In this document: positions 1 to 64,000 of the stretch, in pieces
Numbering within the stretch: position 1 is the first letter of the stretch
Layout: every line of letters starts with the position of its first letter
From: Dictyophora rubrovolvata
Taxonomy: Eukaryota; Basidiomycota; Agaricomycetes; Phallales; Phallaceae
Assembly: GCA_029959195.1 (NCBI GenBank)
Contig: CP114126.1
Span: forward strand, 1,178,001-1,242,000
Length of the DNA stretch: 64,000 nt
Direction: 5' to 3'
Translations under genes and position numbers: made by a program
The notes under the pieces: generated by a model
Seen by the model: only the letters and a program-made list of their open reading frames with translations
The model's database searches: none
Told to the model about the DNA's origin: nothing

Positions 1-177
1 TAAATGATAAAAGGCGTTCTAGTACATATCATATTATTGTGATATAATTCCTTTTTTTACATTTATGTAAAGAAAAAATACATGATGTTGATCACAAAGT
101 GGCTCGTGCAGACGATACATTATTATGTGTGAATATTCTTTCAAAGATTATGAGTGCTCATATATTCGTCATTGGGG

Positions 178-514
178 TCACGAGTCCGCCTTGTTTATTT
201 GTTCGTTCGAGTGTTCGTTGGTAGTTGAATTATCCGAATGCTATGACGGGGTTATTAGACGCAGCCAGTTCCAAGCCCAGAATATAGACACTAACCTTAT
301 TTCCTTCAAGTTCTTCTATCATTCCTTCCAAGTTTTCTAATAACTTGTCCAGCTTATCTTCAACGCCTTGAGCAACGTCACCCGCTTCGTCGAGTTGTCG
401 GAGAAGCACAGCCAAGTTGTCCGCCGCAGTTTCGTCCTTTACAGATGCATTTTGAAGAACATCCTGAAGGAATTTGACTTGCCGAGATAGGTCAGACTCG
501 TCTTTTGACGACAT
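178..514 (-). CDS. Small coiled-coil protein, left-arm copy
   Basis: Two exons on the minus strand, 514-296 and 240-178, joined by a 55-base GT-AG intron with a CTAAT branch site. The product is about 93 residues, acidic and almost entirely helical by composition, with heptad-like leucines through residues 8-70 and a polar Asn/Ser/Glu-rich tail supplied by exon 2. I do not recognise a family. The gene lies directly downstream of the FHA gene in the same direction and is repeated, with the same protein and splice sites, in the right arm. Both copies therefore look translatable. A role as a small subunit of a larger complex is only a guess from its shape. Confidence 0.7.
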
Positions 515-792
515 ACACTTATCGCCGCCTTCAAAGGGTTGCAGTCGATATTAGGATATTAGAGGGCTGGCCTCGCGCAACTAGCGCCGGGGGGAAAGAA
601 AGTTCCTGCAGTGCCAGCGGTGAACTGGGTAATGATTATAATATTTACATGTAGAGATCCGGGTTCATAAGAAAATAACTGAAGTAGAATGCATATGAGA
701 GTGGTGTGGAACTGGGGATATAGAAGTGACTACTGGAAACAGTTGAAAAGATATAATAAATATAGCCAAAAAAAGATGGTTCGAGATGTTGT

Positions 793-2887
793 CTATTCTT
801 TTGCTCGATAAACGACAGCGGCGACTACGCTTAAAACGAGTACACTGATGGCTGTTGATACGGAAGTCATAGGCTACAATTGAATAGAAATCAGTACTGT
901 GACATTTACGAGCAATGAAGAACAAGACGTTCATACCACTTGTCGCTTCGCTTGAGCATCGACTTGAATTTCTTGGATGGCCTTTTGACGCATGTCTCGT
1001 GTCTCTTTCAGACCATTCTCCAAGCTTCGCAAGCCATCTTCAACACTCCGGAAACCACCTTCTAATGTTCGAAGACTTTCCTCAAGGTTCTTGTGTCCAC
1101 CTTCTACATTCACAATGCGGGACTCCCATTCCTCGAAGCGTGTACCCCATTCCGAGTGTAAAGCTGACCATTGTTTGATGAGGTCAAGGATCGGAGGTTC
1201 AGCGGCGTAGAGATCATTGGCGTATCCGTTCTCGAGTTTAGGTTGAACTGGGGGATCGGGCTTTTCGTCTTTTCTAGCTTCTGCAGCGACAGCCTCGACT
1301 TTACTTTCCAGCGCGGAGATCTTGGTCTCTAGAGATAGAATGATATTCTCTGTAGAGGCTCGCTGTGCTTGCAGTGCTCTGGAGGTAGAAAGAGCGTTTT
1401 CTAGTTGTTCCGACAGTGTATCAAGCCGATTTGTGACGTCGGATTTGAATGTATCCGTTATCAGAGCAGGATGATGGTCTTCCCGGTGCCGTTGCGTTGG
1501 TTCTGGTGTGTGCGGCCGGTTACCGTTCACGAGCTCCTGTCGTTCCCTTTGCAGAAGTTTATCACCTTCCTCATCATCATTGTCTTCATGTTCTGGTGTT
1601 ACAGTCGTAAAACTCTTGGTGTCATCGTCGTCTGCGGGATCATGCTTCTTCTCCTCGATATAGTCTCGCAAACTAGTAAACTCCCTTCTCATGGTATCGT
1701 ATTCAGTAGTAAGGTCGTTGAGAGCTCTTAGTTTCTCAACATGAGAGGATAGTGTCGTTTGTGTTTCCGTTAGTTGTGCTTGTAACGATGCGATAATGTT
1801 TTTGTCCGGAGCTTGAATAGAAAAAGGAGCAGCATTCTGAGGCTGAGTTATCTGGGGTGGCACTACAGGATCGGGGCGCACGGGAGGGATCGAGAGCGGA
1901 TAATTCTGTATTGGGCCAGGCTAAATAATATAACGGTCTAGCCCCTTTGAAAACCATTGATAGAAAAATAAAAAAAGCATACATTGTTACCACTCAAAGT
2001 ATCATTAATATCGTTCATTTGCTCGCTAAGTCTATTCAGCTCCTGACCGGTCTCTCGGCTTTGAATTATTCCATTCTGAAGCCTTGATAATATATGCTCG
2101 AATGTCAATCCTGTTTTAGGACGACCAGCGGGCGCCCCCATGCTTCCTAAGCCAGCAGAATTGACATTGCCTGTAACAGCTGGTCCCGAAACGAGCGCTG
2201 TGGGTCTTCGTTGAGTTCCGTTAGTCACAGACATGGGAGGTGGAAAGACCACGGGTGCATCTTCAGGTGTTAAAACACACGCTACGCGTGCTGCAACCTT
2301 GTGGTGAACGATCGTTTTGTTGTCTTCACCAACAATATCGATACCAAATTCCTAAGGTTTCAAGTCACATTTATTTCCTTTGGGATATTTAAAATTGCTC
2401 GTCTTACAACAATATCGTCTGTTTTCAGTTCAAAAGCTTGAGACTCGACGCCTTCGGGTGATAACCGCTCGCCGTTGATGAAGGTACCATTGGAGCTTTT
2501 CACGTCCTTGATGAAGATCTAGTGCGCAAAATAAAAGCCCAAGAACTGATCCAGGTTGAACAGACCGGTTACCTTTGATTCTTCTTCCCATACTTCCGCA
2601 TGCTGCCTACTTAAAACCTTAGAATCGAAATAGCCATTTCGTTCTCCAGGCGTCGTCTTCGCGTTAGTTTGGCGGCCAATTTTAACGCGTTGGTTCAAGT
2701 GGATATATTTTGGAATAAACGTATCATTTAATGGGAACAGTGCTAGAGCCGGAATGGGTTGCGTTGAGGTCAGGAATGGTGTAGGGGCAGGCATCGGTGC
2801 AGGCATCAAGGCTGGCCTTTCGGAGGATGTGTGACTGAGTGAAAGTACGCTGGTTTCTTTTACATAAGCGTGACGCGTTACGTTCAT
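793..2887 (-). CDS. Tail-anchored FHA-domain protein (FAR9/FAR10, VPS64, SLMAP type), intact copy
   Basis: Five exons on the minus strand (2887-2573, 2518-2408, 2351-1983, 1920-937, 873-793), all joined in phase 0, give about 619 residues. After a Pro-rich N-terminus comes an FHA domain (about residues 45-165) with the hallmark GR, SRQHA and SSNGTFING motifs, split by two introns. A long acidic coiled-coil region follows, and the last exon encodes one hydrophobic segment ending in RAKE, a C-terminal tail anchor. This order is that of fungal FAR9/FAR10/VPS64 and animal SLMAP, the ER/nuclear-envelope anchor of the STRIPAK phosphatase-kinase complex that reads phosphothreonine on partners. Family assignment is by domain order. 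The right-arm copy at 37430-39494 is broken, so this is probably the working gene. Confidence 0.85.
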
Positions 2888-3981
2888 GAACGGATAAGTA
2901 AATTCCCGTAGCCTGTCACATTCGAATTTCGTTCAGTTGCCGGCAATTGAAGTTCTTGATTCTGCTTGAAAGGGGATGAGATTTCACGTATGTACTATGT
3001 TATGCGGTTCCGCAAAACAATGGAAATGTTTGGCAGGTTCGAAAGAAAATGATAAAATAACATGAGAAAGAAGAAATACGGAAGGTATCCAAAGGCGCGA
3101 TGTGGGATCCGTGCCCCAGGCAATTCACATTTGTGGTGCTAACTTCGTTTCCATCACTTTCCGGTTCATGTTCATGTTCATGTTCGAAAGGTGTCCTTGG
3201 AGGAGTCAATGTCAATAAACAATGTTTATGGTTAGCAGGGACTAATAGAAGATCGCTCTGAGGGCGAGGAACTTCCAGAAGAAGAGGCTAATGATGCAGC
3301 AGAAACAGATCGTGGAACGGTAGATCCGACTCATAAGCTAGACTGACGTCGACGAATAGCAAGACGTAGACCTTGTAACGACATGCGTTCGTTCGCATAC
3401 CACCTCTTTCTCTCTCGGCGGCCTGGAGAGAAGCGATAGCCTTGGACAGCAGATCTTGCGTGGCCTTCCCTGCAGGTAGACAACGCTGGACAAGGCATGG
3501 ATAGCGCTTATTCATGCTTTTGGTGGAAGTTGCGTTGCTGAGTCTGTTCCCGTTCGCAACATAGTTCCCACATAAAGGACACAGTGCGCTGTACAAATCC
3601 CGGAAAGCAGTCCACGAAGTGAAAGTTGATAGGCTAGAAGGATGGCCTAGGATGTCCCAGAGTATGTGAAGATAGGCTGCCGTCGCGAAAGACGGTGCGC
3701 TGAAAAGCCGGCGGCGGAGGAGGCGAACCAGACGTGGGAGAAATTGCCAAGAAAGAGTTGTAAAACCTTATCCCGCAGTGTGAGATGCCAATCTTGAATG
3801 GATTTGATGATCCCTCTTCCAACTTAAAAAGCCAAGAATTAGCATATTGGTAGGAATGACTAGTTGTTGAATAATACTTCCAAGACCACCACACGTCGAA
3901 TAGCGATAATAGCGATAAACGTTCGTGAACCATAATGAGCAAATAGGAAAGCGGAGGAGCAAAACACAACAGGGTTATGAA
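2888..3981 (-). other. Arm-specific spacer between FHA and HNH genes, with gene-like debris
   Basis: About 1.0 kb (2888-3912) is absent from the right arm, where only about 87 unrelated bases separate the two genes. On the minus strand one frame is open from about 3765 to 3365 without a stop and reads through a CPLCGNYV motif into a Lys/Arg/Ala-rich helix. A further open stretch at 3215-3100 has a HEHEHEHEPES repeat. No start codon or convincing splice set joins them, and I do not recognise the protein. It could be the remains of a gene lost from the other arm, or exons of an unrecognised one. The remaining 70 bases (3913-3981) are HNH 3' sequence shared with the right arm. Confidence 0.45.
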
Positions 3982-4956
3982 CTATTCAGTCGCGAACTCT
4001 CGCAACCTGTCCACCAACATGAGCTCAAATTGTTCTCGGCCAAGAGGCGCTTCTCGAAGCTCTCCCATGATATCGGAACCAGGAGGATAGTCATGTTCAA
4101 AAATTGGCTCTCCCGCCCCTCTCATGTTGGCAAAGACACATTGTCGGAAGTGCCATCGGAGAAGCTCGTCGGGCACATGGCGCGGGTCTTGAGGATCACG
4201 GCAAACAGGATCCAGGGTTCTTCCATCCAGCCCCCAGTTATCATGTTGGAAAACGACAATCTTATAGCTGTCCTTTAAATAATTGAATATAATTGTTGCG
4301 CACGAAAAGCAGAAGAAGAACTTGCGTCAGGATTGACCGACATTATATAAGTATCCCATACTGAGTGCAAATCCCCTCGCATGAGAAAACCGTTCTGGAC
4401 TGAGTTAATATTTGATTGCCCAGGAACGGTGTCGGTGATCCATCTCCCAAAATTGTTCTGCTCCCACACATTTTGGGCACCGAGGGGAAAAATGTGGGCA
4501 GCCCGGAAGCCAACCCATTGCCCTAACTGTGCTCCCCCATTGACGAGCCCTGAGAAAACACATCTGCCGTCACGGTTACGAACTGCTTCCCGGAACCCAG
4601 CATCTCTTGGGGTGTTGCTGAAAGTAATGGTTCTGCTAACCCAAGCTTCATTATTGACATTGATATACCCTGCGCAATAAAGGCATTCAATAAATGTCAC
4701 CGGCCGGTAAAACAAACAAGTTACCGTCACAGTAAATGTCATAATCTCCATGCTGTAATTGATGGTCAGATCTAGTGACGATGTGGTGGTCTAGCCTCCT
4801 TTCGATACGGTATCCGACTTGAGTGACAATCAGAATTTCTAGCATGTCTAAAAAATTATTTTCTGTGATGGAGCCATTTTGAAGCAGGCCGCCCAAGGGA
4901 GTTGCAGGGTTCATAGCATCATAAAAATGTACGTTCCTCCCCAAGGAACGAGACAT
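3982..4956 (-). CDS. HNH_2 endonuclease-like protein, left copy
   Basis: Three exons on the minus strand beginning at the ATG at 4956. The first ends at a GT donor within Asp-Gly and the second at a GC donor (GCAAGT) after Asn-Pro-Asp. The protein, about 260 residues, has the fungal HNH_2 layout: a variable N-terminal region, then CVFSG followed by the FRAAHIFPL histidine motif, QNGFL and LHSVWD, and a C-terminal part with DELLRWHFRQ and GAGEPIFE. Such proteins are present in many copies in mushroom genomes, with unproven activity. The HNH core suggests a metal-dependent nuclease. I see no frame break. It is the inner end of the left arm and a diverged paralogue of 36318-37277. Confidence 0.85.
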
Positions 4957-5075
4957 GCCGAATATTTGACAGTGATATTTGGGTTCGCGGTAATTTAAGT
5001 CGTCGAGTCCCCAATTACGTAACGGATCGTAAAGTGAGATCAAAAGATAGCCGTCCAGCGAGAATTCGAACATCG

Positions 5076-6620
5076 ATTAAAGGAGACAAAACTAGCATTT
5101 GCTGAGCAGGGCTTGAATGCCGAACTCTACTATGAGAACAAGAACTTTGCTCGAAATGTATCTCTGGTCCCGACTTCTGCTATCACAGGTGAGGGTGTTC
5201 CGGATATGATCATGTTGTTGGTCAACCTCACACAGCAGCGTATGAGCGACCGACTAATGTACCTGTCCGAATTGGAGTGTACTGTCTTGGAAGTCAAAGT
5301 GATTGAAGGCTTTGGTACTACAATTGATGTTGTTTTGTCGAACGGTATTCTAAGGGAAGCTTGAATGGACCGATTGTTACGAACGTTCGTGCTTTGCCAA
5401 CACCTCAACCTTTAAGACAAATGCGTATCAAAGTACGTGGATCTTTGTTTTCACTTGCCGCTTTCTCAGATGCTGACCGTCCCGTAGTCGGTGTATGTTC
5501 ACCATAAAGAGGTTAAAGCCGCACTTAGTGTCAAGATAGTCGCCCCGGATTTAGGAAAAGCTATCACTGGTTCACGGTTAATGGTTGTAGGACCCGACGA
5601 TGATGAAGACGAGCTTCGAGACGAGGTCATGTCGGATCTTACAAGTTTTCTCAACACTATCGATAAATCAGGACAAGGCGTTTATGTTCAAGCAAGTACC
5701 CTCGGCTCTTTAGAAGCGTTGTTAGATTTCTTGAAATCCAGCAAAATCCCCGTTTCTGGTATCAATATCATACCTGTACACAAACTAGATATCATGGGTG
5801 CTGCGACTATGCTAGAGAAAGCCAAGAATTGGCGTGTATTCTCTGCTTCGATGTTTCTGTCGACAAAGAAGCCGAGAAACTAGCGGAAGAACTTGGCATT
5901 AAATTATTCAAGGGTAGTACGTATCAACCGTGTTTATGGAATATCTTGTCGTAACTGAAAGCTCATTACAGCGGACATTATTTATCACCTGTTCGAACAC
6001 TTTCACTGCTTATAACGCTGAGATTACAGAGGCCAAACGAAGAGATGCAGCACCTCAAGCAGTGTGGCCATGTCGTCTCAAGATTATTCAAGCTTTCTGT
6101 AAACGTGATCCAATTATTCTTGGTGTGGATATCTTTGATGGATCACTGCACGTTGGAACTCCACTATGTGTAGTTAAAACTGATCCGCAGGCAAACCAGA
6201 AAGATGTAATTCGTTCGGGGAAGATGTACATACGTCTTCTGTTTGCCACACACCAGAAGGTACTGATCATAAGCCAGTACTTCGTTGGAAATCAACTACA
6301 AATCAATGGAAGTAAGTTTTTTTTCTTGATAGTGATAGCGATTCGTCTACTAATTAGGGGCATGCTAGATTGTGAAGAAGTCTCAGCAAGGCAGTGGTGT
6401 TGCTGTTAAGATCGAGCATGCAGTTTACGAATCGGCCAAAATGTTCGAACGACATTTCGACGAAAAAGACGATATATTAAGTCAAGTGACACGACAGAGC
6501 ATTGACGTTCTGTTTAGATTCAATTTTATCATGATACCTGCTGATATCAGCCCTCGCAGGAATCATTCAGGACGGACGTTTCAGCGGAGGAATGGCAATT
6601 GATTAAAAACTTGAAAGCAG
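5076..6620 (+). pseudogene. Decayed 3' fragment of translation initiation factor eIF5B
   Basis: Reading plus-strand frames in order gives recognisable eIF5B: the end of the G domain ([25 protein letters not shown]), domain II, the GPDDDEDEL stretch, domain III and most of domain IV (RDPIILGVDI, QGSGVAVKIEH). The N-terminal half, including the P-loop, is missing; the match begins abruptly about 120 bases from the HNH start. The coding frame shifts near 5355, where about 22 bases are lost, again near 5835 and near 5990, and the normal C-terminal end is not reached. eIF5B is an essential 60S-joining GTPase, so a complete gene must exist elsewhere. This is a dead partial copy left at the edge of the duplication. 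Confidence 0.9.
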
Positions 6621-7387
6621 TAAGCACCGTTTCCTAAATCCTAACCACTAGGGGCTGTCGTAGTACGGGGTGGGGGACCTTTGAATTTCATGCGAGCATG
6701 TTCAACCTGGCTGTTAGCGTCTCGGAATACCTTAAGTATATTTATGTAACTGATTTTTATATCATGTATCTTATATGCACTATTCCCCAAGTTGTGGAAG
6801 CTTTGTTCTTCGACAGCCGGATGAAAGAACGGGGCGAAATTCCGAGTACATTGTCCTATGTGATCGAAATACCCCATGAGAGCAAAACAATAATTGCGGT
6901 AGTGATGTGCCGTGTTTGACGTGAATAGCATGAAAAAAAAGATCAAGACTATTGCGTTGGCGAGACATTGTGAAATTTGCTTGAAAAGCGAGGCCGTCAT
7001 AGAAAGAAAACTTCCAGGTCTTCATTATCGTAGTCACTAGGATCAGGTTTATCAGTCCAGATCCTCACCTTGAAGTTTTCCTTGATGTATTGGGAGTTTC
7101 TCAAGAAGTTCTTGTATTTCTCGAAGGTTTCTAAAACCATCAGGAAGAGGCACAATCATAACTATCGGATCACGTCAGGCTGGTGGTAGCTGACGACGAC
7201 GAGTCAGACCTTTTACCAAGTTTATAGTCTTGCTAATTCTAAAACATTTTCCGTCTAGGCAATCTTGCGAGAATGTATTGCACCAAGGTCTTTCGCTTCG
7301 AGAAGATACAAATAGTAGGGTTGCCTCAAGGCAAAGCTCGAAAGCCAACTTGGTTGATTACGTCAACGATTTCCTCCAAGTACCTTT
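6621..7387. other. Region without a complete gene; possible exon remnants
   Basis: A plus-strand stretch 7045-7130 reads as RFISPDPHLEVFLDVLGV and so on, and 7260-7391 reads as a further open segment ending in a TGA that overlaps the next ATG. They could be the last exons of a truncated upstream gene, but I could not find a start or name a family. The rest (6621-7040) shows nothing convincing. Confidence 0.3.
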
Positions 7388-8742
7388 ATGACACAGGATC
7401 ATCCTGAAGGAGAATGGCACTCGATACGACCTTGGACACATCGTATAGCATTTCAGGTTCGAGAAATAACGTCCGTCTCAATTACTTTTATTCTGCGGTC
7501 GGTCGTAGCGTCGCACAATGAAACTTTGGCTACCCTGGGCGAGGATTCAGATGAAGACGATACACGAGTTCCGACGATTTTGGACGCTCTGAATGGTGGA
7601 CTGGTTGTTAAGGTCAATGATAACCATTGGCAGCCTGTGATAGTGAATGTGGATGATAATGAAGAAGCCATTGTCATTGTGTACGGTCTTCATCCGAGGA
7701 AACGATATGAAATTCAGCTACACGTTGTAGCTTGCGATGAACATATTATCGAAGAAATAAGCACTACAGCAACCAATGGTACTTTTTGTATTTAAGATTT
7801 TTCTTTGTTTCTCAATTATCTTACGCAGAAGTTGTTCCCGTGGCACCTGTGTCCACAATTCCTCCAGAAAACATCCCGGCAACTCTGACACCACCTATGA
7901 CTCCGGTGAGATCAAGTCCACCGAGAACTATCAATTCAGAAGAGCGTGCCCTACAACTTCGAAAGCAAATATCGTTACTCGCGGCAGAACGAGAGGATCT
8001 TGTTACACAGCTAAAGATCACCCGCCGCGACTCCCAGCGTGCTGAAGCTGCACTCAAAAGCGAAATCGAGTCTCTTCGACGTGCGTCTGAAAAGCACTCC
8101 ACTGGAGAACATCGAAGTCGTCAAAAAGTCCTCGCCCTCCAAGAAGCAGTCAAACAGTCTACTGCTGCAGCTACAGAAATGGAACAAAAGGCCAAAGGGA
8201 TTGAAGATATCTTATCTACACTAAACCGACGGGCCAAAGAAGCCCAAGAACTTCATGATCGGACAAATCATGAACTGGAGCAAAGAAGAAACGAGCTGAG
8301 AATGTCCCTCACTGACGGAACTAAAGCCGTTCAGAACCTACAAGGGGAGCTCAACTCCATTTGCGCCAAGATTGACAAGCTAAACGGGAAGAAAGACAAA
8401 CTTGAAAAAGAAACCATACCGCAGTTAGAAGAAAAGTTGAATGAACTACGAAATTCAGTGGAAACACTGGAGATGGACACGCAAAAAAGTGACGAGCGGT
8501 ATGACGAGGAATCGCAAAATGGGTGGAGTTCAAAGAACTGGGTACCGCCCATACAACGGCCTTCTCCACAACAACGATCCAGCTATCCGCCTTCCGTCTC
8601 CTACGGCTCAAATAATGCTCCCACTCGCCCTGGTTTCCATTCCCCGCATCTTTCGGATTTTACTTCATACGGGGCACCAAACAATGCCGCATCATTATCA
8701 TCGCACATCCCCAAAAGAGATACAGGAACGGATCAGTCCTAA
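7388..8742 (+). CDS. Fungal protein with N-terminal beta domain and long coiled coil
   Basis: Two exons, 7388-7778 and 7829-8742, joined by a 50-base GT-AG intron, give 434 residues. Residues 10-125 form a beta-rich domain (WHSIRPWTHRIAFQ, then an acidic GEDSDEDDTRVP loop and a VIVYGLHPRKRYEIQL strand pair resembling a fibronectin-like fold). Residues 165-360 are a long, heptad-repeating coiled coil rich in Glu, Lys and Leu, and the tail is Pro/Ser-rich and disordered. This layout resembles fungal proteins annotated as AcrB-like ubiquitination-network proteins, but I place it there only tentatively. The start is the first ATG of the open frame. It converges on MBP1. Confidence 0.72.
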
Positions 8743-9086
8743 CGTCTGTCTCCTGATACTAAGCCCTGATTACACTCAATGTTATATTGTATTTATTATT
8801 ACATCACAAACTTATTCTCTCAGTCTTATGTTCGGCAAGGTGCCCAGTTGTATCGGAAAGTTTGCATAAATACTGTATATCATTCTTGTAACTCGACACA
8901 TTCTTTTTTTTTACAAACTTATAATATCATCTAGTTTTTTGAACCTGTTCATAACTATTTTATCTTTCAGCCCTAACGGCGATGCATTGTTATACATTAA
9001 TTAATATGCAGCAAGAAATTGACACAATAGAATGAGCACGAGTCGACCGAGAAAAAAAAAGGGGAATGTTACACGACTGGACTGGA
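8743..9086. other. Convergent intergenic region
   Basis: AT-rich 3' flank shared by two convergent genes. It has several T/A-rich tracts suitable for 3'-end formation on both strands, including a T8 run near 8905 and an A-run near 9052, and no coding signal. Confidence 0.6.
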
Positions 9087-11456
9087 CTATCCAACACTAG
9101 TGGTTACACTACGTTGCGGTTTGTTCCACAACATTTCCGACGTTGTTTCTTCCGACTCCAAAGTCTAACGGTGACATTAGCAAATGAACCACTTAGAAAT
9201 GAAAATCGTACTTCAAGGAGTAGACCAAGGACATTATCGACTTCTGGCGGCGCTACACCGCAACCAGCCCCAATCAACCGTCGATATTCAGGCATACGTC
9301 CTCCTGTGCCCGCCTCAGCTTGCTGTTTGATCAAAGCTTCGAAATTCTTGGCCCTGATGGCGGGCTGCTGAGATAATTCGGCGCGAAGAGCATTACATTC
9401 TTTCTCCAACTCCATCGGATCAGAGGAGATGTCTCTATACAATTCCATTAGATCTTGATCTTCTTCTTCACTTAAAGCAGCCGATGATCCATCCAATGAC
9501 CCTCCTCTTCGGATATAATCTTGTTCACGTAATACTTCATATTGTAGCCACTTCTCCCATCCAAGTTGGTAACGCCTTCCCATCTTGAAGTTGAGGGTTT
9601 GCTCCAGTTCGTGTAAACGCAACTTAGTCGCATCTAAATTGCTTGCCTGTTTTTTTAATGCGTCTATTGCCTTTTGACTTTCTGAAATTTCTCCTTCAAT
9701 GTTATTGAGAAGAGCGTGAGCCTGGTTCAAATCGCGCTCCTTCTCTTGCAATTCCGCATCAAATGATTGCGCAAGACTATCCAACATACTTGCCATATCA
9801 TCAACACATGCCGTACTGGCCCGTTGTGCTATGACAGAATGGTGCAAAGGCAACTTTTCATAGCCGTATACACCTGACGGACCTACGCCATTCCCGTTTG
9901 GTTGATGCCCAGTCGCGGCTTGCGCGTTACGATAAGACATGGCACCGACGCGCGATGACGGCACAGGTGAGCTTCGGAATCGTTCGTCTTCAAGAATATA
10001 ATCCTCCGCAGATTTACCTTCATCATTCGCAATCTTTGGATCGGCGCCGTGGTCTATGAGTAACTTGACAAGCCGCTTGCTGCGACACCGAGCAGCAAGT
10101 GTTAGAGCAGTTTCCCCTTCTTTTGACCGAAAATTGACGATATCAGCAAGTTCGTTAGGGAATTCCGACAAGCGACTGAGGATCGTTTCCATGTAGTACC
10201 GGGCCGCGTGGGTTTTGCCTTTTGTCATAGCCAATTCAACAACATGATGGAACACCGTCCTGTCCGACTTATCGATATTCAGCGTTGACCGATGAAGAAG
10301 TTCATATAACTCAGGAAACTTGCGGATGTCGTAATTGTTGCTGAACATGACTGATCGCATGAGTGGTGTTTGACCTTCATTGTTGGTGCGGAATATATCT
10401 CCGCCAACTGTAAGGAGAAGCTTGACAATACGTATACGACCCATGGCGCATGCCCAGTGCAGAGCGGTATGTCCGTCTTCGTCGATAACCATGTTCGCAT
10501 CGAAACCTTGCGGTGGGCTGATCAAGAACGAGGGTGCTTGTGTGCTTTCCGAGATGAAATACTCCAACAACTTGTCCGCATAGTCAATGCGCTCGACTTC
10601 TGGTTCTTCTCCTTCAAATAACTGATCTTGCTTTACTTGGAAACGAGAAATGGCATTCTTGGGTCTGGCGGAGCTCGCAGCAGCTCGAGAGCGAGTGGTG
10701 CGCTGAGGAAGAGATGCAGACATTCCAACATCTTCAGCCGACTGGTGAGAAGCGTCACGAATAGGGGATGGTGTTCTGGAGGTGGCCGAAAAGCTGTTTT
10801 TTGGGGAACTGGATATCGAACCGTCCTCAGAACGGAGAGGGCTGGGACTTCGTGATACTGTAGGGGACTCTGGTCCTTTCTTCGACGAGCGCAAGGACAT
10901 GGGCGTTTCTACCGGCTCACGTATACGTTTCGGACGGGCTGGTGCGTTGAGATGCTTTGGGGCCGCGGGTGGGCTAGAGGTCGCTTGGAATTCAATGAGG
11001 GGTTTCATGAGATGGTCAATATTATGTTGCTTGGCCAGTGCTATGCCCTTTTCGAGAGGAATCCAAGTGCCTGTAATTAGAAATAGATCGTTAACAAAAA
11101 CTCCGGGAAGAGTTTGACCAAAGCCCTTACCTTGATACTTGCCATACCCACCCTGGACTTTCTGATGCACACCTTTCTGAACTTCTCGCTCCAAGACACG
11201 CGTTCTCTGCGGTTTATCAAATCCTGCAATCTTGAGGATTTGCGTCGCATTTAACCAAGAATCATCACGGCGCCGCATGACAGCTACGGACTTGACCATC
11301 CTTGAAGACTCATTAGATTACGGATGAAATAATGACCGCAGAACACCCACATTTCGTACACCGGAACCCCGCTATACGTTGCCTAAATGCCATTAGAATC
11401 GAAATCAACACAAAAAATACGGGTATGTTCACCTTGAATATTTGCGTGTCAGGCAT
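9087..11456 (-). CDS. MBP1: APSES/ankyrin cell-cycle transcription factor, MBP1 type
   Basis: Five exons on the minus strand: 11456-11433, 11382-11351, 11300-11131, 11070-9212 and 9164-9087. The model restores the family N-terminus (short leader, YSGVPVYEM, then VAVMRRRDDSWLNATQ), and the APSES DNA-binding domain runs through KVQGGYGKYQ|GTWIPL once a 60-base in-frame intron is removed. Ankyrin repeats follow (HTALHWACAMGR, GETALTLAAR), then a coiled-coil C-terminus. The last short exon gives ETLESEE, which is usual for the family. MBP1 pairs with an SWI6-like partner in MBF and drives G1/S genes from ACGCGT sites. Exons 1, 2 and 5 lie outside the long open frame and are easily missed. No defect is seen. 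Confidence 0.93.
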
Positions 11457-11535
11457 GTTGGTTGAACGCTCTCTTGAAATCCGAGACGCACCGTGTCACG
11501 TCAACAAGTGTCCACAGGTGTCCACACTTGGTCTC
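11457..11535. promoter_or_regulatory. 79-bp bidirectional promoter between MBP1 and uL24m
   Basis: Only 79 bases separate the two start codons, so both genes must share control sequence and have very short leaders or transcripts that overlap. It contains CACGTCA near 11506 and an inverted repeat CAAGTGT ... ACACTTG (about 11509-11530) around two copies of GTGTCCAC. Whether a factor binds there is inference. Confidence 0.6.
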
Positions 11536-12882
11536 ATGCCCCGTCTTCCCCTTCCCCTTCCTCCAAAAAGGCTACCGGTGCTCAATAATTACCAGCTTAA
11601 ATCAGTAGGCAATCTTTCGCAAGAACCATGGACTAAGGATTGGTTTCATCTTAGAGATATTCCCAAAATTATTAAAACACAGCTCAAAAGGAGGCCACAC
11701 GAGTCCATTCTTGCAAAATACCAAGGGCTGGTGCCAGTCGAGAATCGGATAAAACAATGGAACATTATACCGGGAGACTTGATTCGGATTCGGGGGCAAG
11801 GCGAGGTTATACAAGAAGTATTTGGCGTTGATAAATTCAAAAATATTGTATATCTAAAAAACAAAGAGGTGCGGAATGTCGCCTTCAAGTATAAGTGTAT
11901 CAGTTTCGGCTCAAAAGACACATGCGTTTCAAGGGTACCCCGGCCAATGATGATCTTCCGACTGTGCATTACTCAAAATGTCAATTATACATTGGCGACC
12001 ATGAGTATCCGCCTCCGTCAGGAGAAACAAAGCCCCTCGTCAAACAGTACGTCCTTTCATCATAAACGTTCCTCCTCTCTTACAATTTGTTCTCCAGAGT
12101 CTTTGCTTTGGACTTACGTTGTACAGCTCCTAAATGGGCACCATGCCTAGGTCGGTATGACTGGATACGGTATGCCGCGAGAACTATTCCGCCATTGCCG
12201 GGGCAAGAATATGAGAAAGTGCGGATCCCAATTCCTTGGCCGAAGCATGAAAAACCGCAACCTCCGCCGAGTAGGTTATGTTTTTATTGAATGAATTTTC
12301 TCATTCATTGGCAGAGCAGTTCAGGACATGGATACCCCAGCTGAGGTAGTGAAGGAGATTACATGGAAACCCACCAACAAGTTCTATCCAGCTTCGAACG
12401 TCGGGAAAAGAAGGTCATTGGAAGATGGCTATCTCTATCATATTCGCCCGCCTACAAAGGGTGCTCCGTCCATTCCATACGATCCCGAAACTACACCGCC
12501 GATGGAGTATGTCATCTCAGACGAACTCTCGAACAAAGATGGAGGAACAAGAAGACGACAACGCGCCATGACGCGCGAAAAAGAACGTGCTGAACGTAAA
12601 CAAGCCTTTATTAAAGCTGAAATTGCGGACTTGGACGGTCGCACGAAGAAAGAGGCGATCAAAGAAGCCGAGTTTAAATGGGCTGGAGTTTTGCGGAAAG
12701 AAATGCAAGCAGACCGTAAGAAGCGATGGGTTAAGAGGGGTGGTCTTGCTCGTCTTAAGCGTAAACACGCTCGTGAGACTAAAAAAGCGAGACAGCTGGA
12801 AGACCAGCTCCGGAAAGTGGTTTTGTCTCCCGCTGCCAACCAGGCTATACCGTCCAACCAACCTGTTCAACCGTCACTATAG
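11536..12882 (+). CDS. Mitochondrial large-subunit ribosomal protein uL24m (yeast Mrpl40)
   Basis: Four exons: 11536-11868, 11904-12046, 12098-12274 and 12315-12882. The product, about 406 residues, has a basic N-terminus suited to mitochondrial import, a KOW motif (IIPGDLIRIRGQGEVIQEVFGVDKFKN, shown here only as the landmark GDLIRIRGQGEV), the VHYSKCQLYIGD strand typical of fungal uL24m, and a long Lys/Arg-rich C-terminal extension. The protein sits at the tunnel exit of the mitoribosome. The first intron would be only 35 bases, which is short; the reading frame and similarity to the family favour it, but the exact splice site is the least certain part. It is head-to-head with MBP1. Confidence 0.85.
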
Positions 12883-13065
12883 ACTATTCTACAACGCCAA
12901 TCTCAATGTAATCAATGTATCTATCTATCTACTTTTTAATCCCATAGTTGAGAGTTGAGGTAGTCTATTGCGGCCCACCGGTCCGCGACCGAATTCCGGG
13001 GTGGGCCCATTAACGCGCGACCCTTGTGGCCTGTGAACCTCGCTATCTCTCCATCTTCTACCGCC

Positions 13066-15586
13066 ATGATGTCGCCGGCCCCTTCAATTACGAAAAAGGA
13101 CGACCAGAATGCAACAGATGATTCCGAGAATTCGTCAATTGATCAGGATGAAATTCAATTGGTTCGTGAGGCTTCGGCGTATCATTGAAGGGTTCCCCCT
13201 ACGAAGCATGCTACACAAATCAGCTGGTAAAGTCCTTAGCGGGCGGACTGGAAAAACATGGCTGCGGGTATCCATCTACTGTCCAGAAAGATCGTCTTGC
13301 GATTTTCTGGGAATATACAGTTGTTTGGGTTGAGATTATACCGCTAAGACCCTGATCAGCTCATACTGCGTAGGGAAAGCCCCCCAGTGTCGCCCCCAAT
13401 ATTACCCCTGTTAGAGGGGTTTCTTTATCGTACTGACATTTAATTTGTTTCCAGAAAAAGCTAGGATATAAGCAGGTATGTACATACAGAATGCAATAAT
13501 AAGCTCAAACTAGACGATTCAATCTTACTTCATAGTCCCTGCACCGTAGTTGGCACTTGGTAGAAAGTTTTGCGGCCAGTTTTTGTGCTCTCAACTTCAT
13601 TGGAGGAGTGAGGTCCGTAATTATTTTTTTTTCCTGAAATATCAAAATATTCACATTTTATTTCTAGATCTGCCTTTTTCTTGGGTATTGAAGCAGGTGG
13701 CCCTGCCGCACTTTGGTTCGTCGACTTTCTAAATCCCCGAGACAAGCTCGAATTTATAAACTGAACCTATAAGGTCTTCCTATCTTATCACTCTGGTGTT
13801 TATGTTCATCACGGCAGCCGTCTTGGCGGAGATTTGCTCAGCACTTCCCCTCTCCGGTTCCATCTACATCTGGGCAGCAGAGAGTGCAGGTCCCAAATAT
13901 GCCAGATTTTTTGGCTTCCTTGTTGCGTGGTGGGCATGTACGGCCTGGATGACGTTCGCCGCGAGTAACTCTCAGGTATAAAACACACTACAGTCAGTCC
14001 AATCGAGTATCTAATATACATTCACAGACCACAGCAAACTATCTTGTATCCCTCATGGCCATCTACGAGGTTGATTTTCCTGGTGGTATTGATAATAGTA
14101 ATGTTAAATGGAGAGCGATTATCTGGGTGTTTTCAGAGGTCTTTTTTGTCATGGGAATTGCCATCAACTATCTGCCTCGTAGGATCACAGTGTCTTTTTT
14201 CGAAACCCTTCCTTTCTTCTCATGGATTTCTAGCCAGATGGTATTCCCGTGTCTTCCGTTTTACAATTGGCCTTATCATGCTTGATTTCCTCCTTTGTCT
14301 TATATGGCTTCCCATTGGTGTTTCTAAAACTTACGGGTTCAGATCCGCCAAAGATGTCTTTACGGCCACATGTAAGTAAAGTACCTTCGTTCTCTCATTG
14401 ACATTCTTAATAATGGGTTTTTTTTTTTAAGATAACGGTACTGGTGCGCCTCCTGTGTGGAACTGGATGCTGTCCTTGTGAGTGGACATGTCAAATATGT
14501 TATTAAAGCACAGCTTTCCTGAATCGCCGCATTAGCTTGTTTACAGCGGGCACATTAACTGGATTTGACGCTTCTGGACACATCGCCGAAGAAACCAAGA
14601 ACGCCAGGTTAGCTACATATGGTTCATGTTCACGACGAGACACTTAATATCCTTTGACAGCGTCGTTGCAGCGAAGGGACTATTCAGCGGTGCAGTAGCT
14701 ACCGGTGTATTTGGTTTCATCACGGCGATACTATTCTTGTTCTGCACCCCTTCTTTCGATGTTCTATTTGCTCTTGATGCGCCCCAGCCGTTTGTACAAA
14801 TTTACGCGCAGGCGCTGGGTCGAGGTGGAGCTGCTTTTATGACAGTTCTGGCAATTGTGGGTCTGGTTTTGGTGAGCTGGTATTTCATGTGAAAAAGAAA
14901 CTCCGGCTTAAGCTGAGTCTTGTCTTTCGTAGAACACAAGTATCGCTGTTGTCGCAGCTTCACGACTTATATTCGCAGTTGCTCGCGACGGCGTTTTACC
15001 CGGCTCTAAATGGATTGGGCAAGTTACAGAAGACGGCCAACCCAGAAACGCCGTTACCGTTATGTTTATATTTGGTGCAACTATTCTATGTACTATTTTA
15101 CCAAGCCAAGTCGCTTTTACGTCTCTTGTCTCTGCCGGAGCGGTTCCAACCATCGCAGCATATGCATTGATCCCTCTTTTGAGGTTAACAATGACGCCCA
15201 ATTCATTTCGTTCGTCTCATTTCAAGCTCGGTCGACTTCGCAAGCTCTTTTATTTGGTAGCGTTTGTATTTAACGCTTTTGTTCTTGCCGTATGTTTTCT
15301 CTCTTTTTTATTGGTGATGGAACGGGGATGCTAACTGGACGATCAAGGTTATGCTCTCCCCTTTCTTTTTTCCCGTTACGAGTGAGACTTTTAACTTTGT
15401 GAGTCTTGCGAACGCTATGTATTAGGCGGCTAAAATAATGACAATCGCATTTGATACCAGGCTTGTGCCATTTTCGGCGCTGTCACCATCTTCGCTGTTC
15501 TTGGTTGGTGGTTTATGCCGCCTGAGCAATGGCTCAGGCAAGAGCAGATCGGGAGCATGAACCACACCATAGATGATCCCAATTAG
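13066..15586 (+). CDS. APC-superfamily amino-acid/choline permease
   Basis: A many-exon gene starting at ATG 13066 (exon 1, 13066-13161) and ending at 15586. Splicing restores the family sequence in order: KKLGYKQ, SWHLVESFAASFCALNF, GGVRSAFFLGIEAGGPAALWSS, SALPLSGSIYIWAAESAGP, TANYLVS, LLCLIWLPIGV, GFDASGHIAEETKNA, NTSIAVVAASRLIF, TILPSQVAFTSLVSAG and a WLRQEQ tail. About twelve membrane segments are expected, with import at the plasma membrane of amino acids, GABA or choline-like substrates, as in yeast HNM1/UGA4 relatives. Introns are mostly near 50 bases, but the first is 293. No frame break remains once spliced, so I call it intact; the substrate cannot be read from sequence. Confidence 0.87.
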
Positions 15587-15746
15587 TGGATATGTGGACA
15601 AGTGGGTCGGTCTAGTAGATACATCAAAGTAGTTCGTAGACATCACATTTATGATTAAATAGATATGCAAGTTGTCCTTTTCTTTTTCGTCCCGCAACGA
15701 AATTATAATGGTGGTAACGGTGTAGTAGTAGTGGAATGAATGTGTT

Positions 15747-18294
15747 TTAGTATGGACCTAATCCCAGCTGACCTTGACACGCTGCTTCTATGTCAACAAT
15801 CTACACAAGGAGAGGTATGTGAGGGAAATCAGACAAAAGAGAATTATCGTATCCGGGATTTACCTCTTTCGGTGCATCTACGCTTAGAACGATTGGATGT
15901 TTTGACTGGACAAGCACTTCGTCCTGACGGGTAAATAAAATGTCAGTGGATTAGATATAACGCTCGTATACATTCGTATTGACCTCTATTCGAATGCCGA
16001 TATTATGGTATTGTTTGGGGAATGCAGATGATGCGGGAACGTAGACTCCTGTTCGGGGGTTAAGAGCTGAGAGAGGATGTTCAATCATTGAGTAACATAC
16101 CCGGTTCTATAGTTATAACCATTCCGGATTGTAGTCTAAGAAAGTGCGGACGTCAGAAGTGAAGCTCGAGATGTCAATGAGATACCGTACGGGCTATTGC
16201 GATTCATGTACGCCTCGTGCAGATCTTTCATACATATGTCAATACATAAAGTAAAATGGGAGACTTAGAGCGCACCTATACCAACTGGATGGCTCAAAAA
16301 ATGGGGATACAGCACTCTCTCGACTGCAGCATTCCCTGGGCCTGATGTATTCTCACTTAAATTGAAACCAAGCTTGTTCAGTTCCTGGGTGAGGACACGA
16401 CATGACTCAGCATGTAGGTCATATAAGTTCATTCCGCTGGATTCGGTGCAGAGGCTTGTGCAGTGTTTAAGTGTGACAAGGACGGCGTTGTATAATTCTG
16501 CTTGGGCTGTCGTGAAACGGCCCGTTGGGTATGTTGGATATGTGCGTGCTGTTGTTTCATAGTATGCATATGAGCTGGAAGATGGGTCGGAGGAGGTTAA
16601 CTTACTGATGTCTGAAGCATAGCCACTGGGGAATTAATTAGCAACGAATTCTGCGACTCAAAGTGTGAGAGATCCTTCTTACTTGAGCTCGCAACCTGCA
16701 TCTACGAGAACGAGATCACCCGGTTGTACTAAGTTGTCATTTGACGTATAATGGATTATAAGAGCGTTTGCTCTGAGAAAAACGGGGAAAAATTTGAGAT
16801 CATTTTCTAAACCAAGATATGAGGTAGAAAGGTTTACCCGGAAGCCACGACAGGGACATAAGCCATTCGTTCTGCTCCGTTTAGAAGACATAGATACTCA
16901 AAGTGCGCAGCAATGGCCGATTCGGGTGTATTATCTTGCATGTTCGCAAACCGCATTGTCTAATTTGTGACACATTTTCATACAATATAGTAATCAGGGA
17001 CCGTGAAACGGTCCATACCTTTGTATGTGCTAATGCACTGACATCTGCAGCTTTACGAAGAACGGCTTGTTCCCGTGAACTCTTGATCATTCGCAGTCGT
17101 GCAATTTCGCGTCGTAAATCGCGAATTTTGCTAATAGTCATATCTTCAACTAGGGTATCACAAGCTTCTTGAAGGGTAAGCCATGAACCAGTTTGGGACG
17201 ATGATGAACCGGAGCTGATGAAATCAACAAGCGATCGTCGTCGCCTCCGTCTGGCATGGTGAGTCGCAGGATACGGAGAAAGGAAGTAGTTATCATATAA
17301 TGGAAGGATGCTCTTCAAGTACGAATAAAAGTGTGAGGAGTCGCGAGCCTAAGACGAAGCTAGATTGACATGATGGTTCCGATGATTATATGGAGCACCC
17401 ACTTCGTCAGCGGCAAAGATGGACACAACGTCATCGAAGCTTGTTCTGTATAGTTTATTAGTGTATTTAGTATATGTGTAAGTTTGAAATGAAGTCTGAC
17501 AAACCTGGCGCCATCCCATTTTTCTCGATGGGCATTTTTACCACTGCAGAATAGAGTCATTTTATAAGATCGCGTCCGTGTTGGATTTTTTTCTTTGTGT
17601 TACATTCAGAAAAACAGATTAGATCAAATGGGTGGGACACATTACCTAGTATCAAAGCAGCATCCGCCTCTTGGAAACCAGTCAGATACCAAAAGTCGGA
17701 AGCTTGCCGAAACTTGTAACTGGATGCATATATGAATTGAGGGGTGGCTTGAAGAGAGTGATGCTGTCATTTCTTACAATATTTCTGATGAAATGTCTAA
17801 GTTAAAGTGAATAAATCTAAAAATAATTTAAGTTGTACCTTGACTCATATATTTAATCGTTCCACCTAGACAAACCTAAAATTGCCATGACGAGGCAAAA
17901 AGACTAGCGTTAAGTCCTCTGTGGTTTTAACATTTCTTTCGGACTGGCATACCACTAGACTACCTTGCGGTAAACTATCCATCAAATTCTTCCTCCGTTC
18001 TTCGTATTCAACCTTTGGAATTCCAGGTGTAAGCTCTTCCGGAGCGATTAGGTGAGCATGAGTCTTCGCAAGCGGTTGCCCATACATTGGCGGTTTTGTC
18101 ACTGTCGGACTGGCTGTGATGTACTGACGACATGGCTGGCGACTCGATATAACTTGCCGGAGGACAGTGTGAAGATGAATCCCAGATATTGCTTGCAGGG
18201 AGCGTGTGGCTAGAGACATACCCGGAACTTCGGGCGTCTTTTTCGTCCCCGCAGTTCTTTGACTCCAACGTGCAAGTGCATCAACGTCAGTCAT
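15747..18294 (-). CDS. ICP55: Mitochondrial X-Pro aminopeptidase ICP55
   Basis: About a dozen exons on the minus strand from ATG 18294 to the stop at 15749-15747. The order of motifs is that of ICP55/aminopeptidase P3: YGQPL, ELTPGIP, EYEERRKNLMDSLP, GTIKYMSQ, SYKFRQASDFWYLTGF, MTLFCSGKNAHREKWDG, then the pita-bread catalytic domain. The metal ligands are visible in VLVDAGCE, GYASDI, SHPVGIDLHE, MVITIEPGVYVP and GIRIEDEV. The enzyme trims one residue from proteins after mitochondrial presequence cleavage and stabilises them. The N-terminus is basic and hydroxylated, fitting import. Small exons (37, 43 bases) and one donor choice (GTACGG inside Asn-Ser-Pro) were set by family similarity. No missing key residue. 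Confidence 0.9.
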
Positions 18295-19392
18295 TATTAT
18301 AATAATTTGACATGTATTTTGCAAGTGATATTCAACGTGAGTCTTAATTCTTCAGAACATTGAACATGACAGCTACAACAGGGAGATTTCAGGCTTTCAG
18401 CTGGATCTGAACGACAATTTGCTCAATGACAATGAATCGTCGGGGTCTAGCGTGCGATAATGCTCGACATTAGTACTTGGTGGAAACACAAGCTGGTTTT
18501 TTCCCGTATTGCTTTACCCCAATGGATGATCAAGACAGGTACTTTCTGCCGCCCAACCAAAATATAGCTCTTCTTTGAGTCGGGAGCTCAGCTTGGTGAA
18601 CCAGGTTGTCAGCCTAATAGCGCTTTACCACATCCCTGCATTCACCGTCAAAAAAAGGCAATAACTTTATCATAAAGATAAGCACGGCTTTCCAGCCCCT
18701 TCAACATAGACCATCGGGGATTTGAAGCAAGACTTTTAGTTGCCTGAAATTTTTCTCCCACATGGCTAGTTCATTCACGAGCACTACTCTCACAGGTTCT
18801 CAAAACCTCATGTATGGTTCGGCAGTGTTTATAAAAATACGTACTTCCGAAGCCTTATGCGGCCTCATGGCAAACGGCCAGAACAAAAAAGTCCAACCTG
18901 GGGCCCAGATTTTCTAAGCGTCATCTGATACTTGACACTTGCCTTTCTCTTTATGTACCGGCAACGCACAAATCAACACGAACTGGTAAAACATCGCAGC
19001 TACTAGTAAGGTACACGACACATGTACCAGGAAAGCGTCGCAACTGTAGTAGCCACACAATAAACGTGTTGGCATTTAATTATTTCGCCGAAGGAAATTC
19101 TTTGCCTTATAGTTCAGATCTGAGTTACCGGAGATTTCAATATATTTGATGTCGAGCGATTCTTGCTCGTTTTATGGTTGACAGCGGTATTAAAAACTTC
19201 TCAGACTAGAGAGGAAATAGCGTAGGCTATGATATACTGTCGATAAATATTCCGGTAGCGAATGAGCCACTAGACCCGCTCTTTCCAGTTGATAGGCTCG
19301 GTCGAATGATTGTCGTGGATAATGGAGCAGAAAATGCAGAAAGGATCGCTCGCAGACGGTAAAGAAGCGAGTGGTGCTAAAGAGCATGCCCT
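18295..19392. other. Gene-free region between ICP55 and MRT4
   Basis: No intact gene. It carries copy A of a diverged direct repeat (18395-19060, listed separately); the remainder (19061-19392) shows nothing I can support. Confidence 0.5.
18395..19060. repeat. Diverged direct repeat, copy A
   Basis: Shares ordered short blocks with 22485-23125, for example GATCTGAA.GACAAT, TACTT.CTGCCG.CCAAC, GCTTTACCA, and ACGAACT.GTAAAA..TCGCAGCT.CTAGTA. The copies are too different for a recent transposition. In copy B the minus strand keeps a 129-residue open frame, so both may be remains of one coding sequence. Confidence 0.55.
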
Positions 19393-20565
19393 TTAATCGC
19401 TCATCTTTTCGTTTTCAACTACGATTCCAGGTAAGTAGTCGAATTAAAGTCCAAGATGTTCGCGTACCATTGTCATCTTGGTCGTTCTCAGCCACATCAT
19501 CGACAACACCATCATTCGCATCTTCATCGGGCTTTAGTTCGACGACTTGACCCGTTTTCGAATCCCATCGGGCATATAGTGTTACTTTGAAAGCAACCAT
19601 TTTGATAAGGAGAAGTTTTAAAAGCTGCGCCTAATCAAGAGATAGATAGTTTAAGGAACCTTTAAACCCGAAATGAAAAAGCTTCGCTTACCTGTTCCGA
19701 AGTTAATTTTTGACCCTTTTTACATACAACATGCTCAGATGTTAGCGAAGGTACACCCCTCACGAGAGTGGTTTTAAGTCCTAGCACACGGAGTTGAGGA
19801 TCCATGTTATGGGGGAATGGTTCGGGAGGGTCGGTAAATTTTTGGATAGGTCCTGAAAACGAGTCATGTTGAGATGAATCACGAAAGATATTTACGCACC
19901 TATGGGTAGCATAACATCTTTATCGGCGACGTTTCCTGCCCGTGCAAAGTCAGGTGCTTTGAAATCGTCGAACCATTCTTGAGTCTTTTCGTGTTCGTAT
20001 GAAGTGAAAAATAGACCAGTTTGGCCTTTAAGCCGCTATTAGGGATTGCATATATGAATACCTAAAGATAGCGGACGGCTTAATTGGTGAATAATGTACC
20101 TTTGCAAGAAGACGCAATCCTGGACGGTGCTCCGACTCAGGTGATGTACCTAGAGCTTTTGCCATGACTGCGCATTTACCGAAGAATATACGTGCGTCTC
20201 TAAAATGAAACAATTATAAGTATTAACCTTAACTACACCAAACAGCAAGTTAACGCGTACTCTTTCCATAGCGTCCTGACTGTTTTGAGATGTGTATTTC
20301 GCATCTGTCCAATCCGGAATATATAGGCATGTTCCCATTTATCTGCATTTTCCTGAATCTAAAATTTCGCATATCCCTTAATATAGGGCCTCAAAAGGAA
20401 AAAATGACCGGTAAATGAGACAGACTTGTTTGACGAGATCTTCCTTCTTAGAGCGATCTTTTTTTGACGTTTTCGTTAACGAAACTAAAAAAGAAAAAGA
20501 TCGTTAAATAATGTCGATTCAAAGAGTATCTACATACCAACTTTTGCTCGTTTTGACTTCGGCAT
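19393..20565 (-). CDS. MRT4: Ribosome assembly factor MRT4 (P0-like)
   Basis: A multi-exon gene on the minus strand from ATG 20565 ([10 protein letters not shown]) to the stop at 19395-19393. The exons give the uL10-like fold of MRT4: [45 protein letters not shown] or a near variant, [65 protein letters not shown], and an acidic tail in two exons. MRT4 occupies the P0 site on pre-60S particles in the nucleolus until it is exchanged for the stalk protein. The last exon (19418-19393) is inferred from a GTACGC donor. No defect seen. It is divergent from DOHH, 187 bases away. Confidence 0.9.
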
Positions 20566-20752
20566 GGACGCACGTTGGAAAAAAAAGGTCGAGTTCAAAC
20601 TCCGGTCACCGAGGGTGCTTCCAATATGATAATCACTCGTTTCTCGTTGGCTTCTTCGTCAGCGCACACAGCAGATTTTGCAATTCGCATGCTGATATCG
20701 GCTGATATTTCTGTGTAGACGATAAAGATCTTCCAAAAAAGATATACTGGAA
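20566..20752. promoter_or_regulatory. Bidirectional promoter between MRT4 and deoxyhypusine hydroxylase
   Basis: 187 bases between two divergent start codons, with no room for another gene. It joins a ribosome-assembly gene to an eIF5A-modifying gene, so co-expression is plausible. I see no TATA box or clear binding site. Confidence 0.5.
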
Positions 20753-22145
20753 ATGGCAGCGCTCGGCCCTATCTCGTTATCGACCCTCGATTCGCTGCAG
20801 TCCACGGTACTTAATCTCTCAGGCAATATACCTCTTTCCCAAAGATATCGAGCCTTGTTTACTTTAAAAAATCTGGGAAAAATCAGCTCGGATTCCGTTT
20901 CACACCTGAAAATAAAAGACAAACCCGAAGTTTTGGTTTCTGACACTGCGATTGATATCATAGCCCAAGGTTTCACCGATCCTTCGGCATTGCTCAAACA
21001 TGAATTGGCGTACGTTCTCGGACAAATGGGAAACCCGAAAGCTATTGGAATTCTAGAAAACGTGCTTCAAGATCAGAACCAGGATGCAATGGTTAGACAC
21101 GAGGTTGTAATTCACGGTGACTTGCGCTTGTTCCTTTTTTTAATGTTATTTGTTAGGCTGCGGAAGCTCTTGCAGCATTATCTTCGGCTTCTTCAGAACC
21201 ACTTCTACGTCAATATCTCAACGATAATGAACGATGTATTCGTGAAACGTGCCAAATCGCTCTTGCTCGACTCGAATGGGCACGGTTGAACAGTCAAGCC
21301 GGTGAACTAAATCCACCGTAGGTTTTCTTTCGACGTCACACTACATCTGTATTTAATTCGCAATGATGGTTAGACAATTCACATCAATCGATCCCGCTCC
21401 ACCTGATGTGGCTCCTTCCGACTCATCGTCGTCATCGGACCATGATGCGTTTGAGCTGATCAAGTCCCTCCAACAGAAGCTTACGTCGCATGATCTTTCG
21501 CTATTCGAAAGGTACCGTGCGATGTTCGCACTACGCAACATCATAGGGTCACATGCCGATTCCAATATTCAGAAAGCCGCTGTTAATGCCTTAGCAGCAG
21601 GGTTCGAGGATGACAGCGAGTTGTTCAAGTATGTTTTGACGTTCCCAACCACCATGTTGCATTTACGCTAATACTGATCTTGACTTCATCTTCCTATCAG
21701 ACATGAAATAGCTTTTGTGTTTGGGCAGCTATCAACGCCTCATTCTATCCCTGCCCTTCTACAAGTGCTCAAGAACGACAACGAGGCAGCAATGGTGCGA
21801 CATGAAGCTGCGGAAGCTTTAGGTGGTATTGTCGGCGAACGTACGTCCTTCAAGCTAAATTTGCTCAACAAATACGCATAATAATGTACACATATAGTTC
21901 CTTCAGACTCGACTTCTGAACCAGTCGATGTGCTCGCAATTCTGAAAGAATGGAGCACTCGCTCTGACGCGCCACAGGTCGTGAGAGATAGTTGTATCGT
22001 AGCGGTGGACATGTGGGAAGTGAGTAGCTTTTTCAGATCTTTGCCGGCTTATCCTTTGACCTACGACATTTAGTATGAGCATTCCGACGAGTTCCAGTAT
22101 GCCAATGGCTTGGAGACCGCAAATACACAAGTAGCTGTCGCCTAG
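20753..22145 (+). CDS. LIA1: Deoxyhypusine hydroxylase (LIA1/DOHH)
   Basis: Five or so exons from ATG 20753 to stop 22143-22145. The protein is two sets of HEAT-like repeats, each with the iron-binding His-Glu motifs: [13 protein letters not shown] and AMVRHE plus AAEAL in the first half, and [11 protein letters not shown] and [13 protein letters not shown] in the second. That is the signature of the di-iron monooxygenase which completes hypusine on eIF5A. A Ser/Asp-rich linker ([10 protein letters not shown]) separates the halves, as is common in fungi. Introns of about 50-60 bases interrupt each HE repeat. All four HE pairs are present, so it should be active. Confidence 0.93.
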
Positions 22146-23923
22146 GCGCTTGGGTTTACTTATTATGTACGATCTATGAAGAATCTTGTAGTATAGTGTA
22201 TGTAACTCGGAGTCATGATTGTCACTTGATGTACTTAGGCCTGCTTCGGGCGCCTGTTTCATGCCCGCAGTTAATGATTTACCCGGTCCTCGCCTGAGTC
22301 GAGCGAGTCATAGGCTGTCATAGGCTAGAATCTACTGGCTCGCCAAGCCAAGGCCAGAAAATCATTATCCGCAGTTTTCGTAACTTGGTCTCAACTCCTA
22401 CTTCCCGCAGCATTCAAGCCTATTTCTATTTTTATTTGACAACCACAACTCGGATATATTTGGCTCTCGGCTTCATGTTTTCGTCCGGGATCTGAAGGAC
22501 AATGAATTGCCAAATGGCCCTCTAGCCTCTTGAGCCTGCAAAATATGTTGATACTGGTCGCTAGCACTTGATGGAGCATTGATGGGGAGCCTAGATAACG
22601 TCGTACTTCCTGCCGACCAACGGGAACATGTCGGCCCCTCTTTGGGGAGAAGGTCGATAGTCCAAAGTTTCAGTCTGACGCTTTACCAAATCGCCGCCCC
22701 ATTTCTCACCGAAATAGGCAAGAGCTTGACACTGCGCATACCCTTCCCCGCTCTCGGATTGCTTCACCCTTTGAAACCCATGAGCATCGTGTAGCACCCA
22801 AACATGATCCCACAAGAGTTTGGAGCGGTGTAGATGCCTAAATGAAACTGACACAGCCAGCTGCAGTTCATTTATTATGGCACCTGATGTTCCTATAACC
22901 CGCGGAGAGTTATGAAAACTGCGACCTCTGACGGAGCTTCGTGGGGTATCATAACGAGTGGCCAAGACAAAGAAATTCAATTTGGGGCCTATACCCCAAG
23001 TTTTTCTCCAACATCATTCCCACTTTGTGCTAGCAACACACGAACTAGTAAAATGTCGCAGCTTCTAGTACGGCACACTAGAAAAACGTCGCACTGTCCG
23101 ACACACGAAAGATGTACCAGCAATCTGTCGCAGCTCAACTAATAATTCACGACACGTCTGGAAGTTCTTCTTTTAATGGTTGAGTATTTGACATCTAACA
23201 TTCGTAACTCTGTGGCTGAAAAATAATTAGTCTTAATCAGCATATCGGAAAGAAGCCAATTCGTCATCCATGTGGAGTTGCATTGCCAATTGTGTGTAAG
23301 CGCAGTAATATAGAATCCAACTTGAATGGGTCCAGCTCGTTGCTTCGAAACCGCAAGGTACGCCGTCGAAGTCATCTGCTATTTTAGGCATGTCGTTCTA
23401 TTCACGTGTTTACACCCAAGCTAGCGCCAACTGAAGTGATAATATAGTTATCTAAAAGAATAGTATTACACAAACAAAAGCGACTTTGGAAAAACGAGTT
23501 TTACATTCAAAGGATTGCTACTATTGTAGTACGTGTTGATGCACTGATGGATGACGTCGACACACTACTCGGGTTCTGCCGGCGGTACCGTGATCGTCGG
23601 GAACCGGTGCAGACACCATCGGAATGACCAAATCCTTTCACAATACATAGCAAGTCCCGCAGTCCAAAAAACGACGGCGTTTATCTCAAAAGCCGTTTGA
23701 GATTCTCAACCGAACGAATTAGGCTGCGTAATGTGATAGATCATGATTCTCTGAAAGGCGCCTGACCCGGCTACCCATGTTCGAAGGACTGCCAGTCTTA
23801 AGTTAAATCACCAGCCGACGTTTTTTTCCCTGGTTTGAAGGTCACAATGTTCCCTTCGGATGCCATATATGAGAAACAATCCCAATTGACCCCCTTCTTT
23901 TCCTCAAATTTTCCACTTGCTCT
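22146..23923. other. Gene-free region with repeat copy B
   Basis: Holds copy B of the diverged repeat (22485-23125) and no complete gene. The part after 23400 is featureless apart from the 5' flank of the next gene. Confidence 0.5.
22485..23125. repeat. Diverged direct repeat, copy B, with open frame on minus strand
   Basis: Counterpart of 18395-19060. The minus strand has an open frame from 22980 to 22591 whose product includes HVWVLHDAHGFQRVK and CQALAYFGEKWGGDLVK, which looks like real protein but which I cannot name. The corresponding frame in copy A is broken. Together the copies bracket the MRT4/DOHH gene pair. Confidence 0.5.
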
Positions 23924-25057
23924 ATGTCTGGCGTAGGAACAGGCTCCAAGCTGCACGAGCGTCCTTTGAAGACGGTTTCAAATGAGAAGGAGTCGCACTC
24001 ACAGGATGTCATTCAACAACCAGTTTCCCCTATCGCTGTAACGGTCGAATCAAATTTCCCATCGTTGGAATATGATATTGCCTCCAAAAAACAGTCCATA
24101 GCTATCTCAGCATTTATAATCCTGCTGGTCAATGCGTTTACCCCCGCGGTTGTTTATTACATATTGCAATACGGTCAGTCAAAAATCAAATCTCTTTAAT
24201 AGCAAAGGGTCTGTCCATTGATTAACAAGACTAGGGACCTCCTCACCTCGATCAACTGTGATTACATTCGTTACGGTACCTACCTCGATCACCCTCTTAG
24301 ATTGGCCATATCGATTATGGCTTCTCAAAAAAAAGAAAGGCGAGAGATCTCCCAAGGACGCTGGTATGTTTACTTGGGATGCATTCCAATGGAATTTTGG
24401 CAAGTACTTTAGTCCCCTGTCCCCTGTTCATTCAGTGACGCAGGATTTCTTTCTTTTTCAGTGTTGGGGATAGTTCAAGTTTCTACTTTTTGTGTCGTTG
24501 CCGGAATTAAAGAAAGCATGCGTTGGTATATGTTCAGCTTCGTCGGAGTCATTGGTATAACCTCGATTTCCTTCCTTATCACCTGGGTTTTGGCACGTAA
24601 AGAGATTCGTTTGCCTGTTCGAATCTCTTCAGTTCCAGCAGGATCGGTTTGTCGACCTGGGATATATCATTTGTCAGTACTGTTTGGCTCTTCGTATGCG
24701 CCAACACCTTTATTAATAGTTAAGCGATTCAATAGAATCGAAGATATTACAGCATGTGAAGGAGCGGGAGGCCGAGAATACCGCGAACGATTGAATGTTC
24801 GATGGGAAAGTTCTTTTCTATTCAGGGAACTCATGGGCCAGATTACTCTCGTATTCGGGATATCCCTGCTTTTGCAAACTGCCGTTCAATTCATCATTCT
24901 ATTCGCCACGCCTGAGAAAGTCTTCGTCGGGTTATCGACGCTCGTACTGTGGATTTGGCTTGGATTGACGCTTTTATGGGGTTGGCGGTTCTCACAATTA
25001 CGAATTAGACATGAGGAAGAAAAATGGAGAGTCGGTTCGGGAATTTTTGAGGCTTGA
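23924..25057 (+). CDS. Fungal multispanning membrane protein of unknown function, copy 1
   Basis: Starts at ATG 23924. A cytosolic polar N-terminus ends in the motif FPSLEYDIASKKQS, followed by about six hydrophobic segments, a KESMRWYMFSFVG motif, an RFNRIEDITACEGAGG loop and a C-terminal hairpin of two membrane segments. Introns: GT-AG after YYILQY, then a GC-AG intron (GCAAGT) after AFQWNF, and possibly one near 24672 where the frame is open either way. The paralogue at 56233-57258 has the same motifs and the same GC donor, which confirms this structure. I do not recognise a named family; related orphan membrane proteins are common in basidiomycetes. Location and substrate are unknown. Confidence 0.75.
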
Positions 25058-26397
25058 ATGTTTGTAAGCTTGATTTGGTGGTTTTTCCATCGCTATAATA
25101 AATAGCGATGGATTCTGGAACTAAGGACTTTGCATTCCGAGATTTATATAATGCTGTTAAATTGTTCGGAAGTATGTAGTAGTTGCGGACCTCTGTTTTC
25201 ATGGTGTATTGAAGAATCAATGTTAGTTTAAACAAGATGTAAAATAGAAGCCACCATAATGAAGACAAATTGATAGAATAGATCATGCAAAGGACGGTAC
25301 AATTCCATTCCCTTTACCAAAACAGTATTCGAATAAGTTAACATGACATCTAAAAAACATTGACATGAGAGACGTACAAAAATAACCATGTCAGTCACTT
25401 AAACCGGCTTGTTGTTCTGAGGTGGAAAGGCCAGATATAATATCAGGTAGAGAACCAAGCATGAAAGAATTAACGACACGCCGAACAGGACCGGTATCCA
25501 ATTTGAAGAAAAAAGGGACTTGGGATGTTACAGGAATTGGACTGAGCTGATACGCAAAACGGCCAGCCTAAGATACCATTGTGTCAGGTAATTGCAGCAT
25601 CCATACGAAAGCCGAAGATTCAGATAATTCACGGGGATTATGTGCGGGATTTTAAACTGTGGTGCAAGAATACAATATTAGTCTAATTCATTTATTTTCA
25701 TTGAATTACGTAGAAGTCGAGGAAGGCGAGCCAATCAATACTGGCGTCATGTGTCAAACTGAACGACAGTCAAATAACCCAAAAGGCTATCAGAAGAGAG
25801 TACGTTTTATGTGTAAGGGAAGACAGGGAAGACCTACATACAATGGCATTGGGTATCAGGAGTGCAAGTGCCAGGGTACTCATATGCACAGCCCAAGGCC
25901 GAACGTCAATGCTTCAAAGCCTTGGTCGTAGGGTTGTGAGCCATATAATTAACACAGGTTTGTCTCGGACAGGAGCAGCCAAGAACATAGAGTTTGTTGT
26001 TCGTTCCTTCATAAAAACCCAATATCAATACACTTGCTGCTAAATAGTTAATAGTTATGTCAATTCAATAATATGACGTATGTCATTATGATTAACAAAC
26101 CACGTCAGTTATTTAAGCAAGATTAAAACCAAACCTCAAAATCGAGGCTTTTCTGCTGCGGGGACAGGAGCCTAAAGGAGCCTAACGTGTTTCGCGTGCT
26201 CCTGTCAGGAAACGAACGGAATAAAAAAGTCGCGGATTACATAACCATGTGATTCGGGCCATTCGGTCACGGTCAGTCACAGCCAGTGATATCATTCCCT
26301 TGTTGCAGGAGTAAGTCCGAGACCCTGTTATATGTAAATAGGCTGGGGGGCTGTCATTTGCTTTTCCAAATTCCTTTTCTAACCACAGTCACCCAAC
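25058..26397. other. Gene-poor region with a possible orphan C-terminal exon on the minus strand
   Basis: On the minus strand 25575-25398 reads open through GRFAYQLSPIPVTSQVPF and ends in a stop, like the last exon of a lipid- or redox-enzyme gene, but no upstream exons are convincing. Plus-strand frames at 25659-25931 have no family features. The 5' flank of the lipase gene occupies the end. Confidence 0.35.
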
Positions 26398-29363
26398 ATG
26401 GCTTGGGGTTGGTGGGATATCGCTCATAATGCTGCTTCAGTTGCATCGCTTATGACAAACGTAGGCTTTGGAGTCGCTAAAGCTTCTACCCGCTTTGGAG
26501 TGCGTGCTTATACCTCAATCTAACAAAACTATGGTTTTAACAGTTGTTGTTGTTGTTGTTCTTTTTCCAGTTTTCAATAGCAAGAAGTATCGTCGGTCTC
26601 GCGCCCGTACCATTCTTGAAGACGTCCTTAGACCATTTAGAAAATTTTAGTCTACTTCCCATTCTTCTCGGTGAATCTATCGCCTCGACTTCTTTCAATG
26701 CTGCGTCTATCGCAATATCAAATTTCTTAGAAGTTAATGACTCGGAAGCATCCTTTTCTCTAACATCATTTGTAACCCTAGTGCGCAATGAATGGGCTGA
26801 AATGGACGCTGCCGGACGAAGCGTCATCGAGGTCGCACGAGCAGTAGCCACTTGGGCAGCCATCCAAGGATTTACCAGAGAGTGGAGCGAAAATCGATGG
26901 CTCCAATCTATGTCTGAACTTTCGATGAGAGATATTTTAGCGGCGGATTCATCTGATCCATACGGCCCGTCTTTGTCTTCAAGACCGGATAATGACACGC
27001 ACCAGGACGGCGTCCGTCAGATCAGCGTCACAGAAGATGTCATTATCCCCGAAGGAGATGATCGAAGTCAAGTCGTGTCAGCAGATATTGGCCAAAAGTC
27101 ACTACGTACCGCTCCTGCGCGCAGTAAACAACCGGAGAGTGGGCACGCGACCCCTTCGGAAAAGGATGTTCGCGGTAGTATCGTTCCTTCCCGGTCCAAC
27201 TATGAAGTCTGGCATACTCTACGTAGACTTTCCAAGATCGTTTTGGCTGGATATGGCGGTGCCGGCTTGTTATTCTTTGGCGCGCCTCTACAGCCAAACG
27301 AAACGGTCATCTCTCGGATCCGTTTGCCACGAACAGACAAAACACAACGCTCGGAGGAAAGTGAAGCCAAGTCTTCTGAAGAAGAAACTCTTTTGAACAC
27401 TTTAGAAAGAGCTCAGGTTGAGGACCGGAATGAAACTCGGTTACCAGCAGCAGTTAATCCCATCGCACCAAGAATGAACTATACAGAAACTCCAATTCCG
27501 CCCTCTTCGTATTCGTGGTGGAACGTCCTTCTGGGTAAACACGACAGGGATATTTTTGAAGGCTTCGCATTCACTCAACCAGAAGAGGACGAACGTAAGA
27601 TAATCCGTTCACCAAGCTCCGCCTCCGTTCTGTCCGCTCGCAGTTGGAGCAGTGCTCAATCGCCGATTCATACTACTCCAACGCAAGCCCAGACCTTCGC
27701 GGGTTTGAATAACAAAGTCTACAGCGATCCCGTAAACAATGAGGGATATTTTGCAGAGAAACCATCGTCGTCGTCATCAGGTTCGAAACGAGAGGGCTTG
27801 CGAACACGACACTCTGCTGTTTTTGGTGATACGAAGCATTTTCCTCGGTTTTGGGTGTTGACGGATCATGGAAGACGACAAGTTGTGTTGGTTGTAAGAG
27901 GGACGATGTCATTCAATGAACTGGCTGCGGTAGGTCTCACGTGTCTTACTTGGGCTTACTATGCTAACATCGATTTATGAAAAGGATTTGGCATGTGAAC
28001 CTGCCCCATTTACTCCGGCTACAGTGTCGACACCTGCTGCCACCCAAGCAGCCGTGGATGTCTGCGAAGCGGAATCAATATCGTCTCCGGAACCTATGAC
28101 CTGCCAATCGCATTCTTCTTCTCAACCTGATTACTTCGCTTTACGTCGTTCGGCTTCTGTTGTTGAAATAGCCAACGGAGTGAGAAAAGAAGAAGAAGAA
28201 GAGAAGCGTGGAAAAACAGAAAAACAGTCGCCGTTTCAGCAGCAACCACGAACTCCAAAGGATGACGATGCTGCAAGCACAAGTCCGCCATACGAGGTAC
28301 ATGGCGGTATGCTTTTGTTAGCGCGCGCTATGGGATGCAAATGCAAACCGGTTCATGATGCAGTATTGGCTGCTCTTTTGAAAAACCCTCATTACGGTAA
28401 GAAAAACATGGTTCATTCGTATATTGGAGCTCACATTGACTACGTATTGTCAGAGCTCATTTTGTGCGGACATTCGTTAGGTGCTGGAGTAGCTACTTTG
28501 CTAGCATTGGTAAGTTTTTTCGCTTTCTCCGCCCGATGTCGATCTTGGGAACCGAAACTCCATTTTTAGATGTGGGCTGACCCAAAGACATGTCGAACTG
28601 TTCCGTCAAGCGGTCTCCCTCCAGAACGCCGTGTATCAGTGTACTGCTTCGCCCCTCCGTACGTGAAAACTTGAAATTTTCTTTCTTTCACGCCGTAGGG
28701 CTGTATACTGACCGCCGATTGATATCTATACGATATTAGATGCGTTACTTCGGCTTCCCTTTCACGATTATGTCGGAACCTCATAACATCATTCGTTTAT
28801 TCTTTTGATGCCGTTTCACGATTATCCCTAGGATCTATGAGAGATATGCGTAAAGCTGCGTTTTGGCTTTGTGAGGGACAAGGCGAAGCAGGTACTGTCG
28901 GTTTACTACGTCGTGCGTTGAAAGGGAAATTAGGATTTGGAGATGTTGCTGAAAATACCGAGGAAGAAAAGAAATGGGTAAGATCTTCTTTATGTACCCT
29001 ATGTGCGATTTTAAAACTAAATTTACATATCTTTTTGGGACAGTTTATCGCCGTGCGGAAAACGCTGGAAGCTAAAATGTCCTTTGCGCATTTATTCCCC
29101 CCTGGGAGATTGTGGTGGGCTGTCCGGGATGAATCGCTTCATCCTTCCCATCAAAGCGCTGGTGGCGGCCTGCGGTTATTTGAAGTCCATCATGTGGAGC
29201 AGGTCTTCCGACAAATTGAGTTCAAAGGTGATATGTTAAGGTTCGTTTCGATCTCTTGGCTTGTTTCTAAGAAAAGCTATACGTATCTTAACCTCCTTTT
29301 TTTTGATATAGCTCGCATTTACCGCATCAGTATGATAACGCACTAAGTGAACTAGTACTTTAA
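26398..29363 (+). CDS. Class 3 lipase, sn1-specific diacylglycerol lipase type
   Basis: Starts at ATG 26398 (MAWGWWDIAHNAAS); exon 1 ends at 26499 and exon 2 starts at 26571. The protein, roughly 850 residues, has N-terminal hydrophobic helices, a Ser/Glu-rich linker, then the alpha/beta-hydrolase core split by introns: FWVLTDHGRRQVVLVVRGTMS, YEVHGGMLLLARAMG, and the nucleophile elbow LILCGHSLGAGVATLLAL followed by VYCFAPP. The last exon ends in HLPHQYDNALSELVL. GHSLGAG is the catalytic Ser motif of DAG lipases, which release monoacylglycerol at membranes. A large low-complexity insertion (EEEEEKRGKTEKQ) sits between the first beta strands and the elbow. Some inner splice sites are unresolved but no break is evident. 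Confidence 0.85.
26543..26560 (+). repeat. (TTG)6 microsatellite in the first intron of the lipase gene
   Basis: Six TTG units lie 10 bases before the intron acceptor, where they can act as part of the pyrimidine-rich tract. Confidence 0.9.
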
Positions 29364-30770
29364 TGTCAATTTGAGTAGTAATATAATATCCCCCATAAAC
29401 CTTATGTATGTATCTCGACGTTCATGTTGTTTATCCTTTTATTATAGCCGATAAATTCTTGTAGCCTTAACTAGTACTCATAATACTCGTCAATGTTTTC
29501 TTGTATGCATACTACAGCGAAAATAATAAAATTTTCCATATATTTAGCGTTAGGATAGCAAAAGCCTCTATATTTGTTATCTTGCAAACCTAGCAATCTC
29601 AGTATAAGAATCTTGCCATTCTAGGTGTTCTGGGGCTGTACGTCCGAGCTTAGATTCATATTTTGAGCTGGGACCTACTGGTATCCAAGGGCCAAATCAC
29701 GATATATGACGGAAGTGCTGTATCATGCGCCATAGTAGTCGACGTTTATAGGAATCCAAAAACTGCATCATATGGCGAAGGCCAAGTCTGTAGGGTCTTC
29801 CAATAATTTTTTTCCAAACACGGTATAGAGTATTTTGCGTGTGGACGACTAATAGAGATCGGACAAAGGGAGTGGGTGGGTCGCCGTGCGTTTATTAAAC
29901 TCTCTGACTTGAATTTAATTCGATTTGGCTGGGGTTAACGATCGTTGACGTTGATTGGAGATTGATCCCTTTGTTCCTATGATCGAAGCCCTGAACCACA
30001 TCATGCCACTAATCTAGCCGAGGGACAAGGGGAGATAGGTCTAATATTAGACGAATGTTAATATTGCAGTCCACTGTCCGCTCACTGTCTATAGTTTTAG
30101 TTAGACCGATGCGAAAATTGAGAAATGTTCGTAGTAAGAGCTCGGATTTGCCAGTCATCCGGCTTAGATTCATCATTCGGCGTCGTGTAATATCTTGAGA
30201 AGACACATTAGAATTAGATGACGAAGAATTTATGTAAATATATATATATATATACAATAAAAACGAGTCTGAAGTCAATTTCAATAGCATCAAGACACAA
30301 TTTACATAGATTCAGCAGACGACTTAATCTAAACTTTTAAATTATTTGGCCCACGAGAGTCGACAGGCTGAGACGACCACACTTTCCAAATTTGGCTAAA
30401 AGGCTTGGACTGTATTAGGCAAAAGAAGCCTCCTTCCAAATTTAGCTGAGTGGATATCGGTAAATGAGGACATGAAAGGGGATTGAAGGGACGGCAAGAG
30501 ATGAAAGGGAACTCGGAAATCACAGCGACAAGGGTCAATAATGACTTAAAATTCATGTGGTTTGAGTTCTCTATATAATCGAAGCGACGAACCGGTCTTC
30601 AAATCTCAAAGCTCACAGGCTCTCCTCTCTTTACAATCAGTAACTCTCCCGTTGAGACTCGCTTTAGAATCTCTTACTAGTCCTTTGGACCCGCCCTCGA
30701 ACTCTCTTTCTCTCCAAAAGTCTCGCATCAACTCACTTCTCCCTTCCCAAAAAAATATTTTTCGCCAAAT
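29364..30770. other. AT-rich intergenic region
   Basis: About 1.4 kb with no supportable gene. A (TA)8 tract lies at 30238-30254. The last 200 bases are pyrimidine-rich (TCTC-rich), typical of the 5' leader of a highly expressed fungal gene. Confidence 0.55.
30238..30254. repeat. (TA)8 microsatellite
   Basis: Uninterrupted TA dinucleotides in intergenic DNA. Confidence 0.9.
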
Positions 30771-31319
30771 ATGAACTCCAAATTCACCCAAGTCGTCATC
30801 ACACTCTTTTTCGCCCTCTTCTTCATCTCTGGTACGTTACTTCCCGTCCAAGGTCGACTTGAAGAAAGTTTAATTAACATTTAATCACCTTCTCTAGTAA
30901 AAGCTGCACCGGTCGGAGACATAGTAGACGTTACTGAACGCGCTTTATGTGGTCGCCTGGGTTCCAGCTGTCTTTCTGTCGAAGTAGACGGCTCAGATTC
31001 AGACGCTTCCTCCTCCGACGACACTGTCGAACCACTCGAGACTCCGTCTTCAGAAACGACAGAACCTTCCGAAACACCTTCGTCAGCAGCAGCAGAAACT
31101 CAAACTCAAACTCCATCTGCAGAAACTCCAGTCGTCTCACTTTCTCCGTTCCAAAAGACACCGACACATAAACCCGGTCCTGTGAACCAAGACACCCCCA
31201 TACTCGCGTCTCCCATCGTAGCCGCTGCAAAATCAAATGGTGCACGAACCAAACACCAATTAACTTCGACTCTCCTCCCAGTCCTTCTCGCCTCCTTAGG
31301 TTTCGTACTTTTCGCCTAA
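30771..31319 (+). CDS. Small Ser/Thr-rich secreted protein with GPI-anchor signal
   Basis: Two exons, 30771-30831 and 30898-31319, give 160 residues. The N-terminal 24 residues are a classic signal peptide (QVVITLFFALFFISVKA), cleaved near Ala-Ala. The mature part has only two cysteines (ALCGRLGSSC) and a Ser/Thr/Pro/Glu-rich stretch with SETP-type repeats, a likely O-glycosylated stalk. The C-terminus has a small-residue site followed by the hydrophobic tail LLPVLLASLGFVLFA that ends the protein, the mark of GPI attachment. It is therefore probably a cell-wall or plasma-membrane surface protein. A pyrimidine-rich leader precedes the ATG. No family match is recognised. Confidence 0.8.
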
Positions 31320-31698
31320 ATCTCCCTTTTAGGCGGGCCATTCCTACATTCCTTTTCCCCCTAACCTAAATTTCCCTTCTCCCTCCCCTTTACTGTCTCG
31401 TCTCGGCCGCTATTCGTCTTCCAACCAGTTGTATTCTTAGAGTGTTTAAACATCTTTTTATTCCGATTTATTCATCAACAGGCATTTATCGAATGCTGGT
31501 TGTAATCCCCTGTGGATACCCTTTTTGTATTTCTAGGCACCGCTAGATAGAGTATACTCCATCTTATAACAGTCAAAAACAGTTTTCCGATTTAGGTCAA
31601 AGGATTACAAATGTTGGCATATAGAACACTCTGAAGAATTTGTGAATAATATGGAAAATGGCGTACAGACTGCTAAGCTCACCTTATTAGTCTCAACT
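31320..31698. other. Intergenic region
   Basis: 3' flank of two convergent genes; pyrimidine-rich then AT-rich. No further feature seen. Confidence 0.5.
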
Positions 31699-32139
31699 TC
31701 AACCCTTCCGATCTTGTTCCCAGCCTAATTTATTTTTCATAGCTCCCCACCAACTTTGAGCTGGTGCAGCTTCAGTCTGTCCACCGCGTTCGGCACCACC
31801 CACCCCAGTACCACCTCCTTTATAAAGTTGCCCGTAAATGGACGAAGGGGTTTCTGATTTCGGATCACGCATCGAACTCTCAGCAGCTTGAGATTGCGGG
31901 TCCAACGATCCCTCTCTATGATAACGACTCCCTTTGTCGACAGCATGTCTTTCTGAAGGACCGCTTCGACTGCGACCGTCCACGTTTTTGTAATCTTTTT
32001 CTGAGGGGTCTGTTCCTGATTCAACGGTACCGTCTGCTTTCTTTATACGGATGTGTCGACGAAATTCAATTCTCGAGTGCCATTGGGTTGTTGCTGTTGT
32101 TATTAGACGAAGAAGAGGTTTATTCGAAAATAGAGACAT
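31699..32139 (-). CDS. Small basic protein, probably mitochondrial
   Basis: A single exon of 146 residues on the minus strand. The first 35 residues (MSLFSNKPLLRLITTATTQW) are rich in Leu, Thr and Arg without acids, like a mitochondrial presequence. The rest is hydrophilic and Gly/Ser/Lys-rich, with a conserved-looking IKKADGTVESGTDPSEKDYK stretch and a SWWGAMKNKLGWEQ tail. It resembles small uncharacterised fungal proteins, but I cannot assign a function. Confidence 0.6.
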   Translation of the reverse strand: MSLFSNKPLLRLITTATTQWHSRIEFRRHIRIKKADGTVESGTDPSEKDYKNVDGRSRSGPSERHAVDKGSRYHREGSLDPQSQAAESSMRDPKSETPSSIYGQLYKGGGTGVGGAERGGQTEAAPAQSWWGAMKNKLGWEQDRKG

Positions 32140-32262
32140 TTTGCGTCGTTGTTGTGAAAAGTGAGCGGTGCTAGTGAGCGGTGGTGTTCATACAGAGGTT
32201 TCGCCGTGTGACGTCATAGGTTAAGGGTGCAATTAGTTTGATCCCGACTTGCGTTGGTGAAA

Positions 32263-32280
32263 GGTTGGTTGGTTGGTTGG
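32263..32280 (+). repeat. (TTGG)4 short tandem repeat
   Basis: Four and a half TTGG units between two genes. Confidence 0.85.
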
Positions 32281-32359
32281 AAATTTTTGACGAAATAAGA
32301 AATTTATAAAATACGTATGCAATAATTATAAATTAAGTATTACCGCAGCCTTTTTCTTC

Positions 32360-33652
32360 TCATGTAGCCATCCATTCCAATATTTGACGCGAAGTTGAAG
32401 AGAATACCGGACTTGTGGCAGCGAAAGCAAAAATAGAATTAGCATGGACGGCATCCTTCTCCAAAATTAGCGTCACATCTTGATGAAACTTTTTCAACGT
32501 ATCGCCGAAAAGAATGATATCGTCTCTCAAACATTCTTTTTCTCCTGCTGTGATCATTATCCGTTGAACGATTTTATCAATCCTTCTGAAGAATCCTTCA
32601 GGCGCGACATTAGCATGGGCATAGAAACGCTGGTCTTCGGGAATGGGATCGAGGTATGACTTTCCCCATGACTCTAAGCAAGAAGCTGGGACGAGATCGA
32701 ATGCGTCGTTGATTAGATGAGAGCCGGTTTTGCCCGTCATTGCTACGAAAGGCGAGTATAAAATGATACCACCGAGTCTGTCAGTTCCATCTAAGGCGAA
32801 TGGTAATGGGGGAAGGTCCTTTAAAGGTTGGAGAATGTGTGAAATAAGTTGCATTATGAGATTTGCTCCGGACGAGTCGCCGGCCAAATATAAATTTGAT
32901 GGCTGAACTCCAGTTGAGAGTACGCACTGGATGGCAGATATCAATTGTTGTAATTGCGTCGGGAATCTGTTTGGCCAGACAGCTGTATGCATATTTAATT
33001 CAATTACGTCAGAGGATATTAGTTAAGATGCCTTACAGTATTCAAGCATTGCGACATCGAGTCTATTGTTTTCAACTGAATTGGTTGCAAGTTCCTTTTG
33101 AAAATAAGTCCAATAGTGGCACTCAAAATCGCATAGAGGCCCAACGAAGCCTCCGCCTATAATTCAATTGTTCGTACGCGGTTTTTTTTTTTCGTATTAG
33201 GTAAAGACTTACCATGACAATAGATCACGGTTCTAGTGCCCCTTCTAGGCCCAAGCCATAGCAAACGACCTCTTGTATTAGGAAGATCGTTGACAATCGG
33301 AGCCTCGTTGACGCTCTGTGCCCACTTCAGATAAGCATCATACGATGGCACAGAGATAGCTTGGAGTTGAGCGGGTGTCGTGTTCTGAAGGATAAATCTG
33401 GCGCTTGAATCGAACAGAACGCGTGGTTTAAGCTTATGTCTGTTTCGAGCGGAATTGCGCGCGAATAGAGCATTGAAAAGGAGGACGAGGGCTTCAAGTT
33501 AGATGTCACGGTGTTCATTAGTCAAGCTGACGCGAAGGGAATAAAAGTTACATACGTAATTGTAGGATAAGGAGCGGTAGCGTTATCTTTTCGTATAGAG
33601 AAGGCGCGGTCTTGGTATACATGTTTCTGGCAGAGGAGGAGGGTTCAATCAT
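32360..33652 (-). CDS. Alpha/beta hydrolase of the hormone-sensitive lipase family
   Basis: Minus-strand gene of about four exons ending at 32362-32360. The start may be ATG 33652 or, in the same frame, ATG 33622. An N-terminal hydrophobic segment (ITLPLLILQL) is followed by the oxyanion motif YCHGGGFVGP formed across an intron, then the nucleophile motif YLAGDSSGANL, and a C-terminal catalytic His in KDAVHANS. This HGG plus GDSSG pairing defines the HSL/AADAC-like esterases. A substrate is not deducible; the N-terminal segment suggests membrane attachment at the ER or lipid droplets. It diverges from uS7m. Confidence 0.82.
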
Positions 33653-34455
33653 TCCACGAACCCTGTTTTTTTTTTTTTTGCTGTTTCCTAGTTTTTATAT
33701 CATCGGACTTGTGCCCCGCGGCTGGGCCTTATAGCCGCGGCTTAGTAAGTTTGGAATGACTCGGGGCGAGGTTGATTGAGGTCGAAGGGCGAGGCGTGTT
33801 CCAAAGTTCCTCATATGGTATAGAATTGAGCTTGTGTCGTGAGATTTTCCGACGCGTTTCAGTCGATTACAACTTATTTTAGCTCGTGCGTTTCAATAGG
33901 GCGACAAGGCCATTCTCATCGGAGGGTCGCAGGCTTCGAGTACTTAAATTTAGGGTGGTTAGATCATAGGGAGTGGGCGCTTGTCGCTGGGCAGTGCAGA
34001 CGGTTTGCAGTGTGGCCAAAGATGAGAACAGTGGGAGAATCGCCTGGTATATCGGTGTCGACGCGTGTCCAGCTATAGGACGGGGCCCAATGACTTGGTA
34101 GGAATCGACCAGAAGAAGTTACGTAAAAAACCATATCTCACTGGCAAAAAACACGTTGCCAAGGGTAAGAGATCCTTCAAATGATAAATTGTTGTTTGGC
34201 AGATCGACCCTTTCACGGCCACGACATGAGTATCATCGAAGACTGGGTGCCGTTTGCGTGTCATTTTCTTTTTTTTTAGAAAAGGAAAGAAAACTCATGC
34301 GCAGAACCTTTTTGCTTTTCGCTTCTGACGATTTTGATTTGTTTTCGCGTGTTGTTGTTGGCTGTGCACTCAGAGATCTAGTGAGCGGAAGTTTAAAAAA
34401 AAACTTGAAATCACAGTGTCGATTACGTAAGAAATACCTCAGTCTCGCCGTCATC
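33653..34455. other. Divergent intergenic region upstream of uS7m
   Basis: Contains a T15 tract near 33666-33680 and an open plus-strand frame that joins the uS7m frame upstream of its ATG. I see no start, family motif or import signal in that extension, so I treat it as leader or promoter. Confidence 0.5.
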
Positions 34456-35320
34456 ATGTCGCTTTTTCTTCATTTGCGACGACGACTAGTAAAACCCAAT
34501 CTGCATACGCCAGCAGTGCCTCAGCCTCAGCCTCGCCTCCCCGGATACTATTATTGTTTTCGACAACCCCAACAGCCTCTCAACTACTCCACGATATCGC
34601 ACGATGACTTGCAGGCATCGACAGACATTCCGCCAGCTTCAGATCTTTTTCCGGTTCCGCCCCCGCCAAATCCAGCTCTTCCAGCATTTGCACCATCTGG
34701 ATCAGCTCTAAGTGCCTATGCAGCTTCATCCGTATCACTGACAGCTCTTCCTACTCTCGATATTCCACCACCCACAGACCCTCTGCTATCTTACATCGCA
34801 ACGCAACTCATGCGGGATGGTAAACGCCATACAGCCACACGTCGTGTTTCCAAAATTCTACTACACCTCTACGCCCTGACACGCAGTTCACCATTACCGC
34901 TTCTCCGAACGGCCGTCGAACTCGCATCCCCATCTATTCGTGTCAAGTCTCACAAGTCGGGGGGCAAGGTTTTACAAAAACCCGTGCCCCTGTCAGAAAA
35001 GCAGCGGTCATTTTATGCAATCAGATGGATTCTCAAGGCAACCGGTGATCGAAAAAAAAAGATGATAGAAGTTAATAAGCGCAAGGTTAAAGTTCTCCCA
35101 AAAGGGACAGTCGAAGAACGCTTTGCACGCGTTGTCATTGCTATACTAAACGCCAATCCAAATGAACCGAAAAGTAACTCTGTTCTGGCGAAGAAATTTG
35201 CTGTGCATGAATTGGGCATGATCAATAGGTGCGCATTATTCGTGTGTGGAGTCGTTTTGTTGTAGTTAAACTCTAACGCTCTATAGATCGAATGTAGCTG
35301 TAAAGCGTGGAAGATCGTAA
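34456..35320 (+). CDS. RSM7: Mitochondrial small-subunit ribosomal protein uS7m (RSM7)
   Basis: Two exons, 34456-35228 and 35287-35320. The N-terminus (MSLFLHLRRRLVKPNLH) is a basic mitochondrial presequence, followed by a Pro/Ser-rich spacer. The S7 domain starts at TDPLLSYIATQLMRDGKRHTA and includes the basic RVKSHKSGGKVLQKPVPL strand and the helix LLRTAVELASPSIR. The short second exon supplies RSNVAVKRGRS, the conserved end of fungal uS7m; without it the protein would end in unrelated intron sequence. uS7m binds the 3' domain of the small-subunit rRNA and nucleates the mitoribosome head. Confidence 0.92.
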
Positions 35321-36317
35321 CCACTTCCCCGTAATCAAAACATAATAGGATATTTTTATCCTGAAAGCTTAATATCTCTAGATTACTATATATATAAGAC
35401 ACTGCCTCGTCCTCTCACGGCGCTAACTCCACTCCCGTAGCTTACAACGGAAGAGTCTCCGGGTAATATAACATCCGTATCAAAGCAAGGTACGTCTATT
35501 CTCATTGCTTCATCGGGCTTCAGCTTCTGATTTTTAAAATAAGACTTCCTTCACATGCTGCCATGCACGCTGCAACTGGTCTGCGCGCGCAAAGATTAGA
35601 ATTTGAGTGACACTTGCCCACAAATTTGAACGAGAAAAAAAGAGATGATAGCAAAATCGTGCATGCGTTCAAGTAAGCTAAGTGCGAGGAGGCATCAACG
35701 CAATAGTGGGCTGAGGCTGTCCAATGATTTAATTCGACGATGGGACCTGGGTCTGAGGCCTGAAGTGAACAGTCATGTCGGTGCTGGGAACTGAAAAAAG
35801 AAACTGCTGATCGGACCCTTTTCATACTCATGGACATAGAAGACGTCGAAGACTCTTAGTCCTACCCAAAGTTTGTCTATTCATAAACTAATCCTAACGA
35901 TGCTTCCCAAGTCCAATTTCAGTTTACAAGTTCCTATCCATTGAACGTCTTGTCAAGCTTATTCTAATATTTCATTACGGACACGCAGTATATGTCTGAT
36001 TCGTGCGAGATCACCCTCCTGCATTTGTATATTTGAAATAACGATAAAAAACAGATTAAAACGACCCGGCGTTACTATCTCGGCTACTTTTTTTGCCAGT
36101 TTTAGCGTTTTAGGCCCAAAACAAATTACTGCTGGGATTACTCCTAGCTTGCTTCTGAATCATTGCCAACGTCATTATGTTGAGCCATCGATTCGGAGAT
36201 CAACGAAATTATCTTTTCAAGTGTGAAATTTTGTATCCATGCGTAATCGGGGGCTCGCGGAAGGTCACAGTTGTGACACCGCGACAACCCAAATCACCGT
36301 TCTTCCAATCTTCGTAA
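35321..36317. other. Intergenic region before the right arm
   Basis: About 1 kb with no gene I can support; open frames on both strands lack family motifs. It ends with a 57-bp repeat (36177-36233) also found at 43342-43400, and with the HNH 5' flank. Confidence 0.5.
36177..36233 (+). repeat. 57-bp direct repeat, copy 1, just outside the right arm
   Basis: About 88 percent identical to 43342-43400; the core TTGAGCCA.CGATTCGGAG and GATCAACGA are shared exactly. The pair brackets the HNH-FHA-coiled-coil-SDA1 block. Confidence 0.8.
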
Positions 36318-37277
36318 TGTCTCGTTCCTCGAGGAGAAACATACGTTTTTATGACGCTACGAACCCTGCCACTCCCCTCGGCGGCCTGCGTCAGCACGGC
36401 TCTGTCACGGAGAGAAATTTTTTAGACATGCTAGAAATTTTGATTGTCACTCAAGTCGGATACCGTGTCGAAAGGAGGCAAGACCAACACATCGTCACTA
36501 GATCCGACCATCAATTGCGGCACGGAGATTATGACATTTACTGTGACGGTAATTTGTTTGTTTTGCCGGTGATATAATATTAAATGACTTATTGCGCAGA
36601 GGATATTAATGTTAATGACGAAGCTTGGGTTCCTAGAATCACTACTCGCAGCAACTCAGCAAGAGATTCCAAGTTTCGGGACGCAGTCCGTAGCCGTGAC
36701 GGCAAATGCGTGTTTTCGGGTCTCATCAATGAGGGAGCGCAGGATGGGCTGTGGTATGGCTTCCAGGCCGCCCACATTTTTCCCCTCAGTGCCGGAAATG
36801 TGTGGGATCAGAACAGTTTTGGAAGATGGATTACCCACACCGCTCCCGGACAATCAAAGATTAACTCCGTCCAAAACGGTTTTCTCATTCAAGGGAGTTT
36901 GCACCAGGCATGGGATAGTTATGCGATGTCGGTCGATCCTAACGCAAGTTTTTCTTCTGCTTTTCGTGCGCAACATTTGTTTAAAGGACAACTATAAGAT
37001 TGTCGTTTTCCTAAATAACACCTGGAGGCTGGATGGAAGAACACTGGATCCTGTTTGCCGTGACCCTCAAGACCCACGCCACGTGTCCGACGAGCTTCTC
37101 CGATGGCACTTCCGACAATGTGTCTTTGCCAACATGAGAGGGGCAGGAGAGCCGGTTTTTGAACCTGACTATCCTCCTGGTTCGGATATCATGGGAGAGC
37201 TTCGAGAAGCGCCTCTTGGCCGGGAACAATTTGAGCTCATGTTGGCGGACAGGTTGCAAGAGTTCGCCACTGAATAG
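36318..37277 (+). CDS. HNH_2 endonuclease-like protein, right copy
   Basis: Three exons from ATG 36318 (MSRSSRRNIRFYDATNPATP), with a GT-AG intron inside the Asp-Gly-Glu junction and a GC-AG intron (GCAAGT) after Asp-Pro-Asn, giving about 258 residues. HNH_2 landmarks are CVFSG, FQAAHIFPL, QNGFLIQG, LHQAWD and DELLRWHFRQ. It is intact and a paralogue of 3982-4956, with about 87 percent identity in exon 1 rising to about 95 percent in exon 3 and near identity in the 3' flank. Both copies keep the histidine motif and open frames despite many replacements, which suggests selection on each or recent divergence. Confidence 0.85.
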
Positions 37278-37429
37278 TTCATAACCCTGTTGTGTTTTGC
37301 TCCTCCGCTTTCCTGTTTGCTCATTATGGTTCACGAACGTTTATACCTAAGCTGGGTCAAGGTCGATACTTGCGGTCTCCATCCGACGCAGGTGTATTCG
37401 TTTTTCCACACGACACAACTATGCCGTTC

Positions 37430-39494
37430 ATGAGCGTAACGCGTCACGCTTACCAGCGTACTTTCACTCAATCACACATCCTCCGAAAGGCCAGCCTTGA
37501 TGCCTGCACCGATGCCTGCCCCTACACCATTCCCGACCCCAACGCAACCCACTCCGGCTCTAGCACTGTTCCCATTAAATGATACGTTTATTCCAAAATA
37601 TATCCACTTGAACCAACGCGTTGAAATTGGCCGCCAAACTAACGCGAAGACGACGCCTGGAGAACGAAATGGCTATTTCGATTCTAAGGTTTTAAGTAGG
37701 CAGCATGCGGAAGTATGGGAAGAAGAATCAAAGGTAACCGGTCTGTTCACCCTGGATCAGTTCTTGGGCTTTTATTTTGCGCACTAGATCTTCATCAAGG
37801 ACGTGAAAAGCTCCAATGGTACCTTCATCAACGGCGAGCGGTTATCACCCGAAGGCGTCGAGTCTCAAGCTTTTAAACTGAAAACTGACGATATTGTTGT
37901 AAAACGAGCAATTTTAAATATCCCAAAGGAAATAAATGTGACTTGAAACCTTAGGAATTTGGTATCGATATTGTTGGTGAAGACAACAAAATGATCGTTC
38001 ACCACAAGGTTGCAGCACGCGTAGCGTGTGTTTTAATACCTGAAGATGCACCCGTGGTCTTTCCACCTCCCATGTCTGTGACTAACGGAACTCAACGAAG
38101 ACCCACAGCGCTCGTTTCGGGACCAGCGGTTACAGGCAATGTCAATTCTGCTGGCTTAGGAAGCATGGGGGCGCCCGCTGGTCGTCCTAAAACAGGATTG
38201 ACATTCGAGCATATATTATCAAGGCTTCAGAATGGAATAATTCAAAGCCGAGAGACCGGTCAAGAGCTGAATAGACTTAGCGAGCAAATGAACGATATTA
38301 ATGATACTTTGAGTGGTAACAATGTATGCTTTTTTTATTTCTCTATCAATGGTTTTCAAAGGCGCTAGACCATTATGTCATTTAGCCCGGGCCAATACAG
38401 AATTATCCGCTCTCGATCCCTCCCGTGCACCCCAGATAACTCAGCCTCAGAATGCTGCTCCTTTTTCTGTTCAAGCTCCGGACAAAAACATTATCGCATC
38501 GTTACAAGCACAACTAACGGAAACACAAACGACACTATCCTCTCATGTTGAGAAACTAAGAGCTCTCAACGACCTTACTACTGAATACGATACCATGAGA
38601 AGGGAGTTTACTAGTTTGCGAGACTATATCGAGGAGAAGAAGCATGATCCCGCAGACGACGATGACACCAAGAGTTTTACGACTGTAACACCAGAACATG
38701 AAGACAACGATGATGAGGAAAGTGATAAACATCTGCAAAGGGAACGACAAGAGCTCGTGAACGGTAACCGGCCGCACACACCAGAACCAACGCAACGGCA
38801 CCGGGAAGACCATCATCCTGCTCCGATAACGGATACATTCAAATCCGACGTCACAAATCGGCTTGATACACTGTCGGAACAACTAGAAAACGCTCTTTCT
38901 ACCTCCAGAGCACTGCAAGCACAGCGAGCCTCTACAGAGGATATCATTCTATCTCTAGAGACCAAGATCTCCGCGCTGGAAAGTAAAGTCGAGGCTGTCG
39001 CTGCAGAAGCTAGAAAAGACGAAAAGCCCGATCCCCCAGTTCAACCTAAACTCGAGAACGGATACGCCAATGATCTCTACGCCGCTGAACCTCCGATCCT
39101 TGACCTCATCAAACAATGGTCAGCTTTACACTCGGAATGGGGTACACGCTTCGAGGAATGGGAGTTCCGCATTGTGAATGTAGAAGGTGGACACAAGAAC
39201 CTTGAGGAAAGTCTTCGAACATTAGAAGGTGGTTTCCGGAGTGTTGAAGATGGCTTGCGAAGCTTGGAGAATGGTCTGAAAGAGACACGAGACATGCGTC
39301 AAAAGGCCATCCAAGAAATTCAAGTCGATGCTCAAGCAAAGCGACAAGTGGTATGAACGTCTTGTCCTTCATTGCTCGTAAACGTCACAGTACTGATTTC
39401 TATTCAATTGTAGCCTATGATTTCCATATCAACAGCCATCAGTGTACTCGTTTTAAGCGTAGTCGCCGCTGTCGTTTATCGAGCAAAAGAATAG
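37430..39494 (+). pseudogene. Broken copy of the tail-anchored FHA-domain gene
   Basis: About 98 percent identical to 793-2887, with the same exon layout. An 11-base deletion after the codons for MSVTRHAY shifts the frame at the N-terminus, and a 19-base deletion near 38420, between two short CACCCC-like repeats, shifts the frame at the start of the coiled-coil exon. FHA-domain replacements (Glu to Lys, Thr to Met, Thr to Ile) also occur. The first shift could be bypassed from a later ATG (MMPAPMPAP), but the second cannot, so the coiled coil and membrane anchor are lost. A truncated FHA-only protein is possible. Confidence 0.85.
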
Positions 39495-39767
39495 ACAACA
39501 TCTCGAACCATCTTTTTTTGGCTATATTTATTATATCTTTTCAACTGTTTCCAGTAGTCACTTCTATATCCCCAGTTCCACACCACTCTCATATGCATTC
39601 TACTTCAGTTATTTTCTTATGAACCCGGATCTCTACATGTAAATATTATAATCATTATCCAGTTCACCGCTGGCAGGAACTTTCTTTCCCCCCGGCGCTA
39701 GTTGCGCGAGGCCAGCCCTCTAATATCCTAATATCGACTGCAACCCTTTGAAGGCGGCGATAAGTGC

Positions 39768-40104
39768 ATGTCGTCAAAAGACGAGTCTGACCTATCTCGG
39801 CAAGTCAAATTCCTTCAGGATGTTCTTCAAAATGCATCTGTAAAGGACGAAACTGCGGCGGACAACTTGGCGGTGCTTCTCCGACAGCTCGACGAAGCGG
39901 GTGACGTTGCTCAAGGCGTTGAAGATAAGCTGGACAAGTTATTAGAAAACTTGGAAGGAATGATAGAAGAACTTGAAGGAAATAAGGTTAGTGTCTATAT
40001 TCTGGGCTTGGAACTGGCTGCGTCTAATAACCCCGTCATAGCATTCGGATAATTCAACTACCAACGAACACTCGAACGAACAAATAAACAAGGCGGACTC
40101 GTGA
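39768..40104 (+). CDS. Small coiled-coil protein, right-arm copy
   Basis: Exons 39768-39986 and 40042-40104 encode the same 93-residue protein as 178-514, with a matching intron and branch site. It lies between the FHA pseudogene and convergent SDA1; the gap to the SDA1 stop is 165 bases. Unlike its neighbour it has stayed intact. Function is not recognised. Confidence 0.7.
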
Positions 40105-40269
40105 CCCCAATGACGAATATATGAGCACTCATAATCTTTGAAAGAATATTCACACATAATAATGTATCGTCTGCACAAGCCACTTTGTGATCAACATCAT
40201 GTATTTTTTCTTTGCGCCGATAGATGGAATTATATCACAATAATATGGTATGTACTAAAACGCCATTTA

Positions 40270-43211
40270 TCATTTACTCCTCTTAGCCCTGTCAACATGA
40301 GCGCGCAGCTTTTTCTGTTTATCCCGCAACGAAGCCTTCTTCTTCCCCTTCACAGAATTACTCGCCAAAATCATCATAATAGGCTTATTTCTGGCCTTCT
40401 CGCGATTCGTCGAACTGCTCGCATTCTCCTTATTCTTCTTCCCCCGCGCAGAACCAAACTTCTCTCTCCCTTCCCGTCCTTTCTGGATCGAAGCCATCCG
40501 CTCTTCATAACTCGCTTTCGCCTTTTTACGAGGCCCGAGTATGTCATTCTCAGACACGAAATATTCACTCAGGTTGCCTTGTTCGCGGCCTGACGATATC
40601 GATTTTTTGTTCGCTTCTAGTGCGGCCAGTTTACGTTTGGTAGCTGAACCTGCCCCAGATTGTACGGCTTTTGATGCTGCTTCGATTTTCAGGTCATTGA
40701 GTAATGCGAAATCAGCGGGAGTAAGAATCTGAATTTGAACAAGAAGAAAAATAATCGTTAAACCAAGACTGTTCAGGCAATACTGCTGAAGGATGGCTTA
40801 CTTTGGTAGTGGCAAGTGACGATACCCGTGCAGCAGCTTCGGTCTGCGGCTGCAAGTCCGTCGTCGTGTTCATAGCTTCAACTCCAGCATCGTGTTTTTC
40901 TTCTTTCCGTTTCCCTTTCTTGGATGATTCATCTTCACTCTCGCTAATGTAAATTTCTTCTTCTTCATCGGACGACACATCAATCCAGCCTTCAGAACTG
41001 GAATCGGACGACTCAGAGTCAACCTCCCAGCCCTCCCAATCTTCTTCTCCACCTTCATCTTCATTCGCCCCGTCTCCGTCGTTACCTTCAGCGCGAAGTT
41101 TCTCAAAGTGAGCTTCCAGTAGCTTTGAAAAAAAGACTACTTCAGTATTTTGTTTCCAAAAAAGGAGATGAAAGCAGATAATTACCTCCAACCCTTCTAT
41201 GTCAACAGCAGCGTCCGCCACGTGTCCATAAGCGGGTGGTTGAACCTCTTTCTTCGACATACTGACTTCTTTACCCTTTCCAATTCCAAACATTAGCACA
41301 AACGCACGCGATAAAGAACTTATCAAACAAAGCATAACATACCCTTTCCCGACGCTTCAACATCCCAGGATTAACCTCCCTATAAAGCTGCAACAGACCT
41401 CTCGAAGCGGTCAAAACCCCTTTATCCCTACTCTTCCGATACTCAATCAAATCTCCCAAAAGGTCTTCTTCCATACACCACGGCTGTCGTCTGCAAACTT
41501 CGCGTATCGAATTTAAACCGGCCGCGATAACTTCGGGTCCTACACCAGGATGAACGAACTCGTTCGCGATTTTTCGGATGACGGGTGTCACTGCATCTGG
41601 GGGCGTGAGTGAATGGACGGATTGGGCTAGCGAGACTAAGATTGTTGGAATGCGGAGTTGGTGGTATGTTAGGTATCTTGTGTAAGGTTTTTGAGATGAT
41701 AGGGCCAAAAAAAAACAACTTTGTAACGTACTTGACGATGTAGGTATAGAATCCTAATATGCATAACTTATGAGCACCCATTATGCGACTGATTAGTTGC
41801 ATTAATAATATCTTATGATCTAATGAATATCGCTTGTCTTTAAGAATAGTTAGATGGATCCCATAAAAGAATGAAAACACACAAACCATAACGGTTCAAA
41901 TTGTCGTACAACTTTTCTCCAAAAGTTTGTGGGTCGTGTAATAACTGCAACGCAGGAAAATTGGCAGTTGCATGCTCTGCATTTTTCTCTTTACGTTTCT
42001 AAAAACGATCGGAGGTCAGCAACCTTACTGTTCAACTTGTGGATGCTCTTGCCTTTTTCGCAGCTTTCATACTTTTGGCTAATTTCTTCTCACCACTCCG
42101 TGTCTTTTTTTTAACTTCATGCCGGTGTTGTAAGCCTTTCGTGTCTGGAACCTAAACCAAAGAGATATATATAAGCAAAAAGGGGGTAACGTCATGCAAG
42201 CACTAACATCATCTTCATCACTGTCTTCCTCTTCTTCTTCCTCGCTCCCAAGGAAAAAGTGAAGTGAAGCATTTTGAACTTTAGCATGAGGGTGAAAACA
42301 TCCAAGTGCAACAATAGACACCGTCTTGGCATCATTCCTAACGAAAGCACGAAAAAAAAAAAAACGCCCCGTCAAACCAACCCGATTCCACTCGAAAAAG
42401 GAAACAAGAATTATCTCACCAAACGCCTTTCTTCCACAACTCTTTAGCCATAACAACAGCCCACATAGCTTCATCCGAATTTTGCTTCGTACTGGGATTA
42501 ACAGCCGACTTGCCAGTGCCAGCACCAGCACTGCGTAATTTGCCTTTATCACCCAACACTTCACCGTCCATTCCACGTTCTACCATTCCGAATAACATCG
42601 TTTGTACTGCTTTGTTTAGTTTGTGGTTTTTGGTTTTCATGTTTGCTGTTTTAATATCCGTAAAAATTGTTTTTCGGATGAAAGCTCGGAGTGTGGATGA
42701 TGTCGTGCGAGGGAGGAGGGGGAAGAGAGTGCGAAGCAATCTGTAGTATTCACACTTTTGGTTAATATAACTGAGGGAATACGTTGAATTTCCTTACTCA
42801 ATGGATGTAATAACATTTTTGTTGCGCAAAGTTACGAGATTCTGAACAAGAACTCTTCGAGTATCCGGGTTCAGCGTCGAATAGCTTTCCAACAAAAGAT
42901 TTGAAAGATGATTGGGAAAATCAGCTGTCTCCTTCGGAAAACACTGTGCAACCTTAAGAAGAAATGGATTTAGCCAATGACAAGATACAGACAAAGCTGG
43001 TCCAAACCTGAGCTATAAAAGAAATAAGCTGCCTAAAATGTTGCGCCTGTTCGTCTGGATTGATTTGAAAAATTTTCCGAATACTTTCGTAGTGATTCCA
43101 TTGCTGTAGAAATTCTTCTTTGTATGCAGCAGGATCTCGTTTTACTAGATTTTGAAGTTGAGGGAGATTTGAGGTTAACAGTGCCCCTCTTGGAACATGT
43201 TGTCGCTCCAT
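40270..43211 (-). CDS. SDA1: Ribosome biogenesis/actin-cytoskeleton protein SDA1
   Basis: About nine exons on the minus strand from ATG 43211 to the stop at 40272-40270. The order is the full SDA1 protein: [33 protein letters not shown] (landmark [12 protein letters not shown]), [29 protein letters not shown], an acidic [13 protein letters not shown] loop, [54 protein letters not shown], a second acidic region, [13 protein letters not shown], and a Lys-rich tail ending [16 protein letters not shown]1 is a nucleolar protein needed for 60S export and G1 passage. No break seen. Its last codons belong to the inverted duplication. Confidence 0.92.
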
Positions 43212-43341
43212 AAAGGGTTGCAAAAAGTTGATTACATAAGTGCAATGCGCGCAACTTTTTTTTTTCACGTTTTTTCTCTGGAATGCTATATATTTATTTA
43301 AAAAAACTACAGGTTCAGCCGACAGTCTAAAATTTTTAAGG

Positions 43342-43400
43342 TATGTTGAGCCACCGATTCGGAGATCAACGAGGATTATCCTTGCAAGTGTCAAATTTTG
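43342..43400 (+). repeat. 57-bp direct repeat, copy 2, between SDA1 and ARL2
   Basis: Same orientation as 36177-36233. It lies in a 290-base gap between two minus-strand genes and has no coding role that I can see. Confidence 0.8.
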
Positions 43401-43501
43401 CCAAGTTATAGCCGAGAAGCACTGGGGCAACGTGTCGGACAGCCGGTCGTAACTTACAGTGACAAAAAGACCCGTATACGCATGTGATTGATTAACCAAT
43501 T

Positions 43502-44392
43502 TTACTTCAAATTGCTAACGGTACTGTAATAAATGCGACCGGCGATGTCGTTGACCACCCAATCAAGACCCTGGACCAGATTTTCCCCTGTCATGGCACT
43601 GCAAGGAAGAATTTTCCATCGATGCGTCTTGATTGACATGAGATCTAATGCCTAAATGGATGAGAATCAATATGAAGACTTTGAGATATATCGCGTATAT
43701 GGGAAAAAAAATAGGTTACATGGCAAATTTCTTGTTCGGACATGGAGCCGTTGAGATCTTGTTTATTGGCAAAGACTAGAAGTGAAGCGCCAGCCAGTCG
43801 CTGTAGTTGTGTTTAAATTCACAAGAAGCAAATTATCATGCCACGTGAGAGATATTAACGAACCTCTTCTAAAAGGAGGGCATGGAGCTCCTCGCGACAG
43901 TCTTGCATACGCAGTCGATCACCTGAGTCGACCACCCACACGATCGCGTCTGTTTGTTCAAAGTAATTTCGCCAATATGGACGCAAGGTTCTTTGGCCTC
44001 CTACATCCCCTGGAGACTAATATATCATCGGAATGCCCCCTGTCATGTGTGTAACGCCAGAAGAAGACACACATACATATATTCAACGTGTATCTGAACG
44101 AGTCAGCGAAAGGTTTTAGTTTTAATATCGATATGTGATGAGATGGATTAGATTAGGTCTCACTTGCCATGAATGAATGTCTTGATATTGAACCCTAGCG
44201 TCGGACTTATGGAAAGGACGTCTTCTCCATTTATTTTCTTCACAATGGTCGTCTTGCCTGCGTTATCCAGTCCCCTGATCCTTTTTGTCAATATGAAACA
44301 AGAGACGGCAGCCCAGGCGGGACATACAAGAACAGAATACGCATTTCTTTTTCTTTTTGTCTGTTCTTCCTGATAATTGTGAGCAGTCCCAT
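43502..44392 (-). CDS. ARL2: ARF-like small GTPase ARL2 (Alp41/Cin4)
   Basis: Minus-strand gene from ATG 44392 ([20 protein letters not shown]) to the stop at 43504-43502, with several short introns. G-box motifs are present: P-loop GLDNAGKTT (joined across an intron), [10 protein letters not shown] switch [21 protein letters not shown] switch II region, FANKQDL and CSAMTG. Length and N-terminal sequence match ARL2 rather than ARF1 or ARL3. ARL2 works with tubulin cofactors in alpha/beta-tubulin folding and microtubule upkeep. It faces away from the phosphatase gene at 44729. Confidence 0.92.
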
Positions 44393-44641
44393 CTTTTGAG
44401 GCAAGGCTAAGGCAAGGGTAACAGCTTTGCCAACCAATGCCGCAAACTTTGAATGTGTGCCGTGACATTGCTGTGACAGCAAGTAGTGGCTATCCGGAAA
44501 CAACCGGCAGCAGTACTCCTCGACCAAGTTCCTTTTTTTATCTAATGCGCATGTATTATTGTATATAGCAAGTTTAAATTCAAGGCATCAGGAATCTTTT
44601 CGGAGATGGCGTTTGCATCCGAAGTTGTGTTGATCAAACCG

Positions 44642-44651
44642 TATATATAAA
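44642..44651 (+). promoter_or_regulatory. TATA-like box upstream of the phosphatase gene
   Basis: TATATATAAA lies 78 bases before ATG 44729, a usual distance once a short leader is allowed. It is in the 336-base divergent region shared with ARL2. Confidence 0.5.
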
Positions 44652-44728
44652 GGACTAGTAAAAGGCGGCAAGTTATCAGTGCTCGCCTCGTGTCCATCTT
44701 TATTGTCTCTTTCTCTCTCATCCTCATC

Positions 44729-45480
44729 ATGATGACTGTTCTCTCTGACAACTCCACAAGAGATCTTTTCCTCGAAAAACGCTCTATTGTGTCTTACACT
44801 CTTACAACGCCTCCTTCCCCGATACCCAATTCCTACTGGGCGACGCCTCTCGTGTGCGCCTCGGAATACCCTTTCAGCCCATTTCACTTCCGCCCCCAGC
44901 TCGATAAACTGCTCAGGGCAGGCATCAGAACATTCATTGATCTCACAGAACCCAACGAACTAATTCCCTACGAATCTCGTCTGCGCGCACGGGCTCGTGC
45001 AGTCGGTATACCCGATTCAGTACAGCTGTGGTACTATCGATTTCCCATTCGGGACCGAAGTATTCCCTCAGAAGATGGTGAAACTATGAAGAAAATCATG
45101 TCCGTTCTTCAAGTAAGTAAATTCAGCGAAACCGCACTGGCACTTCGGAGATTCTCAATTCACGGTCCGCGTTTAGCAATGTGAACTCGCCAATCGCAAA
45201 GCAGTAGTTCACTGCCGTGGCGGAATTGGAAGAACAGGCACTGTAGTAAGATTAATACACACCCTTTTTTAAAAAAACCTTACTTTACCCTTTTCCGTAG
45301 ATTGGTTGTTGGTTGGTCCAAAGCGGCCGAGTTCCAAATGGCGAGGTCGCCCTACAAATAATCAAAAAGCTATGGAAAAAAGTCGAAAAGTGCAAACGAT
45401 ACCCCCACAGCCCGGAGACAGGACCGCAATGTGAATTCGTTCGTAAATTTGGAGGCGTGATTCTCGATGCTGTTGCTTAA
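44729..45480 (+). CDS. Protein tyrosine/dual-specificity phosphatase
   Basis: Three exons: 44729-45112, 45177-45245 and 45301-45480, about 210 residues. The region upstream of the ATG is open but without a start codon, so 44729 (or the adjacent 44732) is the start. The fold is a compact cysteine phosphatase: FIDLTEP, LWYYRFPIRDRSIPS supplying the general acid Asp, and the signature loop VHCRGGIGRTG (CX5R), split from the rest by an intron right after it. VPNGEVALQIIKKLWK and PETGPQCEFVRKF follow. The short DSP/PTP-like form suggests phosphoprotein or phosphoinositide substrates; the sequence does not decide. Confidence 0.85.
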
Positions 45481-45723
45481 TTGAAAACTTTCATTTGCTC
45501 ATAATTATCTCGCATTCACTGGCATATTTCAGATGTAAAGACCCGCTATCTCGAACGCTGGACGTACTTTCCCCATTTTTTCCCTCATGTATCTACCTTC
45601 AATTGCATAAGTAGAGTGTGTACAGAACAAATACATATAATGTTATTGTTGTCGAGAGGCATAACAAGGCGCCCGAGCCGCTTTAACCTTGCCGGGATCG
45701 TGACAATAAAGTGTCGTAGTCAC

Positions 45724-45745
45724 CGCGGTAGCCTCGACTACCGCG
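45724..45745. repeat. Perfect 8-bp stem hairpin
   Basis: CGCGGTAG and CTACCGCG are separated by six bases. A third CCGCGGTA lies at 45763, so the motif is part of a small GC-rich cluster in otherwise AT-rich DNA. Confidence 0.75.
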
Positions 45746-45818
45746 ACTTTAGTGCAGAAATAACCGCGGTACTTCTATTTTTCCGAGGAATAAAAATCAA
45801 AGAGAACACTAACAAATG

Positions 45819-45896
45819 AGTCTGTAGTGTGGTTGGGAATATTAGCAGCCCTGTAAGCAGGTCCTCATTCAATTCCTGCTTGGTTAACTTTTTTTT
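45819..45896 (+). ncRNA. tRNA-like pol III element (possible SINE head or decayed tRNA)
   Basis: An A-box-like TAGTGTGGTTGG (45825-45836) is followed 30 bases later by a B-box-like CATTCAATTCC (about 45866-45876) and then by T8 (45889-45896), a pol III stop. CTGTAAG between them resembles a Tyr anticodon loop. The stems do not pair well enough for a working tRNA, so a tRNA-derived repeat or relic is more likely. Resemblance only. Confidence 0.35.
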
Positions 45897-47694
45897 AAAA
45901 ATTGATCAGCTAAGACTAAAAAAAGGAGTATCGCAAGTTGCCGCTAAATCGAGGAAATAACATGAAAGTTGTATGATGGACGCGTGAGACCAGTACTGTT
46001 CCCTCTCTTGGCGTTGGCGGCCAACCGAAGCCTACCAAATGGAAACAATCGACTGGAATCCGTTTTATGGTGCGGGAGAACTGGCATGTCTTGTCGGAAA
46101 AACATGTCAACAACACGATATGTATGCAGCCAAACAGTGACTGTACGCATCGTTTCGTAATCTTGAAGGGTATGTAAAATAGCTCGTATGAAAAAAATAA
46201 TATCCAGATCTGCGCAAGCTCACCTTATCAATGATTCTGATCGGTCGATTTACTCGAGTGAGCACAGTAAATTTCCGGCTTTCCGTACTTGCATAGCTCT
46301 CAGACCATGCGCATCTACTGCGGCCGCCCCCAATCCTTCAGCACCTCATCAAGGACTTTGGTAGAAAAAGCCAAAAAAGACGAGATGACCATACTGCCAA
46401 AAATTTCGAACGAATCATTCCCTCACTGATCTGAACGCGCCCCTGCACGGTCTCATCAGCCCGTTTAGCTGAATGGGACAAATCAGTACATGCGCATCTA
46501 CTGCCGTAGATACCGGTCTTCACCGGCCGCCATCATGTCCCACAGGATTGGTTTGTGAGGCACACCATCCTCCAATGAGCAAGTAACGGTCGGTTTCCCC
46601 GTCACCACTTATTTTTAAATCTTAGTAGGCTTCGGTGTGTATTGTCAGACAACAGCATACAGCGCACTGGCAGACACAACAGTGTCCGCTGGTATTTATC
46701 AAATACAATGGTGATTATTATTGATTCAATAAAACTTGACAGATATCACCAACATTCCACATTGAAATCCAATGCTCAGGTAGTGTCAAACACTGCGAAA
46801 TTTTGAATTTCATTAGTGTTGAAAGTAAAGACTCCTGACCATATGTAATTCTACATTTGAAGAGTGTGAAATTTTCATTGGATTGGATTAATGTTTATTG
46901 GAGGTAATTGATGTACACAATGCACAACACAGACATGGATAACACAGCAGAACACAGTTAAAAAAACTGACCCATCACCAGAATGGAACTACAAGCCTAC
47001 TTTCTTGCCGGAGGCACAGAGGCTTCCTACCAACTGACCCACAGTACACATGATGTGATACCGCGTTGTTTAGATTATAAAACAGCTGACGCATCTTTAA
47101 ACCTGCGGAATGTCGTGGGACATCTGGTGATGGGAACATGGCGCATTGAAATTGTGTGCAATGCTTTGAAAATCACGCGCGGAGTGATGCTCTGAAGTTT
47201 GGGCGAGGTAAATAGAACCTAGAGGAACAACCTGAAGCGATTGACGCACTTAAAAACCTATATAATGATGAGCAACAGCGCGACAAATGGTGGCAGCATA
47301 TACCAGCTTCACTGGACTTCACTGGATTTCACTAGAATGCGCTATTTTTTTCTTAAGTCCGGACAACCTGAGGGTGTAAGCTAAAATTGGATTTTATTTA
47401 TTATTTATTTACGTTTAAAATCATTATTTATCATCGATTTCCAATAATGGCCATCGCTGGCCATCACTGGACACTGGGTCCGTCAGTAGATATTAACGTA
47501 CTCATTTGTGCAACTCAACACCCTCAAAGATTTCTATATAAAACAGTCTCCTTCCTCTACAGAACTTCACCCTACATACTTCTACTTTATATAATTTCTT
47601 TTTCCTGAGCTTCCTCCTTTTCTTCCATTCATATTTCCTGTTTAAAACGTTCATCCGGGTTTTTCCTACCACGTTGCTTGTCCTCTCAGGCTTG

Positions 47695-48100
47695 ATGTTT
47701 TACGGTCTCGTCACTGCAATTCCATCCACAACAGTTGGGACCAAATGTAATCTCAACAAACAGTGTTTCCCGGACGCACCAGTTTGCTGCGTCAATGCCG
47801 GCGTAAGTCTCTCTGACATAATTACATATATTCTTCGCCGCTAAGTACCCCTGTATGCCTTTTTGTACTTTGTACTTTAGTCCACAGGGATTGGAGGCAA
47901 TTTTTGTATCAGGGAGAGTGACTGCAATCCTGGACCAAATATAGATGGTATTCCAGAGCTTTCCCAGGTGAGTTCTGATCTTTCTGATTTTTTTCCCTCT
48001 CAAAACGTATTTTTTGTGGCATATCTAGTTCAGGTGCTTTGGTGGCGGTGTATGTGCGCAGGTGTCGCGCCCTACCGAAAGTACCCCCAAGGGCCCATAG
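47695..48100 (+). CDS. Small cysteine-rich, probably secreted protein
   Basis: Three exons in phase 0: 47695 to about 47801, about 47881-47968, and 48029-48100. Only 88 residues follow the first ATG. Eight cysteines lie in a regular pattern (TKC, KQCF, VCCV, NFC, DC, FRC, GVC), as in small secreted mushroom proteins. The frame is open and hydrophobic upstream of the ATG (VFPTTLLVLSGL), which with MFYGLVTA would make a full signal peptide, but no ATG exists there. A start codon has therefore been lost or lies in an unseen upstream exon. A second FRCSGDGVC unit lies beyond the stop, at 48103-48144. Confidence 0.5.
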
Positions 48101-49088
48101 AGTTCAGGTGCTCTGGTGACGGAGTATGTTTACCGGATTCATAGAATGTTACGTTGTGAGCGGGTAAAGATTCACCTTGATCAGTCATACTCCTCTTTTA
48201 TTCCACCACGAAGTTTGGATTTCGCCCAACCTTTTTTCCTGTCAAGAATCGATGGATAAATCCAAAAAAAAAAACAAAGACTATGTATTTATTTTATAAC
48301 CTATAATATTCAGTGTTTTTCATGCTTAGCTTGTGTCATTTAAAAATGCCGCCGCTTGCCGTCCTGGCACCTGCTGCTATAGAAAGCAAATTCAAATTTT
48401 GACCTATTCTAGCGAAAACATCGACCCAATTTTGCCAAAAACAAAAATCCCGAGGCTGGATGAATGCTGAACAGGCCCGAAATGTGAACCCTGCCGCGGC
48501 ATCGTTATATTTCAGAACGGATTTTGAAGGTTTTCAAAAAAAAATCGAAAAACATGAGTTCAGGTTCAGAGCATGTTTTCGCAGTGTCTACTTATTGAGA
48601 AGACGTCAATCCTTGATTGTGCGAATTTCACCATCTGGAACCGATGCCTATGCCTATCATCCAAGGTGCCAATTAGCCGCCATCTATAATGCCGGACGTA
48701 AAAGGTGGGGAATTGTTCACTTTGGGTTCGCTCAGATCCTCAGCCCATCTGGCCTCATTACTTTGGGGTGGTAGAGAACTTGGAAACCAAAGTTTCAGTG
48801 CGAATGAATGTCAGCCAAGAAAAAATCGCTAACGGATTCATTACGAAGCGATATGTTCTTTTGTGGAATATCTAAAATTTGTGTTTGAATAACGGTTTCT
48901 GTGTGCTAGAACCCATAACGTTACCATGAGGAATCTGTAGGAAAACGAGCGTTTAGCCGGCCTGCCCAGTTACACAGAATTCTATAGAGGCTGTTAGCCT
49001 AAGCGCCAGAAACATATCTGCTTCCGCTCTCCCCGATCTTTTTTTTCATGTGTAAAAATATAGCGGGAACCTTGATATTTTGTTTACA
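48101..49088. other. Intergenic region
   Basis: Begins with a repeat of the Cys-rich exon motif. A 104-residue plus-strand frame at 48460-48774 is Arg-rich and unlike any family known to me, and I do not call it a gene. The 3' part is the promoter of the HAD hydrolase. Confidence 0.4.
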
Positions 49089-50964
49089 ATGAACACGTTT
49101 ATAAAGAACTCAATACGTCCGTGTCTTTTCTCGCAAAGAGTTCGTTATCGCTTGGTTCACTCAGGTTAGCTGGGCATTGTCAAATCTAAAAAATTCTCAT
49201 TTCCCTTCAAAATTCAGAAAACTCGAGACAAACTAGCAAATCAGTTGCATTCGCATTCGATATTGTATGTCTCCTCAAATAGTAGCAACATCAACATCTT
49301 TGAAATGAAGTTTACGCAATAAGGATGGCGTGCTCATCCAAGGCTCCCAGGTTCTCCCCGAAGCTAAACGCACTCTACGAATTCTCGCAGGTTACAACCC
49401 CAAAAAAACGTACACGTCCCTTTTTTTCTTTTATAAAATTCAGCAACATTGTTTTAAACACACAACTCTAGGAAAATACCCTACATCTTGGTAAGCCGAT
49501 CTCTCGTAAACTCAAGAACTGGGTCTTACAATCACTCACCAAGATTACAAACGGCGGTGGGATCAGCGAAGAGGATCGGTCTATTAAATTATCTTCGCAG
49601 CTGGGTGTTCAGGTAAAATCCTTCAACCTTTGATTTACTTTCCGCGGTATGAGCAAAAAAATGGGTATTATTCATACATAGGTTGACCCGCTCCAATTAA
49701 TTCAAGCGCATACCATTCTCCGTAAATTACCTGGCCAGACTGATGGACGACCTTATCCCCATGATTCAGTCCTTGTCCTAGGCGGTACTAAGGATAATGT
49801 TCGAAAAATAGCCGAAAAGTAAGTCTGTTTGGATGTAGTGACAGCAGGATGCCCACTGGACCTTCGTGTCCCCATTTTAGCTATGGGTTTAAATCCGTAT
49901 ATACTACCCTGGATATATTAGCCTGGAACTCAAGGTAAGACTAGTTATCATCTCAAAGGATTCTCTAACCTACGCCAAAGTATTTGGCCTTTTTACACAT
50001 TGTCCGAAGAAGATCGTCTACATATCAGGGTATAAATATGTAGCACAACGTATTTTCTGTCATATGAACTCAATCCTCTTTTAGAAAGTAGACTTCTCCA
50101 AAATCAGATTCGGCACAATCATGGTATTTCATGACCCTCGAAACTGGTCTTTAGATATCCAAGTTATGCTGGACATTCTTCGATCGAAGAATCGCATGCT
50201 GGGTGGACCCCGTGGGCAGCCACCTAAACCAATCGATTTGATATTTTGCAATCCAGATATATTATGGCGCGGTGCATTCAATCATCCACGTTTGGGACAG
50301 GGTTCGTTCATTGAAGCTTTTCAGGCTGTATATAAGGTTAGCTTGGAAAAGGATTATCCTTTTTTTTCTTGTTTGTTTATTTCTCCTGAAATTGTAGTCA
50401 GTCACTGGCGAATATCACCCATATACCCAGTATGGAAAACCACTGAAAGCAACTTTCGATTTTGCAAAATCGCAGCTGATGAGACATATTGACGTACAGT
50501 TTCCACATACATCAGAACCACCTAAGATGTACGTGCATTTGTGTACGATTAACCTGCCATTGATCAAAAAATGTTTCAGATATATGATTGGAGGTACGCA
50601 GAAAAGACATTTCAAACTCGACTCATTCATTTAATCAAATCGTTTTATTATTATGTAAAGATAACCCAGCTTCTGGTAAATGTCTTGTTTTCTCCTTTTC
50701 GATGAATTAGCAGTCTTATTAACTTCTAATTCCCCAGATATCGCTGGTAGGCATGATTGAATTACGTCGCGGCAAAAGGCTGAATGAATTAATTACCTGC
50801 TTCTGAATTTAGGAGCAAATGCGGCAAATTGGTCTTCTATACTCGTGCATACGGGTGTCTACGACCCCGAAACTGGTCCACCCGCGCACCACCCAACTCA
50901 CCAAGCTGCAAATGTCGAAGATGCAGTCAAGTGGGCGTTGGAGCGAGAAGGTTACCTATTTTAG
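49089..50964 (+). CDS. HAD-superfamily class IIA hydrolase, CECR5/YKR070W type, mitochondrial
   Basis: About nine exons from ATG 49089 (MNTFIKNSIRPCLFSQRVRY, a basic presequence) to the stop 50962-50964. HAD motifs: AFAFDIDGVLIQG with the nucleophile Asp formed across an intron, YILITNGGG for motif II, YGKPLKATFDFAKS containing the motif III Lys, and MYMIGDNPASDIAGANAANW for motif IV. GPRGQPPKPIDLIFCNPD and FNHPRLGQGSF are typical of the CECR5/YKR070W subgroup. That yeast protein is mitochondrial; the substrate is unknown. No missing catalytic residue. The last exon ends in WALEREGYLF. Confidence 0.88.
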
Positions 50965-51415
50965 GACATACCTTCACATACAACAGTGCTCTCCTTTTTC
51001 CTATTCTTACCAACGACTGTTCTTCCGTGTTGAGAGTCCTCAGGCTTTGGGAAGCTCCACGCAAATGACCACGAACACAACTCCACTTGCGCATGCCTGA
51101 AACCCCTTTCAGCTGTTCGTATGTCCCGTGACGAAGGTCCACGTGAAAGAGCCTCCTGGAAGCATGTCTTGCTTCGATACACGTAAGCCAAGTAAAGGAC
51201 TCAATTTGAACATGACCAGAACCTCGAAAACCCTTTCGAATTTTTGAGGCTTTTTGCGAATCGTGTTTCTGGTGCACGCATGATCAATTGAGTGAATTTG
51301 GCCTTTAAGGCGCCTAATCTCAGCCTCCCCGCCGAGTAAACAAACCTCGCTAGAATCTCCCGTGTCAATTGGGCCCGGAGACGGCGGCGCTAATTCTACG
51401 GCAGAGGACTCCTCC
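50965..51415. other. Intergenic region upstream of the BIG1-like pseudogene
   Basis: Minus-strand frames at 51277-50927 and 51417-51109 are long for noncoding DNA but have no recognisable motifs. The duplicated BIG1-like segment begins about 51377. Confidence 0.4.
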
Positions 51416-52589
51416 ATGGTCCGACATTGGCATGTTCAAGTTGTTAGATTCGCCGCATTTCTGTCGTCGCCATTTCTCGTAGCAACAGCCTACAGAGATA
51501 CAGTTCCAATTATCGCATGGACATCTCATTCAAGTCATAATTTAGACGCCCTCTCGACCCACACCGATTCATATTCGGGTTCCGCCGACTTGCTTCACCG
51601 ATTTTTACAGCTCGACAATGACGAAATATGCAACTTTGCTACCACACGCCCAACTGAAGGTGCAGGTTATTTTCACCTGATCTAGCAAAACCTGGAATGG
51701 GCAAATCACAACAATCCGCTTGATGCCGCTTAAGATTCGACCGACGACTGAATAGAAAACTGAATTGAAGCTAGATCAGGTGAAAATAACCTGTCCCCCC
51801 AGTTGGGCGTGTATAATGCTCGTAGATCAACCTGGTGTAAGCCGGTGCATGTCTCAAATAAAGCCTGTTACTCACTAAGAACAAACTAGCTCTCAGCTGC
51901 AGACCTCAAAACGTCTCCTTTCCTCATAAACCAGCTTTCCGAAGCACCATCCTCTCTACAGATTCCCTATCTGCCCTGTTCAAATAGCGAATTGATGGAA
52001 TTCGAAACATTCAAGGAATCACTCGCTGAGAAATGTAAATCAGAACGTCAAGAAATCTCGCTGGGTTCCCGACCCCGATCCGAGACTAAGCAAATTGTGG
52101 GTATAAACATGCCACCCTTGGATGCTTCTAGTGGAGGTTCGCGGAGATAAATATTCACTCAATCACGTAAATGCTCGTGTTTCGTTTATATCTCGCACAT
52201 TTCTAATGATTTTACCGCTAGAACATCAACTCGAGAAAGTTATTGAAGAACGGGCATCATCTTCCAACTCCTATCTCATCATATACACTTCGTCTGTTTC
52301 AGCTCGGGTGGAGAATGGGTTTGACAAAGCAGAAAGCCTACATCCACAGCCGATTCACGCCGAAGAAATTGCTGAACCTGTTTTCAATTCTACCCTTCCT
52401 ACTGGATCTCTCCTCGAACGTTATCGATTCTTCACGCCAGGAATACTAATTGGGTTTTTCATCGGCTTCATCGTTTTACTGCCGATACTATCATTTGGAA
52501 TTTATGCATTGGCGAGTATCCAGACACCGTCGAGGACGGACACGGTAGGATCTACTAGGACTGTCAGCCTAAACAAAAAGAATCAGTGA
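51416..52589 (+). pseudogene. BIG1/VOA1-like gene, copy disrupted by a MITE
   Basis: Nearly identical to 61181-60177 in exons and introns. It starts with MVRHWHVQVVRFAAFLSSPFL (signal peptide) and ends with the family's C-terminal membrane segment. Exon 1 is interrupted at 51645 by a 167-bp inserted element after ICNFAT, and the middle exon has a TAA where the other copy has CAA (Gln). Either would end translation before the membrane segment. The mature gene would encode a luminal domain anchored by one helix, as in BIG1 and the V-ATPase accessory protein Voa1. Confidence 0.88.
51645..51811. mobile_element. 167-bp MITE with ~41-bp terminal inverted repeats
   Basis: Both ends read CACGCCCAACTG then, after a short variable stretch, CAGGTTATTTTCACCTGATC in opposite orientation, and there is no coding capacity. 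Comparison with the empty site at about 60954 (GCTAC next to TATAATG) fixes its limits. A TA target duplication is likely, with the left copy now CA. TA duplication and TIR form point to a Tc1/mariner-like or similar DNA transposon as source. I saw no second copy in the window. Confidence 0.88.
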
Positions 52590-52766
52590 ATAGAATACAC
52601 AGTAAGGCTGCTAAGGCAATGGACTTGATTTTCTGATACACGAACAGTATTCAATTTTCATCATACATTCTAATTCACCACGAAGAGAGCTATTTTTGGT
52701 GAAAACCTAGAGCGTGACACAGGTGACATATCCATCCCGATTTCACACCAACGTTCGGGGCACAGA

Positions 52767-53933
52767 ATGAGCACACAGATACCTAAATCTGAATTGCTCA
52801 AGGTGATTTGTGTAACGTGCGGCACGCAGTACGACATTGATGGGCCTACAACCCCCCCGAATTGTCATATGTGTGACGTAAGTTTACATTGGCTTTCCTG
52901 ACATACACCTCCGTACGAAGAACATAGTTGATTAGGATCCTCGACAATATGTACCTCCATCTGGACAATCGTGGACTACGCTGAAAGAGAGTATTTCGTC
53001 TGGAAAATTCAAAAATGTCATCGAGCCCACTCCAGGTGCCGACGGACAGATTTACACCATTGTTACTCAGCCGAAATTGGGCATTGGACAGCGTGCACAT
53101 CTTATCCGAACCCCTCAAGGCAATATTATGTGGGATCTAGTAGCATTCATCGATGATAACACAGTCAATAAGGTAGATTCATTTTTTGTGTCTTCCCCTG
53201 AAAACAGCCGGTCAATTTATAGTCGGTGTTGTTAGATCAAAGAATTAGGAGGGATAGATACAATAGTCATCTCTCATCCTCACTTCTACACGACATTTAC
53301 AACCTGGTCCGAAGTATTCGGTCAAATTCCCGTCTACCTTGCTGTCGAAGACGAATCATGGATCTCGAGGCATGACGCGGCTGCATCCTCTGCTATTGTA
53401 CCCATCGTCGAATCAACACAAGAGATTATTCCGGAATCAGGTGTGACAGCCATTAAAGTTGGGGGTCATTTTCCAGGAAGTACGGTTCTTCATTGGCGTA
53501 ATCGTATTTTTACCGCGGATAGCGTTATGATTGCTCCTGTAAGTGCTTTTCACGCGCGACCCAATAATAAATATACTTACCCTCCGTTTCATATGTAAAG
53601 TCTGGCTTGTATTCCATTGACCGCCCGGAAGGAACGGTCTCCTTCTCTTTCATGTGGAGCTATCCTAACCAAGTAAGTAAAAAAAACCTTGAGAATAGGC
53701 TTGGAAATCAAATTTGATTTCAGATTCCACTGCCTCCCGAGGCGATACAAGATATTATCAAGGCAATTACGACGTTTCAATTTGAAATAGCTCATGGAGG
53801 TTTCCCCGGACAAGAAATAAAAAGGAATGCCAAACAGAGACTTATCCAAAGTGCTGACATCATCATCTCGATTATGAAGGGAACTCAACCCGGGGACGTG
53901 AAAAAGGAAAAACGAGATTTTTGGAAAGTCTGA
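52767..53933 (+). CDS. Metallo-beta-lactamase-fold protein with N-terminal zinc ribbon
   Basis: Five exons: 52767-52877, 52936-53172, 53236-53538, 53601-53672 and 53724-53933, giving 310 residues. Residues 14-37 are a CVTCG ... CHMCD zinc-ribbon-like pair. The MBL fold follows: GNIMWDLVAFID, ELGGIDTIVISHPHFY, a GHFPGSTVLHW motif with the downstream His, and IFTADSVMIAP. The usual HxHxDH site is reduced to HPHFYTT, as in several fungal MBL proteins, so metal binding may be altered. The C-terminal helix region has AHGGFPGQEIK. Function is unknown. A decayed tandem copy lies immediately downstream. Confidence 0.82.
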
Positions 53934-54311
53934 AACCTTTATCCCTCTTGTCTTGGGAGTGTTTCTACTGTAGTTCTGATACATCACTGTATGCATCTCC
54001 ACATTATCCAATTCAAGTTGAATCGTAATTTCCTTAAGGGAAAACACCTTTCTTTTCAAACACTTCATTTTTCGTATGTGCGCCTTTTTTATTTCATGGG
54101 AAATTTTTACCAATTCTCAGTCACCTCTATTCAAAGCTGTCAAATCACATTCCTCCAATATGAGTCGAGAGTGTTTATGTTTACCATATCAAACCGGCGC
54201 CACACGACAGAGTTTTTGCCGCTTACTTATCTTTATGTATGTGGTGTCTGCTACGTATATATTAAACTGGAGCATCCGACTCGGAGATGCCCCCGTTTTT
54301 AATAAATCGAG
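53934..54311. other. Spacer between MBL gene and its tandem pseudogene
   Basis: AT-rich, with no coding signal beyond short frames; it probably includes the 3' UTR of the first gene and the old promoter of the second. Confidence 0.5.
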
Positions 54312-55400
54312 ATGTCTACTGAAATACTAGCACCCGAGGCAGAAAGGACCAGAGATTCCTGGAAGTTGTCGTATCTGCGACGTAAGGGGGTTTTACGTAT
54401 GTATGCTACGCCGAGTTCTCAACTGGGCTTGTTGAAAATTGGTATAGGATCCCCGTGCGTAGTATGTTCCATTATCAGGGCAATCATGGACAACCTTGAA
54501 AGAAAGCGTTGCGTCCTGTGAATTTCATTGTGCCTGTTTCCGATACCGATGGTATGATCTACACTATTGTTACACGACCGAGGTTCGATATTGGGCAGAA
54601 CGCATTTCTTAAGAATTCGGACACCACAAGGGAACGTTCTTTGGGATCTCGTACTTTATATCGATGATGAGACGATGACAAGGCAGAGCTCCATGTATGC
54701 ATGCTTTCATACTTATCGTGATAAACTCTTTTTAGTGTTTAGATTCGCGAGCTAGGGGGAATCGCGGCAATTGTTATTTCTCATCCCCACTTTTACTCGA
54801 CCTATGCGACTTGGTCCAGAGTATTCGGTCAAATTCCTGTATAGTACCTTGCTTCGAAAGATGAATGTTGGGTTTCGCGACGCGACTCTGCCCACGTGTT
54901 TATCGCCGAACCAATAAAAGAATATTACAGTTAAGGTTGGGTCATTTTCCAGGAAGTATGGTTCTCCCTCTGTTTAATTGGCACCATCATATCTTTGCCG
55001 CCGCCGAGCGTCATGATCGTTCCTGTGAGTGTCTTGACGTTTTCTTTCCTAATATATTCTTTGTGTATCCATTTATTCATACCAGTCTGGTTTGTATTTA
55101 TCTGCTGATCGTCCAGGCTGAAGGGACGGTCTCTTTCTCTGTCATGTGGAGTTAGTACCCGAATCAAGTACGTGAGACAATGATCATAAGCCCTTCGGGT
55201 TCTATTTTTTTTTTACTCTCGAAATTAGATTCCACTACCTCGGGAGGCTATACATTATATCGTCGAGGCATTGGCACCTTTCGACTTCGATGCGGCTTCA
55301 AAGTGCCGAGATCTTTATGTCGGCAATGGATGGAATTCGACCCGGTGAACACGGGAAGCGAGAGTTTCGGAAGGCATGACATTTCCTGTAAGTTCAAGAT
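54312..55400 (+). pseudogene. Decayed tandem copy of the metallo-beta-lactamase-fold gene
   Basis: Same order as 52767-53933: an MST start, QYVPPSGQ-like and GMIYTIVTRPRFDIGQNA, ELGGIAAIVISHPHFYSTYATWSRVFGQIPV, GHFPGS-like and AEGTVSFSVMWS. The N-terminal zinc-ribbon cysteines are gone. The frame is shifted near 54600, stopped right after GQIPV near 54844, shifted again near 54930, and the C-terminus is scrambled after 55240. Roughly 70 percent residue similarity where it aligns suggests an older duplication than those of the arms. Confidence 0.82.
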
Positions 55401-55404
55401 CTAG

Positions 55405-56232
55405 AACCGCGGGACAATTTGAATGAATACGACGTCCGTTCGTTAAATCTCCGAGGCTAATAAACTCCAAATCTAACTGCTACATATCTCAATTGAATGG
55501 CTATGAAAAAAAAGCTCGGTTTCGCCTGTCATTTGATATGTCGACCTTCACATCCGAAGGGGTCCAAAAAGCCAGAAAAATTCCTCGTGACGCCGGTCAT
55601 AGATCTTTTTCTAGACAATAGGGATCAAAGAAGAGCTTCTTATTGATTATATTCTCAGGCGCCGATGTTGGTGTCAAGGTAAGTATCTACCGCACTCCGC
55701 AGTACAACGAACATGAGGGCTAATTGGCTGATTAGGGTTATATTCGAATAATTCGCTTCTCAACTCTCAAATTCTGGCTATGATAGCAGCCAGATTTGAA
55801 CAATATTAGTACCATACAAGTTAATTTCTGGAAGAGTACACTGTATGGGGATGCTTTTGCTTGTGAGTATTGAAGTACCCTTTTCACCAGAAGGCGGTGC
55901 GACCACCACTTGGGGCAAGGTAGACAGATTTTCAATGATTGTGAGGCACGGTCTTTTAAGATCATCAAAGTGTTAGCCTTCAACTCTGCCGGCCGGGAGG
56001 CTATTCTTAGCCATCCTATGATAGGCCTAAGCGTACGCGCCACAGATGAATTGAAATTAGAACTCATGGTTATAAGTTCTTTTTTCGAAATTAATGATTG
56101 CAACAGGTCCAAAACGTCACGTCCTCCCTCCTCTCCAGTTAGGAGATAGGCTGGTGGAGGAATATTGAATACTCGAATCCGTTGATCTAAAACTTCACAG
56201 TTCAAGTATCTACGTTGACATAGACCTTACAA
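55405..56232. other. Region without a clear gene
   Basis: A 155-residue minus-strand frame (56205-55738) begins MNCEVLDQRIRVFNIPPP and contains GGRDVLDLLQSL; it is open but has no known motif and no good context for a start. It may be a remnant. Nothing else seen. Confidence 0.35.
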
Positions 56233-57258
56233 ATGGAAGCTCCACGTCCCTTCCCATCTCTAAAATATGATATTGCTTCCAAAAAACGCTCAATAGCTAC
56301 CTCTGCCGTCATTGTTTTCCTTCTCAATGGCCTTATTCCTGCTGTTGTTTATTATGTCTTACAATACGGTCAGTCAATTGCCCATGCTGAATGATTCTCT
56401 GATCGAATCCCAGATATGCATAACCAGGAAGTTCTGTGCCACGAAGTACTATTATCAACGTTGTTCAGGCCTCCGCTACGACTACAGTTCTAGAATGGCC
56501 ATGGCGGTTATACCTTTTGTTGAGAAGAAATGGCGAGCGTGCGCCTCGAAATCGGACGTTCTTTACCTTCGATTTTTTTCAGTGGTGTTTCTGCAAGTCG
56601 GCATGCCGCGTGCATTTTTTTTTGAAAAACCCCCGTCTTCGATACTAATATGGGATTTGTTTGCAGTATCCGGAATATTGCTAGTAACCATTTTCACAAT
56701 TTTCGCTGGTATTCATAATAGCATGCGATGGTATATGTTCGGGTTTGTTGCATTGTTTGGCGTAATCGCCATTATGTTAATTATTACGTGGGTCATGGCA
56801 TACACGGAAGTGAGCATACCTGTCCGAATGTCTTCACTCATACCTGGTACAATAGCTCGACCAGGATTGTATACCTTGTGAGTAATCTCTTTGAATGATC
56901 ATTGACAGCTCAGATTGATCGTTCGCGCAACAGAATCGAAGACTTGACCGCTTGCGACGGAGGGGCGGGACAGGCCTATCGTGAACGACTAAACATTAGA
57001 TGGCAAAACTCTCCTCTATTCCGAAAACTTCTGATGGACCTGACGCTATTACCAGCAATTGGCGCTCTCTTCCAAACCGGTCTCCAATTTGTTATTCTGT
57101 TCGTTACCCCAGAAATTGTTTATGTCGGCCTTTCTACCGTATTACTATGGGGCTGGCTCGCCATGACGCTAATATGCGGATGGAAATATGCGGAAAAAGT
57201 TTTGATAAAGGAAAAGCTTGAATGGCATACTTCGCTAGACTCGGTCTTGCAAGTTTGA
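56233..57258 (+). CDS. Fungal multispanning membrane protein of unknown function, copy 2
   Basis: Paralogue of 23924-25057 with a much shorter N-terminus: MEAPRPFPSLKYDIASKKRS, a first membrane segment ending VYYVLQYG, then a GT-AG intron to SSVPRSTIINVVQ, WPWRLYLLLRRNGERAP, a GC-AG intron (GCAAGT) after QWCF, AGIHNSMRWYMFGFVA, another intron after PGLYTL, RNRIEDLTACDGGAG and a C-terminal two-helix hairpin. All splice sites agree with copy 1, and similarity is about 55-60 percent, so the duplication is old and both genes are kept. Function is unknown; it is probably an integral membrane protein with six or seven helices. Confidence 0.78.
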
Positions 57259-58562
57259 TTTTTATAATACTTGGACTTAGACTTTGATTTATACCTCTAA
57301 TTTATTGAATTTTTGTAAGGCTGTGGGTATGAATAACTTCTAATAGATAGCTCAGTACATTCAAAACTTTCTGTAACACAAGCATGAAATTTCACTCTTG
57401 GGGAATATCTTTCATTTCTGGGCAATGATGATGTCAAGATCTTGGCCTTTCCCCAATTGACGAACATGGAATGAATGCGGCCACACCAAAGCTTAATACT
57501 CAGGGGCGTATGAGTAGTGTCGATTCAAATGAATTATTATAGATCTAGACCCCGAGGTGTCTGCCAGTATCTGAGGTGTTAAAAGAGTTGAAAATGGAGC
57601 GTCATTTCAACCACCAAAATACGAAAAACATATGAACCAACGAGAGAATCATACCAAGTCGCTTTAACCGAAAAACAGGGCTCTTCGTACCGAATATACC
57701 TGTATTAGCTGCGAAACAACGCAGTTATTACCAAACAATAAGGTCGTTAGCGTCGTACTCTACAAGGTGCATTTAACGGTATTACTGGTCTGTTCCAAAT
57801 AAACTCGCGAGTGTTCCGACGAGCAGGATGACGGCAGGTGAGTAACAAAACTTCTATCGCCAATGTAAGATTAAGCTTCGCAACTTCGCATTCACGCTGT
57901 AGGAAACACCATCATTTGATGGCGGACTCCGAGTCGAAGTTTGGCAATGATGGACCTGTAGACGTGTCTTGAAACATACTTGCAGTCTTGACACGTACTA
58001 CTTGAAATTTACCCTTTGTTTGTGGCAGTCAAGGCATAATAGGAGCTGAGACGATTTAAATAAACAGAACCCGATTCTACGAATATCAAGAAATGATACT
58101 GAAGTGAGCCTGAGAATCTCAACTCCTACCAGAGACACTTGGTGAGGCTATAACTAGAAAATATTGTCCTAGTAGAGCCTAACACTCATTGGCCTGAAGG
58201 CCTGAGGAATAAAATTGATGCGGCAATTTTGCTGGAGATCGTGTAATACGCACATATCAAATTGTTCTTGTTGAAGCCATTGATCTTCAACAAGTTTTTC
58301 AGAGATCAGGCACGGGTCCCCATTGGGATGCGCTCCGGTTCCCTTTGGTAAAGCGCGCGCTGCTGGCTGCCGCCCCAACTATAGGACCCAAGGACATATG
58401 TATGTAAGTATTTATTGGGGTAATTGATATCACGACAGGCGCATTACCACAAGGGCGTTTCATACCAGAAAAAAACCCTTTTGCGAGGTTTCCACCGTAT
58501 TTATCGGCGACTACCACATACAAACTTGAGATCCCACGCGGTGACAGCGGTCAAGAGGGTCC
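57259..58562. other. Intergenic region
   Basis: 1.3 kb in which I can support no gene. Minus-strand frames around 58170-58520 (for example GTGAHPNGDPCLIS) are short and unlinked and could be relics. Confidence 0.45.
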
Positions 58563-59970
58563 ATGTCTTATTTTTCCACTCTCCAAGTTGACCGGCTACC
58601 CTTGACTGTTATTCTTGCCTGCGTTGTCGTTGTGCTTTCGGTGAATTTGATGTTTGGCAGAAACAAATGGGATCCTAAGGGACAAGTGAGGGCCTTCTAT
58701 CTGATACTTTTTCCGACGGTGACTGAGATGGTCTGACCCGCTCTTGAACTAATAGCACTGTTACGTGACTGGTGGAAGCCAAGGAACCGGTCTATCTCTG
58801 GCTCTGTCGCTAGTGAAACAGGGTGCCCATGTTTCCATCGTAGCTCGAGATCCGAGGAAGCTGAAGGAAGCAGTTGAGAAACTGGAGGTATGTAACCTTC
58901 GCCACCTCTTTTTCTCATCATTTTTCAAAAGAAACGACTAAACGAATACTTACGCTGTTCTTTCAAGGAAGTTCGTCAAAATTCCAACCAAATAATCAAA
59001 TGGTACTCTCAATCTTTGTCTACTTATGACGGTGCGGCCGCAGCTCTCAAAGAGGCTTGCGAGCCGTTTGGGGGCAAAGCTCCAGATGTTATCTTCAACG
59101 TTGCCGGCTCTTCGAGACCCATCTATTTTGTTGAAGAAACCGCGGAATCCATCAAGGCTGGCATGGACAATACTTATTGGGTTCAGGCTTACACCACCTT
59201 GGTATTAGAATCTTTTTAATAGCATTACTTTTAACTAGAGACTTTGACCTGTTTCGTTCAATATAGGTTGCAACCAAACTAATGGTCCGTCAAAAAGTAA
59301 AAGGCAAAATCGTTCTTGTGGGATCTACTTTGTCATTTTTCTCAATGGTGGGATATACTTCGTACTCACCCGGGAAATTTGCTATACGAGGTTTGTATTT
59401 ATATGTCTTTTGCCGAACGCACCTCTCACATCTATGACAAGGCCTGGCCGAATCACTTCGCAATGAATTGAAACTATACGAGATCGACGTCCATATATAT
59501 TTCCCTTGCACTATTTTCTCTCCAGGATATATAGAAGAAAACAAACTCAAGCCTGAGGTAACTCTTAAGCTAGAAGAAAACGATTCGGGTATCACGACGG
59601 ACCAAGCTGCGCAAGGTATTTTAGAATGTAAGGCACATTGACTAGTCGCTCGTTCTCTTTTCGACGCTGATTTGTTTTCAAGGCGTTCGTAGCGGCAAGT
59701 TCCAACATGCGTCGGATTGGCTTACCAAGGTTTTCCGCGCTGGCACTCGAGGTTCTGCTCCGGGTGGTCCATTTGACTTTTTCCTAGATCTCATTTCTTG
59801 GGTAAGAAAGACACTACATATCATTTCACTTTCTAGACTTGACTTGGGGAATGCTACACACATACTAGATCATAGTCCCTATTGTACGTCTAGTGGCCGA
59901 CAGTCAGGTCCGGTCCCATCGAACCAAACACGAAGAGCATCTTCGGTCAATAGGATTTTACAACGAATGA
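58563..59970 (+). CDS. TSC10: 3-ketodihydrosphingosine reductase (TSC10/KDSR)
   Basis: About seven exons from ATG 58563 to stop 59968-59970. An N-terminal membrane segment (LTVILACVVVVLSVNLMF) is followed by a Rossmann fold: YVTGGSQGTGLSLALSLV for NADPH binding, NVAGSSRP, GKIVLVGSTLSFFSMVGYTSYSPGKFAIRG with the catalytic Ser, Tyr and Lys, and FSPGYIEENKLKP. The C-terminus has the re-entrant hydrophobic segments DFFLDLISWIIVPIVRL. This enzyme performs the second step of sphingolipid synthesis at the cytosolic face of the ER. All catalytic residues are present. Confidence 0.93.
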
Positions 59971-60176
59971 TTAATTAAATACCCACTACTTTATCTATGT
60001 ATGGAAAAGTCCTGATTGTAGAATTGAGTAACTACATACATACACAAGAATACCATTCAGTTGACTTAACCACATAGAATGGCGATAGTTCAGTCATCAT
60101 AACGAGTGATAGAACGTTCGTATTGGCATTCCTATACTGATAAAACAAGAAGCTACCTCCAGCTTCGTTGCTCTGT

Positions 60177-61181
60177 TCACTGATTTTTTTTGTTTAAGCT
60201 GACAGTCCTAGTAGATCCTACCGTGTCCGTCCTCGACGGTGTCTGGATGCTCGCCAATGCATAAATTCCAAATGATAGTATCGGCAGTAAAACGATGAAG
60301 CCGATGAAAAACCCAATTAGTATTCCTGGCGTGAAGAATCGATAACGTTCGAGGAGAGATCCAGTAGGAAGGGTAGAATTGAAAACAGGTTCAGCAATTT
60401 CTTCGGCGTGAATCGGCTGTGGGTGTAGGCTTTCTGCTTTGTCAAACCCATTCTCCACCCGAGCTGAAACAGACGAGGTGTATATGATGAGATAGGAGTT
60501 GGAAGATGATGCCCGTTCTTCAATAACTTTCTCGAGTTGATGTTCTAGCGGTAAAATCATTAGAAATGTGCGAGATATAAACGAAACACGAGCATTTACG
60601 TGATTGAGTGAATATTTGTCTCCGCGAACCTCCACTAGAAGCATCCAAGGGTGGCATGTTTATACCCACAATTTGCTTAGTCTCGGATCGGGGTCGGGAA
60701 CCCAGCGAGATTTCTTGACGTTCTGATTTACATTTCTCAGCGAGTGATTCCTTGAATGTTTCGAATTCCGTCGATTCGCTGTTTGAACAGGGCAGGTAGG
60801 GAATCTGTAGAGAGGATGGTGCTTTGGAAAGCTGGTTTGTGAGGAAAGGAGACGTTTTGAGGTCTGCAGCTGAGAGCTAGTTTGTTCTTAGTGAGTAATA
60901 GGATTTATTTGAGACATGTACAGGCTTACACCAGGTTGATCTACGAGCATTATAGTAGCAAAGTTGCATATTTCGTCATGGTCGAGCTGTAAAAATCGGT
61001 GAAGCAAGTCGGCGGAACCCGAATATGAATCGGTGTAGGTCGAGAGGGCGTCCAAATTATGACTTGAATGAGATGTCCATGCAATAATTGGGACTGTATC
61101 TCTGTATGCCGCTGCTACAAGAAATGGCGACGACAGCAATGCTGTAACTCTAACAACTTGAACATGCCAATGTCGGACCAT
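60177..61181 (-). CDS. BIG1/VOA1-like ER membrane protein, intact copy
   Basis: Minus-strand gene of three exons from ATG 61181 to the stop at 60179-60177, about 287 residues. It has a signal peptide, a luminal domain beginning RDTVPIIAWTSHSSHNLDAL, an IMLVDQPG strand, a Ser/Glu-rich loop, and then FFTPGILIGFFIGFIVLLPI with LASIQTPSRTD, the hallmark C-terminal helix of VOA1/BIG1 proteins, which act in beta-1,6-glucan synthesis and V-ATPase assembly in the ER. Compared with the copy at 51416 it lacks the MITE and keeps Gln where that copy has a stop. The gene ends about 200 bases from convergent TSC10. Naming as BIG1-like rests on the membrane segment. Confidence 0.82.
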
Positions 61182-62116
61182 GGAGGAGTCCTCTGCCGTA
61201 GAATTAGCGCCGCTGTCTCCACATTGTCACTGTCACGCGCCTTTCCGTTCTCCTGATGCACTCAGAAATTAAAAGTCTTGGATTTCGAACTCAATAATGA
61301 TCACAGGCTGCCACTGAAAACTCATGTTGAGAGTCTCCTTCTTGGTGCGTCCGATGTTTTATATTTTCTGGTCTTTCCATCTCTACTTCGGACTATCTCG
61401 ACAAAACCAAGAGTGACCTCAACAATTTCGTCGGGATATGTACTATCCTTACATAGGCTAGGTCCCAGGCCAAGGAGAACTCTATTCATCGGATCATACG
61501 TATTTGATGTTGTTCTTCAGGTTGTTCCCAAGAGAGTAACTCCCGCAACCCGCTGTGGTCGGGTTTCAATAACGTTCAATCCGATGGAAGTTTAAACACC
61601 ACTTGCTCACGCACAGTTAGCCCACTATACTATCGCATCACTTCAAATGATTTTTCTCCTTTGTCTTTGGACTCTTTCCCGAGTTGTTTAAAGTCGAAGT
61701 AGTGTTTGAGTACAAGGTCAGTATCCATTGGCTCCGTATGTTAATCCAATGCAAAAGGATCCCTGTAGACATGTACTCGTCATGTGAATTCAACCGATTG
61801 GATGTTATTCATTTTTGGTTTCGTTGATTCACACTTTGATCGGGCGACGTGACGTATCGCGATTCGCGACTCGCTTTGTATGAAACTCTTTCCAATCAAT
61901 CAATACATACATAACAATGACTTTTCGGACCTTGGAGCTCGAGGCTTAGCCAGTCAGAATGGATATATAGATATTTGCCTCCGGACGACCTGTTTAGTGT
62001 TTACATTCCTTAATGAATGGTATAATTGGTCGCCGCAATACTTTTTAGATATAAGCTCGATATCTCTTTCCATATAACTTCTCAGTTATCTACCCCGTTC
62101 CCCCCCCTCTGCACCG
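61182..62116. other. Intergenic region
   Basis: The BIG1-like homology stops at about 61216. A 105-residue plus-strand frame (61278-61595) has no known motif. The last 250 bases are the promoter and leader of the P450 gene. Confidence 0.45.
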
Positions 62117-64000
62117 ATGCCATACTCCACTCTTGATGTCTCAATCGCTTCGTTATGCTTGGTTTTTACTTCATACTTGTATCTCACCCGTTCTACCGTT
62201 CCTAAAGGTTTGTTGGCAGCGTGTTGGTGTCGATCATGGAATAAATCTCCCTTAACCTTTAACAGGCCTTCGACTGCCCCCCGGTCCACCAAGAAAGCCA
62301 ATAATCGGAAACCTTACAGATCTTCCCCCCAGCGACAAGCCAGATTACGTGGCTTACGTGAACCTAGCAAAGAAATATGGCAAGTACCGTTTTCTAATAA
62401 AAAAGATTCCCCAGTTTCCAATTCAGCATGCAGGTGATCTCGTTTACCTCAGTGTCTTCGGGCAATCAATTCTACTCGTAAACTCTGATGAGATGGCGCA
62501 TGAGCTTTTCGACAAACGTGGTTCGATTTATTCTGATCGGGTGGTGACACCCATGGTGCATGACTTGTCAGTAATCCATTCAATAAAGACCGCTCAAGTT
62601 TAATTTCCGTCCCGTTTAATTTGCGCCAGAACTCAACTTGGGCATACTGCGCTAATTACCATGCCCTATTCGGACAAAGTGACACGGCAACGTGTTATTA
62701 TACACGATCTTATGTCTGCCAAGAAAATGCCTAAACATTGGAGCATGCTGGAAGAAGCAGCCAAGTTCGTTCAACTTGTTGCTAATTTGGGCTTGTGGCA
62801 GCACATTGAAGTCGATTTCATAGGACATTACTTTGTGATCTCAATTCCGACCCAGACAATCTGCAAACGCATATTAGGCATGCATTGGGCTCTTCTGTTA
62901 TGGAGGTAAAAAAAACATCGGATTCTTGTGAATTCCGTGTGAACAACTCATTTCTCCCGCCTTCTTCTGTAGCTGTTATATGGTATCAAAATTCTTCCGA
63001 GGGATGATCCTTTCATTGAATTAGCAGAACAAACTATGAAACGCATGACGATTGCTTTGATTCCTGGGTCATACAAGGTCGACGTTTTACCAATATGTAT
63101 GTCTTTTTTCTCTCAATATTTGTAAGAGGACTTCGGTTTTCACTAGTTCTTAACGACTAGTGAAATATTTACCTTCCTGGTTTCCCGGTTTAGAGTTTCC
63201 ATCGGCTGCTGCAGAGCTTGACAGACTTTACAGAGGAATGGTAGAACGCCCCTTTGCGGCAGTGGAAAAACTGTTTGTAAGTGCATATCCCCTAACGGAT
63301 GCAATCTTCAACCAACTACATGTTATATGCAGAAATCCGGGCAAGCGCGACCGTCGTTCGTTACAAACTACCTAGAAAAACTGCAGGTTGAGTCAGCTTC
63401 AGCACAGGATAAGGAAACTATTCAACAAGTAGCAACCGTGCTTTACATTGGAGGAATTGATACTGTACGTTGTCTATCACAAATGCTGAAAACTCTGAAA
63501 GCTGACAGGCTGAATAACTGCCAGACGGATGTTGCGTTACAGACTTTCTTCCTAGCAATGGCATTACATCCCGAAGTGCAAAAGAAAGCTCAAGAAGAAT
63601 TGGACAGGGTGGTCGGGAAAGACAATTTACCTTCATTTAGCAACCAGGAAAGCCTTCCCTATATCGATGCTATTTGTAAAGAGATTCAGCGTTGGCACGC
63701 GGTCGCACCTCTTGCTTTACCCCACCGACTGATGCAAGATGATATCGTTGGAGAGTATTTCATACCGAAAGGGACCTTGATTTTTGGAAATACTAGGTTA
63801 AAGAAGTTTCTTTCAAGTATTGGTCCGGCTTTCTAACCGGACTTTTGTAGGGTACTTCTCCGATCAACGAGCAAGTACGGGCCTGACGCAGACAAGTTCA
63901 GACCCGAGAGATTTTTGGATGAAAAGTTAGGTTATCCAGATGTTGCTTTCGGGTATGGAAGAAGGTAAGATAAAAAGTAGCCATATACTCGCATTTTAAC
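62117..64000 (+). CDS. Cytochrome P450 monooxygenase, 3' end beyond the window
   Basis: Starts at ATG 62117 with a membrane anchor (LDVSIASLCLVFTSYLYL). After the first intron come LRLPPGPPRKPIIGNL (Pro-rich hinge), LAKKYG joined by a GC-AG intron to DLVYLSVFGQSILLVNS, SDRVVTPMVHDL, HIRHALGSSVMEV, KYLPSWFPG, then the I-helix region YIGGIDT, CKEIQRWHAVAPLALPHRL (ExxR), GEYFIPKGTLIFGNT and DADKFRPERFLDE. The gene leaves the window at a donor just after FGYGRR, before the heme-binding Cys. The domain order suits CYP5144/CYP512-like mushroom P450s. One intron near 62800 would be only 29 bases, so a small indel there is possible. Confidence 0.85.

What the first reader, a model, noticed from the sequence alone, without database searches (positions are those of the whole stretch)
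1..40276. Inverted duplication whose divergence falls away from a crossover inside HNH paralogues
The sequence shows two arms (1-4956 and 36318-40276, inverted, 31 kb apart). Hand counts give about 87 percent identity in HNH exon 1, about 95 percent in HNH exon 3, near identity in the HNH 3' flank, and about 98 percent through the FHA and coiled-coil genes to the SDA1 stop. A single block duplication would have even divergence. The gradient suggests that two older inverted HNH paralogues served as the homology for a later event (break-induced replication or gene conversion) that copied everything outward from one HNH gene. The left arm reaches the window edge, so it may run to a chromosome end.
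Basis: partly seen in the sequence, partly recalled or inferred. Interest (0 to 1): 0.78.

Follow-up and report, generated by a model that had tools for sequence, protein, structure and literature searches.

The report
Small inverted gene copy, sharp edges
In what is almost certainly a stinkhorn mushroom chromosome, a 3-kb stretch carrying an FHA-domain gene has an inverted copy about 35 kb away inside a cluster of older HNH-nuclease genes; the moved copy looks intact while the copy at the native place beside SDA1 seems to be decaying, an ordinary kind of local duplication rather than a copy running to a chromosome end.

Summary
The two inverted arms exist, but the flanks change the picture. 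The FHA/coiled-coil/SDA1-end block is a sharp-edged inverted copy (left -65..2893, right 37424..40342; 50 mismatches of 2,919). Its identity ends 66 bases left of the window, not at a chromosome end. A third HNH gene (A) lies just outside the window, so the left block sits between HNH-A and HNH-B inside a degraded eIF5B copy. The HNH genes are older (dS B-C 0.30, A-C 0.12; FHA about 0.02). The HNH 'gradient' is present in all three HNH pairs, is not monotonic (exon 2 lowest) and fits protein constraint (exon 3 most conserved in 5 of 6 outgroup comparisons). B and C show no conversion tract. In Clathrus, FHA and SDA1 carry tags three apart on contigs of equal length, which points to the right arm as native. 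That copy has a 19-bp deletion that shifts the frame at the shared splice sites, and 9 of 11 polarisable amino-acid changes. This looks like a dispersed segmental duplication with patchy gene conversion among nearby HNH paralogues. Homology through HNH-linked DNA at one end is possible, not shown.

The parts
1..2893 (-). Left (derived) copy of the FHA block: last 73 bp of SDA1 including its stop (begins at -65, outside the window), small coiled-coil gene, FHA/coiled-coil/TM gene and about 85 bp upstream of it
   Evidence: blastn and MAFFT against 37424-40342, 50 mismatches of 2,919, sharp ends
793..2806 (-). FHA-domain gene, left copy, intact 592-aa frame over five exons
   Evidence: exon-by-exon translation; PF00498; 76% to Clathrus columnatus
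296..514 (-). small coiled-coil gene, first exon, left copy
   Evidence: only weak Pfam hits below cut-off
2915..3825 (-). remnant of gene X and its flank, between the FHA block and HNH-B; related to C10:1551595-1553352
3982..4956 (-). HNH-B gene, three exons
   Evidence: Pfam was run on HNH-C only
5041..6813 (+). degraded eIF5B copy; an 81-bp piece of the same gene lies at -146..-66, left of the FHA block
   Evidence: IF-2 hit below its cut-off
36176..36233 (+). 58-bp repeat just upstream of the HNH-C unit, copy of 43342-43400 upstream of SDA1
36317..37277 (+). HNH-C gene (DUF7881 + HNH_2), three exons
37373..37419 (+). 47-bp stretch between HNH-C and FHA that matches the X region of unit A
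   Evidence: match to -1762..-1718 at 85%; a second short stretch beside it aligns to A
37424..40342 (+). Right (probably native) copy of the block
   Evidence: SDA1-FHA linkage in Clathrus inferred from locus tags
37500..39494 (+). FHA-domain gene, right copy; 19-bp deletion shifts the frame if the shared splice sites are used
40270..43211 (-). SDA1 gene, full length at the right arm by a hand-joined exon model; only its last 73 bp are in the left copy
   Evidence: PF21638; PF05285 above cut-off in one exon piece and below it in another
48993..51294 (.). second inverted pair: copy of -4401..-2138, which lies next to the X-HNH-A unit

Best explanation
A dispersed, inverted segmental duplication of about 2.96 kb. 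Its source is the SDA1-(small gene)-FHA locus at 37.4-40.3 kb and its target a cluster of older HNH paralogues at -1.3..5 kb, inside a degraded eIF5B copy. Shown: exact block limits, orientation, a left edge cut inside SDA1 and directly followed by an 81-bp eIF5B piece, HNH paralogues older than the FHA pair, an intact left FHA frame and a right frame broken at the shared splice sites. Inferred: the native site (Clathrus locus tags, SDA1 stub). Inferred and uncertain: how it was copied. Most likely a break in the left cluster was repaired by synthesis on the right locus; the FHA side was perhaps guided by X-HNH DNA that lies beside FHA in both places, and the SDA1 side was closed without visible homology. 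Patchy gene conversion has acted among the HNH copies. The confidence given is for the duplication, its direction and the age order; the copying routes overlap with the rivals and are rated there.
For: Block limits -65..2893 with 40342..37424; interior flat (collapsed mismatches 100-2800, KS P = 0.29). Source side: SDA1 full at right, 73 bp at left; Clathrus FHA is Clacol_001972 and SDA1 is Clacol_001975, both on contigs of 3,719,891 bp. Directly adjoining 81-bp eIF5B piece. Ages by dS. The left copy keeps the frame; Clathrus has residues at the place where the right copy lacks 19 bp. Of 15 amino-acid differences 9 changed on the right, 2 on the left, 4 unplaced (9 of 11, two-sided P = 0.065). 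FHA lies on the X side of HNH in both arms. Conversion patches A-C P = 0.009 and A-B P = 0.001. Chr10 is one assembled sequence and 134 kb here hold no N.
Against: No homologous crossover can be seen at either end of the block. The X pieces kept in the two arms do not overlap: B keeps the part related to C10:1551595-1553352, the right arm a piece known only through its match to unit A, so the shared FHA-X-HNH order is itself inferred through A and the C10:1553k copy. Block edges are more diverged than the interior: within 150 bp of the ends 16 of 284 versus 34 of 2,635 mismatches (P = 1e-5), with clusters collapsed 11 versus 32 (P = 0.002); at 100 bp the difference is not significant (P = 0.14). 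This fits an older duplicate homogenised later. Raw mismatches cluster beyond chance (0 of 2,000 shuffles reach it), collapsed ones do not (619 of 2,000). With Hysterangium as a second outgroup one of the 9 sites (column 11) would change sides.
Confidence: 0.6

Rival explanations
1. Older block duplication with later homogenisation: SDA1-end, FHA, X and HNH were inserted together (about 5.1 kb) into the eIF5B copy when HNH-B and HNH-C separated; gene conversion between the inverted FHA blocks has since kept those alike while HNH drifted apart and the right arm lost most of X.
For: One insertion explains both eIF5B borders (-66 and about 5041) and FHA beside X-HNH in both arms; the right arm keeps a short X stretch; block edges are more diverged at 150 and 200 bp; conversion does occur among the HNH copies.
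Against: HNH-C is nearer to A than to B, so B and C are not simple sisters; the last 150 bp at the right edge hold only 5 mismatches (list), far from HNH-like divergence; conversion in the FHA pair itself is not shown.
Confidence: 0.3
2. One reading: an HNH-B/X end invaded the right locus at X-HNH-C and copied outward through FHA into SDA1, then ended by joining to eIF5B rather than at a telomere.
For: FHA lies on the X side of HNH in both arms; older HNH paralogues and a younger block; no homology seen at the SDA1-side join.
Against: No B-C conversion tract in HNH (P = 0.35); the 3' end of HNH-B is not as close to C as FHA is (P = 0.0009); about 1 kb at left has no counterpart at right, so the invasion point would lie in sequence now deleted.
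Confidence: 0.2
3. Chance insertion of a copied fragment by end joining, with no role for HNH homology.
For: Sharp ends and a direct join to the 81-bp eIF5B piece; the 58-bp SDA1-upstream copy at the HNH-C border looks like a filler.
Against: Landing next to an X-HNH unit on the same side and in the same relative orientation as at the source would be a coincidence; the source edge lies four bases from the X stretch.
Confidence: 0.15
4. Haplotype or assembly artefact: two alleles of a dikaryon laid in one chromosome.
For: The strain was isolated from fruiting-body tissue (that it is a dikaryon is my inference), and 98% identity would suit alleles.
Against: The copies have different flanks on both sides; Chr10 is a single sequence from a hifiasm assembly of a 15-kb library, long enough to cross a 3-kb block; duplicated BUSCOs 0.34%; no N in 134 kb. 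Reads themselves were not examined.
Confidence: 0.05

Closest known systems
Segmental duplications by replication-based repair in yeast (Payen et al. 2008, PMC2518615; abstract and outline seen)
   Same: Duplicated chromosome segments attributed to untimely DNA synthesis, half by break-induced replication, the rest by template switching at microsatellites or microhomology; fusion genes at junctions
   Different: Here a 3-kb inverted copy seen long after the event; mechanism and enzyme dependence not testable
Foldback inverted duplications after a double-strand break (Al-Zain et al. 2023, PMC10622511; abstract and outline seen)
   Same: Inverted duplication
   Different: There a hairpin-capped chromosome is replicated into a dicentric one; here the copies are short, sharp-edged, 34.5 kb apart and internal to the chromosome
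Gene conversion between nearby paralogues (general knowledge, recalled)
   Same: Patchy identity; the HNH pairs A-C and A-B show it
   Different: Not shown for the FHA pair itself

Membership tests
Break-induced replication tract | Copied tract runs from a homology patch to the chromosome end (recalled feature) | tested here: not met
   Identity ends at -65 with 1,178 kb of contig beyond
Break-induced replication tract | Homologous crossover at the start of the tract | tested here: inconclusive
   None in HNH-B/C; the adjoining 1 kb at left has no match in the right arm
Foldback inverted duplication | Arms meet at a short inverted-repeat turn (recalled feature) | tested here: not met
   Block copies are 34.5 kb apart
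Dispersed segmental duplication | Genomic block with introns copied to a second site with sharp ends | tested here: met
Ectopic gene conversion among paralogues | Runs of identity longer than chance | tested here: met
   HNH A-C P = 0.009 and A-B P = 0.001; B-C P = 0.35, not met. For the FHA pair inconclusive
Retrocopy | Introns lost | tested here: not met
   All four FHA introns are present in both copies
Transposable element | Multi-copy element with common ends | tested here: not met
   FHA block found at 2 places; HNH at 5 places, the two distant ones decayed by eye; the palindrome at the HNH-A end found at one place with up to 1 mismatch. The genome search gives lower bounds
HNH_2 (PF13391) with DUF7881 (PF25324) | Pfam domains above cut-off | tested here: met
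   HNH-C scanned: 47.1 and 85.5 bits against cut-offs 21 and 27

The most novel reading that the evidence does not exclude
The HNH genes, a DUF7881 + HNH_2 family whose listed relatives that carry an organism name are, Clathrus apart, ascomycetes, cut DNA locally. Repair of those cuts could make this neighbourhood a hub that repeatedly copies inverted gene blocks, moving an FHA gene to a new site while the native one decays.
Probability: 0.05. Interest if true: 0.6.

Novelty: new member of a known kind. Interest (0 to 1): 0.3.

Why it matters
It is a clear small case of gene relocation by inverted copying in which the moved copy looks intact and the native copy seems to decay. It also warns that an apparent divergence gradient across paralogues can come from protein constraint and from reading only part of a locus. 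The locus would suit a comparison across Phallus species of how older paralogues steer later duplications.

Tried and rejected
Rejected: copying to a chromosome end. A circle integrated by crossover in HNH: I looked for reciprocal similarity, A-C high at the 5' end and B-C high at the 3' end; A-C is the closest pair in 9 of 11 bins and B-C in none. A mobile HNH element with a fixed end: by eye all three units end near TACG, but the palindrome was found at one place with up to 1 mismatch, and I saw none in the two distant HNH copies. Homology of the 21 bp between HNH-B and eIF5B to flank C, flank A or eIF5B: none above shuffles. One single 15-kb inverted duplication for everything: substitution differences are unlike between pieces (second inverted pair 125 of 2,230; FHA 50 of 2,919; HNH B-C 149 of 1,087), though constraint differs too. 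Paper searches, listings only: Clathrus columnatus + genome, inverted repeats + gene conversion + segmental duplication + break-induced replication + fung, templated insertion + four terms, segmental duplication + yeast + microhomology + replication-based + Pol32, HNH + Tuber + expansion + fungal genomes + horizontal gene transfer, Dictyophora rubrovolvata/duplication/HNH, any two (488 papers, 8 listed). No listed title names this locus; I make no wider claim.

Results against my reading: edge divergence at 150 and 200 bp favours homogenisation, while the 100-bp test is not significant; FHA intron 3 is an exception to the even divergence (mismatches at 1918-1965); polarisation is 9 to 2 with 4 of 15 unplaced and two-sided P = 0.065. 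In one search the residues around the 19-bp deletion were left out (X placed there).

Full report
Where it is. The window is C10:1178001-1242000 of a 28,239,528-bp genome in 11 contigs. The lengths of C10 (1,814,427) and C9 (1,936,385) equal Chr10 and Chr9 of Dictyophora rubrovolvata Di001 in PMC10411574 (abstract, Materials and methods, and part 1 of 2 of Results seen). The paper's 11 chromosomes sum to 28,241,566 bp, about 2 kb more than the genome held. It used a 15-kb PacBio library and hifiasm; Chr10 is one sequence. Coordinates: window position = contig position minus 1178000, so 0 is the base before 1 and negative numbers lie left of the window.

The observation. Self-comparison confirms the two inverted matches. 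With 20 kb more to the left and 10 kb to the right, and later 40 and 30 kb, the FHA part runs only from -65 to 2893, paired with 40342 to 37424, with 50 mismatches in 2,919 columns and four gaps, all in the right copy (5, 5, 19 and 11 bp). Most introns and intergenic DNA are as alike as exons; FHA intron 3 is an exception. There is no approach to a chromosome end.

The flanks. Left of the block come, going outward, 81 bp of eIF5B (-146..-66, 91% to C10:1450631-1450551), a third HNH gene A (-1268..-148), a degraded gene X, and a segment (-4401..-2138) with its own inverted copy at 48993-51294. Right of the block come X sequence, HNH-B, and from 5041 more of the same eIF5B gene (to 6813; 752 bp of eIF5B are missing between the two pieces). 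So the left block lies inside a broken eIF5B copy between two HNH genes. At the right arm SDA1 is full length; between FHA and HNH-C, BLAST matched a 47-bp stretch to the X region of unit A, and the alignment shows a second short stretch. This X piece does not overlap the X kept beside HNH-B; the two are linked only through unit A and C10:1553k.

The gradient. Over HNH, B-C identity is 88% in exon 1, 80% in exon 2, 93% in exon 3 and 98% in 64 bp of 3' flank. The drop in divergence toward the 3' end is present in all three pairs (differences in 269 versus 818 sites: A-B 9 and 125; A-C 7 and 65; B-C 13 and 136), and the classes of variable sites do not differ between the two parts (P = 0.39). 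At protein level exon 3 is the most conserved part in 5 of 6 comparisons with outgroup proteins (C-Clathrus 71% versus 47% and 54%; Clathrus-Sphaerosporella 75% versus 53% and 54%); the exception is Sphaerosporella-Kalaharituber, 68% in exon 3 and 72% in exon 2. Constraint therefore explains much of it. Synonymous divergence is also lower in exon 3, on few sites, and the 3' flank is not coding, so some homogenisation is not excluded. A permutation test finds conversion patches for A-C (P = 0.009) and A-B (P = 0.001) but not B-C (P = 0.35).

Ages. dS is 0.30 for B-C, 0.26 for A-B, 0.12 for A-C, and 0.018 and 0.015 for the two main FHA segments (exons 1-3 and exon 4). The last FHA exon (dS 0 on 21 sites) and the small gene (0.043 on 48 sites) are too short to use.

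Direction. SDA1 is full length at right and a 73-bp stub at left. In Clathrus, FHA (Clacol_001972) and SDA1 (Clacol_001975) lie on contigs of the same length with nearly adjacent tags, while its HNH (Clacol_003444) lies on a contig of another length. The linkage is inferred from tags and contig length, not from a map. The left FHA frame is open for 592 aa; the right copy lacks 19 bp just after intron 3, and the shared splice sites then give a frameshift. Clathrus has residues at that place. Of 15 amino-acid differences, the left copy agrees with Clathrus at 9, the right at 2, neither at 4 (P = 0.065 for 9 of 11). By eye, an alternative donor 8 bases upstream could keep the right frame open; no call tested it, so the right copy is called decaying, not dead.

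Mechanism. The SDA1-side join shows no overlap in the alignment. On the FHA side both arms adjoin X-HNH DNA, and the source edge is four bases from the X stretch. That suggests that X-HNH was involved, either as homology for a later copying or because it was part of an older, larger duplicate since homogenised. Present evidence does not separate these, and I rate them close. Comparable products in yeast are described in PMC2518615 and PMC10622511 (abstract and outline seen).

Verdict. A real and tidy inverted segmental duplication with an intact moved copy. Of ordinary interest.

Noticed in passing
window 36317-37277: Among the 120 listed hits of HNH-C (615 found) the only basidiomycete named is Clathrus columnatus; the other hits that carry an organism name are ascomycetes to my knowledge (Pezizales, Lipomyces, Onygenales, Eurotiales and others), which may point to horizontal transfer. 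No tree was built.
   Followed up: no
window 51377-52594 and 60172-61220: A further inverted pair, 94-98% alike, carrying an Ac45/VOA1 transmembrane-domain gene.
   Followed up: partly
L036:3690-5639 and L032:1-1958: A calponin-homology (fimbrin-like, by eye) gene stretch is 94% identical to C10:1446001-1447958, next to the fuller eIF5B gene.
   Followed up: no
window 36942-36984: Intron 2 of HNH-C reads as a 43-base GC-AG intron; HNH-A and HNH-B have a counterpart, and the frame is open across it in all three models.
   Followed up: partly
window 36176-36233 and 43342-43400: A 58-59-bp direct repeat, one copy upstream of SDA1 and one at the HNH-C border; the own-genome search found these two only.
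   Followed up: partly
window 62117-64294 and L005/L036 (window 71958-74081): Tandem cytochrome P450-like genes at about 70% identity (named by eye).
   Followed up: no
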